Shown: positions 1 through 64,000 of the stretch, one piece after another
Numbering within the stretch: the first letter of the stretch is position 1
Layout: every line of letters starts with the position of its first letter
Assembly: GCA_015143295.1 (NCBI GenBank)
Contig: CM026554.1
Span: 48,544,627-48,608,626, forward strand
Direction: 5' to 3'
Length of the DNA: 64,000 nt
Origin: Tetracentron sinense
Taxonomy: Eukaryota > Streptophyta > Magnoliopsida > Trochodendrales > Trochodendraceae
Notes under the pieces: model-generated
Seen by the model: the letters and a program-made list of their open reading frames with translations, nothing else
What the model was told of the DNA's origin: nothing
Databases searched by the model: none
Position numbers and translations under genes: made by a program

Positions 1-1450
1 CGGGGATAGGTATATGTTTAACTAAGAGTTTAGAAAAAAAAACGAAATTGCTTAAAAAAAAAAAAAAAGGGAAATTACAAAAAGATAGTCTATGACTATC
101 TCTCCGAATATTCTCGCTTACATTCTTCCAATCCATTCTTTCCCTTCAGAAATATTCACATAATTTCTACATCCACATTCTTCATCGATTATTTTCTATG
201 TGTCCTTGCTATTGCTTTCTTTCTTACATTTTTTGCTCTCCCATGGCTTGAGTTTTCATATCAAGGCGGGCCCGGTTAAATTCTAAGAAACAACTCGGCT
301 GAAACGGTAAAAACTCATTGCATATCTGTTTTTCGCCATGTTTGGTCTCTGTTTGAGGAGTCCGTTGAAAACTTACTCTATTTCTTTTTTAATTCCATGT
401 ATATCATTGAAGCATTAAACTATAACTGTTCACACGATATAGGCCTACCACAGTCAAGATTGCCCTAGTCACTACTCATTGACAGGCATAGGCTTTTGAC
501 ATTCATAACGCGTCGGAGGAGCTCAAGCATCGGACCTAGTTCTTCTAGAATCCTGGATGGCTAAGAGAAAGTGATTTATATTTTTCAACAATTAAATGAT
601 TACTTCTCTATGGTTTCTAGTTGTTTTCTCTAAAATAATCTTTCCCTCTGATAAGATCTTTGTGTTCATGAGATATTAGTATTAGAAGTCTCCAATACCT
701 CTTAATTAAAAGGTTCTTTCCAGCTATGCTTTACTGATTGAACAGTAACGGATGTTGTAAGCTAAAATTATTAGAGCCTCTTTATAGTATTTGTCCGCGA
801 TTGTCTCTGGTGAAGCCAGAAACCCTCTCGGGGTATTCCTACATTGTGCGACAGTTGGCGTTTTAAATGTGGAGAAGGTCATTCCATTTTCTCACCAGAT
901 TTTGACTTCTCGCCATTTGATATCTCTCACCCTTAGTCGTCACACACTTATAACACATGTCTATAATGGGTGAAGAAGTCAAATCATGGGCCCCGATTTT
1001 TGACTTCTCCACCCCCACTTGTCCGGTCCCTATTCTAACAGAACCCCAGACAAGCCTTTCTGGCTTTGCCAGATACATTCCAAAGCTATAAATACAGCCT
1101 ATCCTTCTAAATGTCAGTTTGATTTATTTTCCCACCAACCTGTATTCCTTTACACACTTGAATGTAGATAGAGTCACCCCCCCCTCTTGTGGACATGGTG
1201 GGTATGGCCTCTCTCTGAGGGAGGTCTGGGGATCCATCCCCCCCCGGGTGTGAGTCCGCAAGAGCTCCAAAAAAACACCAACTATCACTAACCGGCTAAT
1301 TGTAGGACATGCGTAAATGATCTCTGAAGCAAAAAAAAAAAAAAAAGAGAGATTCGTCAATTCTTGGAGGGTAGTTTTATTTTTTCAAAAAGGAATCTGA
1401 TGGGAACTCCTAACCCTAAAGCTGATGGGCATTCCCTGTGTTCCTTCTTG
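1..1450 (+). repeat. Diverged copy of the miR3627-like repeat unit; hairpin itself not found
   Basis: No gene is visible. The stretch around 490-760 (a block reading CTCAAGCATCGGACCTAG, then a CTCTAAAATAATCTT block, then a TTCATGAGAT block) recurs at about 6570-7020, 8080-8310 and 36050-36310, each time downstream of a hairpin. At 1100-1450 a second shared block matches about 8370-8510. The hairpin expected upstream is not recognisable, so this copy either lost it or has it outside the window. The short open frames here overlap simple sequence and look fortuitous. Confidence 0.5.
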
Positions 1451-3178
1451 GAGCCTCCTCCGGCAAATTTACACTCTTGTACCGTATCTTTTTACGAGAG
1501 CCAATTTAACTCTTGTGCGTATCTTTTAAAGAGATAAAAAAAAAATTATGTCTAGCTACTTACAATCATGGCTCCTCCCAATGCCTTGAAGTAAGATGTT
1601 GTCTATGTGGAAAGCACAGACTTACCTTCTCTTCATTAACTAGTTGAAAGCTTACAGTGAGTACGGTCAGATCCAGATTAGTGTTTCTTCTAGGATCTAA
1701 GTTGATTTGGCCTGTCTGTATGAACTACATATGAATTAAATCTTCTTGTAACCACATCAACTTCTCACACATTTGTGTCTGGTGCGAAGCATATCTTTAG
1801 GGAATGTTTTTTAAATTGTAATAAAGTTGAATGATAACTAACTACACACGTCCTATATTTCGTATCTCTCACAATAGATCTTAGCTTACATATATTAATA
1901 GATTTTGACTAGAATTTGATTTAAGATTAATTGTAGAGTATGAATGTGATAACTGCCTTCTTCGGGTGAGACCATGGAATCTCTATATAATCCTTAATGT
2001 GAGCCATTGTAAACATCCAATCTACATCCAATAGAATCAGTCCATTTTTTATTAACAAAGAGACCATGATGGACTTGACAAAATTGGTGTGAAAGTAGAT
2101 ACGCATATACAAAGTTCCTGCTTCCATTGGTCTCGTCGCCGTTACGGCTGTGACGTTTTACCGAGTGCAACATCTCTTCTGGCCTCTGATACTTTTCGTG
2201 TTGCTTTTTGCATCTATCTCCTCCCACCCCATTCTCTGGTTCCACTGTTGACAGCACTAATAAACGAAGTAGCCAAACGCTTAGGTTCCACTTCGTAGCG
2301 TCATCTATGTTAATAAAACCACAAGAATTTTTTTTATGTGCTGTATAATGTCTAGCTCCTATTAAGAACACCAGAGTCGTACTATCGAATCTCAGTGCCT
2401 CGTCCCTTAACCTTGTACGTTAGCATCAGATATTAGCCCCCCCCGCTCTTTTATCCTTTTCTCCCGCTGTTGATTGTTTTAGCTTTAGTAGCTATTATGT
2501 TGGGGCTTATCACTTTCTACTGTTGTTGTATAATGCTGTTAGTTATACTGAAAAATTATGTAATGTATTATGACTTACCAACGAGCTCTTTTAATTTCGG
2601 AAGCTTACAAACGAGAAAGAATCCACACTTCCATAACAACGACGAATATCAGCCTCATGGTGTCCTAAAACATCATCTGGATCTCATTTTTTTTCTTAGT
2701 TTCTTAGTTTATAACTTCTCTTTGGCCCTATTAGACCAATGTTTAATAAAGGCATGTCTCTTTGTTCATTTGCAGTTGCAAAACCGACTATGCGTTAATT
2801 AGTAATAATACTAATCAACACTCAATTTGACTTCGGATCTCATGCTAATTAGTAATAACACTAATCAATAACTTAGTTTGACTTCTGATCCCCAAAGTCA
2901 GCATAGTGTCTGTATGATCATAACCATTCAATCTATAGTCTTTGATGTGGATACTATGACATCATCTTGCACGAACTGGTTACTAACTATAATAAGCGAA
3001 TCGCTCAGTCTTCTTGAAGATAGTGGAAGCCTCTCACATGTAAAGGGGATGGTAGCACTACCTTGGTATTGAACCCATCTTGGGTTTTGTTCATATTTTT
3101 TCACCGTGAGTTTGCATCACTTTTTAACTCTACAATAATAGGTTTCTCAAATTAACCACAAAACAAACATGTTCTTCA
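1451..3178. other. Non-coding stretch, paralogous to 10.9-12.6 kb and 37.9-38.2 kb
   Basis: No supported gene. Segments match elsewhere in the window: 1480-1830 resembles 37915-38210, including a doubled CGTATCTTTTA motif. 1655-2110 resembles 10995-11150, and 2460-2640 resembles 11700-11890. The 110-codon frame at 2470-2802 has no recognisable domain and falls inside this repeated DNA, so it is not called as a gene. Confidence 0.5.
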
Positions 3179-3179
3179 C

Positions 3180-3795
3180 TTTTGAGCAATAGTTCGCTCG
3201 CTCCACTCGCGAGGAGCGATCTATTGCTCCTCGCTTTCACAAAGGTAACTCAGGGCTATGAACTCTAGATAATTTTTTGTAACCCCTGTGGTTAAAAAAA
3301 ATTATTTATTTTTCTAAAAACCAAGGGTAGATGGTTGAACCTTAGGGGGGTGAATGAATTTTAACCACAGTTAAATGGTGTTTAAAAGGGGACACATGGC
3401 ATCAAAAGGGAACCCAAGAAGCACTTTCTTGCATCACAGACGGAGGAGGTGATTATTTTCCTTCACTTTTATAGTAATGATCCTTGGGGTGGGGTCATAG
3501 GCTCATAGCTATAGGGATGGCAAATTGGCAAGGAAAATAGTCACCTCCTTGGACCAAGGAAATGAGTTACCGTCTCGTCCACCCTTTTTGGGGTCACGTG
3601 TCCCCTTTTTATTTCTATTACCTATGGTTAAGATTCAATCACCCTTAGGGTTCACATATCTATCCATGGTTTTTAGATAAAAATATTTTTTAAAATAAAC
3701 CATAGGAAGTGGTTAATTTTTTATAGTTCAAAGGGTTTGTCAGAGCGAGGAGGAATAGCCCCCTCCTCGGCTCAAGTAGGTGACTATTGCTCAAT
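3180..3795. mobile_element. Foldback/MITE-like inverted-repeat element
   Basis: The two ends are imperfect inverted copies. The left begins TTGAGCAATAG and continues into an AGGAGCGA block near 3210-3230. The right contains CGAGGAGG near 3745-3770 and ends CTATTGCTCAA. Inner portions also pair: CTAAAAACCA near 3315 with TGGTTTTTAG near 3668. No clear target duplication was seen. The related locus at 38560-38650 keeps only the right inner part. Confidence 0.55.
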
Positions 3796-5870
3796 TGGCA
3801 ATGGTCTGGTTCGGGTTTGGATCGGAGAATCCACCCGAACCTAATTGTTTGGAGATTGGATCAGGTCCGAACTCAGTAGCTAGCTACCTACTCGAGATGG
3901 AGCCCAGTAGCTGCTAGTTAGGTGGAGACATGTGAAGCAGATAAAGGAAATTGCAGGTCGGGTCAAGGATCGCCGCCACCACTATAGCTTTTTCCCGCAA
4001 CCCTTAAAAGTTGCCAAATTACACGACAGCCCCCAAGTTTACGACATAGAATAGAACTGTTTCGGAAAAAGACAAGGTGATGACGATGGTGGTAATGACG
4101 ACAATGTGATGAAGGCCATATATGGTGAAAATTGCTTAGGGGTGTTTTACCCATTAGAGTTAGGAGTAAATTACCTAAAGCTAATAATATACTTATGGTC
4201 TAAGTCGTCATCCAAGTCTTTGTTCTAGAGAAAGAGGTCCTCTATTCAAAGCGTGAAAATAATGGTGAAACACGACTCCTCTACAAAGGTGACTGATCAT
4301 CTGGAAGGAGTTCGCGTGGCCATTTTCACGGAACCTGGACTACTTTGAAGATCTCTCAATGTCATGGTATTGCCTAGTAGCTTCCTTGAGAGGTTTTCTT
4401 TGATTCCTTGTGAAGGATTAATGGAGGATCAATACCATTGTCTTGGATTATTGACCTGCTAAGAAGATCTTTAGTGTTCAACCCAAACACAACCAATCCT
4501 TTGAAATGGCAAACCTACCTACCCCCATCCAAATCCAATATGAAATCCCTCAACCCTAACCCATTTTAAATAAATAATTAGATCTAAAAGGTTGGGGGTA
4601 TGTGGACCTCATGAGCGCCAGCCACCCAATATCACTGACTGTTCAACCGGAGCTCCTCTTGATAGTTACTCTAATTTAAAAGATGAGTAAATGAACCATA
4701 TGGGAATTATTGTCGGTGCATTCTCATGCATCCAGTCTCTTTTGTAGGAATATTACATCAAACTTTATGGTGTTCAATCAAACCTTTGTGGAAAGAAAAA
4801 TAGAAAAAAAAACAGGGGGGGGGATGAAAATCCCTTGATTTGAAAAGGAGAAGGCGGGCTAAAACACCTTTAATATTCTCTAACAAAAATAAAAAAACAG
4901 AAATACTAGCCCCGTGGCAGACTCCCCAACGCAAGTGTCAGCCCATCAATGTTATAGGTAGGAACACCACGTTTTGTACACACACTGTGTCTGCGGAAGA
5001 AAATTGACTTGGTGTGTAACGAGCCCTTATAAATTATAATTATAATTTTAAGCCATTAACTATGATCGGGAGCTCCAGCTCTAGTTAAAGGAGTTTGGAT
5101 GTGCAACAGCAGCTCGCTGTTGTGTTGTTGCCCTTTTTGTTTTTTACAAAAACTTGGGCCCACCTTTTTTATATGGGTTCCATCGCTGATGTGGGTAGAG
5201 GTGTCAATGGGGTGGGCTTGGACTTGAAGTTTGTAATTTCTTAATAGGCCTGGCCCAAGCCCGAGCCCAACACATTTACAAGAGGTTTCGAAGCCCGAAT
5301 TCGGCCTGATTGACACCCCTAGATGTGGTTAAGCAGAACTCCCTCAAAATATGCCTTGACACTTGACAGAAGCAGTTTGAAAATTGTGTGAAAATATTTC
5401 TGGAGGATGAAAGTAGGGGTTGACTGAGGGTATGGCTGGCATTCCTCAAGTAAGAAGTTTCCAATTTTCAAAATAAAAGTTACTTAAAAAAAGAAATGAT
5501 ATAAGAATTATTGGTAAATGTTAAAAATTTTTTTTTATAAAAGCACTAATTCACTTTGTACTTATAAAAGAAAGGACTTTGCTACTGAGACTCCAAAGGG
5601 TCGAGGCCACATCGAGACCGCTCATGTGATGAATGGATTTCAAAATTTCATAAATCTGATTTTATTTTTTTGAGATCCACTCATCACATGCACGGTCTCG
5701 GTACGCAAAGGGTCGAGACAACATCCAGACCGCTCATGTGATGACCGGATTTCAAGTTCGTCGGAAGAACTTAGTTTTGTATTTTGCAAACAGTTTTGAT
5801 TCTAAAGTTTGTTCGGGGTACTGCTAACTACATATGAACCATAGTTTTTTTTTTTTTAATCTTCTTCTGG
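3796..5870. repeat. Left copy of a ~2 kb duplicated segment (partner about 38620-40570)
   Basis: Nearly colinear with about 38620-40570 over its whole length, including the stretch with AAGTTGCCAAATTACACGAC, the ATGACGACAATGTGATGAAG stretch and the embedded MITE at 5196-5321. No open frame is conserved convincingly between the copies. The 63-codon frame at 3963-4154 survives in part at 38754-38999 but shows no domain. Both copies are probably non-coding. Confidence 0.75.
5196..5321. mobile_element. Short hAT-like MITE, copy 1
   Basis: A 126 bp element with terminal inverted repeats TAGAGGTGTCAATG and CATTGACACCCCTA (imperfect). It is flanked by GATGTGGG on the left (5188-5195) and GATGTGGT on the right (5322-5329), a 7/8 match that fits the 8 bp target duplication of hAT elements. 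The duplicate locus carries the same element at the same place. Confidence 0.75.
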
Positions 5871-6041
5871 CAACCCACCAGCTGATATGCTAAAATCCCT
5901 TTATCGGTTCATTTTTTTTTTTACCGAAGAAGAAAGTTGTCCTGTGACTCCTGTCTTTCTCCATTTCTACCGAAAAAAGACTCTTAGACCCTAAATTTTT
6001 CTACTGAACAAAGAGTACTCTTACAAACCCTAGAAACCATC

Positions 6042-6053
6042 TCTATATATAGA
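6042..6053 (+). promoter_or_regulatory. Possible TATA box upstream of the hairpin at 6159
   Basis: CTCTATATATAG followed by a GA-rich run, about 110 bp before the hairpin. An almost identical CTCTATATATAGAGAG lies at 12871-12886, about 130 bp before the hairpin at 13009. Conservation at matching positions suggests a core promoter, but this is inference. Confidence 0.4.
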
Positions 6054-6158
6054 GAGAGAAAGAGAGAGAGAAGGTCATCTAGCTAATTTTTCTCCCTTTC
6101 TACCTATATACCTGGTATGGAATCCATGGAGATGAAGAGCTAGAAAGAAAGAAAGGTG

Positions 6159-6266
6159 GGAGGTTGGGGGATTCTCGTCGCAGGAGTGATGACACCTGCT
6201 TTGGTGTGGGAAGGGATAGTGATAGAGCAGGTGCATCACCTTGTGACGAGAGTCACTGAAACTTCC
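6159..6266 (+). ncRNA. miR3627-like hairpin precursor, copy 1
   Basis: A stem of roughly 42 pairs. The 5' arm at 6159-6202 contains TCGTCGCAGGAGTGATGAC (from 6175). The 3' arm at 6226-6266 contains GTGCATCACCTTGTGACGAG. The arms pair through the duplex region with few mismatches around a ~24 nt loop. The 5' arm strongly resembles the plant miR3627 family (core GTCGCAGGAGAGATGGCAC, as I recall it). In that family the small RNA is cut from such a stem by DCL1; autoinhibited calcium ATPase mRNAs are reported targets, from memory. Neighbouring copies share flanking sequence, so this is a locus family. Small-RNA evidence is not available from sequence alone. Confidence 0.6.
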
Positions 6267-7040
6267 TTGCTTAAATTCCACCGTTATCCATTATTCATTA
6301 TCCTCCTAAGTATTTCACTAAACTCCAACCCTCATAAATTGTTCTACATTTCTTTTCTTTCTTTCATTTTTAACTTCTTATTTCTGATTATCTGATTTAC
6401 GTATCAAAACCAGGTCGAGGCCGCAATCGTTTGAAACAGAAAAAGAAGTGAGTGTTGTAAGTCTTAATTCTGTAATACATCTTTTCTTCATATATGTTTT
6501 GTCGGTCTCCTCATGAGTCGTCCTTAGAAAGCCTATTTACTTACAATTTTCGCACATTAATTCTCTTGAACCCGAAATCCATACTGGTGGAAGGATCTTG
6601 AGCATCCCATCTAGATCTAGAATTTCGATGGCTGAGAGATGGATGATATATATGATTTTCTTAATAGATATCGTGATTAATTCTATTTTTTTTCTAAGAT
6701 AATATTCTCTCATCAGATCTTTGGTAGATCAAGGTACCTATCTGTCCTTCCAAACCATCTGTTTGGTATGCAATCTCACAAGTTTGGTATTGCCTGAAAT
6801 CCATACCGGTGGAAGGATCTTGAGCAACCTATCTAGATCGAGCTAGAATTTGGATGGGTAAGAGATGGATGATATGATTTTCTTAATGGATATCATGATT
6901 AATTCGCTAGTAGTTCTTTTTTTCTGTCAAATGATCTTCTTGTTAGTTCATGAGATAGTAGGATTAGAAGACTTCGAAAGTATGGATTAAAAGGTTATTT
7001 CCATGCTATGTTTTCCTACATTAAAGAGTGCGGATGATTT
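6267..7040 (+). repeat. 3' flank of miR3627-like unit, copy 1
   Basis: Non-coding. The CCATCTGTTTGGTATG / GGATCTTGAGCA / TTCATGAGATAGTA block is present twice in succession here (about 6570-6720 and 6750-7020). It recurs at 490-760, 8000-8310 and 36045-36310. It may be the 3' part of the primary transcript of the hairpin loci. A CT microsatellite follows at 7081-7112. Confidence 0.5.
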
Positions 7041-7795
7041 GCTGGTTCAGTTTCCTGCCCCTCCTAGCTCCCACCTGTATTCATTTATGCGCTCTCTCTC
7101 TCTCTCTCTCTCTGCTTAAAAGTAGGTCATTTTTGAGGGTTTCAATTCCGAAACACAGTAAATTAACAGTCTAAAGATGATATTGCAAACGAACCACCAA
7201 AAGTGTTAGTTCAGGATAAGTGTCATAGATTTATCACAGACGTCATTTATAGTTCATAATAGTGTCTTAAGAGTATTTAGTTTGTTTTGTAGAGAGATCA
7301 AAGAAGAGAGTCTAAGGTTTACAAAGAGTTTGAAACCCAAATTGCTAAAGGATACCACCCAAGCGGGTAAACCTCCATCCACCCAAAAAAAAAAATCCAA
7401 AAAAAAATGAAAATTTTCCATGTAAATGTATAAGGAGTGGCTTTCTAAACAACTCGAGATTGAGAAAGTTGGTCATGTCTCCCTTCCTCTCGTCAAATTG
7501 TTCACTCAGATCTCTAGGGTTACTGGATTTCATATGTGAATGGTGCTGCTGAGGCTGTTGAACATGTGAGGATAGACTTCTATAACTCTTCTGATCAATT
7601 GCATAAATTTTTTCCCTAATAAACAGATACTCTTTCATAGAATATAAGTTTTTTTTTTCTTTTTTTGCACATTGCATAGAATATAAGATGACTTGATTAG
7701 AAACTAACTCCTAGAAAGCTTCGAGAGAGAGAGAGAGAGATGTCATCTCTTTCTTTCTAGCCCTTCTCTATGGATTGGATCGAGCCAAGAAAGAT
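7041..7795. other. Non-coding stretch between hairpin loci
   Basis: No supported gene. It holds a CT run at about 7085-7112, several A/T runs and a GA run at 7722-7740. GATGTCATCTCTTTC at about 7740 corresponds to the leader seen upstream of the hairpins at 6159 and 13009. The 110-codon minus-strand frame at 7345-7677 is low complexity at its end (FFFGFFF) and has no domain. Confidence 0.4.
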
Positions 7796-7890
7796 TGGAG
7801 GTTGAAGGACTCTTGTCACATGGCACCTGCTTTAATTTGGTGTGGGAAGGGATAGCAAGTGCCATCTAGCGATAAGAGTCCCTGCAACTT
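7796..7890 (+). ncRNA. Decayed miR3627-like hairpin, copy 2
   Basis: Paralogue of the 6159 hairpin: same leader (GGAGGTTG), same loop region (TGGTGTGGGAAGGGATAG) and same 3' arm (CAAGTGCCATCT, then CGATAAGAGTC). The 5' arm has lost about ten bases (CTCTTGTC runs straight into ACATGGCACCTGC), removing the middle of the mature-like sequence. It is probably no longer a proper precursor. Confidence 0.5.
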
Positions 7891-9930
7891 ACTTGCTAAC
7901 TCCTTCATTTGGGTTCTATTGTTTATATATTGCAGTTACAAAGGTGGAGAGAGGGACTTCAAGAGAATCCTATGCTAGTCGGACTCTTATCAATGTCAAG
8001 GTGCCCATTTGAGTACTCATCGATCCAAACCATCTGTTGGGTGTGTGACCTCTCAAGTTGGTATAGCCCGATATTGGATCGGAGGAACTCAAGCATCGGA
8101 CCTAGAGCTAGAATTTGGATGGCTATGAGATAGATGATCTGCTATATATGTTTTTTAACAAGATAATATGATTACTTCTCTAAAATAATCTTCTCTCATA
8201 AGATTTTTGTTAGTTCATGAGATGGTAGCATCAGAAGTCTCTCCAATAGTATGGATTAAAAGGTTTTCTATCCAGCTATGTTTTGCTTTTTTGAAGAGTA
8301 CGGATGTTTGTAAAGCAAATTAAGGAAAATTATTAAAATCCCATTATTATATTTTGATAACAATGATTACAATCCCTTTCTACCACCAACCTATCTGTAT
8401 TCATTTGTCCCCACTGAATGTAGAGACTCTTCTTTGAAGGTTAAGTTATTTTTCTCAAAAAGAGCTGATGATGGAACTTAAAGCCCTAAAAGCTGATGTG
8501 GCAGCCCTCATCTTACAATGAAAATCTGCTTGAGAATTCTATTTTGGAGATTTACTAATAGATTAATTGTGATGCAAATGATTGTAAATAATCCTAAAGC
8601 TGATTTGAGAGTAATGAGACGATCGATGTTAGATTTTGATATTCTCCAAATCTTAGTTAAATCGGGAAGAGATTTTCGACAAGAGATTCTGATCTTATCC
8701 CCTAATTTGCAGGTTAATTGATCACCATACCTCTCAAAGAGAATTCCATCTGTGTGATATATATGCTTGATACAACTCTTTTGCATGCTGCCTTACCTTC
8801 ATCAAGTCATCCAAAACTCCTGAACAATCTTAGTTTGAAACCACAGCCCATATAATCTTCAGTAAATCCGCCTTTTTTCCATTCACAAATGCGTCAAAGA
8901 CCAACCCCTTTGGTGCCATCCTATAAGAAGTCTTGTATTATTTTTTCCATATGCAAGATGACACATTCAGGCAACCAGCAACAAACCGCTCAAGTAAACA
9001 TGGAAGGCATATAAGATTGAACCAATGAGCTCAAGAAGCCTAACATAAGTCAGGAACTTTGTTTTTTATCAGAGAGAGCCGCAATAAAAACATAGGTATT
9101 TATGTTAGTTTCCGCGAGCACTGAATAGGTACCACCTCTCCTCGACTGGAGCCCCCCAATTTCTTCGAATGCTTTTCATTTTGCGACATACATAGAAATA
9201 CATATAAAGTTGTAGTGACATACACCTCTTGGGGTATGCTTAATTAGCTCCCAATTGCTAACATCATGGTACCTGGACGACCTTATTGGCCATTAGACTC
9301 ACCCTGAATATCATACGTAATACTAGAAATGTGGCACCAATTTTGTTTTGGGTTTCCATACGTTTACAGACGCTCCATAGCCCCAAGCACAAAACAACAC
9401 TATGTTAATGGAGCATTAAAGACGTTGATAGAAAATCGACCCTCGGAAGTATTCCATACATTGAAAGTATGTTGTGGATCCATGAATTGTCAGCAACCAA
9501 ATTAGTATCAAGTTTATCTTCTTTTTTTGTTGTTGTTGTTGAAAGAATTAACTTCATGGTTTCTTCACTACTTCAGCCTTTTGCTTGAACTAATTAATAA
9601 TATCAAGGTAGCAATTGTTTTCTTTGTTAGTGCTATCATCTTTTGATTCAACCAATCTCTGTCACTTTAGCATTTTGCTTAGTTATAGTCCACCCTGACC
9701 CCAGATGTTCACTCCTTTTTTTTTAATTATAAGGACACTAGTTATTGGGCCTTTTTCTTCCATCTTTGATCGATTTAATTGTCTGGCGCGTTTCAACATA
9801 ATTGATCCTGGTGTGTAATTGATGTGTTTTAACCGTCTGATCGCAGGGAATGGATCACTTTGTTGGAACTTACAAGATCACTTCATTTGGTAACTCATGA
9901 GCTACTAGATGTTTTGCCATGACAGAATAG
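7891..9930. other. Non-coding; first part is a repeated-unit 3' flank
   Basis: About 7990-8320 is the repeated 3' flank of the miR3627-like unit, and 8370-8520 matches 1120-1450. A piece at 8515-8560 (CAATGAAAATCTGCTTG) matches 36733-36760. The rest, to 9930, shows no gene, domain or clear repeat. Overlapping frames at 8508-8786 on both strands look fortuitous. Confidence 0.4.
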
Positions 9931-10106
9931 TGAAAGGTTAGACAGGAGGACTGTTGTCAATACCTTTGATGGACAAGTAGTAAGGGGCACCAAGCATTGG
10001 AAAGAGATTCCAAATCAAAGTCTGGCTGTCTAAGTGTCTATTTAAGATGATGTACTGTTTTTCTCCTGATGGATTTAGTATACTAAGAGATAATAATGAA
10101 GAAGCT

Positions 10107-10193
10107 GGGAGGAGGCCAGTCGAGAAGAGATGATACACACTGCTATGTTGCACTAGGTTCCATTTCTCCTGCAACAACAGTCCTCTATAACCT
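10107..10193 (-). ncRNA. miR3627-like hairpin precursor, copy 3 (minus strand)
   Basis: Read on the minus strand, the 5' arm (10193 down to about 10150) contains TTGTTGCAGGAGAAATGGAA (from 10177). It pairs with an arm at 10107-10142, with a bulge where that arm has lost a few bases. The upstream leader GGTTATAGAG resembles the leader of the 13009 hairpin (GTTATAGAGAG). A TATA-like TTTATATGAGG lies near 10250 on the minus strand. The mature-like arm keeps the GCAGGAGA core, but the stem is poorer than copies 1, 4 and 5. Confidence 0.45.
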
Positions 10194-10199
10194 ATTTCT

Positions 10200-11204
10200 C
10201 TCACAAACTTCTTCCCATGCCTTCCTGCAATTACACCTCAAATCTCCCTCATATAAATGCAGTGCGAGAATTCGATCCTCTTCATTGGCAGATCTAAGGG
10301 CAGAAGAATATAATTTGTCAACAAAGTAATTGATGTAACATCAATCGAACATGATGCGACGAAGTTTGCGGTGGGAGCTTCACATCTGAGTTAAATCTTT
10401 GAGGTCACAGATATAATTTTTTTTCTTCTTGCAATTAAGACAAATCTTGAGAAAGAGTACTGTTTGGTGATAAACCGATTGATCCCCTCCATTCATATAT
10501 ATAGATATAATTACAAATTTGAAAAGAGATATAAGATATAATGAGAAGATTTACAACTTTTCAAGAGTGAGTACTTAAGGAGATAATATATGTTAATTAT
10601 CTTATCTCATATGAAACTTCTTGTATCGTTATCAGTAATAATTATGAATCTCTTGCTCAGAGACTTCTATCAAAATCACGAGCACCTTTCATGGAAAATT
10701 GGCACTCCCACTTTCATATTTTAATACTTCACTTGTATAAGTGATTGCTTCTTTTGACAGTTTTTGGATTTGTTTAAGAAGATTACTTGCATCGTGCGGT
10801 AATAGTATAGGTCTTCCTTTTAGCATGCATGCCGCGCACTTGAAATGGATACTAGAACAACATTGCATTCTAGAACCATAATGCATTAGTCCCATTCAGA
10901 TGTCTTAGGCCATAATTAAGTCACCCGACAAAAGTTATTCTTATAGGGTTACACATTGGAAGAAAAATGATGATCAATTCAGAAGAAAAAAGATTATAAA
11001 TTGAATGCTTACACTGATGCAGTCAGATTAAATTAGGGTTTCTCTAAGTTGAATTTGGCTTGACTGTAATAGAATGGAAATTTTTGTTTTCAAAGAGATC
11101 ATGATCGACTTTTGATGAAATTGTTGCAAAAGAAGATAAGCATAGTTCCTGTTATTCATTAACTAGTTGATTAATAGAGCTCTTTTGACTTGTTTTGATT
11201 ATCT
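10200..11204. other. Non-coding stretch
   Basis: No gene is supported. 10995-11165 resembles 1655-2120 and 38110-38180 (GATGCAGTCAGATTA / TTTGGCTTGACTG and AGAGATCATGATCGACTT blocks), so it belongs to the repeated unit that carries the hairpins. The rest shows nothing recognisable. Confidence 0.4.
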
Positions 11205-11221
11205 AACTCCACTATTGGGTA

Positions 11222-11395
11222 CACACCAGGGCTTTGTCCCAATGGTAAGTGTATCCCTTCCGTCAGGAAGTGGTTCCGGGTTCCATTCCCGTCAGGGTGA
11301 GAGTCGGTTTACTCTCCACCCGTCCCACTAACTTGAGCAGATACTAACACTCTAACTGGGTTGTGGCCTAACCGCATAAACTGTACCAAAAAAAA
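11222..11395 (+). mobile_element. tRNA-derived SINE with perfect target duplication
   Basis: A ~174 bp element. Its 5' part has a tRNA-like organisation: a box A-like TGGTAAGTG near 11243 and a box B-like GGTTCCGGGTTCCATTCC near 11272. It ends in an A run. It is flanked by a perfect 17 bp direct repeat, AACTCCACTATTGGGTA, at 11205-11221 and 11396-11412. The duplication, A tail and internal Pol III boxes fit a plant SINE mobilised by a LINE. The exact family was not determined. Confidence 0.85.
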
Positions 11396-11412
11396 AACTC
11401 CACTATTGGGTA

Positions 11413-13008
11413 TCTTAACTGAACTGTAAAATCATGAAATTGAATTTTGGCTCACCCCATTTGGTGAATGTGAATAAAGAAATTAGAGAATTAGCATCTC
11501 ATACCAGATGCCATTAGCTATTAAACCCCTCATGATCATAAAGGGGACCCCAAGCATTATCTATGTAATAAGACTAGAGGCACGCGTGACGCTCCCCACG
11601 AGATTGGTTTTGAACTTTTGATAATGACCGTTATAATAACAGTGTTATAACGATCTTCAGTGCCCCATCCTTTACATTGTAATTTTATATACAGCCCATC
11701 CTTATTCTCTTAAACGCAGTTGATTGTTTTAGGCTTTTAGCTTTAGCATCTATTAAGTTGGTCTTACATGCCATACACCATTTATAACATTACAGTACTA
11801 AAACGTATGTCATGTATACAACTAATTAACGAAAAATTGGAAGATTAACAGAAACTAGAAAGATTCACACTTTCATAACAACAATGAATAATGTTAAGGC
11901 CATCGTCTTTTAGAGCCATTATTAGCTAGTATGACCAACCTTTTTTTTTAATAAATCACCAAGTGGGGGTGGGGGTTAGGCGGACTAGGATGACCAACTA
12001 GCCTGGTCTCATCTTTTTCTTGTGAGTTTGCACTACTCGGTAGAAGACTGAGTACTCAACCCATTTTAGGATGTCCTAATAAAATATGACTTAACTACTA
12101 AGTTAATTGGGTCCATTTAATTAACTTTCTAACAGTTCACTTATAGAACGTAACAAAATTGCCATAGGAGAACTGTCTCGTTCTCTAAACGGGGCTGCTT
12201 ATTCAAATCGATCTGGAGTTTAGAAGAGAAAGGTCCAAATTCAGTATTCTCATCTTCTTTTGGATTAAATCCGAGTGAATTCTTCCAGTGCAAAGTGCAC
12301 CTAATGCGCCACACATGTAAGTAGATGCTTCTAAAGATATCTCTTGTGAGGATTCGATTCTTTATCAACCCTCTCTTGAATTCTTTCTAGGGTTATGTGG
12401 GACTAAAAACCATAGGGAATGTTTTCAAGGGAGTGTGTTTGCTCACTTAAGTGACCAAACACCAACCTCATTTAAACACACAAAAACAAAGAGTTTTTTG
12501 GCGAATAATTGGTAGTTTGTAACCCATTTTCAGCTTATAAAGTATATTTTTTTAAAAAAATAAAGTTATTAAATAAAATCAGATTGTTTCTAGCCAAGCC
12601 ATTAATGTAAGTTCAAGGCACTACTCATGGAGGAAGAAAAACTTGCACCCCATCTCATTTTCATCATAAACAAATCCCCAAGACCCATGAAGGTATGCAA
12701 CTAAAGTATAATTAAGTAATTAAATATTGAAACGACGACTCTTAAGTCGCTTGCTCTATGATACTTCTCAAAGCAAGGTGAGTATTGTGTATCATCGATC
12801 ATGATATCTTTATGTAGGTGTTTCGGGCCCCACTGAGTTGCACATCATAAAAAGTTCTTCTCCATAACAAGAGTCTCTATATATAGAGAGCAGCTCACCT
12901 AGAGATATCATCTCATAGAGGGAAGCTTAGCTATATAAGGATAGATATATAGTTATCATACGAATGTCATGATCCAAGGGGAAGAAGAATGACAGAAGAA
13001 AAAAGAAG
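11413..13008. other. Non-coding stretch before the fourth hairpin
   Basis: No gene supported. 11700-11890 matches 2460-2640, and 12340-12600 matches 38270-38500 (GTGGGACTA / GTGACCAAA / CCAACCTCATTTAAACAC). A palindromic TATA-like CTCTATATATAGAGAG at 12871-12886 lies ahead of the hairpin at 13009. The 75-codon frame at 12141-12368 has no recognisable domain. Confidence 0.4.
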
Positions 13009-13122
13009 TTATAGAGAGCTCCTGTCGCAGGAGAAATGACATCTACTGCAATATAGAAGGTAGCTGTCCTCTCTCCTCCACCGCAGTAGGTGTTATTTCT
13101 CCGCGACAGACACTCCTCCAAC
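13009..13122 (+). ncRNA. miR3627-like hairpin precursor, copy 4
   Basis: The 5' arm at 13009-13050 contains CTGTCGCAGGAGAAATGACA (from 13022). The 3' arm at 13081-13122 contains GGTGTTATTTCTCCGCGACA. They pair almost perfectly over the mature-like duplex around a loop of ~30 nt. A TATA-like box and a leader resembling copy 1 lie upstream on the plus strand. Because the stem is so symmetrical, the opposite strand would also give a miR3627-like arm. The 9.1 kb MULE begins 90 bp downstream. Confidence 0.6.
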
Positions 13123-13177
13123 CTCTACGAGACGTTATTGATCGCCATCGCCGGTGCTGCTTATGTGCAATGATTAC

Positions 13178-13211
<34 letters not shown>

Positions 13212-13212
<1 letters not shown>

Positions 13213-13376
13213 GGAAAAGTACGGAAATAGGCTTCGGTTTTTGAATAATTATAGAAACCAGCTCCCTTTTCAGGGAGTTATTTTTTCTAGCCTCCACGCG
13301 TGTGTAGAACTGAAGCGTACGGGAGGACTTGTGAGAATGTCCAAAATGCCCCCGTAAAAACTTAACAGTTTATGTT
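13212..13376 (+). repeat. Left terminal inverted repeat of the ULP1-MULE
   Basis: Begins GGGAAAAGTACGG and runs to about CAGTTTATG. It matches the reverse complement of 22132-22294 with about ten scattered differences, for example in GCTTCGGTTTTTGAATAATT against GCTTCAGTTTTTGAATAATT. The pair is highly conserved, so insertion was probably not ancient. Confidence 0.93.
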
Positions 13377-13679
13377 TCACTGTTCTTTCTCACTATCTCG
13401 AATAGAACTTAGATTACCCTACCTATTTCGAACGAAGAACAGAGATAACCCTTTCACCATCTCGAACAAAGAATACCATTGCATCAGAGATTCCGGTTCC
13501 CTACAAAGTAGATTAATCCTACATCATAGTTTAATTAAAGAAGAAGAAGTGGAAGTAAAGGAAGAAGAATAAGAGGAAAAAGAAGAAGAAGAAGGAACTG
13601 ATTCTTCGTCACTCGTTCCCTACAACCTTCAGATTAAGAGGTATGTGTAAAATATCGAAATCAAACTTCCTTTACACAG

Positions 13680-14140
13680 TTTAAATTCGAGATAATAAGT
13701 CTCGAATTTGTTAGGTTGAATTCGAGATAACCATATAGAATTCGAGATAACAGTCTGGAATTCGAGATGGTTATCTCGAATTCTATATGGTTATCTCGAA
13801 TTCAACCTAACAATCTCGAATTCAGAATTAAGCCTTAATATTTATTAGTGTGAAGAAGGAACTGGTTCTTCCCATGTATTACCCTGTAGGGGAAGGTATA
13901 TTCATTATGGAACCTTAAAATTAACAAAATTGAAACCCTAAAACCTAAGGAACATAAACCCTAAGGAACTAAAACCCTAACGAAGATAAACCCTAAACCC
14001 TGATAGAAAAACCCAATGTTTCTTTCAACATCCTGAATTCGAGAAAACAATCACGAATTCGAGATTATTATCTCGGATTCGAGATAACCATCTCGAATTC
14101 GAGATAACCATCTCGAATTCAGGACTATAATCTCGAAATT
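13680..14140. repeat. Palindromic EcoRI-centred repeat array 1 (sub-terminal, left)
   Basis: Repeats of the palindrome ATCTCGAATTCGAGAT joined by AACCA spacers, in two blocks: 13680-13822 and 14034-14140. The first contains a perfect 42 bp inverted repeat (13710-13751 against 13770-13811). Between the blocks lie telo-box-like AAACCCTAA motifs (about 13943-14003), which recur inverted at 21868-21910. It sits immediately upstream of the ULP1-like gene, so promoter or epigenetic functions are possible; this is inference. Confidence 0.85.
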
Positions 14141-14212
14141 ATGACTATTTATTTTGGAATTCAGTTTTTCTATGTATTACTAAGCAATTTTATTAATACT
14201 TGCAGATTCAAG

Positions 14213-15278
14213 ATGCCAAAAAACAAAGAAAAAGGGGAAGGTAGAGGTAAAGGGAAAGAGGTAGAAAAGGCCCAACCCTCTGTGAAATGTACCATGAAAG
14301 AATGGTTTGAAAAAATAAAGCCGCACTTGGAGGCCTATCCTGAGAGGAAGTCTTTGTGGATGCAGACTTGCTTTGGGCATCTTTATGATTTGCCCAAAAA
14401 TCCCCAATGTGGTCAGGCATTGCACCACCTACTTCAGAGGCGTAGGGATGCACTTACTTTTGATGTGGCTGGTAGTGTAATGCGGTTTAGGTTGTTAGAC
14501 TTCACCTTGATAATGGGTTTAAATGCTAGTATAGGTGTCCCTCCTGCCATAGTACCTGTCAGTTCTCCAACCTCCCTAAAGGTTCGCAAGTTTGGTGAAG
14601 TACAACTTATAAAAAAATTGGACCTGATTAGGGTGTTAGAGGCGTGTGACAATGATATGGACGCAATCAAGATTGCATTGGTCTTATATGTGGAGTTATT
14701 GATTATTGCAAAAGAGACACACTCAAACATTGAGATTGAGTACTTGGATCTTGTAGAGGACCTCGATACCTTCAACAGATACCCTTGGGGCACTGTAGGG
14801 TACTCGATATTTAAGAAAAGTATTGAAATGGCGCATATAGATACTCCACAATACAACATTAACGGATGTTGTATTGCTTTTCAGGTATATTATATCATTG
14901 ATGTATGTTTAATTTGTAATTACACTCCTGTTTTTATTTTCATTTCAAATTCTAATGATGACAGGTTTGGATGTTTGAGTGCATTCCCGCACTTGGAAAG
15001 TTATGTTCCCGTGGATCTCCTCCTACTACTGATATGTTCCCTCGTGTTCTACGTTGGAAAGATACTACTTATAAAACCTACAAGACATTAGAAGAGAAGA
15101 TATTTAATTTTGAAGAGGTACGAAAGTTAGTACAATATATATATTTTTTTGCTTAGTCCTAACTTAATTTTATGTTCACAGCTTGATGTTCTTAAGTTAA
15201 AAGTCACTGCTCTTGAGAAGGAGCAAGAAGTAGTAAGGGGTGTCCTTGCAATAATTGGATCTGAAGATGATGATGATG

Positions 15279-15316
<38 letters not shown>

Positions 15317-17417
15317 GGTGATGATGAGGATGGTGATGAGGATGGTCAGAAGGATAGTCCCGAGGAGGATGGTGATGAGGAGGAGGAAGTAGAGCAGTAT
15401 AAGTTGGATGATGACGAGGAGGAGGATAGTCTCTCCCCGGTACATGAGCAAAGGTCAAAACATGTAAGTAGCCAAAATTCACAATAAGTCATGTTGATGA
15501 GGCTGCTAGGCACATATAGGACTGTAATCTCGAATTCTGACCCATTTATTCAATATATTCAAATTTTATTGTGTTCTAATGTCTACCATTATTTCAGGTA
15601 CACGATGTACAAACGAAATCACACCCATCTTTATACAAGCGACTCAAACGTTATTTTGCCAGACGGTTTGATGCCTTAGACATGGAAATGGATCGCCTGA
15701 CTGAAGGGTTTGATAATTATGTATCAGAAATGGTCGCTATGAGAAAAAGAGATAGAGAAAGAGAAAGAAAAATAAGAAGAAAAGAAAGAGAAAGAAGAAG
15801 AAGAGATAGAGAAAGAAGAAGAGAAGATAGAGAAAGAGAAAAAGAAAGAGAAGACAAAAAGTATATGGATGTTGGTGATGAAGAAAGAATTGGCTTTTCA
15901 GGGGGGCAGGTGGGTGATGAAGTCAGAATGACCTTCTCAGGGAGGGAGGTTGGGGATGAAGTAAGAACGGTCATTTCAGGGGGGGAGGTGGGTGATGAAG
16001 TTAGAACGGCCTTCTCAGGGGAAGAGGTGGGTAATGCCTCAATAACGGTTTTTCAAGATGATGATGATGGAACCGTTACAAGAGTTGAGGGAAGGCCACA
16101 AAGACTTACAATGATTTCTCAGCATCTCCGCTCCCCTTACTTGAATACTAGAGTGAGGAAACAAATGGCCAAGGGCGTGATTGCTATAAATCCAATGAGG
16201 GCAGCTACAACAGCTGAAAAAAAGGCCCTGCGAGAATTTTTGAATACGGAGGCTGATCCAAATAATACGAGGTAATGTTTCTAATTGTGAATTGAAAAGT
16301 ACATGCATAAATGAGGAATTAATGATGATCAAATTTCCTTACTTTACTTATTCTAATTGTGAAAGTCGATCTATAGCATTCAGATCACTCCGGAGATGCT
16401 TAGTATTGTGTCAGAAAGCAAACGTGAGATCGATTCATCGGTATCTGACTATTTCCGACTTTAATTTAATGTTGTCTTTCTAAATTGTAATTCTACAAAT
16501 CTAACACTAATACAATGTACATACATAGCATATTGACATATGGATGGAACTACTAGCGCAACGACATGCGAGACATCCTGATCTTTACGCCCAGTCCTGT
16601 GTCTTTGTACCTACGTGGTTTATGGTAAGGCGGGTATTTATTAATTTATTATCTACATTCATTCTTGACGGTATTCTAATTATTTAGTGTTTTCACAGGA
16701 ATTCCTACTTATAGAAGTAGACACTTTACGATCATATATCAATGCAAATGACTCTGCGATTCGTGACTTGTTAAGGAATCAATTAAACACTAACATTACC
16801 CCAATTGTTGAGGGGGTGGATGGGCGACCGGCCATGTGGTCGGTTGAAAGGGTGTACATCCCGTTTCTTAGTAGCTACCATTGGGTCTTGGCGGTGTTGG
16901 AACCTCCAAAAAGGGAGGTCCTAATTCTGGACTCATACTTCTACAATGTCTCAACAAGATATGAAGCAGAACTACGTGGACTGACAGAGTGCATCCCTGC
17001 CGTTTTCCATATGTGCGGCGACGTGGAGGCTCTAGGACATGAGTGGGTGGTGCGGGAGGTCATTGAGTTACCGAAACAGAATAATCAGTACGTCTATATG
17101 AAAATAAGTAATTTACTTGTAATGTACCTCACTTTTTTTACCTAGAATGTACTGATGAAATGTGTTGTTTATGTGTATCAGGCACGATTGTGGAATATTC
17201 ATGATGAAATATGTGGATTTCCTATGTTCCGATTTAGAGATTAATTTTAAGCAGGTATTACACCTTTTCCTCTGATTCATTATTCATGCTCACAGTATTT
17301 TTAATTTATCTGGCTCACTATTACGCTCAACGTATTTTTAATTTGTAGATTGATGTTAACAAGTTCCGAAAGCGGATAGCTTACGAGATGATGGATGGGA
17401 TTGCCAAGCCTTACTAA
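14213..17417 (+). CDS. DUF1985 + ULP1/C48 cysteine protease gene of the MULE, nine exons
   Basis: Joining 14213-14884, 14965-15117, 15182-15463, 15598-16271, 16377-16440, 16529-16624, 16699-17087, 17182-17254 and 17349-17417 at GT-AG introns gives 2472 nt, an open 823-residue protein. Residues ~20-275 resemble DUF1985 (FRLLDFTLIMGL; YPWGTVGYSIF; VWMFECIPALG across the first intron). Next come an Asp/Glu tract (~300-365), an Arg/Glu/Lys-rich segment, four to five 13-residue VGDE repeats, and a C-terminal peptidase C48 domain. Probable catalytic residues are His708 (SSYHW), Asp725 (LILDSY) and Cys780 (HDCGIFMM), with Gln774 six residues before the Cys as in ULP1 enzymes. This family cleaves SUMO or related modifiers; the substrate here is unknown. 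The ATG follows a TTGCAG acceptor, so the first intron may lie in the 5' leader. Splice sites are my reading, not transcript-proven. Confidence 0.87.
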
Positions 17418-18110
17418 CTATCAGTTGTTCTAATGCCCAATCAGGATAAAGACTGTAAGTTCTAATGCTCTTACTAACTATCAGTTGTTCCTAATAGAAA
17501 TTTGAACTTCATTGTTGGATATATCAGGTGTCTCCACAATTATTCGGTGAAGCCTTCACCAATACTTCTGTTTACAATGGAGATCAATATGAGTGGAAAT
17601 TGGTGGTTCGTATATACAGAAAGAAATATACATTACCAGGTAAAACTAAATTCTTCCAATATCCATTCTTTTTTATATTTTATACCACTTAAGAGAATAA
17701 ATAAAAAATGTAGGACTAGATAGTCTCAATACTATATTCAATCACATTTATCTATTAATTTTTTAAAATTTTAATTGCAGGCTCAAGTGGGAGGTGGTTA
17801 TTTGGGGAGGGAGAACATCCGGCTCTTGAGAAGCACCTAGTGCGCAAATGAGAAGTGGTTATTTCCCGGACGGCAATCTTCGCCATTCATGTTTCTTTAG
17901 GCAAATTCTATATGTAAATTCATCTTATGTATTGCAAGACCCTGATAAGTTTAGAACAGAAGTATATGTAGACAAACCAGAATGCTACAACTTGGATTAT
18001 GAGGGGGATCAAAAGAATATCATGGGGCACCCATATGTAAATTCATCTTTTCTTATAGATGTATGTTTCAACCTTCTCACCCGACATTAGATGTATGTAC
18101 TGGATTTATA
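17418..18110 (+). other. Possible extra exons downstream of the ULP1-like gene
   Basis: After the stop at 17415-17417 there are coding-like pieces behind plausible acceptors. 17528-17640 reads as VSPQLFGEAFTNTSVYNGD and continues to a GT donor; after a TTAATTGCAG acceptor at about 17780, a further short piece follows. The frame at 17848-18090 (80 codons) overlaps this region. I do not recognise these peptides. They could be a long 3' UTR, an alternative C-terminus or remains of captured DNA. Confidence 0.3.
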
Positions 18111-18151
18111 ATGGATTTAATTTTTTTGATCAATATAGCTCATTTACAGTT

Positions 18152-18500
18152 CCTGTCTCGAATTCAAGCTAACCAATCTGTAATTCAGGCAAACCAATCT
18201 CGAATTCGAGATACCCATCTCGAATTCGAGATAACCATCTCGAATTCAGCCTAACCAATCTCGCATTCGAGATAGCCATCTCGAATTCAGCCTAACCAAA
18301 CTCTAATTCGAGATTGTTGCTTGCATTATAAAAGCTCAAGTACAACAGGGTCTAAGCCTGAATTCGAGATTGTTATCCCCAAATCATCCAAATTATCTCG
18401 AATTCGAGATAACCATCTCGAATTCATCCTAACCAATCTCGAATTCGAGATGGTTATCTCGAATTCAGCCTAACGAATATCGAATTCGAGATTGTTGCTT
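18152..18500. repeat. Palindromic EcoRI-centred repeat array 2 (between convergent genes)
   Basis: About ten units of ATCTCGAATTCGAGAT with AACCA or CAGCCTAACCA spacers, in both orientations, able to form several overlapping stems. It lies exactly between the 3' ends of the protease gene (plus) and the transposase gene (minus). It could therefore separate convergent transcripts, or produce double-stranded RNA if read through. The function is inferred from position only. Confidence 0.85.
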
Positions 18501-18752
18501 ACATTAAATCTCAAGTTTTAAATTACAAGTCGTGTCTTGAGACTTCTTTGTCATTTGTCCCCCTTTATATACAACTCAAGTACATGGTCCAAGGGCTGAT
18601 TTTTCACATGTTAATTTAAGTAGTCATATGAAATTTTATAACTTGTAGACTACAAGTGAAGCTCTGACCCACCGAAGAGGAAAATCATGCATTGATTCAG
18701 TAGTACAATATTCGACCATACAAAAACTCTTTGAATTCTCATTACGAAATGA

Positions 18753-21416
18753 TCATACTTGTGGGATTACATTAGTACATGTTTGTCTATTATGACCACT
18801 TTGTTTGCATCTACCACATCTTACAGTCGACCTTTCTTCGCCCTGTGAAAGAATTCTGTTCTTCTTCGGTCTTCCCGTGCTTCTTTTCTGTACAGGGGGT
18901 TTCATTCGCTTGGTCTCGGCTATTACTTCATCTGGGAGATCCCAATGTTTTTTGTCATGTACCGGATATATTGACTCTTCATAGGTGGCTCGATACATAT
19001 CAGATGTATAGTAGGGAGAAAAGTATGCATACGGATCATGTCGATACTTATTACAGGCAGCCAAAACATGTACACAAGGCAACCCCTGAACATCAAATTT
19101 CCTACAGGTGCAGGTACGTTCAAGAAGCTTAACTGTAGCATTAAATTCTCCCCTCACATAATACTCATACCGAACGATTCCGTCACATTCCAAATAACGT
19201 GCTTTAGCAACTCTCCTTTGCAATTTACCTTCAGCCCATGTTGTTAGGCTTCCATTCATTTCCATCGCTTTGTTATGTCGGTTAAAGAACATTCGTTGGA
19301 TCTTAAGGCACACATCCTCTAAAAGCACTGTGACTGGATATTCTCTCGCTTCCTTAAGCAAACTGTTGATCGATTCAACTATATTAGTAGTTACAATGTT
19401 ATACCTCAGCCCAGGAAAGTATGCGGATGCCCATTTTTCTTTTGGAATTGCAGATAACCATTCATGTGCCTCGGGGTTTACGCTTGCAAGACGTGACATA
19501 AACTCTTGGAACTTGCTGAACATGCATGTCTTTACGGCCAACCAAAATAACGGTTTCAGTCTCTCATCCTTGAATGTTGCATGCATATTCTGGCTAATGT
19601 GATATGAACAGTAACTATGAACTGCATGTGGGAATGCAATGAGGACTTGGCTTATCAAACTAGCGTGTCGATCAGTTATAATGACTAACCCTTCCATGTA
19701 CCCAAGTGAGTCAGCTAATTGTTTTAAAAACCACTTGTAACTGTCATTGTTCTCTGATTCAGCTATTCCATAAGCAACCGGACATATGTGGTTATCACCA
19801 TCAAGTGATGTTGCTATGATTAAGATCCCCTTGTACTTACCCTTTAGATGGGTCCCGTCAACGGCTAATACTCTTCGTAAACTGAGCTGAAAACTTCTGA
19901 TACAAGGTCCAAGGGCCACAAAACACCTTTCAAATGCACCAGTATCTGGATCACTCAATACTGCAGTTACTGTTCCCGAGTTGGTCCTGCGTAGCTCGTA
20001 CAAATAAGCAGGGAGGTCAGCGTACAACTGGTCGTATGATCCTCTAACATTTTCTATTGCAATCTCTCTAGATCTCCACGCTTTCCGATAACTCATTTGC
20101 ACTCCATATTGTTTCCAAACATCATGGATAATCTCTTTGGGCCTAGATGCCACACGACCCTCGATTCGTCCCACGACCATGTCACTAACAACCAAACTAG
20201 ATGCTTGTCGATGATCGGGTCCAGTTAAGGGAAACCCACACGAATGATGTGAATTATAAGTCTTTATCTTGAAAACACCTGACTCATTCACCTTTGATGC
20301 ACGCAGCCTCCAAGTACAATTACCCCCAAGGCACTTAACTACAAACTTTGATTTATTTGAATCCACAACCCTGTATTGGAAGTTTTTTGTCATTGCATAC
20401 TTTGCCAACACATTCTGTAGGCACCTCTTATCTTTAAACAATTGCCCAAGTGAAATATCATCCGCATTCTCGAGTGTAGCTACAAAGCCTGAATGATCGA
20501 AATTCACATAGTCATCATTCTCAATCACATTTGTTGAAGGGCCTTCACTGACTTGCCGAAAAGCAGACCTAGAGGAGCTACGGATATCAACCGTTGGGAT
20601 ATTTAAGCGGATAGGACCCTCATCAACATCGTCTCTGGCAACATCTTCATCTACCTCCACTGAATAATCATAATCATCATCATCATCATCATCATCTTCA
20701 TCTTCATCTTCATCTTCATCTTCAGCATCAGCACATTCACCAATATTAGCATATTCATTATCCTGAACACCACATTCTTCACTATGGTAGTTGTCGCCCC
20801 TGCTGGTATCACCATAATCTGCATATGTGTTAGGCACAAAACAAGTATATTGACTTGGTCTTGTTGTCAAGTCTTCAAAGGGCCAAGGTACGGTTGGTAG
20901 GACAGGGTCGGGAACATAGACCGTAGAAGGCTGAAGGACATGACAAGTATCACCTTCGTTCACATGGGGAACGGCAGTCTCGTTATCAGGAAAACCTTCA
21001 TAACTCAAACAGGGTGGACCACACTGTTGTACTCCCTTTGCAACTTCGGTTACATATATTGGCAAAAGTACATTATGAGTTCGTGCTCGCTCACATTCTG
21101 AAATAAATACCAACAAGTCTTCATCATCTTCAATATCAGTAGGAGGAATTGTCGGGTGTGTAGGGAACATAGACCTCACTCTCATCTCAGTTTCTTCCCG
21201 CCAGGATTTAGTCAATCTATAAACTCTGCTTAAAAGTTGCTCATGTGTCATTCCACTAAACAACTGTATCAATTTCGATTTTCCACCCTCATATACGTGG
21301 GACCTGTCAGGGAGAATCTTCCATTCTCCATCATAACAACAAATCACTAATACATTCATTATCTGCAACATCAAGAAAAAATAATGCAAAAACTCAACAA
21401 TGTCAATGCTTTCCAA
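18753..21416 (-). CDS. MuDR-type MULE transposase, uninterrupted
   Basis: One open frame of 887 codons. The more likely start is Met20 (ATG at 21359-21357), because GATGTTGCAG just before it looks like an acceptor of a leader intron; that gives 868 residues. In 887-frame numbering: an N-terminal MULE domain (VICCYDGEW), an acidic Asp/Glu run (~232-270), a MuDR DNA-binding-like region (~320-405), the MULE catalytic domain with candidate triad Asp520 (AVDGTHLKG), Asp582 (IITDRHAS) and Glu681 (TNIVESIN), a SWIM zinc finger (~769-788, CTCRKF...CVH), and a terminal zinc knuckle Cys867/Cys870/His875/Cys880. It catalyses excision and integration through the terminal repeats. No stop or frameshift is seen, so it may be active. 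Confidence 0.95.
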   Translation of the reverse strand: MESIDIVEFLHYFFLMLQIMNVLVICCYDGEWKILPDRSHVYEGGKSKLIQLFSGMTHEQLLSRVYRLTKSWREETEMRVRSMFPTHPTIPPTDIEDDEDLLVFISECERARTHNVLLPIYVTEVAKGVQQCGPPCLSYEGFPDNETAVPHVNEGDTCHVLQPSTVYVPDPVLPTVPWPFEDLTTRPSQYTCFVPNTYADYGDTSRGDNYHSEECGVQDNEYANIGECADAEDEDEDEDEDDDDDDDDYDYSVEVDEDVARDDVDEGPIRLNIPTVDIRSSSRSAFRQVSEGPSTNVIENDDYVNFDHSGFVATLENADDISLGQLFKDKRCLQNVLAKYAMTKNFQYRVVDSNKSKFVVKCLGGNCTWRLRASKVNESGVFKIKTYNSHHSCGFPLTGPDHRQASSLVVSDMVVGRIEGRVASRPKEIIHDVWKQYGVQMSYRKAWRSREIAIENVRGSYDQLYADLPAYLYELRRTNSGTVTAVLSDPDTGAFERCFVALGPCIRSFQLSLRRVLAVDGTHLKGKYKGILIIATSLDGDNHICPVAYGIAESENNDSYKWFLKQLADSLGYMEGLVIITDRHASLISQVLIAFPHAVHSYCSYHISQNMHATFKDERLKPLFWLAVKTCMFSKFQEFMSRLASVNPEAHEWLSAIPKEKWASAYFPGLRYNIVTTNIVESINSLLKEAREYPVTVLLEDVCLKIQRMFFNRHNKAMEMNGSLTTWAEGKLQRRVAKARYLECDGIVRYEYYVRGEFNATVKLLERTCTCRKFDVQGLPCVHVLAACNKYRHDPYAYFSPYYTSDMYRATYEESIYPVHDKKHWDLPDEVIAETKRMKPPVQKRSTGRPKKNRILSQGEERSTVRCGRCKQSGHNRQTCTNVIPQV

Positions 21417-21492
21417 TAAAGACTTACAATATTAAAAATAGTTCGAATATCGGATAAAATGTGTATCGAATTCACTAAATGTGTTATGCAAT

Positions 21493-21826
21493 ATCGAGAT
21501 AACAGTCCTGAATTCGAGAAAACCATGCTGAATTCAAGATGATTGTTCTGAATTCGAGATAACCATCCTAAATTCAAGATGGTTGTCCTGAATTCGAGAT
21601 CACCATCCTGAATTCAAGATGGTTGTCCTGAATTCGAGATAACCATCCTGAATTCAAGATGGTTTTGCTGAATTCGAGACAACCATCCTGAATTAGAGAT
21701 AACCATTCTGAATTCAAGATGGTTGTCATGAATTCGAGATAACAGTCCTGAATTCGAGATAGTTGTCTTGAATTCGAGATAACCATCTCGAATTCGAGAC
21801 AGTTATCTCGAATTCAAGACTGTAAA
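21493..21826. repeat. Palindromic repeat array 3 (upstream of the transposase)
   Basis: Alternating units AATTCGAGATAACCATCCTG and AATTCAAGATGGTTGTCCTG, about 20 bp each and nearly complementary to one another, repeated about eight pairs. Sequence and arrangement differ from arrays 1 and 2, although the EcoRI-site core is shared. It occupies the promoter side of the transposase gene, mirroring array 1 ahead of the protease gene. Confidence 0.85.
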
Positions 21827-22131
21827 TCTTATTCGGGCTGTTTAAGGATTTTTTGGATTTTTCTTACAGGGGTTTAGGGTTTATCTTCCTTAGGTTTTAG
21901 GGTTTCAATCCATTATGAGTTCGAAATGCAAAAAAATGAACAAGACTATTTCGATTTCGAAATTTTCAACATACCTCTTAATCTGATGGCTGAAGCGTGT
22001 GTGAGGAGGCTTTTTCTTCCTTCTTCTTCTTCCTTCTTCCTCCCTCCTTCTTCCTCCTTCTTCTTCTTCCTTCTTCTTCCTCTGCGTTCGAAATGGGTAG
22101 GTAAGGTATTCGATGGGATGGGGAGTTAGAC

Positions 22132-22294
22132 ATAAACTGTTAAAGTTTTTACGGGGGCATTTTGGACATTCTCACAAGCCCTCCCGCACGCTTCAGCTCT
22201 ACACACGCGTGGAGGCTGGAAAAAATAACTTCCTGAAAAGGGAGCTGGTTTCCGTAATTATTCAAAAACTGAAGCCGATTTCCGTACTTTTCTC
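22132..22294 (-). repeat. Right terminal inverted repeat of the ULP1-MULE
   Basis: Ends CCGTACTTTTCTC. It is the inverted copy of 13212-13376, including shared GCATTTTGGACATTCTCACA and CACACGCGTGGAGGCTGG stretches. It is followed directly by the right copy of the target duplication at 22295-22303. Confidence 0.93.
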
Positions 22295-22389
22295 CTCTCT
22301 CGCTCTACTGAGCTACTTTAACTAACAAATCTCTTTTCAATTTTTATATTGTGTGATGTCGGGTTTCCACAAACTTTGGGCAAAGTGGA

Positions 22390-22935
22390 GGCTGGAGATA
22401 CCTATTTCAAAGGCTCAGGATCCTCTCGAGTTGAACTCGAGAGAATCTCTCGAGTTGGGACGTGGGCGACGCGGGAGGCGACATGTGGCGCGGGTAAGCG
22501 GGAAACCAAAAAAGCATCTGAGTTACGTTAACTCACCTCTCTCTCTCTCTCTCTCTTTGTTCTCACATATCAAACTGCATTGGAAACTCAGTTTAGTAAA
22601 AAATGGTATTTTACCTAGAAAGGTCTTTACGAAACGTCCCAAGAGTGTTTGAAGCGTGTGGCTTCAAGAAACTGAGGTGATCTATGAGAACAGAGAGAGA
22701 GAGAGAGGTGAGTTAACGTTTGATTTTATGTGGGCCCCACTCAAAATTTAGATCCTCTTTTGGTTTCCCCATTAAACCCACGCCACATGTCGCCGCCCGC
22801 GTCGCCCACGTCCCAACTCGAGAGGATCTTGAGCCCTATTTCAAACATTTATTGAAGGCACAGGATTCTCTCGAGTTCAACTCGAGAGAATCTCTCCAGT
22901 TTGAACCCCTAGAGGTTGCCACGTGTCTCCTTTGA
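22390..22935. repeat. Large foldback (inverted repeat) next to the MULE
   Basis: 22405-22560 and 22690-22845 are inverted copies. Shared blocks are CAACTCGAGAGGATC with GATCCTCTCGAGTTG, ACGTGGGCGACGCGGG with CCGCGTCGCCCACGT, GACATGTGGCG with CGCCACATGTC, and GTTAACTCACCTCTCTCTCT with its complement. The left arm also has its own inner palindrome (CTCGAGTTGAACTCGAG), which recurs at 22868-22889. No coding sequence is evident. It may be a foldback transposon or MITE; boundaries and target duplication are unclear. Confidence 0.7.
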
Positions 22936-23365
22936 CACCCCTTAACCATGGGTAAGGTTCACCCATCCCTAGGGTTCATCCACCCATCCTTGGTTTTTTT
23001 TTTATATATTTATTATTATTTTTTAAATTGAAAAAACTGTTTTTAGAGTTTTTTTAATATTAAAAAAAGTTTTTAATAAATACAGTCTAATAAACAAGGA
23101 TTTTGCTAGCCCTACTCTCACCGATTACACTCTCCCTTTTTGAGAAGGGCTTTTGTGTTGGGGGCAATAAATACAAAATTCTTCTCATAAAGAGCTGATT
23201 AGTACTGCAATATTTTTGTAAAATTATATATATATTATTATAAATATAATCTAATTGGATCAGATCAGATCACTATAGATCCAAACCTGATCCCATTATA
23301 TTCGGATTAATGATTTCGGATTCGGATCGGATCCGGATCAAGATCCAATCCATTGACAGCCCTAA
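22936..23365. repeat. Fragment of a GATCCG-rich hAT-type MITE plus AT-rich DNA
   Basis: 23241-23364 contains GGATCGGATCCGGATC and ends TTGACAGCCCTA. This equals the right end of the complete element at 47731-48229. The left terminus (TAGGGCTGTCAA) is not found nearby, so this copy is truncated. 22940-23000 resembles the repeat around 3630-3680. Confidence 0.6.
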
Positions 23366-24870
23366 GCCACACTAGGGTCACACGAAATCTTTGTCTTTTT
23401 GCCCAGAAAAGAGAGTGCATCATATGCGACTCAATCTAGCACTCTTTGCTTTTATGTTTTTATTATTTTTATTTAAGTGAAGAGCAACAGAAAATTATGC
23501 TTAATAGGAGTAGTTTGAGAAACATGGAAAAATTTTAATGAATAGAAATGCTTCCTTTGTTTTGTAATTTTCAAACTACCCTACCTAAAGATAAATTTTT
23601 GGTTGTTTCGATTTGCTTTCAACCAGATCTCCGATTCATAGTTAATTTCTTTTTTAAAAAAAATAGAGATAGGAGTTATGAATTTGCTTTTGGAAAAAGA
23701 TTTGAACCACGAAAAATTACTCTTTTTTATGTGTTTAAATATGAGACGTAGCTATGCTTCAAGAGCCTTGAGCGGAGATCTCCTTTTAGAATAACATAAA
23801 GAGATAAGTACCGTTAGTCACCCTAAATAAAAAAAATATCACCTAAAAGGGCATGGTTTGAAAAGTCTTACCAAAGAGGGTATGTACTCCAATAGTATCC
23901 TTATCCGTGTTTGAGTTTTATATGCATAGTTAAGGGGTAAATATGTCAAAAAGCATACCCCTTTAGGTAATAAAAATGAAAAGCATGCCTTTTTTGATAA
24001 TATGTCAAAAAGCATACCCCTTTAGGTAATAAAAATGAAAAGCATGCCTTTTTTGATAATATGTCAAAAGCATGCTCTTTTAGGTAATAAAAATGCAAAG
24101 TGTGGCCTTTTCGGTGAAGCCCCCTAAAATAAATGAAAATCTTGTAATTATAGTGAGATGCAATGGCAATTTAGTGAAATAATGTTTGCAAAATTATCAT
24201 TGCATCTCTCAATAATTACAAAATTATGCTTTAAAAGGGGGAGTCTTAGTCAAGGTACTTGAAGTAAAGTAGAGCCCCTGCCTCTAAATGTGTTTTTTTT
24301 TTTTTTTTTGCAAAATAGGCCCCTAGCTTAGATATATTGCCAAAATAGCTCATTACTTTTCAAATTTATTTTTTTAGGATCTGACATGTGTGAAGGCCAC
24401 AAACATATGACTGGTGATAAGAATGGAATGAAAATGCCAACTTCTCTGTGCACAAGAGAAACAATGTTCACTTTGTTCATGTTCTTTCTACACAAGAAAA
24501 ACGTTGCATTGTTCTTGTTCATTTGACTCGAATCATCGAGTATAGAGATAAGGGTTTATTGCATTATCAGCTTCCTTTGTAATATTCTCTCCATTGGGCT
24601 TTCTTCATCATTTTAGTGTTTGAATCCATTTCAATCCCTTCTTTGTTTTTTTCTTTTTTTTTCGTTTAATGGATTTCTCCTATATTGGTTTAGTTAGATT
24701 ATTGCTCTGATCTACCTTTTTGTATTAATAGAGATTTTTACATTATTCTTGAACCATTTTCATTATATTCTTGCGCTGCTATTTGTATTTACAATATCAA
24801 CCTACCGAATATCCATGGATACCATATTTATCATCGAGATGTCATATCAGTCAATTGATATCCAATATCG
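23366..24870. other. Non-coding stretch with a 60 bp tandem repeat
   Basis: 23938-24108 holds about three tandem copies of a ~60 bp unit (ATGTCAAAAAGCATACCCC ... AAAAGCATGCCTTTTTTGAT). The first two are almost identical and the third has diverged. The rest is AT-rich with no gene recognised. The 64-codon minus-strand frame at 24328-24522 has no domain. Confidence 0.6.
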
Positions 24871-25507
24871 ATCTATCAATATGGCATGTTGAATGAGAAT
24901 AGGTATGGTATTAGTCGTTATTTATTATTGTTGCTTCATTCCATAATTTGTATTACTTTAATATTAATAAAGTTCTAAATTATGTTACAATTTTACAATA
25001 AGAAAAAAATTTTGATAAATAAAAAAACCTATGAGTGAGGTCACATGTTTTGATAGAGAGAGATCCCACATTTAAAAAAAGAAAAAAAATATATATATAT
25101 TTATCACTTTTGCAAATGATAAATCAAAACCTCTTTCAAAAAATGGTATGATTCTTTGTCTTCGCAAGAGTGAATCAGAGCTACAATATTCGTGGATAAT
25201 CTTCACGAGAGAGAATGTGTTTTTTTGCTTAGAGAGAACAAAACTGTGAGAAGGTGAATAATTCACAGGAAAGAGGGTTTTCTTGCGCAGAGATGGAGTC
25301 ATTTTCGTCCCATTCTTATTAACATTCATACGTGTGCAGCCTTCACATGCCTTAAATTAATAAGTCTGAAAAGTCAATACCTAATTTGAAAATAGATCTA
25401 AATTAGGGGCCTATTTTTTTTTATAAAAAAAAAAAGAAAACGCATTTTTAATCGTTCTTCAACTCGTTTTGGCAGTTGACCGGGGTTAGCAAGGCAGGTG
25501 GTGGAAT
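24870..25507. repeat. Left copy of a duplicated segment (partner about 40870-41545)
   Basis: Matches 40870-41545 at high identity, including TCAATATGGCATGT, TGTCTTCGCAAGAGTGAATC and GACCGGGGTTAGCAAGGCAG. The match stops at about 25507, where the Copia fragment begins. No gene is supported in either copy. Confidence 0.8.
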
Positions 25508-26684
25508 CAACACTCAATAAGTTTTGATCAAGAGATGGAACTAACAACACATCTTTGATAAACTTAGTACCTTTCTTGGTCGAGATGGCCACTGTCCCTT
25601 TGCCTTTAGCTTCAACAAGGTCACCATTTCCCATCTTTACCTTTGTTTTGACAGAAGTATCCAAACTGGAAAAAATAGCTTCATCAGATGCCATATGATT
25701 GCTACATCCACTGTCTATAAACCAGAGTTTATCTTCTTGGGTGAGTGGTTGACATGCAAAGAATAAGTGCTCATTTTCCTCTTTTTCTTCTGAATAATTT
25801 GCTTGCTGATTGTTCTTATATCTGCAATCTTTTTCCATGTGCCCAAATTTTTTACAATTCCAACATTGTGGCTTCCCGGCATGATAACAATTTTTTTCTA
25901 AGTGGTTTGTCTTCTTGCAGATACCACAGGGAGGAAATTCACCCATCTTATCTTTCATCTTGCTTTCTTTTTGAACATGATCAGAATTCTTGTAATCCTT
26001 TTGAGGCTTCTTTTTGTAATCTTTTACTTTTCTGTTTTTCAGATTCACTTTAGATTGAAATGCATGCTCCAAGGAACCATCATTCCTTCTAGCCAATCTT
26101 TGTTCATGGGCTTGGAGAGATCCCATTAATTCAGTAACTGAAAGTGTTTGCAGGTCTTTAGACTCTTCAATGACTACTACTATATGATCATACTTCTCGG
26201 GTAAGCTAATCAAAATCTTTTGAACCATTCATTGATCAGTCACCTCTTCACCATGAGCACGCATTTGATTGACAATTTCTATTAATCTAGAACAATACTC
26301 TTTTATTTCTTCAGAGTCTTTCATTTTCAAATTTTCAAACTCTCTTCTTAAACCTTTATGTTTGATGAGTTTTACCTTAGCATTTCCTTGAAATTCTGAC
26401 TGCAGAATCTCCCATGCTTCCTTTGAAGTATTGGCCCTCATCAATCTTGGAAATATTGATTTAGAGACTGCCTGTTGTATGATGAATAAAGCCCTTGCAT
26501 CCTTGGTGCATTCTTGCTTGCTTTGAGTTGAATCGGAGACTCCTTCTGCTGGTATTGTCACTCCTTTTTCCACAACATCCCATAGATCTTGAGATAGGAA
26601 AAAGGTCTTCATTTTAATGCTTCAATAATCATAGTTTTCACCACTGAAAATAGGAACAGATGCTGTTGCTCCAAAGGTAGCCAT
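25508..26684 (-). pseudogene. Copia gag-protease fragment with nonsense codons
   Basis: The frame runs from ATG 26684 with the usual gag start (MATFGATASVPIFSGENYDY). A TGA at 26624-26622 stands where a Trp codon is usual, and a second TGA lies just before 26228, between VTDQ and MVQK. The remaining frame has the UBN2-type gag region, two CCHC knuckles (CGICKKTNHLEKNC and CWNCKKFGHMEKDC) and a protease start with the DSG active-site motif (WFIDSGCSNHM). After LLSV the sequence leaves the retrotransposon and reads into flanking DNA. It cannot make a full gag-pol product. Confidence 0.88.
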
Positions 26685-26724
26685 TTTCGACCCTCAGATG
26701 AACCTGGTTTGCTCTGATACCAGT

Positions 26725-26955
26725 TGTTGGTTTTAAACAAAGAAGCAAGCAGAAAAAACAGAGGAAACCTCAACCCAATTGTTCACGGATTGATTTTATG
26801 GTTCTGCCTTTTCATTTCACTTTAATCACATACTTATACTATTACATGGAGACTCACAAATTCATTGATTGAAATACAACTTCCCAAAAACAGCTAACAA
26901 TAGTAATAGTAAACTAGAAAACTGAAGAGTTTCTGGAAAACATAAATTAACTTCA
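26725..26955 (-). repeat. 5' LTR of the Copia fragment
   Basis: 231 bp, TG...CA on the minus strand, adjoining the primer-binding site. Its outer end abuts the duplicated exon fragment at 26958. Without a second LTR its age cannot be estimated from LTR divergence. Confidence 0.75.
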
Positions 26956-26957
26956 AT

Positions 26958-27111
26958 AGGAACTCCTGCGCGTTACAGATGACAGTGTGGAAGTAGCCTT
27001 CTGGCGAGGAGAGAAAGTTTGCATAGTACATGAGGACTGTTCGGGGAAGGTTGTCCCATCCCCATTTGCAAAAATCAATGAAAGGCCGAGAAAGTGCCAT
27101 CCAAGCAGAAC
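26958..27111 (-). pseudogene. Truncated exon 4 of a duplicated GlcAT14A-like gene
   Basis: From an acceptor-like CTATGAAAG, the minus strand reads SAWMALSRPFIDFCKWGWD and continues through LPRTVLMYYANFLSSPEGYF to NAQEF, where it is cut at the Copia LTR. The functional exon at 45435-44921 has Ile where this copy has Lys (FCIWGWD versus FCKWGWD) and TGACAG where this copy has GAAAG at the acceptor. With no other exons nearby and no 3' end, it is a pseudogene fragment. Confidence 0.88.
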
Positions 27112-28505
27112 CTTTCATAGAAAGCAGAAACCCGGTTACATGGGACAACCACTTAATAGAACGTCTAGCCCCATTCAACATTGCAATGGTAGGATGGTCT
27201 TGAATCAAAGTAATTCTTAAACAATTGCAGTCACGATCCAGAAGATAGTTTTCGTGAATTATCCAACCCCGGGTTCATGCGCTACCCAAATAAGGTCGCT
27301 CACATTTTCCTGCAAGCCATAGTGTTTAACCTAATCTTGTCATGCAATATCTAAAAGTGTATAAGCCAACACGGTTCAATGTAAACAAACAGTTAATGCA
27401 GTTATTTCCCTTTACTATTTGTTAGGTAAGCTAGCATTGAACCTATGAGGCTATGATGTAATATTTGCAGCACGGCACTATCCAACTCAACTGAGAGGCT
27501 ACAACACCACTGAAAATATCCGACAATAAGGCAAAATGCTTTGAAACTTAATTGGAAGTCCTATATAGAGAAATTTGGTTCTATTTGAGGTAATACAGAT
27601 CATTTATTCTCTCTCCGGTAGGCAAGTTAACATTGAACCTATGATATCATATTTGCGACACAGAGCAACATCCAACCCAACGAGGGTCTACAACCCCAAA
27701 TATCCCGCTATAAGGTGATGCACTTAGATATGTAAGTTGGATGGAAGTCTTATTTTGGGAAATATATAAGAAACCAAGAGAGCCTAAGCAGAAGCCACAA
27801 AATGATATGCATGCTCTACCAAGTGCCAACTGATGTTTGCTCATTTGATAAGATCTGATTGTGAAATACCCAATAGACTTGGATAATAAAACCACTCGCA
27901 ATAAGATTCAAGAATAAAATTAAACAAAAATAAAAAAGATACCCATGCTCTAGGATTACCTAATTTTAGGAGAAAATGGAATTGTCTAGTTTGGAAGAAA
28001 AGAGTTGTATGATGGAGGAAATGAAGATGTCGAATGACTTCCACTGCAAACTGGTTATCAAGATCATAGGGCATGGTACATACACTAAACTATTAGGAAG
28101 AGAATGAGACAACTAGCTTTACTGGACAAGGGGCTCCTGCAATTCACCACTAAAAGTGTGGCCACTAAGATTGTTTCAAAGTGCCCTTAGGTGGTGGGAA
28201 GGAGCCTCTTCTTATGGTGTGTTTGTTACAAGAATTACATGCAGGGACACCCATAAGATTTCCTGAGGTGGATCCATACTGCCAGTATTCTTCAACAGCA
28301 GAACTTCATACTCCTACTCCCAGGTAATCGTGTCTGCTAAGGAACCTTGTCCACCACTACTCAAGACATTCATCATTAACACGAACCTGAGTTAAAATGG
28401 ATGCAAAGCGTGGTCCCGTTTTCCAGATAACAACAATTAACTATGGTTGGCAGGAATAATTATGAACCCAATGCAGATAAAGTCTGTGGGTAGTTGTGCA
28501 CACAT

Positions 28506-29280
28506 GTAAAGAAAGTTGGGTTCAATGCCACTATCTACCACTTGTGGCAAGAGCGGAATAATAGAATTTTCAAAAACCAATCTCGGGATGTTGATACTAT
28601 CTCTCTCTATACAGAACGACAACTGCAGTAGGTTTGCTTTCTCCACGCCTCGTGTTGAAGATACTCCAAGCAATTGTGCCTTCTTTGATAATTGGAGCTT
28701 AACCGCTGATTTTTTCATCACCCTCCTGTAGATTCTTGGGCCTTAAACTCAGATGGGTCTCTTCGTGGGAATGTGGCGGGCTTCGGTGGTGTTCTTAGGG
28801 ATCACTTGGGAAATTTCTCGCTGCTTTCGCTGAAGGTTTTGCTCCAGAGGCTATTGACATTATTGAAATAAAAGGCATTATTCGTGGGCTTGCAATGGCT
28901 CGCGACCTTGGGGCAGTTCGGTTGATAGTTTATGCTGACTCTAAATGGGTGGTGGATTCCCTCAATTCTAGATCTGCGCCGCCTTGGAGATGGATGAATG
29001 AACACCGTGAAGCCTTGAGTTTGACGGATTCATTTGAATCTTGCCGCATTACTCATGTCTGGCGAGAATCTAATAGAGCGACGGACTGGCTTGCCAAACT
29101 TTGTCTTGTTAACTCTTCCCTTTTCTTTTCTCGATCTCCGTCTGAAGTTCCTAAGAAGCTCCTTAGTATTCTTGAGGAGGACAAGTCTGGAAAAAGGTAT
29201 CTAAGGTTGTAATCATTTTTATTCAATATATCTGATCGGGGTTTGCCTAACCCCAGCTTACCTTCCAAAAAAAAAAAAAA
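28506..29280 (+). mobile_element. 5'-truncated L1-type LINE insertion with poly(A)
   Basis: Present here and absent from the otherwise matching site at 46826/46827, so both a filled and an empty site can be seen. It encodes the end of a zf-RVT region (IYHLWQERNNRIF) followed by an RNase H domain. It ends in a run of about 16 A. A target duplication is not evident. Confidence 0.85.
28520..29212 (+). pseudogene. LINE RNase H domain fragment
   Basis: Translated pieces show the three acidic positions of RNase H: Asp in ALNSDGSLRG (about 28750), Glu in IIEIKGIIRG (about 28865) and Asp in VYADSKWVVDSL (about 28937). Near 28820 the frame shifts by one base between LRDHLGNF and the next part, so the protein is broken. 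The domain in plant L1 elements removes the RNA strand after reverse transcription; here it is only a remnant. Confidence 0.8.
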
Positions 29281-30042
29281 AGGAATCCAATACATAAATG
29301 CAGCTTAAAAGCATATACAGTGCCACTTACATATGGACATACCAACTGCAAAATGACATATACTGGGTCCACAGGAAATAGATAACTCAATATGCAAGTA
29401 CCAGTTCCAGGTAACCCATATTCAGGAATTAGGAGAACCCAATAACATGGATTAAACAGCTACTTCAAGTTACATGATTACGGTCTTTAAATGATAGGGG
29501 AAAGTCCCATTAGCAGCGCCAAAGAGGTCTAAAAGGGAAGTCTTCATTTCAATGGAGTCTGATCATCCTATTCACGAGGACAGAAACCAGCAGGTAGGCT
29601 GATCGAATTAAAAACTTTGGATTGATAAAGGAGTCTTGCATGGAGGTCAAACACTACCATTGAGAATTATGGCTTTCTTTATTTTGGCAGTTCTTTTTGT
29701 GAGGATCAAGAACACACATTGATTAATTAGAAACCAACATGATAACCCTGGCTATGGAGAGAGATCTGTTTGGTAAATGGTTTAAGGCTTTACTTGGTAA
29801 ATGGTTGTGGCAAGTTGATGAGGAGAGAGAGATAGTCTTTGGAGAAGTCTCAGTGTCTAAATACAGGTAGAGATCTATTTGGGAATCCAGTGCAGAAAAA
29901 GGCCCACATGGTTATGGGCTTTGAACGCCTATCATGAATACCCAGGCGGATTTCCTGAAACAAACTAGATTCAAATTGGGGAATGATCTAGAAAGAAGAC
30001 CTTTTCGTAGTCATCTTATAGTTTTTAGCATAGTTGTTGTGT

Positions 30043-30430
30043 TTGGAATTGCTTAGGCTGAAGCTGAGGCTATAAGGCTCGGTTTGCAAATGATCAGTGC
30101 TAATGGATGAGACCGTGTAATCCTTGAATCAGATTCTAAAGAAATCATGGACTTCCTATCGGGTGCATCCGCGCACAGTCACTGGGAAATTTAGATTATC
30201 CTTGCCGATTCTTTAAGGTTCAGTCAACAATGTTGCGAATGCCACTTAAGATATGTTCCCAGGAGTGCTAATTCAGCAGCCCATAACTTGGGTCAGCAAG
30301 CCCTCATGGCAAGCATAGCTTCACCAGTGAACTTTTCTCTATTCCCTTTCAATTCTCATCCACTCTCAAAGCAAGAGTTGGATACATTGTACAGACAACT
30401 TCTTTGAATTTATTACTACGTTTCAACCAA
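30043..30430 (+). pseudogene. Second LINE RNase H remnant
   Basis: 30052-30410 reads, with internal stops, AEAEAIRLGLQMISANG, then VILESDSKEIMDFLSG, then CECHLRYVPRSANSAAH. This is the C-terminal half of a plant LINE RNase H (catalytic Asp in LESDSKEI; the HxxR-N-AH motif follows). Stop codons at ANG*DRV and HWEI* show decay. Confidence 0.75.
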
Positions 30431-31229
30431 AAAAAGCGCTTCACAAAAAATTGCCACATTTTTTGTTTTTCTTGTTAAAAAAGTGGAAGAGAAGAAAAAT
30501 AAACATAACATTCCCTTATTTTATTATCTAAAAATGCGAGACTACAAAAAGAACACGTGCCTTTTTTTAGAACAGGTCCCCCAACAATCAAAGCATTGAA
30601 TTGAATTAATATAGGGGCATGATTATTTAGTAACCCCCCCCATCATTACACGGTCCCATCCATCAGTGCTAATGGATGGGACCGTGTAATCCTTGAATCA
30701 GATTCTAAAGAAATCATGGACTTCCTATTGGGTGCATCCACGCAAAGTCAGTGGGAAATTTAGATTATCCTCGCCGATTCCTTAAGGTTCAGTTAATAAT
30801 GCCGCAAATGCCACTTCAGATATGTTCCCAGGAGTGCTAATTCAGCAACCCATAACTTGGGTCAGCAAGCCCTCATGGCAAGCATAGCTTTACCAGTAAA
30901 CTTTTCTGTATTCCCTTTCAATTCTCATCCACTCTCAAAGCAAGAGTTGGATACATTGTACGGACAAGTTCTTGAATCTATTTCTACATTTCAATAGAAA
31001 AAAAAAGCTTCATAAAAAATTGTCGCATTTTTTGTTTTTTTTGTTTAAAAAAAAATGGAAGAGAAGAAAAATGAGCATAACATTTCCTTATTTTATTAAC
31101 TAAAAATGTGAGACTATAAAAAAGACACTTGCCTTTTTTAGAACAGATCCCCCCAACAATCAAAGCATTGAATTGAATTAATAGAGGGGCATGATTATGT
31201 AGTACCGCCCACCGCCCCCCATCATTAGA
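30093..31229 (+). repeat. 570 bp tandem duplication containing LINE sequence
   Basis: 30093-30662 and 30663-31229 are direct copies, both starting at CAGTGCTAATGGATG. Both hold the same RNase H remnant and the same A-rich region (CAAAGCATTGAATTGAATTA). They differ at scattered positions. The junction contains a perfect 19 bp inverted repeat (30645-30663 against 30672-30690). Confidence 0.88.
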
Positions 31230-31627
31230 CTACGCAGGGGTGTATAAGGGTCATCAACCCTCTTTAAGACAGAACCTTTTGGATTGGTTGCTTGGGCTTA
31301 TCTAGTGTGAGAGTTATACGATAACATTTCCATTTGAAAAAAAAATTTACATGGTACCAATCAAAAAAGAGTTTGGTAAAGTCTCCCTTTCGCTTATCAA
31401 ATTCTCCAATCAGCTCTTTGGAATTAATGTTACCTCCACATGTGGACGGTGGCGCCAAGCCTTTTAGAACTTACTGGGAAGATGGTTACTTGTGAATCTT
31501 CTCAGGCGCCTTTTGACAATCAAAGACCCACATCCTGTTCGCTTCATTGACGAAAACCGACTCTACGAACGAGAACGAGAGAGAGAGAGATATTGTATCT
31601 ATATATATATATATATATATATAAATT
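31230..31627. other. Short non-coding stretch left of the second MULE
   Basis: No gene recognised. 31350-31460 resembles 7400-7530 (CATGGTACCAATC / GTCTCCCTTTCG / TCAAATTCTCCAATCAGCTC-like), so it belongs to the repeated unit near the hairpin loci. A TA dinucleotide run at 31600-31622 abuts the MULE end. Confidence 0.4.
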
Positions 31628-31989
31628 GGGGAGGGATCCGTAGACATATGGGAAAAAACATATATGTTCACATATGACAACATCCGTCCGATTAAAGGAT
31701 CTAACGGACATCATTCTAATATACTTTTTAGGTGGTAAGGGCTTTTAAGGAAATTTGAGTTTCTTTTTAGAGGACTCGTCTCCTTCTTCTTAGAAGCCTC
31801 AAAAGAAGAAAACACTCTCTCCAGCGTTCTCTCTCTCTCTCTGGACCGTTTCTCTCGTGTTCAACGGGGACGGAATTGAAAACAAGGATTTTGAAAGATT
31901 CTGGACTGATCTCAATCTCCCCCTTGGGAAAGGGCTGAAAAGAGAGATTTCCGACAGCTTCTTCTCCGGCGATTTCCGGCCAGAACAGG
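31628..31989 (+). repeat. Left terminal inverted repeat of the FAR1-type MULE, with leader exon
   Basis: Pairs with 35094-35479 over about 360 bp, interrupted by a CT or TA/GA microsatellite in the middle. The repeat ends exactly at GAACAG followed by GTATGTTTTC, a good splice donor. The terminal repeat therefore probably supplies the promoter and a non-coding first exon. Confidence 0.85.
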
Positions 31990-33248
31990 TATGTTTTCTT
32001 TTTCTTTGTCTTCTCCTATTATTTCCGACCAAGAATACACATTAGTCTCGCTGCTGGCGTCACCATTTTAAAAATAATAGCGTTTGCATGGATTTAAATT
32101 TTAGAGAGAGAGAGCAATGTCGGAGAGAGAACTGAAGCATCACCAACATCTCTCCAGTGATTTTTGTTGTTAAATGTGTGGTTGTTTTGTCTTCATATTT
32201 TGCCGCAGTGTGCCGTTTTATTTTTTTTGTTAGATGCAAACATCTCTTCTGGGATTGGAACTTCCATGAACAGTTTCAGTCCATCTTCATGATCGAAGTT
32301 GGGGCAAAGCTTCCTCGTGAGGAAGGAGGGTAGAGGAGTCTATTGACAGATGTTCAGAATGCAATTGTGGGGTACTGGAAAATAACGTGGGATATGGATG
32401 TGCATAGAATGTCTTGCAAAAGTATCGTGACCTATGGCAAGTCTCAGTCATTTACACATATATCAAGTATGTGGTGCATAGAAGATCTTGCAAAAAATAT
32501 CGTGACCTAGGGTAGGAAAAAGAGGTAGTTTTATAGGTAGTTATAGCCTATAGGCCTTCATCCCTTCCTATGCAAAAAAACTTTTGATGTGTAACCCCTT
32601 TGCATCTTGCATGATTATATCTCAAGCCAATTTGTTTGGAAAGGTAGATATGATGAGAGTTTAGAGTATATGTTCATGTACAGAAACATGATTTTATCTC
32701 AAACTTGGGTTGTATCTATGGCTACCTGTAAAGAAACTAGGATCCACCATTCAATGAATCACACCTTCATAGATTAAGAACCAACATAATATTCCTAACC
32801 TTTTGAACTATTTCATTCTATTCAAATGGTATGATGGAAAATACAGCAAACAATCTAAGAAGTTTATACAATTGAAGATTAGTTCCTAACTCATTTGAAT
32901 CTGCAGATGTACACTCCAAATTTGACCACTAAGTTATTAAGGTCTTAAGATGGACACAATTTGTGAATATAATTTAATTTGCTAAACCACAACTTCTTGG
33001 AGAGGCCATAACAAGTAACAATCATGCCAATCCAACAATCCTAAGCCTCTTACAGTTTTCCCAATGTTTGATCGATGCCATATAGGTAATCATTATCTGC
33101 TCATGACCCAAAAGAATGCTTAAAATATACACAATACATCTAGTTCTTAACATAATTTCTTTTAGTTTTAACATTACTTTTGTTAATTTCTTATAGAAAA
33201 TGTGATATGTGTTTTATTTTATGTATGCAGTGTAGACCTAGTTTAGGG

Positions 33249-34069
33249 ATGGCTATATTGGATGTTGAAAGTTGTATGATTTTGGAAGAAGGCGAGAAAA
33301 GTGATGAGATTGGAACATTGTCGCCTCAAAATGAGAACATTGATTTAGGTGATTCGACTTCAAATAAGGCTACCAAAAAAGTTAATGCGCCATATGTGGG
33401 GATGCACTTCGATTCAATTGAAGAAGCAAGGAATATTATGAAGAATATGGTCGATATAATGGGTTTTCAATTCGAGTTCGATCTTCAGACAAAACTCGAG
33501 GATGTGTAAATGAAGTAACTGGAGTCAAACTTGTATGCTCACATGAAGGACATCACAAGAAGTCTGTAGAAGTTGCTGCCGACAGTACAAGAAAAAACTG
33601 TTCTACCTTAAAATATGGTTGTATGGCTACTATGCGGATTATGAGTCTAAACGAAACCACTAAGTGGAAAGTTACAAAAAAATTTGACGAGCACAATCAC
33701 AAGTTTGTCACTCCGCGAAAGAGGGTGCGAATGAGGTATAATAGACACATGTCTGATGCAGCAAAGGATTTGACAGAGACTTTTAGTAGAAAGAACTTGC
33801 AAGTATCCAAAGTTGCATCAATTTTTCGTGGGGATAAGATTGGGTTTGACGGTAGAGACTGTTGGAATCATTTGCGAGCAGTTAGGCATAAAGACTTAGA
33901 AGTGGGTGATGGGCAATCAGTTCTTCACTACTTTAGAAAGAAGCAAACAGAGTTAAGAAAGACTGATTACAATTGTATTGATTGTCAAATTAGATGGTGC
34001 CCATACTTGTGTTCTTGCAATTTTTCCAAATTCATTTATAAATGTAAAATGGTTCAAATTCAAAGTTAA
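33249..34069 (+). pseudogene. FAR1-type DNA-binding domain gene, frameshifted and truncated
   Basis: A TTATGTATGCAG acceptor at about 33231 precedes ATG 33249 (MAILDVESC). The frame then gives PYVGMHFDSIEEARNIM, the start of a FAR1 domain. At about 33460 the reading must move one base to continue as GFSIRVRSSDKTRG and VKLVCSHEGHH. The rest of the domain follows at 33623-33950 (HNHKFVTP, then DGQSVLHYFRKKQ). FAR1 domains are MULE-derived zinc-binding DNA-binding modules. The catalytic region that should follow is absent, and no splice explains the shift. Confidence 0.75.
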
Positions 34070-34081
34070 GCAATTTTTCCT

Positions 34082-35093
34082 CTTTTTTTTTTCCCTTTTC
34101 CAATGAACTCCAAAGCTTTCATTTGGATGCCTAGATTCCTTTTTTCCTAGTTCTGGTCCTTTTTATTAAAATTATGGATACGAAGGAGCAAGAATCTATG
34201 AATATGCACCTTTGTGTTGAGGTACTTTTCTTGGAGGTTTCTTGATAATTGATCAAATCGAAATTAAGCAGGGGGTGTAGCTGCGCAACATACATTCCAG
34301 CTATGCTTTATTAGTGGATTTCGGGTCGTATTGATACGAGTCATAAGACCATGTGACTGAATGGTGTGTGTTCGACTTTAAAAAAAAAAAAAAGACTCTT
34401 AAGTGTGTGCTTAGTGCTTACTCAAATAGGGTAATCAATGGAAGTGTGTGTTTGTCATCTTCCTCCAAAAAGAGGGCAGCCCCAAATCCAACATAAGCAC
34501 AAGCAAAAGCAATACACAGTAAGCTTTTCATCCAAACTCAATTCTAACCATTACAGCGCACCACACAAATATCCTGAGATGTAGAATTTGTGAAAGTGTT
34601 GAGTTGGGACCATTCTTGTCTAACTCAAAGTGTTGGGTTAGTTTGTATCCAAAAGTCCCAACATTAAGTTATGGTAGATGATGTAGGTGTTCGATGGTTG
34701 CTTACTTTCATGGCTAGTGCCTCTTTAAGCCTCAAAGCATGCCCGGTGGTGAGTCTATCAGATTAATGCAATTCAAGCCATCTATTAGTAAAAAAATATA
34801 TTTGAAATTTAATAGTCCTATTGCCTTTTGTGGTTCACTCGGCCATTTTATCAAGCAAAGGAGATGTAACATGACAATGCATCCATTTGTTCAAAAACAT
34901 GAGCAATCTGATATAACAATACAGCTGCACAAAGGGGTCCAATAACACCAGGAATCTGAAACCGCTTATTTGGCAATATAACAATACAGCTGCACAAACC
35001 AATGACACCAGGAATCAACGGATTTCTTCAAACCATGTACGAAACCATGAATGAATCCCTCAATCAACGGATTTCTCCAAAAAGAGAGCAGCC
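34082..35093. other. Interior of the FAR1-type MULE without genes
   Basis: No gene supported. An A run follows at about 34379-34393. A short direct repeat (ACAATACAGCTGCACAAA) occurs at about 34917 and 34981, and ATCAACGGATTTCT occurs at about 35014 and 35062. These look like remains of deletion and filler events within the element. Confidence 0.45.
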
Positions 35094-35479
35094 CCTGTCT
35101 TGGCCAGAAATCGCCCGAGAAGAAGACGTCAGAAATCTCTCTTTTCAGCCCTTCACCAAGGGGGAGATTGAGATCATTCCGGAATCTTTCAAAATCCTTG
35201 TTTTCAATTCTGTCCCGTTGAACACGAGAGAAACGGTCATATATATATATATATACATATATAGAGAGAGAGAGAGAGAACGCTGGAGAGAGTGTTTTCT
35301 TCTTTTGAGGCTTCTAAGAAGAAGGAGACGGGTCCTCTGAAAAGAAACTCAAATTTCCTTAAAAGCCCTTACCACCTAAAAAGTATATTAGAATGATGTC
35401 GGTTAGATCCTTTAATCGGACGGATGTCATCATATGTGAACTTATATGTTTTTTCTCATATGTCTACGGATCCCTTCCC
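35094..35479 (-). repeat. Right terminal inverted repeat of the FAR1-type MULE
   Basis: Inverted copy of 31628-31989, for example GGGAGATTGAGATCATTCC against its counterpart and AGAAGAAGGAGACGGG against CTCGTCTCCTTCTTCT. It ends 88 bp before the hairpin at 35568. Confidence 0.85.
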
Positions 35480-35567
35480 ATATATATATATATATATATA
35501 TATATGTGGTATACGCGACATGGAATTCATAGAGGACTAGGAAAAAAGAAAGAAAGGAAGGAAGATA

Positions 35568-35670
35568 GGAGGTTGGGGAGTCTTGTCGCGGGAGAAATGA
35601 CACTTGCTCTGGTTCTGGGATAGTAAGGGATAGCAAGTGCCATCTCCCTGCGATAAGAGATCCTTCACCT
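35568..35670 (+). ncRNA. miR3627-like hairpin precursor, copy 5
   Basis: The best-preserved copy. The 5' arm at 35568-35610 contains TTGTCGCGGGAGAAATGACA (from 35583). The 3' arm at 35631-35670 contains GCAAGTGCCATCTCCCTGCG, followed by ATAAGAGATCC. The stem has about 40 positions with few mismatches and a short loop. The mature-like 5' sequence differs from the miR3627 sequence I recall (TTGTCGCAGGAGAGATGGCA...) at about three positions. Downstream, 36045-36310 repeats the 3' flank of the other copies. Confidence 0.65.
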
Positions 35671-37910
35671 TCATTGCTTACATTCTTATCCTTATGAGTA
35701 TACATCTCCATTATTTCTCCACCTGGTCAAGGTAATTTCTCTTGATTTTTCTCTTTGTCCTCTATTTTTTTTTTTTTTTTAAATTTTAATGTTAGAGGCA
35801 GCTCGACAATGAGCACACGGAGGTGGGAAGATTTCATAGCACATTCATTGCTTATAAACAAAGAAGTGAGAGGTAGTAACTACATCTTTTCATCATGTTT
35901 GGTCTCTCTCTAGACTATAGCCCTTAAAAAGCTTATTTATTAATAATTTTATTCATTTGTTTTTCTTGAGGCCACATGTTTATCAGTTCAAGCTTCAAGT
36001 AAAGTACGGTTTAATTAAAGATACAAGCCTAACACTGTCAAGGTGCCCATCCGACTACTCACTAATCCAAACCATCTGTTTGGTGTGCGACCTTTCTCGT
36101 TGGGCATAGCCCAAAAGCAGTACAGGTTGGAGGATCTTGAGCATCTGACCTAGAGCTAGAACTAATTGGATTGCTAAGAGATATCTAATATGATTGATAC
36201 TCTGGTAGTTCCATATATTTCATTGTCGTTTTGATAATAATGTTCATGAGATAGTACGATTAGAAGACCCCATTAGTATGGATTAAAAGATTATATCCAG
36301 CTGTTTGCTTTAAGAAATTGTATAGAGAACTATAAAATCATACGGCATATATAAGATGAGATCCCATGATCATATCCACTTGTGTATCCAATTTGCGAAG
36401 TACCCACTGTATTCTTGCAGAGAGAGAGAGAGAGAGGTTAAGCTTTTGTTGTTTTGGGGAAGCCTGGGTTAGGCTGGCCATTACCAGAACCTAAAAGAGA
36501 TCAAAATTTACTTAATTAAATTCTGATGCTACAATACCTTCCCAGAAAAAATAAGGTTTAGCAACTCATTGATCTCTTGAGGCCATGTGTAGTAGTTCTT
36601 CGGTCGATATTTGAAGATAGCAAGCATAGGTGCACTGAAGGGAGAAATTTTGTCTTTTAGATTATTGACAGGATTGCCTATTCGAACCAGCTGGGCTTGA
36701 GGGATCTTCTTACTTTTGGCTGCCATCCAAGCAATGAAACTCTGCTTGGCAATTCTATTTTTTTTAGGACAAACTCATATTTGCGATTTGATTTGTGATG
36801 CAAGTGATGGTAAATAAATCTTTGCTTGTCGCTTCACACTCCTCAAGACAAGCCAAATCCAAGAACAGTAAGCTCTAGTAGGTACAGTGATTACAGTCTG
36901 AAAGCATATAACGATCACTCAAGGTCAAGGAGTGCAGCAACTTTAAGACAAGATTTCAGATAAGCAACCTTGGAGGTTAAGCTTGGCTTTTGGTCGGACT
37001 GCTACTAGCGGTTGAACAAAAGACTGTAAAGCATATGATACAAATATGTTTACAATGATATACATGTGGGTATATGCTATTAAATTCCAAAAATGAATTT
37101 GCAAGCAATAAAAATGGATAAATAGATATTATTAAGTCAAATTCGATAAAATCACAATTTAAGCTTTGAGGCAGGTGCTTCCTGAAGATAGTGGGAGGCT
37201 CTTTGGTACAAGGGAACTTGGGATTCATCTAAGCTCTGAACCTTAAATCTCCCAAAAAAAACTTGCACTATTTGGTGGAGGTGAGGTACTTAACCTCTAG
37301 TTTAACCATAGGCTCTCTTTCTTCCCAAACCTAACCAGCCTCTCCCTCTCTTTAAATCTTTGGTCCTAAATTCTCTTCAAGTCTAACAACCGGCCGACTC
37401 CCTCTCAAAACCTAATCAGCACTTCCTCTCTTCTATATCTTAATCCATTTTCTCTATATGTGATTTTCTTATCATAAAAGTGGTCCATAAGTCTTTTTTT
37501 TAGATACACTTCAAAAAGAAAAAAGAGAAGAAAACTGAGATTCATCCTTCTCCAGAAATTGCAGAAAGTTGGAAAGATTTATCTGCACTTCTGTAGAAAT
37601 AGGAATGGTCACTAACAGCCATGGTCAATCCTCAAGTCAGATCAATTTTGTTAAATAAAAATTACACTAAAATAATTGAGTTAAGAAATGATATAAGATT
37701 ATTTGTAAAACCCTAAAAAAATGAAGAAGATCACTAATTAAGTTTTTTTACTTTTAACTGAAATTAAAGTATCCCAAAGTTTATTATAAAATTTTAATTT
37801 GGTAATTTTGCTAACAGTTTTGATTCTAGCTCCAAGGGAAACACCAAATGAGGTTGTGCATATGAACCATAGTTCTTTTTTTGCATTTTTAGCAAACCAT
37901 AGTGGCAGAA
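35671..37910. other. 3' flank of hairpin copy 5 and non-coding DNA
   Basis: 35880-36320 is the repeated 3' flank, with matches at 6480-7020 and 8000-8310. A GA run lies at 36420-36436, and 36733-36770 matches 8515-8560. Small frames at 36529-36726 and 36977-37228 have no domain and are not supported. Confidence 0.45.
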
Positions 37911-40570
37911 CAGACTGCAGGAAATTTACTCTTGTAACGTATCTTTTAAGAGAGAGCAAATTTACTCTTGTAGCGTATCTTTTAAAACAGATAAAAAAAA
38001 AGTTACTGTCTAGCTACTTACAATCTATGGCATCCTCTCAATGATTTGAAGTAAGATGTTGTCTATTGGTGGAAAGCACAACTTACCTTCTCTTCATTAA
38101 CTAGTTGAAAGCTTACAGTGATACAGTCAGATCAGATTAGTGTTTCTAGGTCTAAGTTGAATTTGGCCTGTCTGTATGAACTATATATGAATTAAAATCT
38201 TCTTGAAACCTAATCGAATGAAACATTTGGTTGGCGAAGAGTATTAGGTAATGTTTTGGTTAATTGGGTATGATTTGATTCTTTATCAACCAACCCTCTC
38301 GTTCTTGGGTGGATGTGGGACTAGAGACAACAGGGAATGTTAAGTGACCAAAAACCAACCTCATTTAAACACAAAAGCATGGGGTTTTTGGTGAATAGTT
38401 GATAGTTTGAAACCCATTTTCAGCTTCTAAATTTGTTTTCTTTTTAATAATAATTAATTTAGATTACCAAAAATCTGATTTTTTATATTTATCATTTTCC
38501 TTCGGACTTTGCTACTGAGACCCCATTGAGGCCGAGACCCTTGGTTTTTAGAAAAAAATATTTTTTAAAAAATTAACCATAAGAAGTGGTTAATTTTTTA
38601 ACCATAGTTCAAAGGGTTTGTGAGTGACTATTGCTGAATTGGCAATGGTCTGGTTCGGGTTTGGATTGGAGAATCCACCCGAACATAATTGGTTGGAGAT
38701 TGGATCAGGTCCGAACTCAGTAGCTACCTACTCGAGATGGAGCCCAGTAGCTGCTAGTTAGGTGGAGACATGCCAAGCCGATAAAAGGGAAATTGCAGGA
38801 CGGGGCAAGGATCGCCGCCACCACTATAGCTTTTTCCCACAACCCTTAAAAGTTGCCAAATTACACGACAGCCCCCCAAGTTTACGACATAGAATAGAAC
38901 TGTTTCGGAAAAAGACAAGGTGATGACGATGGTGGTAATGACGACAATGTGATGAAGGCCATATATATGGTGAAAATTGCTTAGGGGTGTTTTACCCATT
39001 AGCGTTAAGAGTAAATTACCTAAAGCTAATACTATACTTATGGTCTAAGTCGTCATCCAAGTCTTTGGTTCTAGAGAAAGAGGTCCTCTATTCAAAGCGT
39101 GAAAATAATGCTGAAACACGACTCCTCTACAAAGGTGACTGATCATCTGGAAGGAGTTCGCGTGGCCATTTTCACGGAACCTGGACTACTTTGAAGATCT
39201 CTCAATGTCATGGTATTGCCTAGTAGCTTCCTTGAGAGGTTTTTCTTTGATTCCTTGTGAAGGATTAATGGAGGAGGATCAATATCATTGTCTTAGATTA
39301 TATTGACCTGCTAAGAAGATCTTGAGTGATCAACCCAAACACAACCAACCCTTTGAAATGGCAAACCTAGCTACCTACCCCCATCCAAATCCAATATGAA
39401 ATCCCTCAACCTTAACCCATTTTAAATAAATAATTAGATCTAAAAGGTTGGGTTCATGTGGACCTCATGAGCGCCAGCCACCCAATATCACTGACTGTTC
39501 AACCGGAGCTCCTCTTGTTATTCTCTAATTTAAAAAGATGAGTAAATGAACCATATGGGAATTATTGTCGGTGCATTTCTCATGCATCCAGTCTCTTTTC
39601 TAGGAATATTACATCACACTTTATGGTGTTCAATCAAACCTTTGTGGAAAGAAAAATAGAAAAAGAACAAGCTGGGGGGGTGGGGGAAGGGCTAAAACAC
39701 CTTTAATATTCTCTAACAAAACAAAAACACAAAAAACAGAAATGCTAGCCCCTGGCAGACTCCCCAAATGTTTTGCACACACACTGTGTCTGCGGAAGAA
39801 AATTGACTCGGTGTGTGACTAGCCCTTCTAAAGTATAATTATAATTTTAAGAGATTAACTATGATCGAGAACTCTAGTTTAAGGAGTTTGGATGGGCAAC
39901 AGCAGCTCGCTGTTGTGTTGTTGCCATTTTGTTTCTTACAAAAACATGGGCCCACCTTTTTGATATGGGTTCCATCGCTCGCTGTTGGATGTGGGTAGAG
40001 GTGTCAATGGGTTGGGCTTGGGCTTGAAGTTTGGTAATTTCTTAATAGGCCTGGCCCAAGCCCGACACATTTACAAGAGGTTTTGAAGCCCAAATTCGGC
40101 CCAATTGACACCCCTAGATGTGGGTTCTACCTTTGTAAGATACAAAAGGGCGACAGTGAGCAGTGTTGCCCATCAGAACTCCTAGTTTAAGAGTTAATCA
40201 AAACTCCCTCAAAATATGCCTTGACACTTGACAGAGGCAGTTTGAAAATTGTGTGAAAATATTTGAGGTTGAAAGTAGGGGTTGATTGAGAGTATGGCTA
40301 GCATTCCTCGAGTAAGAAAGTTTCCACTTTTCAAAATAAAAGTTACTTAAAATAAGAAATGATATAAGAATTATTGGTAAAAGTTAAAAAAAAAATTTAA
40401 TAAAAGCACTAATTCACTTTGTATTTATAAAAGAAATTCCAGGTTCTGGAAGTTCGTCGTAAGAACTTAGTTTTATATTTTGCAAACAGTTTTGATTCTA
40501 AAGTTTGTTCTGGGTACAGCTAACTACATATGAACCATATACTTTTTTATAATCTTCTTCTGGCAACCCA
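37911..40570. repeat. Right copy of duplicated non-coding DNA (partners 1.47-1.95, 12.34-12.6 and 3.66-5.87 kb)
   Basis: Three successive stretches match three separate left-hand stretches: 37911-38210 to 1470-1830, 38270-38510 to 12340-12600, and 38515-40570 to about 3660-5870. No gene. The pattern suggests an older repeated unit that has since been rearranged or filled by insertions on the left side. Confidence 0.75.
39996..40116. mobile_element. Short hAT-like MITE, copy 2
   Basis: Same element as 5196-5321 (TAGAGGTGTCAATG ... ATTGACACCCCTA), here with a perfect 8 bp target duplication GATGTGGG at 39988-39995 and 40117-40124. Because both duplicate loci have it at the same site, the insertion is older than the duplication. 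Confidence 0.8.
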
Positions 40571-41545
40571 CTGTTGGGAATGTAGACAACCTTTAGCAAA
40601 TTGCTCGGGGTTACCGGCACTCGCCCGCTCCAACGCTTAACGCTTCCGGGAAAGTTCCCTGCTGAACTAACATATTCAAAAGTGGAACAATGATAAAAAT
40701 ATTCTTTACTGCCCGGAAAGCTAGGACATTCGATCAACTCCTTCCAGAAAGTTATGAACTTGCTTCACTCATCAGGACTAGAACGTTATGAACTCACCTC
40801 AATCATCAGGTGGCGTTGGGCATGTGCAAAAGCAGGTGTGCTGGTTAACTGGTGTTGATGGCGTAGCTCCTTACTATCGATCTATCAATATGGCATGTCG
40901 AATGTGAATAAGTATGGTATTAGTCGTTATTTATTATTGTTGCTTCATTTCATAATTTGTATTACTTTAATATTACTAAAGTTCCAAATTATGTTACAAT
41001 TTTACAATAAGAAAAATGTTTTGCTAAATAAAAAAACCAATGAGTGAGTTCACATGTTTTGATAGAGAGAGATCCCGCATTTTTTTTAAAAAAAAAAATA
41101 TCACTTTTGCAAATGATAAATCAAAACCTCTTTCAAAAAATGGTTTGATTCTTTGTCTTCGCAAGAGTGAATCAGAACTACGATATTCGCGGATAATCAT
41201 CTCGAGAGAGAATGTGTTTTTTTTGCTCAGAGAGAACAAAACTGCGAAGTAGAGCACAGTGAGAAGGTGAATAATTCACAGGAAAGAGGGTTTTCTTGCG
41301 CAGAGATGGAGTCATTTTCATCCCATTCTTATTAACATTCACACGTGTGCAGCCTTCACATGCCTTAAATTAATGAGTCTGAAAAGTCAATACCTAATTT
41401 GAAAATAGATCTAAATTAGGGGCCTATTTTTTTAATTAAAAAAACCCATTTTTAATTAAAAAAAACCCATTTTTAATCGTTCTTAAACTCGTTTTGGCAG
41501 TTGACCGGGGTTAGCAAGGCAGGTGTGGAATCAACCCAATCAGAT
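40571..41545. repeat. Unmatched filler, then right copy of the 24.87-25.5 kb segment
   Basis: 40571-40870 starts TGTTGGGAATGTAGACAACC and has no partner in the window. The 79-codon frame in it (40498-40737) is unrecognised. 40870-41545 matches 24870-25507. No gene is supported. Confidence 0.6.
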
Positions 41546-44500
41546 CGTTGGTTCAACCATGGTTGATTGATTTACATTTGCTTAAGAGAAACTAGAAAGC
41601 AAATATTTTAAGAACCCACTTCCACACTTGGGGTGTCAATGGACCAAATTCCAGCCACCCTCTTGTAAAGGGATCGGGATCGGGATCGGGATCGGGATCG
41701 GGATCGGGCCGGGCCTATTTAAAATTCACAAAAACCAAGCCCAGGCCCGGCCCATTACTGACCTTTCTTCTCCATGTCTGCATTTTCAATCAGACCAGCG
41801 GTTCAACCACGGTTGAGTGATTTACATTTGCCCAAGAAAAACCAGAAAGTACATATTTTAAAAATCCACTTACACGCTACTGTCTGTCTGAAAGTATGCC
41901 TCTTTTTAATTTTAGAAAAACAAATCTTGGGGGGCATACATCGAATCCCAAGATCTGACTAAGATTCTAATTGATTTTATTCAATGAATGTTAGAATAAC
42001 ATTCACCTTTGCGACTTTGAAATTGTTAAGTCAAATTCACGTTAGAATAGTACTCGCAAAACTTCACAAGTGTCAAGTCTCCTGTCGATTCACACGAACC
42101 TTATTTTTCCTTTAAAGCTTTCTCTAATGGAAGCTAATGACCCTTCCAAATTTCATGTTTTTTTATTTTTTCTTCTTTTCTTTGATCCAAAAACCTTTCT
42201 TGATCAAACAAGATCCAATCTTGATCTTCAAATAACTTGCTCTTGATCATCAAGATCAAAAACCAAACAAAAAGAAGAAGGGGAAGGGTGACCGTACACC
42301 CTCAAAGGGGGAGAGGGCTGGGCGTGAACTTGAGGAGAGGGAGAGAAGAAAAAATTCTAGAGAATTATATATCTTAAAGGGCTGGGCATCCAATCCTTTA
42401 TATAAGTTCCCTCTTGGTTGCTTGAATTGTAATCCAATTATAATTCATTAACTTTATCCTAATCCAATTAGGATTCCTCAATAGTTTCCTTTATTGATTA
42501 TTCTCCTAATCCAATTAGGAATAATCTTAAAAGAAACCAACCTTATTCATTAGTAACTAATATTATCCTTATCCAATAAGGAATCTTGAATTAGTAACTA
42601 ACTAATGGAATCTCTAACAATTAGGGAATCTTTAATTAGTAACTAACTAACTAACCTTATCTAATAAGGATATTAGTTATTAGAAACTAATTAAAATAAT
42701 AACAATTATTATTCCTCCTTGAAGTGGGCGTCCCACCCTAGGTGGGTCCCACTCCACACGCCTAAAAGGTTTCCAAAACCCTCTTGGTCACTTGAATTAT
42801 TCTTTTATAATAATTTCCAATGGGTCCTACCCATTTGGTTTTTTACATCTAATGTGATTTCACCTTTTAAAGCTTCACTATACCATATAGTGATTACTTA
42901 GAGAAATTAATTAATTTAATTAATAATTAAATTAAATACTTTAAGAAGGTCCTTGTGTGTGAGATCTAAAGGGATCTCCTATTTCTGATTGTGGGACCAA
43001 GTACTTCACCTTTTTGGTTGAAGCATTGTTACTAGAAAACACCTTTCCTATACTCCATTAGGATTATAGAATTTTATCTATATATCTGGACTTCCACCAA
43101 TCACAATTAATGTCCATTAACACAATGTGATTAACCTCCAGAAATTAGAGAATTGCTTGTAAGTACCATCTCACAATATATTTACAAATAAATCCTTCCA
43201 CATTCCGATATCACTTGTAAGCTTCCGGGATTGAAACAATTCCACTGTCTTAGTCCCTAGCTTATGAATAGAACCCTTTCTCATGATTACTTTTTCAATG
43301 AACTGAACCTCCAAAACAATTTTGAAGAAATATTAGAAAAGAACTCACATATATATATATTTATATATACATTTTCATATTGAAAATATCAACTTCGATA
43401 AAGACCATTTTACCGAAAAACACCAGTACTGGATTTAACAGTTCAGTTCAACAAGTATCACCTTGATATCATTATTTCCAATTAAAGAGTTGTGGATTCT
43501 TTATTGAGTGTTTACACACTTCTCCAAATATAGTGTACATGACCCAACGTACCCGGAGTTAGTCCTGTATATTGGACATTGCCGATTGGCACATCAAAGT
43601 CATGTAGACAAATGTCTGAGAAGATGTTAACCTCTCAGGTCTAAGGACAATTTTTCAAATGGATAACCCTAATACAATCTGACAGTGTATTCCATAGGGT
43701 ATCCACTAGTGACCTCGTTCAGTATTATGTACTTGCTACATATACTCACATGTTAGTCAAGAGTCACCACTCTCTGTGAATGAGATTCATCACACTATCT
43801 CATAAAACTACACATGTGCAAGCCATGATGAAGTACGGCACCCAACCAGTACTCTAGATGCTTCGAACAATATTAAGTTTACAAGGAACTCTAGAGGCTT
43901 CGAACAATATTAAGTTTACAAGGAACCGGAAAATCATATCTCCTCGCAACCTTTGCATGATTTTCCTACAATGTTACCTATGGAACTTTATGTCGTCATT
44001 ATATGAGACAGTAATTAATATAAATACTTTTTATAGTTGGTTGTGTGAATATGATGTTTGTCTAATCAACATAAAAAAATCTCTTATTGGCTTTCGAGGG
44101 CATATATGTCCAACACTGTCAACCACCTTTCTTCTCCATCTCTGCATTTTCATCTCCATGGAACAAACACCGCGATGTTGGAGTCTCTCTCATTTTCAAC
44201 AGTAGGACAAATCGACCAGGCATGGAGTCTGGTTCTGACTATGCTATTAAATTCCTCCCTCTCTAATTATAAAACACCACCAATTAGTGTCTTTGGTCGT
44301 CATATGAACACTCAAGATATGAACTAAGCACATGTTTGAAGGAGAAACATAATGTGAAAAAGATCTTCCACCACTTTTACAGATTATGAAAGCCCAGCTT
44401 GTACTCATCTCCATATTTTCAAACATGACAAACTTGTATGCTGATCAAATCTGATACTCCTAGAATATCCCCCTTGGAACTAGTCTGATTTATAATCCTC
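41546..44500. other. AT-rich non-coding DNA downstream of the GlcAT14A-like gene
   Basis: Contains six tandem copies of GGGATC at about 41668-41708 beside a half element with TIR-like GGGGTGTCAATGG (41634). Repeated CTAATCCAATTAGGA motifs lie at 42440-42530, and a direct 39-40 bp repeat at 43850-43930 (GCTTCGAACAATATTAAG twice). About 41.98-43.9 kb has the feel of a retrotransposon LTR, but ends and target duplication were not found. No gene recognised. Confidence 0.4.
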
Positions 44501-44920
44501 TTTTGCCCAAATGAAAGAAAGAAAAAACTATTGATTTTCCTTCAAGTAACCTTTTCATCTTTCTCTAAAAATGAATCAGCAACAGTCAATGACAATCCGC
44601 ATTGCTGGAGCTATAACAATCATAATGCAAATTGTTTCGGTACTATGGCGGGGTCGTGGAGAGTACAAAAAACAGCAGGGCTATACAGAGACAAGACCAG
44701 TTCAGCAGCAGTAAAGCACCTTCAATTCTAAGTGTGTATGCCGAGTTACTACAGAAGAGACCATCCTGCTTTTGTATTCCGTTGGTGGCAGTCTAAGAGC
44801 CTGTGAGATAATAGTAGCCATGCCAATGTTTTACTTGAAAATACTAATTTACCTGACCAAAATGGCTTCCATATCCCTGATCTGTACTAAAAGCCCAATT
44901 GGCACTAAAGCTCTTTCAGA
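44501..44920 (-). other. Probable 3' UTR and downstream region of the GlcAT14A-like gene
   Basis: Follows the stop codon in gene direction. No other gene is visible; the 148-codon plus-strand frame at 44772-45218 is the antisense of exon 4. No AATAAA-type signal could be assigned with confidence. Confidence 0.4.
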
Positions 44921-45435
44921 TTATTTACACTGCCTCGGGCGGAAGTTATCACTTGATAAGAGAGAAACTATCAGCCTTTCCAGCCTTTTTGCTCCAGTAC
45001 CTGGCCTGAGGACACTGGCATTACCCACAACCAGGCATGGGTCGGTCCCGTTTTCTCCGCTCCCAATGCACCATCCACCTGGAACAAGCATGCCTTGGCC
45101 TCGGAACAAGAGTTCAGCATCTATCTTGTCGAGTACTAGATCGTCCCTGCGAAATTTCCTCGCAAATGGGGCATTGCTGTTAATCATCCTTGACATGTCA
45201 CTGAGAGTGAGATGGTGAGGATGTTGCTTGGGGGGGTTATCCCATGATATGAAATGAAGGTCGCTGTTGACTGTGGTGTTGCGGAACTCCTGCGCGTTAC
45301 AGATGACAGTGTGGAAGTAGCCTTCTGGCGAGGAGAGAAAGTTTGCATAGTACATGAGGACCGTTCGGGGAAGGTTGTCCCATCCCCATATGCAAAAATC
45401 AATGAAAGGCCGAGAAAGTGCCATCCAAGCAGAGC
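44921..45435 (-). CDS. GlcAT14A-like exon 4 (last exon)
   Basis: Follows the acceptor TTTCTGTGACAG and encodes SAWMALSRPFIDFCIWGWDN through to the stop at 44923-44921. It covers the C-terminal part of the GT14 domain and the conserved tail (GGWCIGSGENGTDPCLV; RLERLIVSLLSSDNFRP). Its first ~146-154 bases are duplicated at 26958-27111. Confidence 0.93.
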
Positions 45436-48400
45436 CTGTCACAGAAAGCAGAAACCCGGTTACATGGGACAACCACTTAATAGAATGTCTAGCCCCATTC
45501 AACATTGCAATGGTAGGATGGTCTTGAATCAAAGTAATTCTTAAACAATTGCAGTCACGATCCAGAAGATAGTTTTCGTGAATTATCCAACCCCGGGTTC
45601 ATGCGCTAACCAAATAAGGTTGCTCACATTTTCCTGCAAGCCATAGTGTTTAAACTAATCTTGTCATGCAATATCTAAAAGTGTATAAGCCAACACGATT
45701 CAATGTAACACTTAATGCAGTTATTTCCCTTTACTATTTGTTAGGTAAGCTAGCATTGAACCTATGAGGCTATGATGTCATATTTGCAGCACAGCGCTAT
45801 CCAACTCAACTGAGAGGCTACAACACCACTGAAAATATCCGACAATAAGGCAAAATGCTATGAAACTTAATTGGAAGTCCTATATAGAGAAGTTTGGTTC
45901 TATTTGAGGTAATATGGTTCATTTATTCTCTCTGCAGTAGGCAAGTTAATATTGAACCTATGATATCATATTTGCGACACAGAGCAACATCCAACTCAAC
46001 AAGGGTCTACAACCCCACTGTAAATATCCCGCTATAAGGTGATGCACTTAGATATGTAAGTTGGATGGAAGTCTTATTTTGGGAAATGTAGAAGAAACCA
46101 AGAGAGCTTAAGCAGAAGCCACAATATGATATGCATGCTCTACCAAGTACCAACTGATGTTTGCTCAGTTGATAAGATCTGATTGTGAAATACCCAATAG
46201 ACTTGGATAATTAAACCACTCGCAATAAGATTTAAGAATAAAATTAAACAAAAATAAAAAAGATACCCATGCTCTGGGATTACCTAATTTTAGGAGAAAA
46301 TGGAATTGTCTAGTTTGGAAGAAAAGAGCTGTATGATGGAGGAAATGAAGATGTCGAAAGACTTCGACTGCAAACTGGTTATCAAGATCATAGGACATGG
46401 TACATACACTAAACTATTAGGAAGAGAATGAGACAACTAGCTTTACTGGACAAGGGGCTCCTGCAATTCACCACTAAAAGTGTGGCCACTAAGATTGTTT
46501 CAAAGTGCCCTTAGGTGGGTGGAAGGAGCCTCTTCTTATGGTGTGTTTGTTACAAGAATTACATGCAGGGACACCCATAAAATGTCCTGAGGTGGATCCA
46601 TACTGCCAGTATTCTTCAACGCCAGAACTTCATACTCCTACTCCCAGGTAATCGTGTCTGGTAAGGAACCTTGTCCACCACTGCTCGAGACACTCATCAT
46701 TAACACAAACCTGGGTTAAAATGGATGCAAAGCGTGGTCCCGTTTTCCAGACAACAACAATTAACTATGGTTGGCAGGAATAATTATGAACCCAATGCAG
46801 AGAAAGTCTGTGGGTAGTTGTGCACACATAGGAATCCAATACATAAATGCAGCTTAAAAGCATATATAGTGCCACTTACATATGGGCATACCAATACCAA
46901 CTGCAGAACGACATATACTGGGTCCACAGGAAATAGATAACTCAAGATGCAAGTACCAGTTCCAGGTAACCCATATTCAGGAATTAGGAGAACCCAATAA
47001 CATGGACTAAACAGCTACTTCATTGTTACATGATTACGGTCTTTAAATGATAGGGGAAAGTCCCATTAGCAGCGCTAAAGAGGTTTAAAAGGGAAGTCTT
47101 CATTTCAATGGAGTCTGATCATCCTATTTACGAGGACAGAAACCAGCAGGTAGGCTGATCGAATTAAAAACTTTGGATTGATAAAGGAGCCTTGCATGGA
47201 GGTCAAACACTACCATTGAGAATTATGGCTTTCTTTATTTTGGCAGTTCTTTTTGTGAGGATCAAGAACACACATTGATTAATTAGAAACCAACATGATA
47301 ACCCTGGCTAAGGAGAGAGATCTGTTTGGTAAATGGTTGTGGCGAGTTGGTGAGGAGAGAGAGTATTTGGAGAAGTCTCATAGTGTCTAAATACGGGGAG
47401 AGATCTGTTTGGGAATCCAGTACAGAAAAAAGGCCCACATTGTTGTGGACTTTGAACGGCTATCTTGAATACCCAGGCGGATTTCCTGAAACAAACTAGA
47501 TTCAAATTGGGGAATGGTCTAGAAAGAAGACCTTTTCGTAGTCATCTTATAGTTTTTACCATAGTTGTTGTGCTTGGAGGTCCCTCTTTCACTAGTTTTT
47601 TCGGTTCACCCCCTTGTGAATCCCTTGGGTTTTCTATGCATTCTATAATTTGGCCGCTGGCCTTTTCCTTTTCTCTCTATATATATTTTGATGTTACCGA
47701 TAAAAAAACATTATTAACCCTGGCTACAGGTAGGGCTGTCAACGGATCGGATTCGGACCGGATCTGCCTAGATCCGAATCCGATCCGATTAAGAATCCGA
47801 CTGATCCGAATCCGATCCGAGATCCGTCGGATCATGAAGTAACCGATCCGAATCCGATCCGATTATATATCGTCCGATCCGAATCCGAATCGATCCGATC
47901 CAAGTAAGGTTATTTTTTTAAAAAAAAAATCTATTTTAATAATAAAAAATCTAATAATACCTTAATTAATACTAATTAATGTTAATTTTTTAAAAAATTA
48001 ATATTTTATACATAGAAAATCTAAATAATATATTTAAAATAATTAAAAATTATTATTATTATTGGATCGGATTTTAATCGGATCGGATCACCCTATATCC
48101 AGATCCGATCCGATTATAATCGGATTCCACCGATCCGATCCGACGGATCACATATAGGGTCCAAAGTCCGGCTAATCGGATCGGATTCGGATCGGATCCG
48201 GATCATGATCCAGTCCATTGACAGCCCTAGCTACAGGTTGGCACTAGGAAAAAAACAATGTTATCAAAAAAACTGAAGGTAGTATATTGTAGTACAAAAC
48301 CAACTATTTAATATTTCAATAAGATCGATTGTTTCATCCTTGAGATGACCCTTATAAGGCCTACCACTTGTTGAAGTCATCATTTTTACTCCGGATTGCT

Positions 48401-51400
48401 CCTAAAGAAGATCGCTTTATATAATTTGGTACATCTGTGTGTTTAGTTTGTATAGATTATTGAACATGACATGAATAGGGTGAGGGGTAGTTGAGATTGG
48501 TAGCGAGGAGATACCACAAAGTATAACCAATCAAATAATCCCTAGGATGGAGAGATTGAGTACGATGTTAATCATATAATCAGTCTGAATGGCTACACCT
48601 CTACAATAGGGATGTACTTCCGGAGTGTCATATGACCGAAGCATTCCGTTCAAACTAAAAGTAAAATTTTATAAGACAACAATAAGACTAGTTATGCTTT
48701 ATGGAGCAGAACGTTAGGAGATAGAAAGAAAATATTCATAGGATGAGTGTGACCGAGATGACGATATTGAGATAAATAAGTTGTATAACTATAAAAGACA
48801 AGATCATAAATGAGTGCATTAGGGAGATTCTGCAAGTAAGTCTAATAGTTAATAAAATAAGTGAGAGACAGTTGAGATGGTTTGGACACGTTAAACAAAG
48901 ATCAATGACGGCAAGTTGACTTGAAGGCTGCGAAGGAAAGACCAAAAGGACATGGAAGGAGATAGTTAAAAAAACATTACAGGAGATATAGCTCTTGATA
49001 AGAATGGTGGGGCAGAAAATGGGTGTGGAGATTTGGAAAAAAATGGAAAGCCTATGGAGAAAGGTAATGGTTGCAAAATAAGGAGCGTCCTCTTCTTGAG
49101 ACCCAAGGGGGGGGGGGGCCTAAGGGGCTCCCATGGGTTGGGCATATGGAAAGAGATTATGGCGGTTGCTAAGTTATTGATGCCTTTCATCAAGTTTAGA
49201 GTTGGCAATGGCTCGGAGGTTAGATTTTGGAAAGACCTACGGTGTGAGGGGGGTAAGGGCATGGTTCAAAATATCGATACGTATCGGCCGATACGTACCG
49301 GTTTTTCGAGTTCTCGATACCTAGATACGCTTGAAAGAATAAAATACAACGTATTGAGATCGTATCGTGCGCATCGGACCAATACAGCTCGATACCCAAT
49401 AGTTGAAAAAAAAAATCTTGTTTGCAATAATCAGCCAGAAAAAAAAAAAAAAAAAAAAGTAGAATCAGGGTTCTAAATTTCGACAATGTCAGCGATATAT
49501 CGCCGATATTTTTCGGTGTCGCTGCCTTCCAACACATCTATATGGTGTAAGGAAAAAGTTACAAGTTATATGATATCGTGGGTTATCGACGATATATTGG
49601 CGGATATCGATGATGATATCTTGCCGATAACCCACCGATAAATATCAAAGACCCATGAATCAAGTAAAAAAAAAAATCCTCCTTTTTTTTTTGCAGATGT
49701 ACATGCACCCATCCAAAAAAATAGAGAAATCAATCTTCAATCTTTAGATCTTTGATGTAGAAGAAAAAAAAAGGGTTTTTAGAAGTGTAGAAGGTAAAGA
49801 AGAAATAAGGAATAAGAGGGTTGTGGCCGTGGGTACATACCTGTGCTATCGTCATCGCCGACGTCACAGACTAGCCGTACCCCTCTCTCCCAATTTCCCC
49901 TCTTCCATTCAGAGCTCTGCTCTTGTTTTTTTTTTTCATTGTGAACCCTGAATGATCGAAGACTGCTGGTTTATTAAAATTTTAAACCCTTAAAAGGGTA
50001 ATACTAATGTCACTCTACCTTTTTAAACCTAAAAATGGTAATGCTAATGTCACTCAGCTCTTTAAACATATAAATACTTCTATTTTTAATTGTTTTAACC
50101 TAATAAGAGTAATGCTAATTTCACTCTCAATAACATACTTCCCTTTTAAGTATTTTAACCTAACAAGGGTAATGCTAGTTTCACTATCTTTAAAAATTGG
50201 GGACTTAGCTTTTTAATTTTAACCTAAAATTAAAAAGACTAATACTATTTTTAGTACAAAAATTTATAAGTTAAAGTTTTAACTTATAAATTTATATATA
50301 TATATATATATATATTTTGGTTTAATACATGATCTAAAAAAAATTATAAGTTAAAATTTTTAATATAAGACCTTTTTGTAAAAATGATGTGTCATATAAA
50401 AAATTATATTATACGACAAAAATTAATATGTTAAAAATTAAGATTGATTTATATTATACACTTAATTCAAAAAAAATATTAAAATTTTAAAATAAGTTTT
50501 TTTTTTTATTTTAAGGATTATACTTGAAATTCATGTATATTTTATTTACTTATGAATTTAAACAATGTTATATTATTATTATTATTAACTAATAATTTTA
50601 AATATTATACATAGTAACATCAATGAAATAATATAACTTATTTCACTAAAAATAATATATAAAATAACTAAATATTACTTAAATATGTTATTTAATAACA
50701 GTAAAACTAAAACAAATTATTTAAGTATTAAAAAAATATATATTATTAATTGAGACAGTAGAAGCTATTGGAAATCCTCTATAATTTGTAAAAAAAAAAA
50801 AAAAACTAAAATTATATTTTCTAACCTGTTAAAAAAATATAGATAGAAAAAATGAATGGAACATGCATCAATCAGACATTATCGACATTCGTTAGAGCAC
50901 ATCTTTGCTTTCTTCTCATTGCATCTCTTATGTACATTGTTGTTTTTTTAAATACTTTTATTCTAAAATGTGCATTAACATCTATTTTAACATTTCCTGG
51001 AGTTTCACTGCAAAATTCCATGTTTTGCCCCATTTTTTTGCCATTTTTTAAAAAATCACCGATAAACGATATATCTTCCGATATATCTTTTTTCCACGGC
51101 TCGATATATCGAGCAATATCGACATTTAGAACCTTGGGTAGAACATTCGCACGGAACTATTGAAGAATCCATCAATCATAAAAAATGCAGAGATTCGCAC
51201 TCTATAAATCATCATATGCATGGTATAGCTATATAGGAGTTCCTGTTTACCCCGCAATTCCGAATTTCTGAGAACCTCAGCTTAAGTGCTTTAACTGTTT
51301 TCTCTATAAATATTGAGGGATCTAAAACTCCCAAAAGCAATCTATAGTCTACAGAATAGAGACTGAGAAGAAGAAAAAAAAAAAAATTAGGGTATATACC

Positions 51401-54400
51401 TGTATCACTAGCCCACGGTAGAGCGCCATCATCTTCAAAGCTTTAATCGAGTTGCAATCGTCGTCCATCGCAAAACCGAGGAGGAGGAGTGCCTTTGGGA
51501 GCTTGCCGTCATCGTCCTTGTCGTTTCCCTCTTTCAGCCAAGGTAAGGTTAAAACCCTTACTACGTTTTTTTTTTTTTGGTTGAAGTCTTAGAAGAGTCG
51601 CAGACTTTGTAGTTTGTACTAATGAGGATTGCTAGCCTCATTTTGTTTCTGCCACATATGAGGATTGCTAGCCTCACTCTGTCTTTAACACACATGATAT
51701 GATCTATTTGGAGTAATGCTAGCCTCACTCAGCCACTAATATAAATTAAGATTCACTAACCCTTAGGGGGCATTTGGCAAAACTAATATAAGTTGATTAA
51801 GGCATTTAAAACAATTTAAGAAGAACCAAGGTTAGACATGTTTCTATTAAACACACCCAGGTTAACAATTTTTAGCTCTAGTTAATTTTTTTATATTTAT
51901 TTCTAAAAACCAAGATTAAACATGTGTCCCTTTTAGTAACACTATTAAACACACCCTAAGGTTAAGAATTTTTAACAAAAGTTAATTTTTTTATATTGAT
52001 TTCTGAAAACCAATTTTAGACATGTGTTCGTTTTTGTGACTATTAAACACACCTTAAGGTTAAATTTTTATAACTCTAGTTAATTTTTTTTATATTGACT
52101 TCTAAAAACCAAGATTAGACATGTGTCCCTTTTCGTGACTATTAAACACAACCTAAGGTTAAAAATTTTTAACTCTAGTTAATTTTTTTGATATTTATTT
52201 TTAAAAATCAATATTAGACATGTGTCCCTTTTAGTGACTAATGACTATTAAGCACATCCTAAGGTTCTATCACTTGGTTAAGTAACTATGGTTTGTATTT
52301 TCATACATATTTATCAGCACTTACACCTTTTTTAACTTATAAATGTTTTAACTCTCATATTTATGATTATAAATGTAGTTAGAGGCCTTCATTTAGTTTA
52401 TTTTTAACTTATATTTGCATTAAAAGAGGTTTTATGCAAGGTATCCAAGTTTTTCCTTACGTATCCAAGTTTTTTTTAATGTATCCTGAATTTTTCCACT
52501 GTATCCAACCGATACGGTACCGATACGCCGATACGCCGATACGTATCCTATTTTGGACTTACCGATACGGCGACCGATACCGATATTTTGAACCATGGGT
52601 AAGGAGCTCCCATGGGTTGGGCATATGGAAAGAGATTATGGCGGTTGCTAAGCTATTGATGCCTTTTACCAAGTTTAGAGTTGGCAATGGCTCGGAGGTT
52701 AGATTCTAGAAAGACCTATCCGGCCAAAATCCAAGACAAGTTTGAAAATATATTCATTCTTTTTTTTTTTTAATCGGTAAATATATTCATTTTTGCTGCG
52801 AACAAAGATGCCTTGGTTTCATTGTACTTTGAGACGATCAACAACAAAATGATTTGGTGTCCTAGACTAAGGCGTGATTTGAATGACTAGGAAGTTGAGG
52901 ATATGGTTCGCCTTTTAAAGCATCTGAATTCTACCCAAATATGTACCCAATTTAGGGACGTAAGAATTTGGTCTAAAGGCCACAATGGTCGCTTTTCAAT
53001 AAGATCATTGCTACAGACCTGTGACATATGGAATTTGGGGGCATCTTCTATCACATCCAGGGTAGATTGGATCTTTCCTTCATTCTTTCAAAACTTTTAT
53101 CTTGTTGGTCTAGGGTGAGTTTGGGTGGGGGGGTGATTTGGTCTTATTCTGCTAATGGCTATCTCTTGGACGATCTGGAAAAAGAGGAATTTGAGTCTTT
53201 GAGGACTCACAATCTCCCTTTTCTAGCTAGCACCTGCTCAAGTATTAGACAATTAATCTTACTTTGGAGTCCGATCCATCGAGGAGACACTAACTTGGGA
53301 GAGAACCTTGACTTTGAGTGTGATTGGTCCTTTGGGTCCTCTTTTTGGTCTTATTTTTTGTTGGGAGGACATTGCACTGATTAGAATTAGTCCTCACTCC
53401 TTTCTTCTCTTATGTTAGAGTTTACTACTCAATAAACTCTTCTATATGTATAATATTGTAATTTCCTTTCTACATATACAATATGCTTGATTACCAATCA
53501 GAAAAAGAATGGGGGGCAAGTCATGTACTCATGTTGCCAACCCCAAATAGTTGAGGGCACTGACAGAAAATTGGGCATGACATAAAGAGATTTATTGACT
53601 TCAATTTTTTCATAACAGAACTAGAATTCAAGTATTCATTCATAACTTGCCACATGTCTTTTTATATGTTACAACTTGCAAATTGCAAAAACCATATATC
53701 TATGCAGAATATATTGCTACTTCATATTCAATCTTTCTCAGAGCAAATTGACTAAAGTGCATTGAGAAACATTACAAAAACACATCATGAAAATAGAGGT
53801 TGAATTTCAAATAAGATAGATCTAGTAATTTTCAATTATACCATAAACCATCGTTTGACATATAAATCATATTGAATCGCACACATAAATCGTTAGGCTG
53901 AATTGGAAACCAGCATGAAACACTTTTGAATTTGAATTCCTTTGAATCTCAATCAAATCATAAAAATCATATGATTTTTTCCATTTCAATGGGATTCGAC
54001 AACGATGGTCGAAAAGCTCATTTTTCATTTTACCCTCGTGTTGTTCCAAAATGTAAAAGTTAGGGTCTTTTACAATAAACTAACTCCTTTTTAACTCTTT
54101 TAAACTCAAATTTGAATAGCTTTGTTGATTTGGGGTTTTCTCTCTACTAGAAACCCTAGACCAAAGGGATCAAGACTTCTCCAATACTAAGAAGGGAATT
54201 TGATTCAATCACTTGCACACACTTTCTACATCAAAGAGGCGTCAATTTAGTGCAAGAAATAACACTTTTGGTGAAGATTGGGCCTTGTTCATATTTTAAC
54301 TCTAGCAGGTCAAAAAAATCCCTAATCTTCCTATCATCTTCTAATTGCTTGTAAAAGACTATATTTTGGGTTGAAAATGACTAGAATCAATATATAACAT

Positions 54401-57400
54401 GGGAGCACTGCTCTATGGTTTATTCCAACCATAGTTACCAAGTACGAGTATGCATATAATACGACAATGATCCGTTCGGGATGTATAAGTGTTAATATGG
54501 CAAAGTACGGAAAAAAATCATTATAAATAAATAAAATCATAAAATAACTAATAACAATCATTTCATAAGGAATATATGTTTAACACGGTAAAAGCACGGC
54601 AAAAATATGTATATTGTACACGAAATATGGAATTCGCGTATTAAACACATATTATACGACGATATGCGTATAAGACGTAACACGGCAAAAGTACGCCATT
54701 TTAAACGGTGACCCTCCTAAAAGTATAATACAGGGGTTGAGTAACTATGATTCCAACAACAATGGGATGAGTTCGCTCTATTTTAAAAAGTCTTTTTTAT
54801 GAGGGTGAGACTTTATGGACTTCATTCAATAGTACGTATAGATGTATGGAAGGGAATGCTCATTATTTGATATATATATATACACGAAATCAGGCAGATC
54901 ATTGATTATTTCATTATATTTATTTTGTATTTTTAGCACTCTTTGAAAAAATTAAAATGAATCCTACGATTTGAATCCATCTGAAATGAATTGCTCCCAT
55001 TACAATTTTTACTATTCGACTCTGATTTAACAACCTCGCCATTAACCCATGCATCACTAATTTGATTTAAGAAAATGTTTCCAGCTGATGAAATTAAACC
55101 AAAGGGAAGCTGAACAAATGATGAGGAAATATTGACAATAATATTAGAACTAGAAGACATACATTGAAAACATAAGAGGAGGTTTTGAGATGCACAAGTG
55201 ATGCCTTACAAATTAACTAGATTGGCTAAATATTTTTCCCAAAATCCTAAATTCACCTAGGTATTCGAATGTTAGGTAATTAAGAAATGGCATGGTTATT
55301 CCAGGTCTGGCGAGGAATGGTGGGATTTTAAGAAATAGTGATGGCAACATTCTTATTCGTTACTCGACTCTAGTTGTAGAGGTGTCTTCTAATCATGTCG
55401 AGATTTTATCCTTGAGACAAGGCCTTCTTCTCTCTCTGTCTTTGGATCTTCCTTCTATCACATAGGAGGAGACCGAGACTCAAGGAATGATATTAATGGG
55501 TTGCGGGATTGGAAGGTGGTCCTTGGAGTTATACGTTTGCTATTAAAGAGATTAGAGATCTGCGATTCAAAAGTGCAGAGTAGCAGGTATCCCTAGATTG
55601 GAAAATTAAATGGCCGTCTCTTTGGCCAAGGAGGGTGTCAAGAGTCTGCCTTCTTTCTGATGGTTTTTCCTTGTAATTGTATTTTTCTGTTCTTTGTATT
55701 CCTACGATGTCTTTGCTCTTGCATTTTTCCAGCATTTGATCAGCATCCTCTTCCTTTAAACAAAATATGTTGTTAGCAATAATAAATATACATGATTATA
55801 GAGTAAGCATGGCCGAGATAAGAATAGCGAGGTTCAAGACTGGAAAGACTAAGAAAGAAAAAAAAAGAGAATTCAAGAGAATGTAGTAGTAACCTCAATA
55901 GGCGATAAAATAAAGAAAAGTCGATTAAGATGATTTGGACATGTACAATAAAGACCTACGACAGCACTAGTGAGAAATAGTGTTTTTGTGCAGTTTGGAA
56001 GCCAAGGGGAAGGCTGAAAGAGACATCAATTGAGATAGTTAGAAAAATTAGAAAAGACATGCTTTTATCTAAGTAATGACTTCAAATATAGGTAGAACAA
56101 GATTTGCATTGTCAACCTCAAAAAGTTGGGGATGATGATCTGTGAAAATTATACATTGATGGACGAATTAATGATTAATTAACTTGAGAACGATTCGACA
56201 GTCAACCATTGATGTAACAAGTTTCAAAAAGAGTTTGTCAAATTAGATATCTCAACAAACTTCTGTTTACAAGTGCTAAGCCTGAGGTACATGTCATTTG
56301 CTCCCTTCTTACCATGTAGCAATATCCAAGAAATCTACACTTTACTAGCTGAGCTTCGCAGACTGGCAGTACCGTTAGCACCTCATAGTTCCAAAAATTC
56401 CTATCCATCCAGGGAAGGCACCAGATCAATGAGGTGTTGCTATTTTTTTAACAAGGATGATCATAACAAATAAAGGGCTCTAATACAAGGAATAAAAGGA
56501 ATGTACTTGAAATTTCAATTCCCTCCAATACTGTTAGCAGCTCATAGTTCCAAAAATTCCTATCCATCCAGGAAAGGCGCCAAATCAATCAGTAAGTGGG
56601 GTGGTGTTATTTATATTTTCCAGTGACAAGGACAATCACTAGACAATAAGGGTCCGTTCTTTTGGGAAGACTTATAACTATAAGGTCCAGCACTTTGCTA
56701 GTTTTGTCATTTGACAATATGCATTTTCTTTTCAAAACTTAATGTATTGTGCTTATCATCTCTTAGGTTGTAATTCCTATAAGACTTAAAATGCAACAAA
56801 ATGATAAGACTTGAAATCTCATAAAAAATTATAGGACTTGAAATCTCATTTTTAAAAAATGATAGGACTTGAAATCTCATGATGGTAAGAATTAATCTTC
56901 TTAAAAACCTTTACAGAGTGCCTCAAATTTCCAACCAACTACCATAACAAAGTGCAAAATGCCAAGCTTTACAAGTCTCAACAAAAGAACATACCCTAAA
57001 GGGCGAATATAAGGAATGCACTTGAACTTTCAACTTCCACCAGCAAATAATTGCTCCAGAGTCTAAACTGATGTATTCACATCATATTGTGGATGCGGAA
57101 ATATTTTACCAGAACCAGGAAGACTGATTAATAAATAGGAAGAAGACTGATTAGTAAATAGGACGGTCATCAACATGCCATGCCAAACAATGGTCCAGAA
57201 GTATTATCACATTGTGATTTTAGAGTAACCAGCTTTTATAAGAAAAACTGATGACATACAAAACTCAACTAAATTAGCTGAGTATCAATACACACACACA
57301 CATATATATATATATATATGAAACCTAAAAGATGAAGATCAAGTGAGCCATTTTGGGAGAGTATAGCAGCAAATAAACAGAGGAAAACAGATCTACATAT

Positions 57401-58423
57401 AGAAAGGAAAAATTAGACCCTAAATCAACAAAAAAAAAACAAAATATTTACATAGCATTTCACCTGTAAAGAGTTTGAAAGCTGTGGGCACACTTCTCCG
57501 CTGCGTAACCCAGAAAACATCAGCTTTCTGATTCATATACAACCCCGGATCTATAATTATCGGCTTTGCCCGTTGAAACCTACAGAACAAAAACTCATCT
57601 CAATCAATTTCCACACAATTAAAACCCCCCCAAACAAAATGCATTTTGAGAAACAACCAAAAAGCAGATCAAAAGAAAGATTCACATACTCCTTCCACCC
57701 AATATCACTCGTATGATCGATAAAATTAAGATCCCTTGGCATATACGAAAACGTGTGCAGCAGATCTAATCACCCAAAACCCATCTGTCAATCAACAAAT
57801 CATCTAAACCGAAAATTCCCAATTCAAAAAAAAAAAAACAACTCACCATCTTGAGTAACAAGAGGATAATCCGTAGCACTGAGATTGATAAACCAGTCCC
57901 AATCTCCTCCTTCCTTCAACAAAATCGAAGCTGCGTGAAGCGTATTCGCCACCATTGTTGGACCCCTGTAGGTGACAAGATTAGCTTTTGCGATCATCCA
58001 GACATTTCCAACCGCAACAAAAACAGGATGATTTGAAACATAGTCATGAAGATCAAGCCGTTCTTTCGGAGACGATTCAAGGTCGAGATGAACAACGTAG
58101 CGATTGAGAGGATGGTAGAGGGCTTGAAGCGTGCGTTTGAGCATTTGGCCATCGCCGACAGAGCCTGAAATGAGGTAAGCAAAACGAGGGGGTGGAGGGG
58201 AGGAAGAGAGGGGAAGAGGGTGGAGCTTGGATTCGATAAAGACGGCGCCGGAGGCAGTGCCGGAGCGGTAGAGGGGGAGGAAAGGGACGCCGTCGGGAGA
58301 AGTGAGAGTTGTGAGGAATAGAAGGAATAAAGAAGCTAAGGAGCCTATAGCTAAAGGAAAGATCCATTTTCTTTCCATGTTTGGTGGGTGTTTCAGGTGT
58401 AGATAGTTCTTTAGTTTCTTCAT
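44921..58423 (-). CDS. GLCAT14A: GlcAT14A-like beta-glucuronosyltransferase (GT14), four exons
   Basis: Joining 58423-57847, 57765-57690, 57579-57464 and 45435-44921 at GT-AG introns gives 1284 nt, 427 residues plus stop, close to the family's ~430-450. Family members are Golgi type II membrane enzymes that add glucuronic acid to galactan side chains of arabinogalactan proteins. Residues ~18-40 form the signal anchor (WIFPLAIGSLASLFLLFLTT). A proline-rich stem follows, then the Branch/GT14 domain (FAYLISGSVGDGQMLKRTLQ; YRGPTMVANTLHAASILL; DWFINLSATDYPLVTQDD; IDHTSDIGWKE; NLPRTVLMYYANFLSSPEGY). Phases fit at every junction. Intron 3 is 12.0 kb and full of transposon DNA. The A, B and C paralogues of the family cannot be separated by eye, so the symbol is tentative. 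Confidence 0.93.
47440..47710 (+). repeat. LINE 3' end fragment
   Basis: 47462-47560 (CCCAGGCGGATTTCCTGAAAC) also occurs at 29940-30042. Beyond this the sequence continues with GGCCGCTGGCC and TTGATGTTACCGATAAAAAAA, a tail typical of plant L1-type LINEs. It has no intact reading frame. Confidence 0.5.
47731..48229. mobile_element. hAT-type MITE with perfect 8 bp target duplication
   Basis: 499 bp, starting TAGGGCTGTCAA and ending TTGACAGCCCTA. It is flanked on both sides by GCTACAGG (47723-47730 and 48230-48237). The sub-terminal parts are dense in GATCCGAATCCGATCC and its complement, so the whole element can fold. It has no coding capacity. The same family is truncated at 23241-23364. Confidence 0.93.
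48470..48985 (+). mobile_element. RTE-type LINE remnant
   Basis: Degenerate reading in several frames gives RLVMLYGAER (usual form MLYGxECW), then RMSVTEMTILR, then ISERQLRWFGHVKQRS. This is the order seen at the end of reverse transcriptase in plant RTE elements. Stops and shifts are frequent. A second such remnant is at 55795-56140. Confidence 0.65.
49030..49259 (+). mobile_element. L1-type LINE fragment, left part
   Basis: Includes SHGLGIWKEIMAVAKLLMPF and FRVGNGSEVRFWKDL, which precede the zf-RVT domain of plant LINEs. It is interrupted at 49260 by an inverted-repeat element. A closely similar ~115 bp (49119-49235) occurs again at 52607-52715, just after that element. Confidence 0.7.
49466..51136. 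mobile_element. Nested inverted-repeat element
   Basis: Ends CAGGGTTCTAAATTTCGAC on the left and the complement of CAAGGTTCTAAATGTCGAT on the right. Sub-terminal TCGATATATCG-type motifs occur on both sides. Flanks share only GTAGAA, so the target duplication is uncertain. The interior is AT-rich and non-coding; the 103-codon frame at 50852-51163 overlaps the right end and has no domain. Confidence 0.65.
49985..50205 (+). repeat. ~60 bp tandem repeat
   Basis: About four diverged copies of a unit containing TTTTAACCTAA, then GGTAATGCTAATGTCACTC, then TTTAA. It lies within the nested element. Confidence 0.7.
51820..52270 (+). repeat. ~105-115 bp tandem repeat
   Basis: About four copies of a unit with TAGACATGTGTCCCTTTT, ATTAAACACACCCTAAGGTTA, AACTCTAGTTAATTTTTTTA and TTCTAAAAACCAA. 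Units differ at scattered sites. Just before it, GAGGATTGCTAGCCTCA occurs twice (about 51623 and 51659). Confidence 0.75.
52597..53400 (+). mobile_element. L1-type LINE fragment, right part
   Basis: Repeats SHGLGIWKEIMAVAKLLMPF, then after some disrupted sequence gives MVRLLKHLNSTQICTQF and VRIWSKGHNGRFSIRSLLQ, the part leading into zf-RVT. Several stops are present. It could be the right half of the LINE split by the element at 49260-52596, or a separate tandem fragment. Confidence 0.65.
53401..55250. other. Intronic stretch with no recognisable gene
   Basis: AT-rich; short frames (60-75 codons) only. No transposon ends were identified with confidence. AAACCCTAGA appears near 54145. Confidence 0.35.
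55260..55770 (+). mobile_element. L1-type LINE RNase H remnant
   Basis: 55293-55500 reads GLARNGGILRNSDGNILIRY and HVEILSLRQGLLLSLSLDL, matching the start of a plant LINE RNase H domain. Frames break after that. 55640-55740 looks like the C-terminal and 3' end region. A decayed copy. Confidence 0.6.
55795..56140 (+). mobile_element. Second RTE-type LINE remnant
   Basis: Reads VSMAEIRIARFKTGKTKKE, then DKIKKSRLRWFGHVQ, then a tail ending KICIVNLKKLGMM. The order corresponds to the 3' end of plant RTE reverse transcriptase. It has multiple stops. Confidence 0.65.
56330..56610 (+). repeat. Short direct duplication in the intron
   Basis: 56365-56440 and 56528-56605 share CTCATAGTTCCAAAAATTCC and TATCCATCCAGG with scattered differences. 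Further on, GGACTTGAAATCTCAT recurs several times at 56805-56885. Confidence 0.65.
57464..58423 (-). CDS. GlcAT14A-like exons 1-3
   Basis: Exon 1 (58423-57847) starts MKKLKNYLHLKHPPNMERKW; Met16 is a weaker alternative start. It ends at GATG before GTGAGT. Exon 2 (57765-57690) follows GATTAG and ends before GTATGT. Exon 3 (57579-57464) follows TCTGTAG and ends TTTACAG before GTGAAA. Translated ends agree with the known protein order (TQD-DLLHTF, GWKE-FQRAKP, KLFTG-SAWMAL). Confidence 0.93.
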
Positions 58424-58720
58424 TTCATATCACTCTATTTTTTATCTGCTTCTCTCTCTTTCTTTTTAGGCTAGAGAGAGAGAGAAAAAAGAAGAAGAGC
58501 TGTGAGAGAGAGATTGCTCTAATATGGAAATTAATTTTCTTCTGTTTTAAGGTTTAGAGGAGAATTCAAGAGCTGATCTGAGAGGAGAAGTAAGGGAAAG
58601 ATCTTTTGTTGCAGAAAAGAGAAAGGAACGAGTTTTGGGATCTTTCTCTCTCTAAGGATGGATAGTTAGGTGAAGAGAGAGGAAGGTTTTGGGTCCGACG
58701 TACTTCCTCCCTGTGTCTCT
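58424..58720 (-). promoter_or_regulatory. 5' leader and promoter region of the GlcAT14A-like gene
   Basis: Just upstream of the start codon in gene direction. It contains several CT/GA runs (58450-58530, 58645-58660, 58715-58730), common in plant 5' leaders. No clear TATA box was identified. Confidence 0.4.
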
Positions 58721-60640
58721 CTCTCTGTCTCATACTCCGTTACCATATCTTTGTTGTTTATCGATGGGTATCGGTGGGTCGGGTATGTTTTGGAATGATC
58801 CTACGCTTTGTCCATACTCTATCGTCTTCATCATAATATGTTTTTTTGAATTTTTCCCTAATGAAACGATTATTATACAGAAAAACATTATGAAACAAAG
58901 GGGCTGTTTCCATCGTTCCTCATGAACGAATTTTCTTATCCCAGGAACAGAAACATTCTAAATGCGTTTGGCAAGTCATTTTTAAGATTGTTTAGGCACA
59001 ATTTTTATGAAACAAAAAAAAAAAATTTACTTTTCAGAATCAATTCTGAGAAACACATTTAAAACAAACAAAATAAAAGTCAAATTTGACGAGATAGATG
59101 AGACATAATACAAAAGTTGGTACTTTAGGATACTTATCAAGGTTTTAAATTTTGAAATTTGCGACGATTTCAACTAGCCAACCCGAACCGAAATCCCGAA
59201 AAATTGTGATATTTCGGTGAAATTTCAAAATCCAAAATATAAATATTTTATTAATTATATATATATGTTAAAAAAATAATATTTTATTAAATTTTTATAT
59301 ATTTATATAAATATTTTTATTTTATTTTTAAAATTAATATATAAATTTTCGAAATTTCACAAAATTTCAGTAAAAATTTTGGAATTTTTTGGAATTTTAA
59401 TAATAAATAAATAAACCTATTTAAAAATAACAAATCAGATTTCGGCCGAAAATCCGAAATCTGACCCGAAATCTATTTTTCAAAATAAATTAAGTTTCGA
59501 TGTCGTTGGGGTTGGCCAAAACCGAAATTTCAAACCTTGATACTTATATATGTATTGATGATATAACCATATTTAATGCCTAAAATAATTTTATTTCTTT
59601 TCTTTTCTTTTCTTCATCCAAACGTAATTCTGTTATTTCTTTTCTTCATAATTGATTCTGACCGACAGTTACCAAATGCATTCACAGTACAAAATTGATT
59701 ATAAGAATCAAAACTTATAAGAATTAATTCTTTTTTCAGAATTGTTGGAATTGATGCCAAACTACCCCCAAAGTGTCTGCTACAACTAGGCATGTCAAAT
59801 CAACAAAAAAATAAAAACTTTTATCAAGGGTACATGTCCGTCTGGGCCTTTAGACAGGTTAGGGCCTAGTTAATCAAGGCCTTTGTAGAGTTAGGGTAGG
59901 ATTAAGGTCTTGACTTGTACTCATAAGGAACAGATTAGGGCTGACCTATTCTTTGTCCCTGTCCTTTGACAGCCCTATCCTAACTCTCACCCCTTAAAAT
60001 CCTAATTTATTGTAACTTTAACCTTAAGCTACTAATGGGCTAATTCCCTAGTCCTAAAATTATGATTATCCCTAATACTTTGATTACAACCTTTGTTTGT
60101 TATTAAGATCGATTATATTTTTTTTTATAATTTATTACTATACTTATTTTACTTCTATAATTATCTTATTTTATTTTAAATAAATCACGGCCACTTCTTG
60201 CCACTCCTTTATTTATTCCCTCACTATCTGAAATAGCTCTTTCGAGAGCTAACTCAGCAGTCGCAAACATTAACACCAAACACACCTTCTCAACCTTTGA
60301 TTATCGTTGTTCTGTCAGCAACATAATCCTACTAATCTTGAGAAACAAGTGAGTATTTCCTTATAAAATTGTGTTCAATTTCATATGTGACAATTCCGTC
60401 AAGATCTTTTCGTTAGTTGGGGAAGAAATCGAACGAAACTCCTCAAAAGGCCAGTCATCTCTAACCCTTTCAAAAACGACTTTTTTGGTTTGTGAGAGGC
60501 ACCTACAAGTTCTCTATCTCGAAAGCCGCCTAATTAAATTATTAGTTGGGTTGGCATTCAAGGTAAAATAATAATAATAATATTTCAAATAAGAAAAATA
60601 TTCTCTTTTTTTTCCCTGCTCTGCCCAGACATGACCCCTG
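58721..60640. other. Intergenic DNA with MITEs
   Basis: No gene. 58960-59770 may be an outer element (GTTTGGCA-like termini) containing the MITE at 59138-59538, but its ends are not clear. 59800-60060 is AT-rich with a CTTTGACAGCCCTA end-like motif at about 59967. The 66-codon frame at 60371-60571 has no domain. Confidence 0.35.
59138..59538. mobile_element. MITE with perfect 9 bp target duplication
   Basis: 401 bp, beginning CAAGGTTTTAAATTTTG and ending TTTCAAACCTT, with further inverted similarity (GCCAACCCGAACCGAAAT against the complement of the right end). Direct repeats GATACTTAT lie at 59129-59137 and 59539-59547. A 9 bp duplication indicates a Mutator-type MITE. The inner region is very AT-rich and non-coding. 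Confidence 0.88.
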
Positions 60641-60655
60641 AATCACCTTATTGTT

Positions 60656-60815
60656 GAGTTTGGATGGGCAACAACGCTCGTTGTTGCTCTCTGTGTCTTA
60701 CAAACATGGCCCCACATGCAACAAAGATGAACCTTGCGTCAACAGAGAGTGGGTCCCACATGTTTTCAAGACACAGACAAGCAACAGCGGGCATTGTTGC
60801 CCATTTGAAAACCCT
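60656..60815. mobile_element. Short foldback MITE
   Basis: GTTTGGATGGGCAACAACG on the left is mirrored by the complement of GTTGCCCATTTGAAAAC on the right, and the inverted match continues for about 60 bp (GTCTTACAAACATGG against CATGTTTTCAAGACACAG). A half copy appears at 5088-5165 and 39890-39960 (TTTGGATG(T/G)GCAACAGCAGCTC). Overlapping frames on both strands (60648-60986) follow from the palindrome. Confidence 0.7.
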
Positions 60816-63800
60816 TATCGCCCTCCCTTTCCACAAAGAAAAAGTTACATAATAAATATTTGGCTCGGATTCAAATTGGAGGCCAGTGCTCGAGCGGAGC
60901 CCCATGGTCGCCCAAGCGGTTTTGCAGCGCAAACCTTGTTTTTGGCACTGGAGCATTCAACTCGGCCGGTGCTAGCCTCTGCTTGAGCGGTGGAGCATGA
61001 TTAGTCCATTTTTATGTTTTTGGAAACTCATATTCCGTGAGGGGGACTTTCTAATTATTTAGGTATCTTGTTTAGACCTATAAATATGTAGTTATGAGAC
61101 TAAGGTTTACTAAAGGATGTTTATGCATTAAGAGAGGGAAATAATAGAAAATGTTAAAACATATTAGGGCTTGAGAAAAGTTTAAGGGAGAATAGATAGG
61201 GACTCTCCTTTGGGTTTTCATTTAGAATGTTAGTTGAGTGTTTTTGTACTGGTTCATAAAGTTTTTTTGAATAAAAGAGTGATCGGATCTTGACCCGTAA
61301 ACGTAAACAGGTTATTGTCGAACCACGTATATCATGTGTTCTCTTTTGATATGTTTTGTTCATTTATTTTCTGTCAGATCTTTTGTTTTTCCCCAACATT
61401 GCACTCTCTCAAATCACACGCCCGGGCCTTCACATCTTCAATGATAACACGTGCAGCTGATAAGTCTAACTCATAGGATTAATAGAAGCTTTGATCACTT
61501 GGATCTTCTTCTAATAAAACACATTGAAAGCCAATATCACAAGCAAAGTTCAAACCTTCTCAAGTTCTCATTGCTTCAATTACCTCTATCGAATATCTCC
61601 GACTAATTCTTTGAACAAACGGTTCACCTTAGTGGAATCTAATTAAGAGATATCTCTGTCAAAACTTGAACTTTTGTCCTGGATGCTTTTATCCTTCTTA
61701 TTTTTCTCCTGTTCTTAAATGAAAAATGAGTTACCATTTTATAAATATTGATTGGTAAAGGTCTTTTCAACACAACTAGATTTATCAAATTTGAGTTGTT
61801 GATAAGTCTAACGGAGAACCAAATCATATACGGCTTAAGTGTTTAAAGGTTAGGATATCTTATACGTAAGAGACCATGCATCATGCCTGTAAACACTAAA
61901 GGCCACAGAGGAGGCCATAGAGGAATTGATTACATCTAATGGGACTTGTGGGTCCCATTTAGTAGAAGAAGTCTATATTTTATTTGAATTAAAATTATAT
62001 TTATTTAATTAAATTTAAATCCATATAAGATCCACTCTTCTGATATCATGTCACATGACAATTTTAGTCTCATCAAAATTTTCATGTCTACAATTTCATC
62101 TCGACCATCTGTTTTGTTGACTAACTAGCAAAGAGAAAGATATATATCATTTGGGTATAGTCATCGTAGGGTTGTGGTGGAGCCCATTCAAAGGGAGGTG
62201 TGTCTGAACTCGGTGTTGCAATTGCATGAGCAGGGTACTAAAACAATCTTTGGAGTTCAATAACAAAATTTCCGTAGATTATTGATGGAATATTAGGGTG
62301 TTTTTAGTGTCCATTAGATCATATGATGCTTAGAGTACTGTATCTGGACATTTTAGTCTCTCATTGTGAGAGTTTTTTCATAATTAGTTATGAGTTTTTA
62401 TTTTCTTTTCCTTTGGGGCTATTGGTAGTAGTTGGTTATCAAGTGAGGAGAAGTCAAAATCATGGGGAGAAAATGATATGACTTCTCCCCTATTTTATTG
62501 CCACATGTCTAATGATGTGTGGATGCCCAAGTGCCCACCTCGAGCATCTGTTAGAGAAAATCCAAAGCCATTTTGTAATAAAAAAATCTCCAAAATTACA
62601 GGATACCATCATTTATCAAAACGTCTGAAAAGGAGCTCCCTCACATTTTAAGACTTGGGATCTTCTCTGGTTTGGTTCTGGGAAGGAGATCACTGTCAGT
62701 ACCAATCCCAAGGTGCCACACACGCCTAAAAAGGCATACGGTCTCTTCACCAGCACCAACTAAAGAATATCTTCACATTTAAACTCATTTACTTATTTAT
62801 ATATATTGTGTAAAGCCTATCTTTTTAATTTTCCCTTTGAGAATTCGAGTTTGAATCTATGCTGGGGTTGACATTTGTCTTAATTTACTCTATTAATCTA
62901 AATAAATGATGTCAGATACTCAAAAAGAAATTATAGGGATTCCCTTTGCCGGCAAAAAAGAGGAAAAAAAGTACATAATTTATTGTTAGTTAGCTATGCT
63001 CTCTCAATCGAGTGGGATCTACGTTACCGTGGGCCTTTGTGGAAGTTTAGCTTTGTGTCTAGATGATGTGAGTCACTTGTTAAAGCTTCCTACTTTTTAT
63101 TTTGCTTTTTGAGGGGAATAGCCTCCTTCCATCTTGTATATTATTTTTTTCTTTGTACAAAATTTTTTTTTATAGAAATTAATCAACTCACACACGAGGC
63201 CAATCATTCTCACACCCTAAATTACAAAAGACGGACCTAACACATCACACCAAAATAGCCTGACTCTTGGTGAGAGGAGGAGTTAGAGAGAGAAGTAGGT
63301 CACGAGAGAGGAGTGTAGAGAAAGGTGGAACTCGTGAATGGGAAGAGGAGAGGACTGAAACCAGGAGAGAAAGTGGGAGATGGGAAATCGTCTTATCTAT
63401 GATGGGCCCTACATCTTAGTGCTCATGACATTCCTGTTGGATAATTTACATTAAATGTTACTGTATGTTATACTGAAAACATGGTCAATACAGAATGCCA
63501 ACTACAATACCAGAACACAATATAAGATAGAACAAAAATACAGGGTAGTGCACTTTACTGTTTGAGGGGACTGAGGCTTGAATTGAATTCAATGTCCTTA
63601 AGACAATATTGCCCCGCACAGGTGGTCACGGCCTACGGCAAGATGTCTCCCAAGATACAACAGTCACGTCCTGGGTACTACCACTAGGAACCCAAGGACA
63701 CAGCGAACCTTTGATGTTTAGTATTCTCTCTCGCAGGAAATTGCAAATGACTGAATGCAGAAGAAGATTAAAACCAGGGAGCAGAAGATCTGGGGAAATT

Positions 63801-64000
63801 CGTTATTCAGAAAATGCAACAGAATGCCTTAAATAATTGAAGGGGGGAGACAGACTGTCCAGAATGTCATGTCTGTTGGTGTTTCAGTTTAAATCCAACA
63901 GACATGACTGTTGGATTAAAACAGAATAAGTTGAATGGGCTCTGTCCCAGCAAAATTAAAAAAAAAAAAAACACATATAGGGGCTTGGGCTAAAGGCCCA
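60816..64000. other. Intergenic DNA, no gene recognised
   Basis: No supported coding sequence. A short hairpin (TTTAAATCCAACAGAC with TGTTGGATTAAAAC) lies near 63890-63925, and a long A run at 63957-63972. The 75-codon frame at 63609-63836 lacks recognisable motifs. From 63435 on (TGTTGGATAATTTAC...) the sequence might be a retrotransposon end, but no partner is in the window. Confidence 0.3.

Follow-up and report, generated by a model that had tools for sequence, protein, structure and literature searches.

A locally amplified array of MIR3627/MIR5225-like hairpins in Tetracentron sinense and a predicted target site in an ACA10-type Ca2+-ATPase leader

Results

Hairpin copies and their genomic setting

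The window, a stretch of 64,000 nucleotides from the 1.16 Gb genome of Tetracentron sinense, begins directly after a 73-N assembly gap at C4:48544554–48544626 and contains five related hairpins. They belong to an array of about 11 copies spread over about 75 kb of contig C4, which continues upstream of the window with six further copies detected by BLAST. All five copies proposed in a first-pass annotation (at 6159, 7796, 10107 on the minus strand, 13009 and 35568) were recovered at those places by a covariance model, and BLAST likewise connects them. The model was built from eight sequences, c1, c2, c4 and c5 among them, so these four match by construction; copy c3 was excluded, and its match (E = 2.2e-6) is therefore independent.

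Based on fold z-scores (each copy against 200 dinucleotide shuffles), three copies form strong predicted hairpins, in agreement with the view that copies 1, 4 and 5 are sound: c1 (6163–6265, plus strand, 88.4 bits in the covariance search, z = −8.4), c4 (13010–13125, plus strand, 81.9 bits, z = −7.6) and c5 (35571–35672, plus strand, 82.8 bits, z = −5.0). Their 22-nt arms lie at about 6175–6196, 13022–13043 and 35583–35604, respectively. Copy c2 (7801–7891, plus strand, 65.5 bits) is decayed and its hairpin is weaker (z = −3.3), and the damage suspected in its arm proved to be an internal deletion. Copy c3 (10102–10189, minus strand, 33.6 bits) is also decayed, having kept its arm in a fold that resembles shuffled sequence (z = −0.9; 34 of 200 shuffles fold at least equally well). 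The mature-like arm said to be shared by all five is literally present as GTCGCAGGAG in copies 1 and 4 only; in copies 3 and 5 it takes variant forms, and in copy 2 the deletion affects it. The hairpins are near-palindromic, and their covariance scores are significant on both strands.

Two lineages adjoin in the array. Clade A (c1, c2, c5 and the array copies c5' and A') is MIR3627-like, and clade B (c3 and c4, the latter MIR5225/MIR3627-like) is nearer MIR5225 as a group. Related loci outside the array lie on C10 (clade A), C18 (two loci, C18p and C18m; clade B) and C23 (clade B), and the tree places c3 next to C18p (94/90). A search for synteny between C4 and C10, made by comparing open reading frames, gave just short matches plus the hairpin itself. 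A twelfth copy, c0 (C4:48543912, just before the window), was left out of the count: it sits at the N gap, is rich in indels, and is missing from contig C977, which spans the junction. It is most likely a false assembly duplicate of copy 1. Transposon fragments are present around the array copies.

The hairpin is not a genome-wide MITE family with hundreds of copies, an outcome that would have counted against the first-pass annotation. Five whole-genome searches gave 9, 4, 10, 3 and 5 places, which are lower bounds because the search skips very common words (c2 was not queried alone at the DNA level). Given this low copy number, a MITE or transposon origin was rejected.

Kinship with MIR3627 and MIR5225

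Kinship with miR3627, proposed in the first-pass annotation, is supported by the top Rfam matches, by arm likeness and by an ACA10-type target site, with the reservation that no copy reaches an Rfam gathering score. Among 4227 Rfam models, MIR3627 and MIR5225 were the best matches for c1 to c5, C10, C18p, C18m and C23. E-values in the window were 1.1e-6 (minus) and 1.8e-6 (plus) for c4, 4.3e-6 (minus) and 2.6e-5 (plus) for c5, 1.9e-5 for c1, 4.3e-4 for c3 and 0.0016 for c2, the last on the opposite strand only; for c4 and c5, the opposite strand scored slightly above the plus strand. A default Rfam scan of the window returned no match at the gathering threshold, the best score being 40.4 against a required 64 (c4) in the window and 47.4 against 72 (C23) outside it. 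Because the scores fall short of this threshold, we call the loci MIR3627-like or MIR5225-like and do not file them as members of either family.

The likeness extends to the arms. MIR3627 (RF03600) is the top match of clade A, with arm position and stem in common, and the arms of c1, c5 and C10 are identical at 17–18 of 22 positions to peach miRC9 (UCGCAGGAGAGAUGGCACUGUC), which we take to be miR3627. MIR5225 (RF03517) is the best match for C23, C18p and c3, and its arm agrees at 18–19 of 22 positions with c4, C18p, C18m and C23, although c4 scores higher with MIR3627 and C18m about equally with both. Compared with published peach and peanut sequences, c1, c4 and c5 match at 16–18 of 22 positions. 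A CGCAGGAGAGAUG-type core with 0–2 changes is found in the 5' arm of c1, c4, c5, C10, C18p, C18m and C23, and fold z-scores across these seven loci range from −5.0 to −8.8. The loci differ from MIR3627 in the diverged 3' third of the arm and in forming an array of 11, and from both families in falling under the gathering score. Excerpts of two papers describe miR4376 of tomato and other Solanaceae as a 22-nt trigger of ACA10 phasiRNAs (PMC4211545, PMC5902766), the same kind of target as here; however, the peanut miR4376 sequence is just 13–16 of 21 identical to the undamaged copies.

MicroRNA-like evolution of the hairpins

Identity among the hairpins, with gaps counted as differences, was highest in the 5' arm (0.82), followed by the 3' arm (0.67), the outer stem (0.48) and the loop (0.29). 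Eight hairpins (c1, c4, c5, c5', C10, C18p, C18m and C23; c2, c3 and A' left out) were then assessed for covariation. In this alignment, 90.8% of cells were paired, 10 of 26 stem pairs had compensatory changes on both sides, and the covariation score was 0.365, values that none of 500 shuffles equalled; slid controls yielded 0–3 pairs. Of the five measures of pairing, the one for further pair types did not exceed shuffles (22 vs 22.0; 334 of 500). Judged by these sequence patterns, the hairpins appear to have evolved as microRNA genes do.

Asymmetric 22/21-nt duplexes are typical of phasiRNA triggers. The predicted duplex was 22/21 in all seven registers for c4, c5, C10, C18p and C18m, and the asymmetry is lost in c2 and c5'. 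It does not cleanly part intact from decayed copies, because c1 is 22/20, C23 is mixed (22/21 in three of seven registers, disturbed in four) and the decayed c3 is 22/21 in four of seven (22/22 in three). Putative TATA boxes were also found. Consensus matches to TATAWA lie at 6044–6110 (plus strand), 72, 131 and 133 nt before the c1 arm, and others occur 78–146 nt upstream of the c4 arm and 86–104 nt upstream of the c5 arm. Such matches were present 72–147 nt upstream in c1, c4, c5, C10, C18p and C23, and absent within 300 nt upstream of c2, c3 and c5', against a background of about 10% of 80-bp windows here.

Duplication and decay

The array grew by duplication, and some of its copies decayed. 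A recent segmental duplication carrying c1 to c4 has its distal copy at 5745–13204 (plus strand) and its proximal copy outside the window (C4:48513512–48521028), with 97.8% identity over 7.5 kb; in the part with c1 to c3, the two blocks differ by 0.88% substitutions, so the sameness of proximal and distal copies is partly a matter of youth. Another duplicated stretch (94.2% over 2.4 kb) carries c5 in its distal copy (35505–37922, plus strand) and c5' in its proximal copy (C4:48530046–48532423). The lesions differ among the decayed copies: A' lost its mature arm by deletion, c2 the middle of its arm, c3 a good stem, and c5' one arm base (a 1-nt deletion relative to c5) together with the 22/21 asymmetry. 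The young duplication and the deletions in A', copy 2 and c5' bear out the idea that birth and death of MIR genes can be followed at this locus.

Predicted target in an ACA10-type leader

The ACA10-type Ca2+-ATPase gene on C19 carries a near-perfect site in its 5' leader, 16–17 nt before the ATG and antisense as required. The exact target pattern occurs at four places in the genome, namely the C18, C23 and C10 hairpins and this leader. Best site scores were 1.5 for C18p and C23, 2.5 for c4, 3.0 for c1, 3.5 for C10 and c5, and 4.0 for C18m. Slicing takes place at guide positions 10–11. With the guide in the miR3627 register (starting TCGC), a mismatch with the site falls at position 10 in c1 and at position 11 in c4 and c5; shifting to the miR5225 register moves these mismatches to positions 14–15 and puts 2–3 others at the 5' end. 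Copy c3 pairs weakly with the site, and c2 has no pairing there (its score of 11 equals the best of 20 shuffles; shuffles for ACA pairing kept mononucleotide composition and numbered 100 and 20 per case). An initial scan for target sites covered 14 PF12515 loci and the 1.5 kb around them; nothing there scored 6 or below, because exon 1 lies further upstream.

A Ca2+-ATPase is also the reported target of MIR3627 in grape, where an excerpted account places the site 14–40 nt before the ATG (PMC6404619). Excerpts from apple degradome studies vary: one gives miR3627 a single target, an amino acid transporter (PMC3446319), and another lists an ACA8-type pump together with AT-hook genes (PMC4523022).

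Discussion

Taken together, the window probably holds part of a locally amplified miR4376/miR3627/miR5225 MIR array, with intact copies acting on the ACA10 leader and others decayed. The intact copies would be transcribed, each from a TATA promoter of its own, after which DCL1 would excise a 22-nt RNA out of the 5' arm, a step that the asymmetric duplex would assist. AGO1 would then slice the ACA10 leader shortly before the ATG, which could start phased siRNAs and lower Ca2+ pump output.

An unlikely alternative is that the array is mostly a graveyard: functional miRNAs would come from the C18, C23 and C10 loci, and the C4 copies (c1, c4 and c5 among them) would be silent relics whose fresh look reflects recent duplication. 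The C18p and C23 guides are the best on the ACA10 site and could suffice alone, having no mismatch at positions 10–11, where c1, c4 and c5 each have one if read in the miR3627 register. Damage to c2, c3, c5' and A', the slight divergence between blocks and the nearby transposon fragments also fit. However, c1, c4 and c5 differ substantially from one another and yet have kept stem, arm and TATA match, features that neutral decay would erode, as it has in c2 and c3. Very improbable is a reading of the hairpins as remnants of inverted repeats or MITEs that feed 24-nt siRNAs and are not microRNA genes. Their near-palindromic form, the significant scores on both strands, the surrounding transposon fragments and a grape report, available in part, of MIR3627 as not stranded and phased (PMC6404619) would suit such relics, but the low counts in the whole-genome searches (3 to 10 places each, as lower bounds), the concentration of conservation in the 5' arm and an independent target site at the known position argue against them.

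It is also very unlikely that members of the array have shifted to new targets, such as the diverged ACA paralogues on C15, whose leaders carry decayed versions of the site. There, c4 and c5 score 6.0 on C15a (7.0 for C18p and C23), and c5' scores 6.0 on C15b (8.5–10.5 for the rest except c2), but scores of 6 exceed usual cut-offs (about 4–5), and in duplex energy the lead belongs to C18p and C23 on all three leaders (C19, C15a and C15b). Co-evolution of array copies with the paralogue sites was rejected on these grounds. Copy c2 also reaches 6 on C15b, but its most favourable duplex on that leader is not at the homologous site; a new target for its changed arm was rejected, with no place in the genome within two mismatches outside its own copies and seven places at three (bulges and G-U pairs disallowed).

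The superfamily to which we assign the array is already known. No MIR3627 or MIR5225 tandem array appeared among the matches listed in open-licence literature, as represented by titles and the openings of abstracts. MIR1444 of Salicaceae, as presented in part of a published account (PMC5223194), is likewise a MIR family, recently evolved, with origin and turnover traced by genome comparison, but it is a different family, and the array here links two sister lineages. A bolder and rather improbable extension is that MIR3627-type and MIR5225-type genes arose from one linked, anciently tandem pair, and that a MIR gene here decayed stepwise, with c5, a 22-nt phasiRNA trigger, giving rise to c5', symmetric and presumably a 21-nt non-trigger, possibly drifting along with decaying duplicated ACA leader sites.

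One locus thus holds copies graded from intact through weakened to broken, plus a presumed target and paralogues with decayed sites. With small-RNA reads, it would show which lesion first silences a microRNA gene and whether additional doses of a Ca2+-pump regulator are retained. The array also puts relatives of two families that Rfam names separately next to each other.

Extent and copy number of the hairpin array

All five related hairpins proposed by the first-pass annotation were found within the window, at about positions 6163 (+), 7801 (+), 10102 (-), 13010 (+) and 35571 (+) (c1 to c5, respectively), and its account is correct in substance. The relationship holds for the weakest fold, c3, which was matched at 33.6 bits (E 2.2e-6) by a covariance model built without it. 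BLAST over 154 kb of C4, the contig that carries the window (C4:48544627-48608626), placed further copies before it: a relative, A', at C4:48505122, and the proximal copies c1' to c5' at C4:48513867, 48515550, 48518022 (-), 48520774 and 48530046. We counted 11 copies on C4, excluding a candidate (c0, C4:48543912) beside a 73-N assembly gap (C4:48544554-48544626) immediately before the window, because the gap flanks repeat each other (window 1-2120 against C4:48537996-48544553; 87-92% identity; gap openings, 152 and 210) and contig C977 passes the junction without a repeat. The ~6.6 kb beside the gap is thus probably a false assembly duplicate. C977 (60,633 bases, loci L022-L028), with ~97.7-97.9% identity to C4 across the longest stretches, is probably the other haplotype of the array; it carries nine copies (A', c1, c2, c3, c5', then a second c1, c2 and c3, and c4), and the proximal c4 is missing.

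Outside C4 and C977, there was one locus on C10, one on C23 and a head-to-head pair on C18, 1.6 kb apart (C18m, C18:28417363 (-); C18p, C18:28418962 (+)). Whole-genome DNA searches (1.16 Gb) returned 9 places for c1, 4 for c4, 10 for c5, 3 for the C23 hairpin and 5 for c3, numbers that fit local amplification rather than a MITE family with hundreds of copies. For c2, a 22-letter pattern alone was used in place of a full DNA query, and its altered arm had no match within two mismatches genome-wide besides its own copies.

The copies are in several states of decay, as had been proposed, each with a different lesion: the arm is deleted in A' (fold z -1.05), its middle is missing in c2 (z -3.3, bearing out the earlier reading), c3 folds no better than shuffles (z -0.9), and c5' has lost one arm base and still folds well (z -3.6). 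The array is of interest for MIR gene turnover.

Duplication history

The c1-c4 block is duplicated at 97.8% identity and the c5 block at 94.2%. Across the c1-c3 part, substitutions amounted to 0.88% between proximal and distal (window-side) C4 and 0.11% between distal C4 and distal C977. Proximal C977 differed from proximal C4 by 0.90% but from distal C4 by just 0.39%, a pattern that suggests, from these four sequences, gene conversion or unequal exchange. A tree of 11 hairpins resolved two clades with support of 100/100, namely A (c1, c2, c5, c5', A', C10) and B (c3, c4, C18p, C18m, C23); within clades, c5 + c5' alone exceeded both limits (96/95), with c3 + C18p at 94/90. Clade B genes form head-to-head pairs both in the window (c3 (-)/c4 (+)) and on C18. 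Two inverted repeats lie beside hairpins: a 59-nt repeat of GAATTCGAGATAACC-like units (window 13702-13819, no spacer, 92% complementary) adjoins c4, and the end of a 216-nt repeat (31627-31842/35265-35480, 96% complementary) directly precedes c5.

Family identity and conservation

The default Rfam scan gave zero matches. At an E-value threshold, MIR3627 and MIR5225 were the top families for c1-c5, C10, C18p, C18m and C23, none of which reached the gathering scores (64 and 72, respectively). Clade A tends to MIR3627 (MIR3627 vs MIR5225: C10, 41.5 vs 29.9 bits; c1, 36.3 vs 21.4; c5, 35.8 vs 21.4; c2, MIR3627 at 29.9 on the opposite strand only). In clade B, MIR5225 led MIR3627 in C23 (47.4 vs 30.5) and C18p (42.4 vs 32.5), c3 had MIR5225 (32.9) and no MIR3627 entry, C18m was even (MIR3627 43.7, MIR5225 44.4), and c4 scored higher for MIR3627 (40.4 vs 34.8). 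The near-palindromic form of the hairpins explains why some best scores fell on the opposite strand. We take peach miRC9 to be miR3627. The seven undamaged arms match peach miRC9 and peanut miR5225, as excerpted from PMC3542160 and PMC5335773, at 16-19 of 22 positions. The proposed miR3627 identity thus stands at the level of top-ranked families and arm similarity, with all scores below gathering; the locus belongs to a known superfamily that has expanded here into an array, and is no new kind of system.

Among eight hairpins (c1, c4, c5, c5', C10, C18p, C18m and C23; c2, c3 and A' excluded, gaps scored as differences), identity was 82% in the 5' arm, 67% in the 3' arm, 48% in the outer stem and 29% in the loop. 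Both-side changes occurred in 10 of 26 stem pairs, exceeding 500/500 shuffles, which disregard kinship; the fairer slid-structure controls gave 0-3 such pairs, though the structure was derived from the same eight sequences. Further pair types showed no excess over shuffles (334/500).

Predicted processing and target

The view that c1, c4 and c5 are fit for processing agrees with their folds (z -8.4, -7.6 and -5.0), with a reservation for c1, whose predicted duplex is 22/20 rather than 22/21. Duplexes of 22/21 were predicted in 7/7 registers for c4, c5, C10, C18p and C18m, in 3/7 for C23 and in four for c3 (22/22 in its other three); c5' gave 22/22 and c2 22/25. In a scan covering c1-c5, c5', C10, C18p and C23, TATAWA occurred 72-147 nt upstream of the arm in c1, c4, c5, C10, C18p and C23 (188 nt examined in C23), and the 300 nt before the arm held none in c2, c3 and c5'.

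The 19-letter core pattern was found without mismatch at four places in the genome: C10, C18, C23 and C19:29558343. One mismatch gave eight (c1, c1', c4, c4', C18m and three on C977) and two gave 47, including c5, many of which may be chance (reversed-pattern control, 28 overall). The C19 place belongs to an ACA8/10-type Ca2+-ATPase gene, where it lies in the leader, with the site end 16-17 nt upstream of the ATG; exon 1 reads MTTSSKDSPYHRRYDVEAG...LRRWR, a same-strand exon 18 kb downstream continues QAALVLNASRRFRYTLDL, and we infer that the two are joined in one gene. Grape miR5225, miR3627 and miR4376 are reported, in the part of PMC6404619 available, to target the same leader place, 14-40 nt before the ATG. 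Published targets are not uniform, which counts against the ACA10 reading: for apple, excerpts of one study (PMC3446319) name a single miR3627 target, an amino acid transporter, and those of another (PMC4523022) name AT-hook genes and a pump of ACA8 type. Best site scores were 1.5 for C18p and C23, 2.5 for c4, 3.0 for c1, 3.5 for C10 and c5, 4.0 for C18m, 4.5 for c3, 5.5 for c5' and 11 for c2. In the miR3627 register, a mismatch at guide position 10 (c1) or 11 (c4, c5), the slicing position, counts against targeting; in the miR5225 register, these mismatches move to positions 14-15. Three further ACA8/10-type genes were found: the leaders of two on C15 (L051, L052) hold decayed site versions near the ATG, and no version was visible in the one on C9.

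A duplex with 22/21 asymmetry tends to give 22-nt products and to trigger phasiRNAs. Given this predicted asymmetry, and the role of the 22-nt miR4376 as an ACA10 trigger in the portions seen of PMC5902766 and PMC4211545, the predicted hairpin RNA would direct cleavage of the ACA10 leader, which in turn may yield secondary siRNAs.

Other features of the window

A domain scan of 10 of the 31 window frames of at least 110 aa identified an 892-aa open frame (18756-21431, -) whose domains are MULE transposase, MuDR and SWIM. Stretches at 26959-29768 and 45283-47324 pair at 95-98% identity, piecewise. Pieces of a Core-2/I-branching enzyme, corresponding to the profile end (44924-45598, -) and start (57827-58429, -), may belong to a single gene in which an intron is long and an exon has been duplicated.
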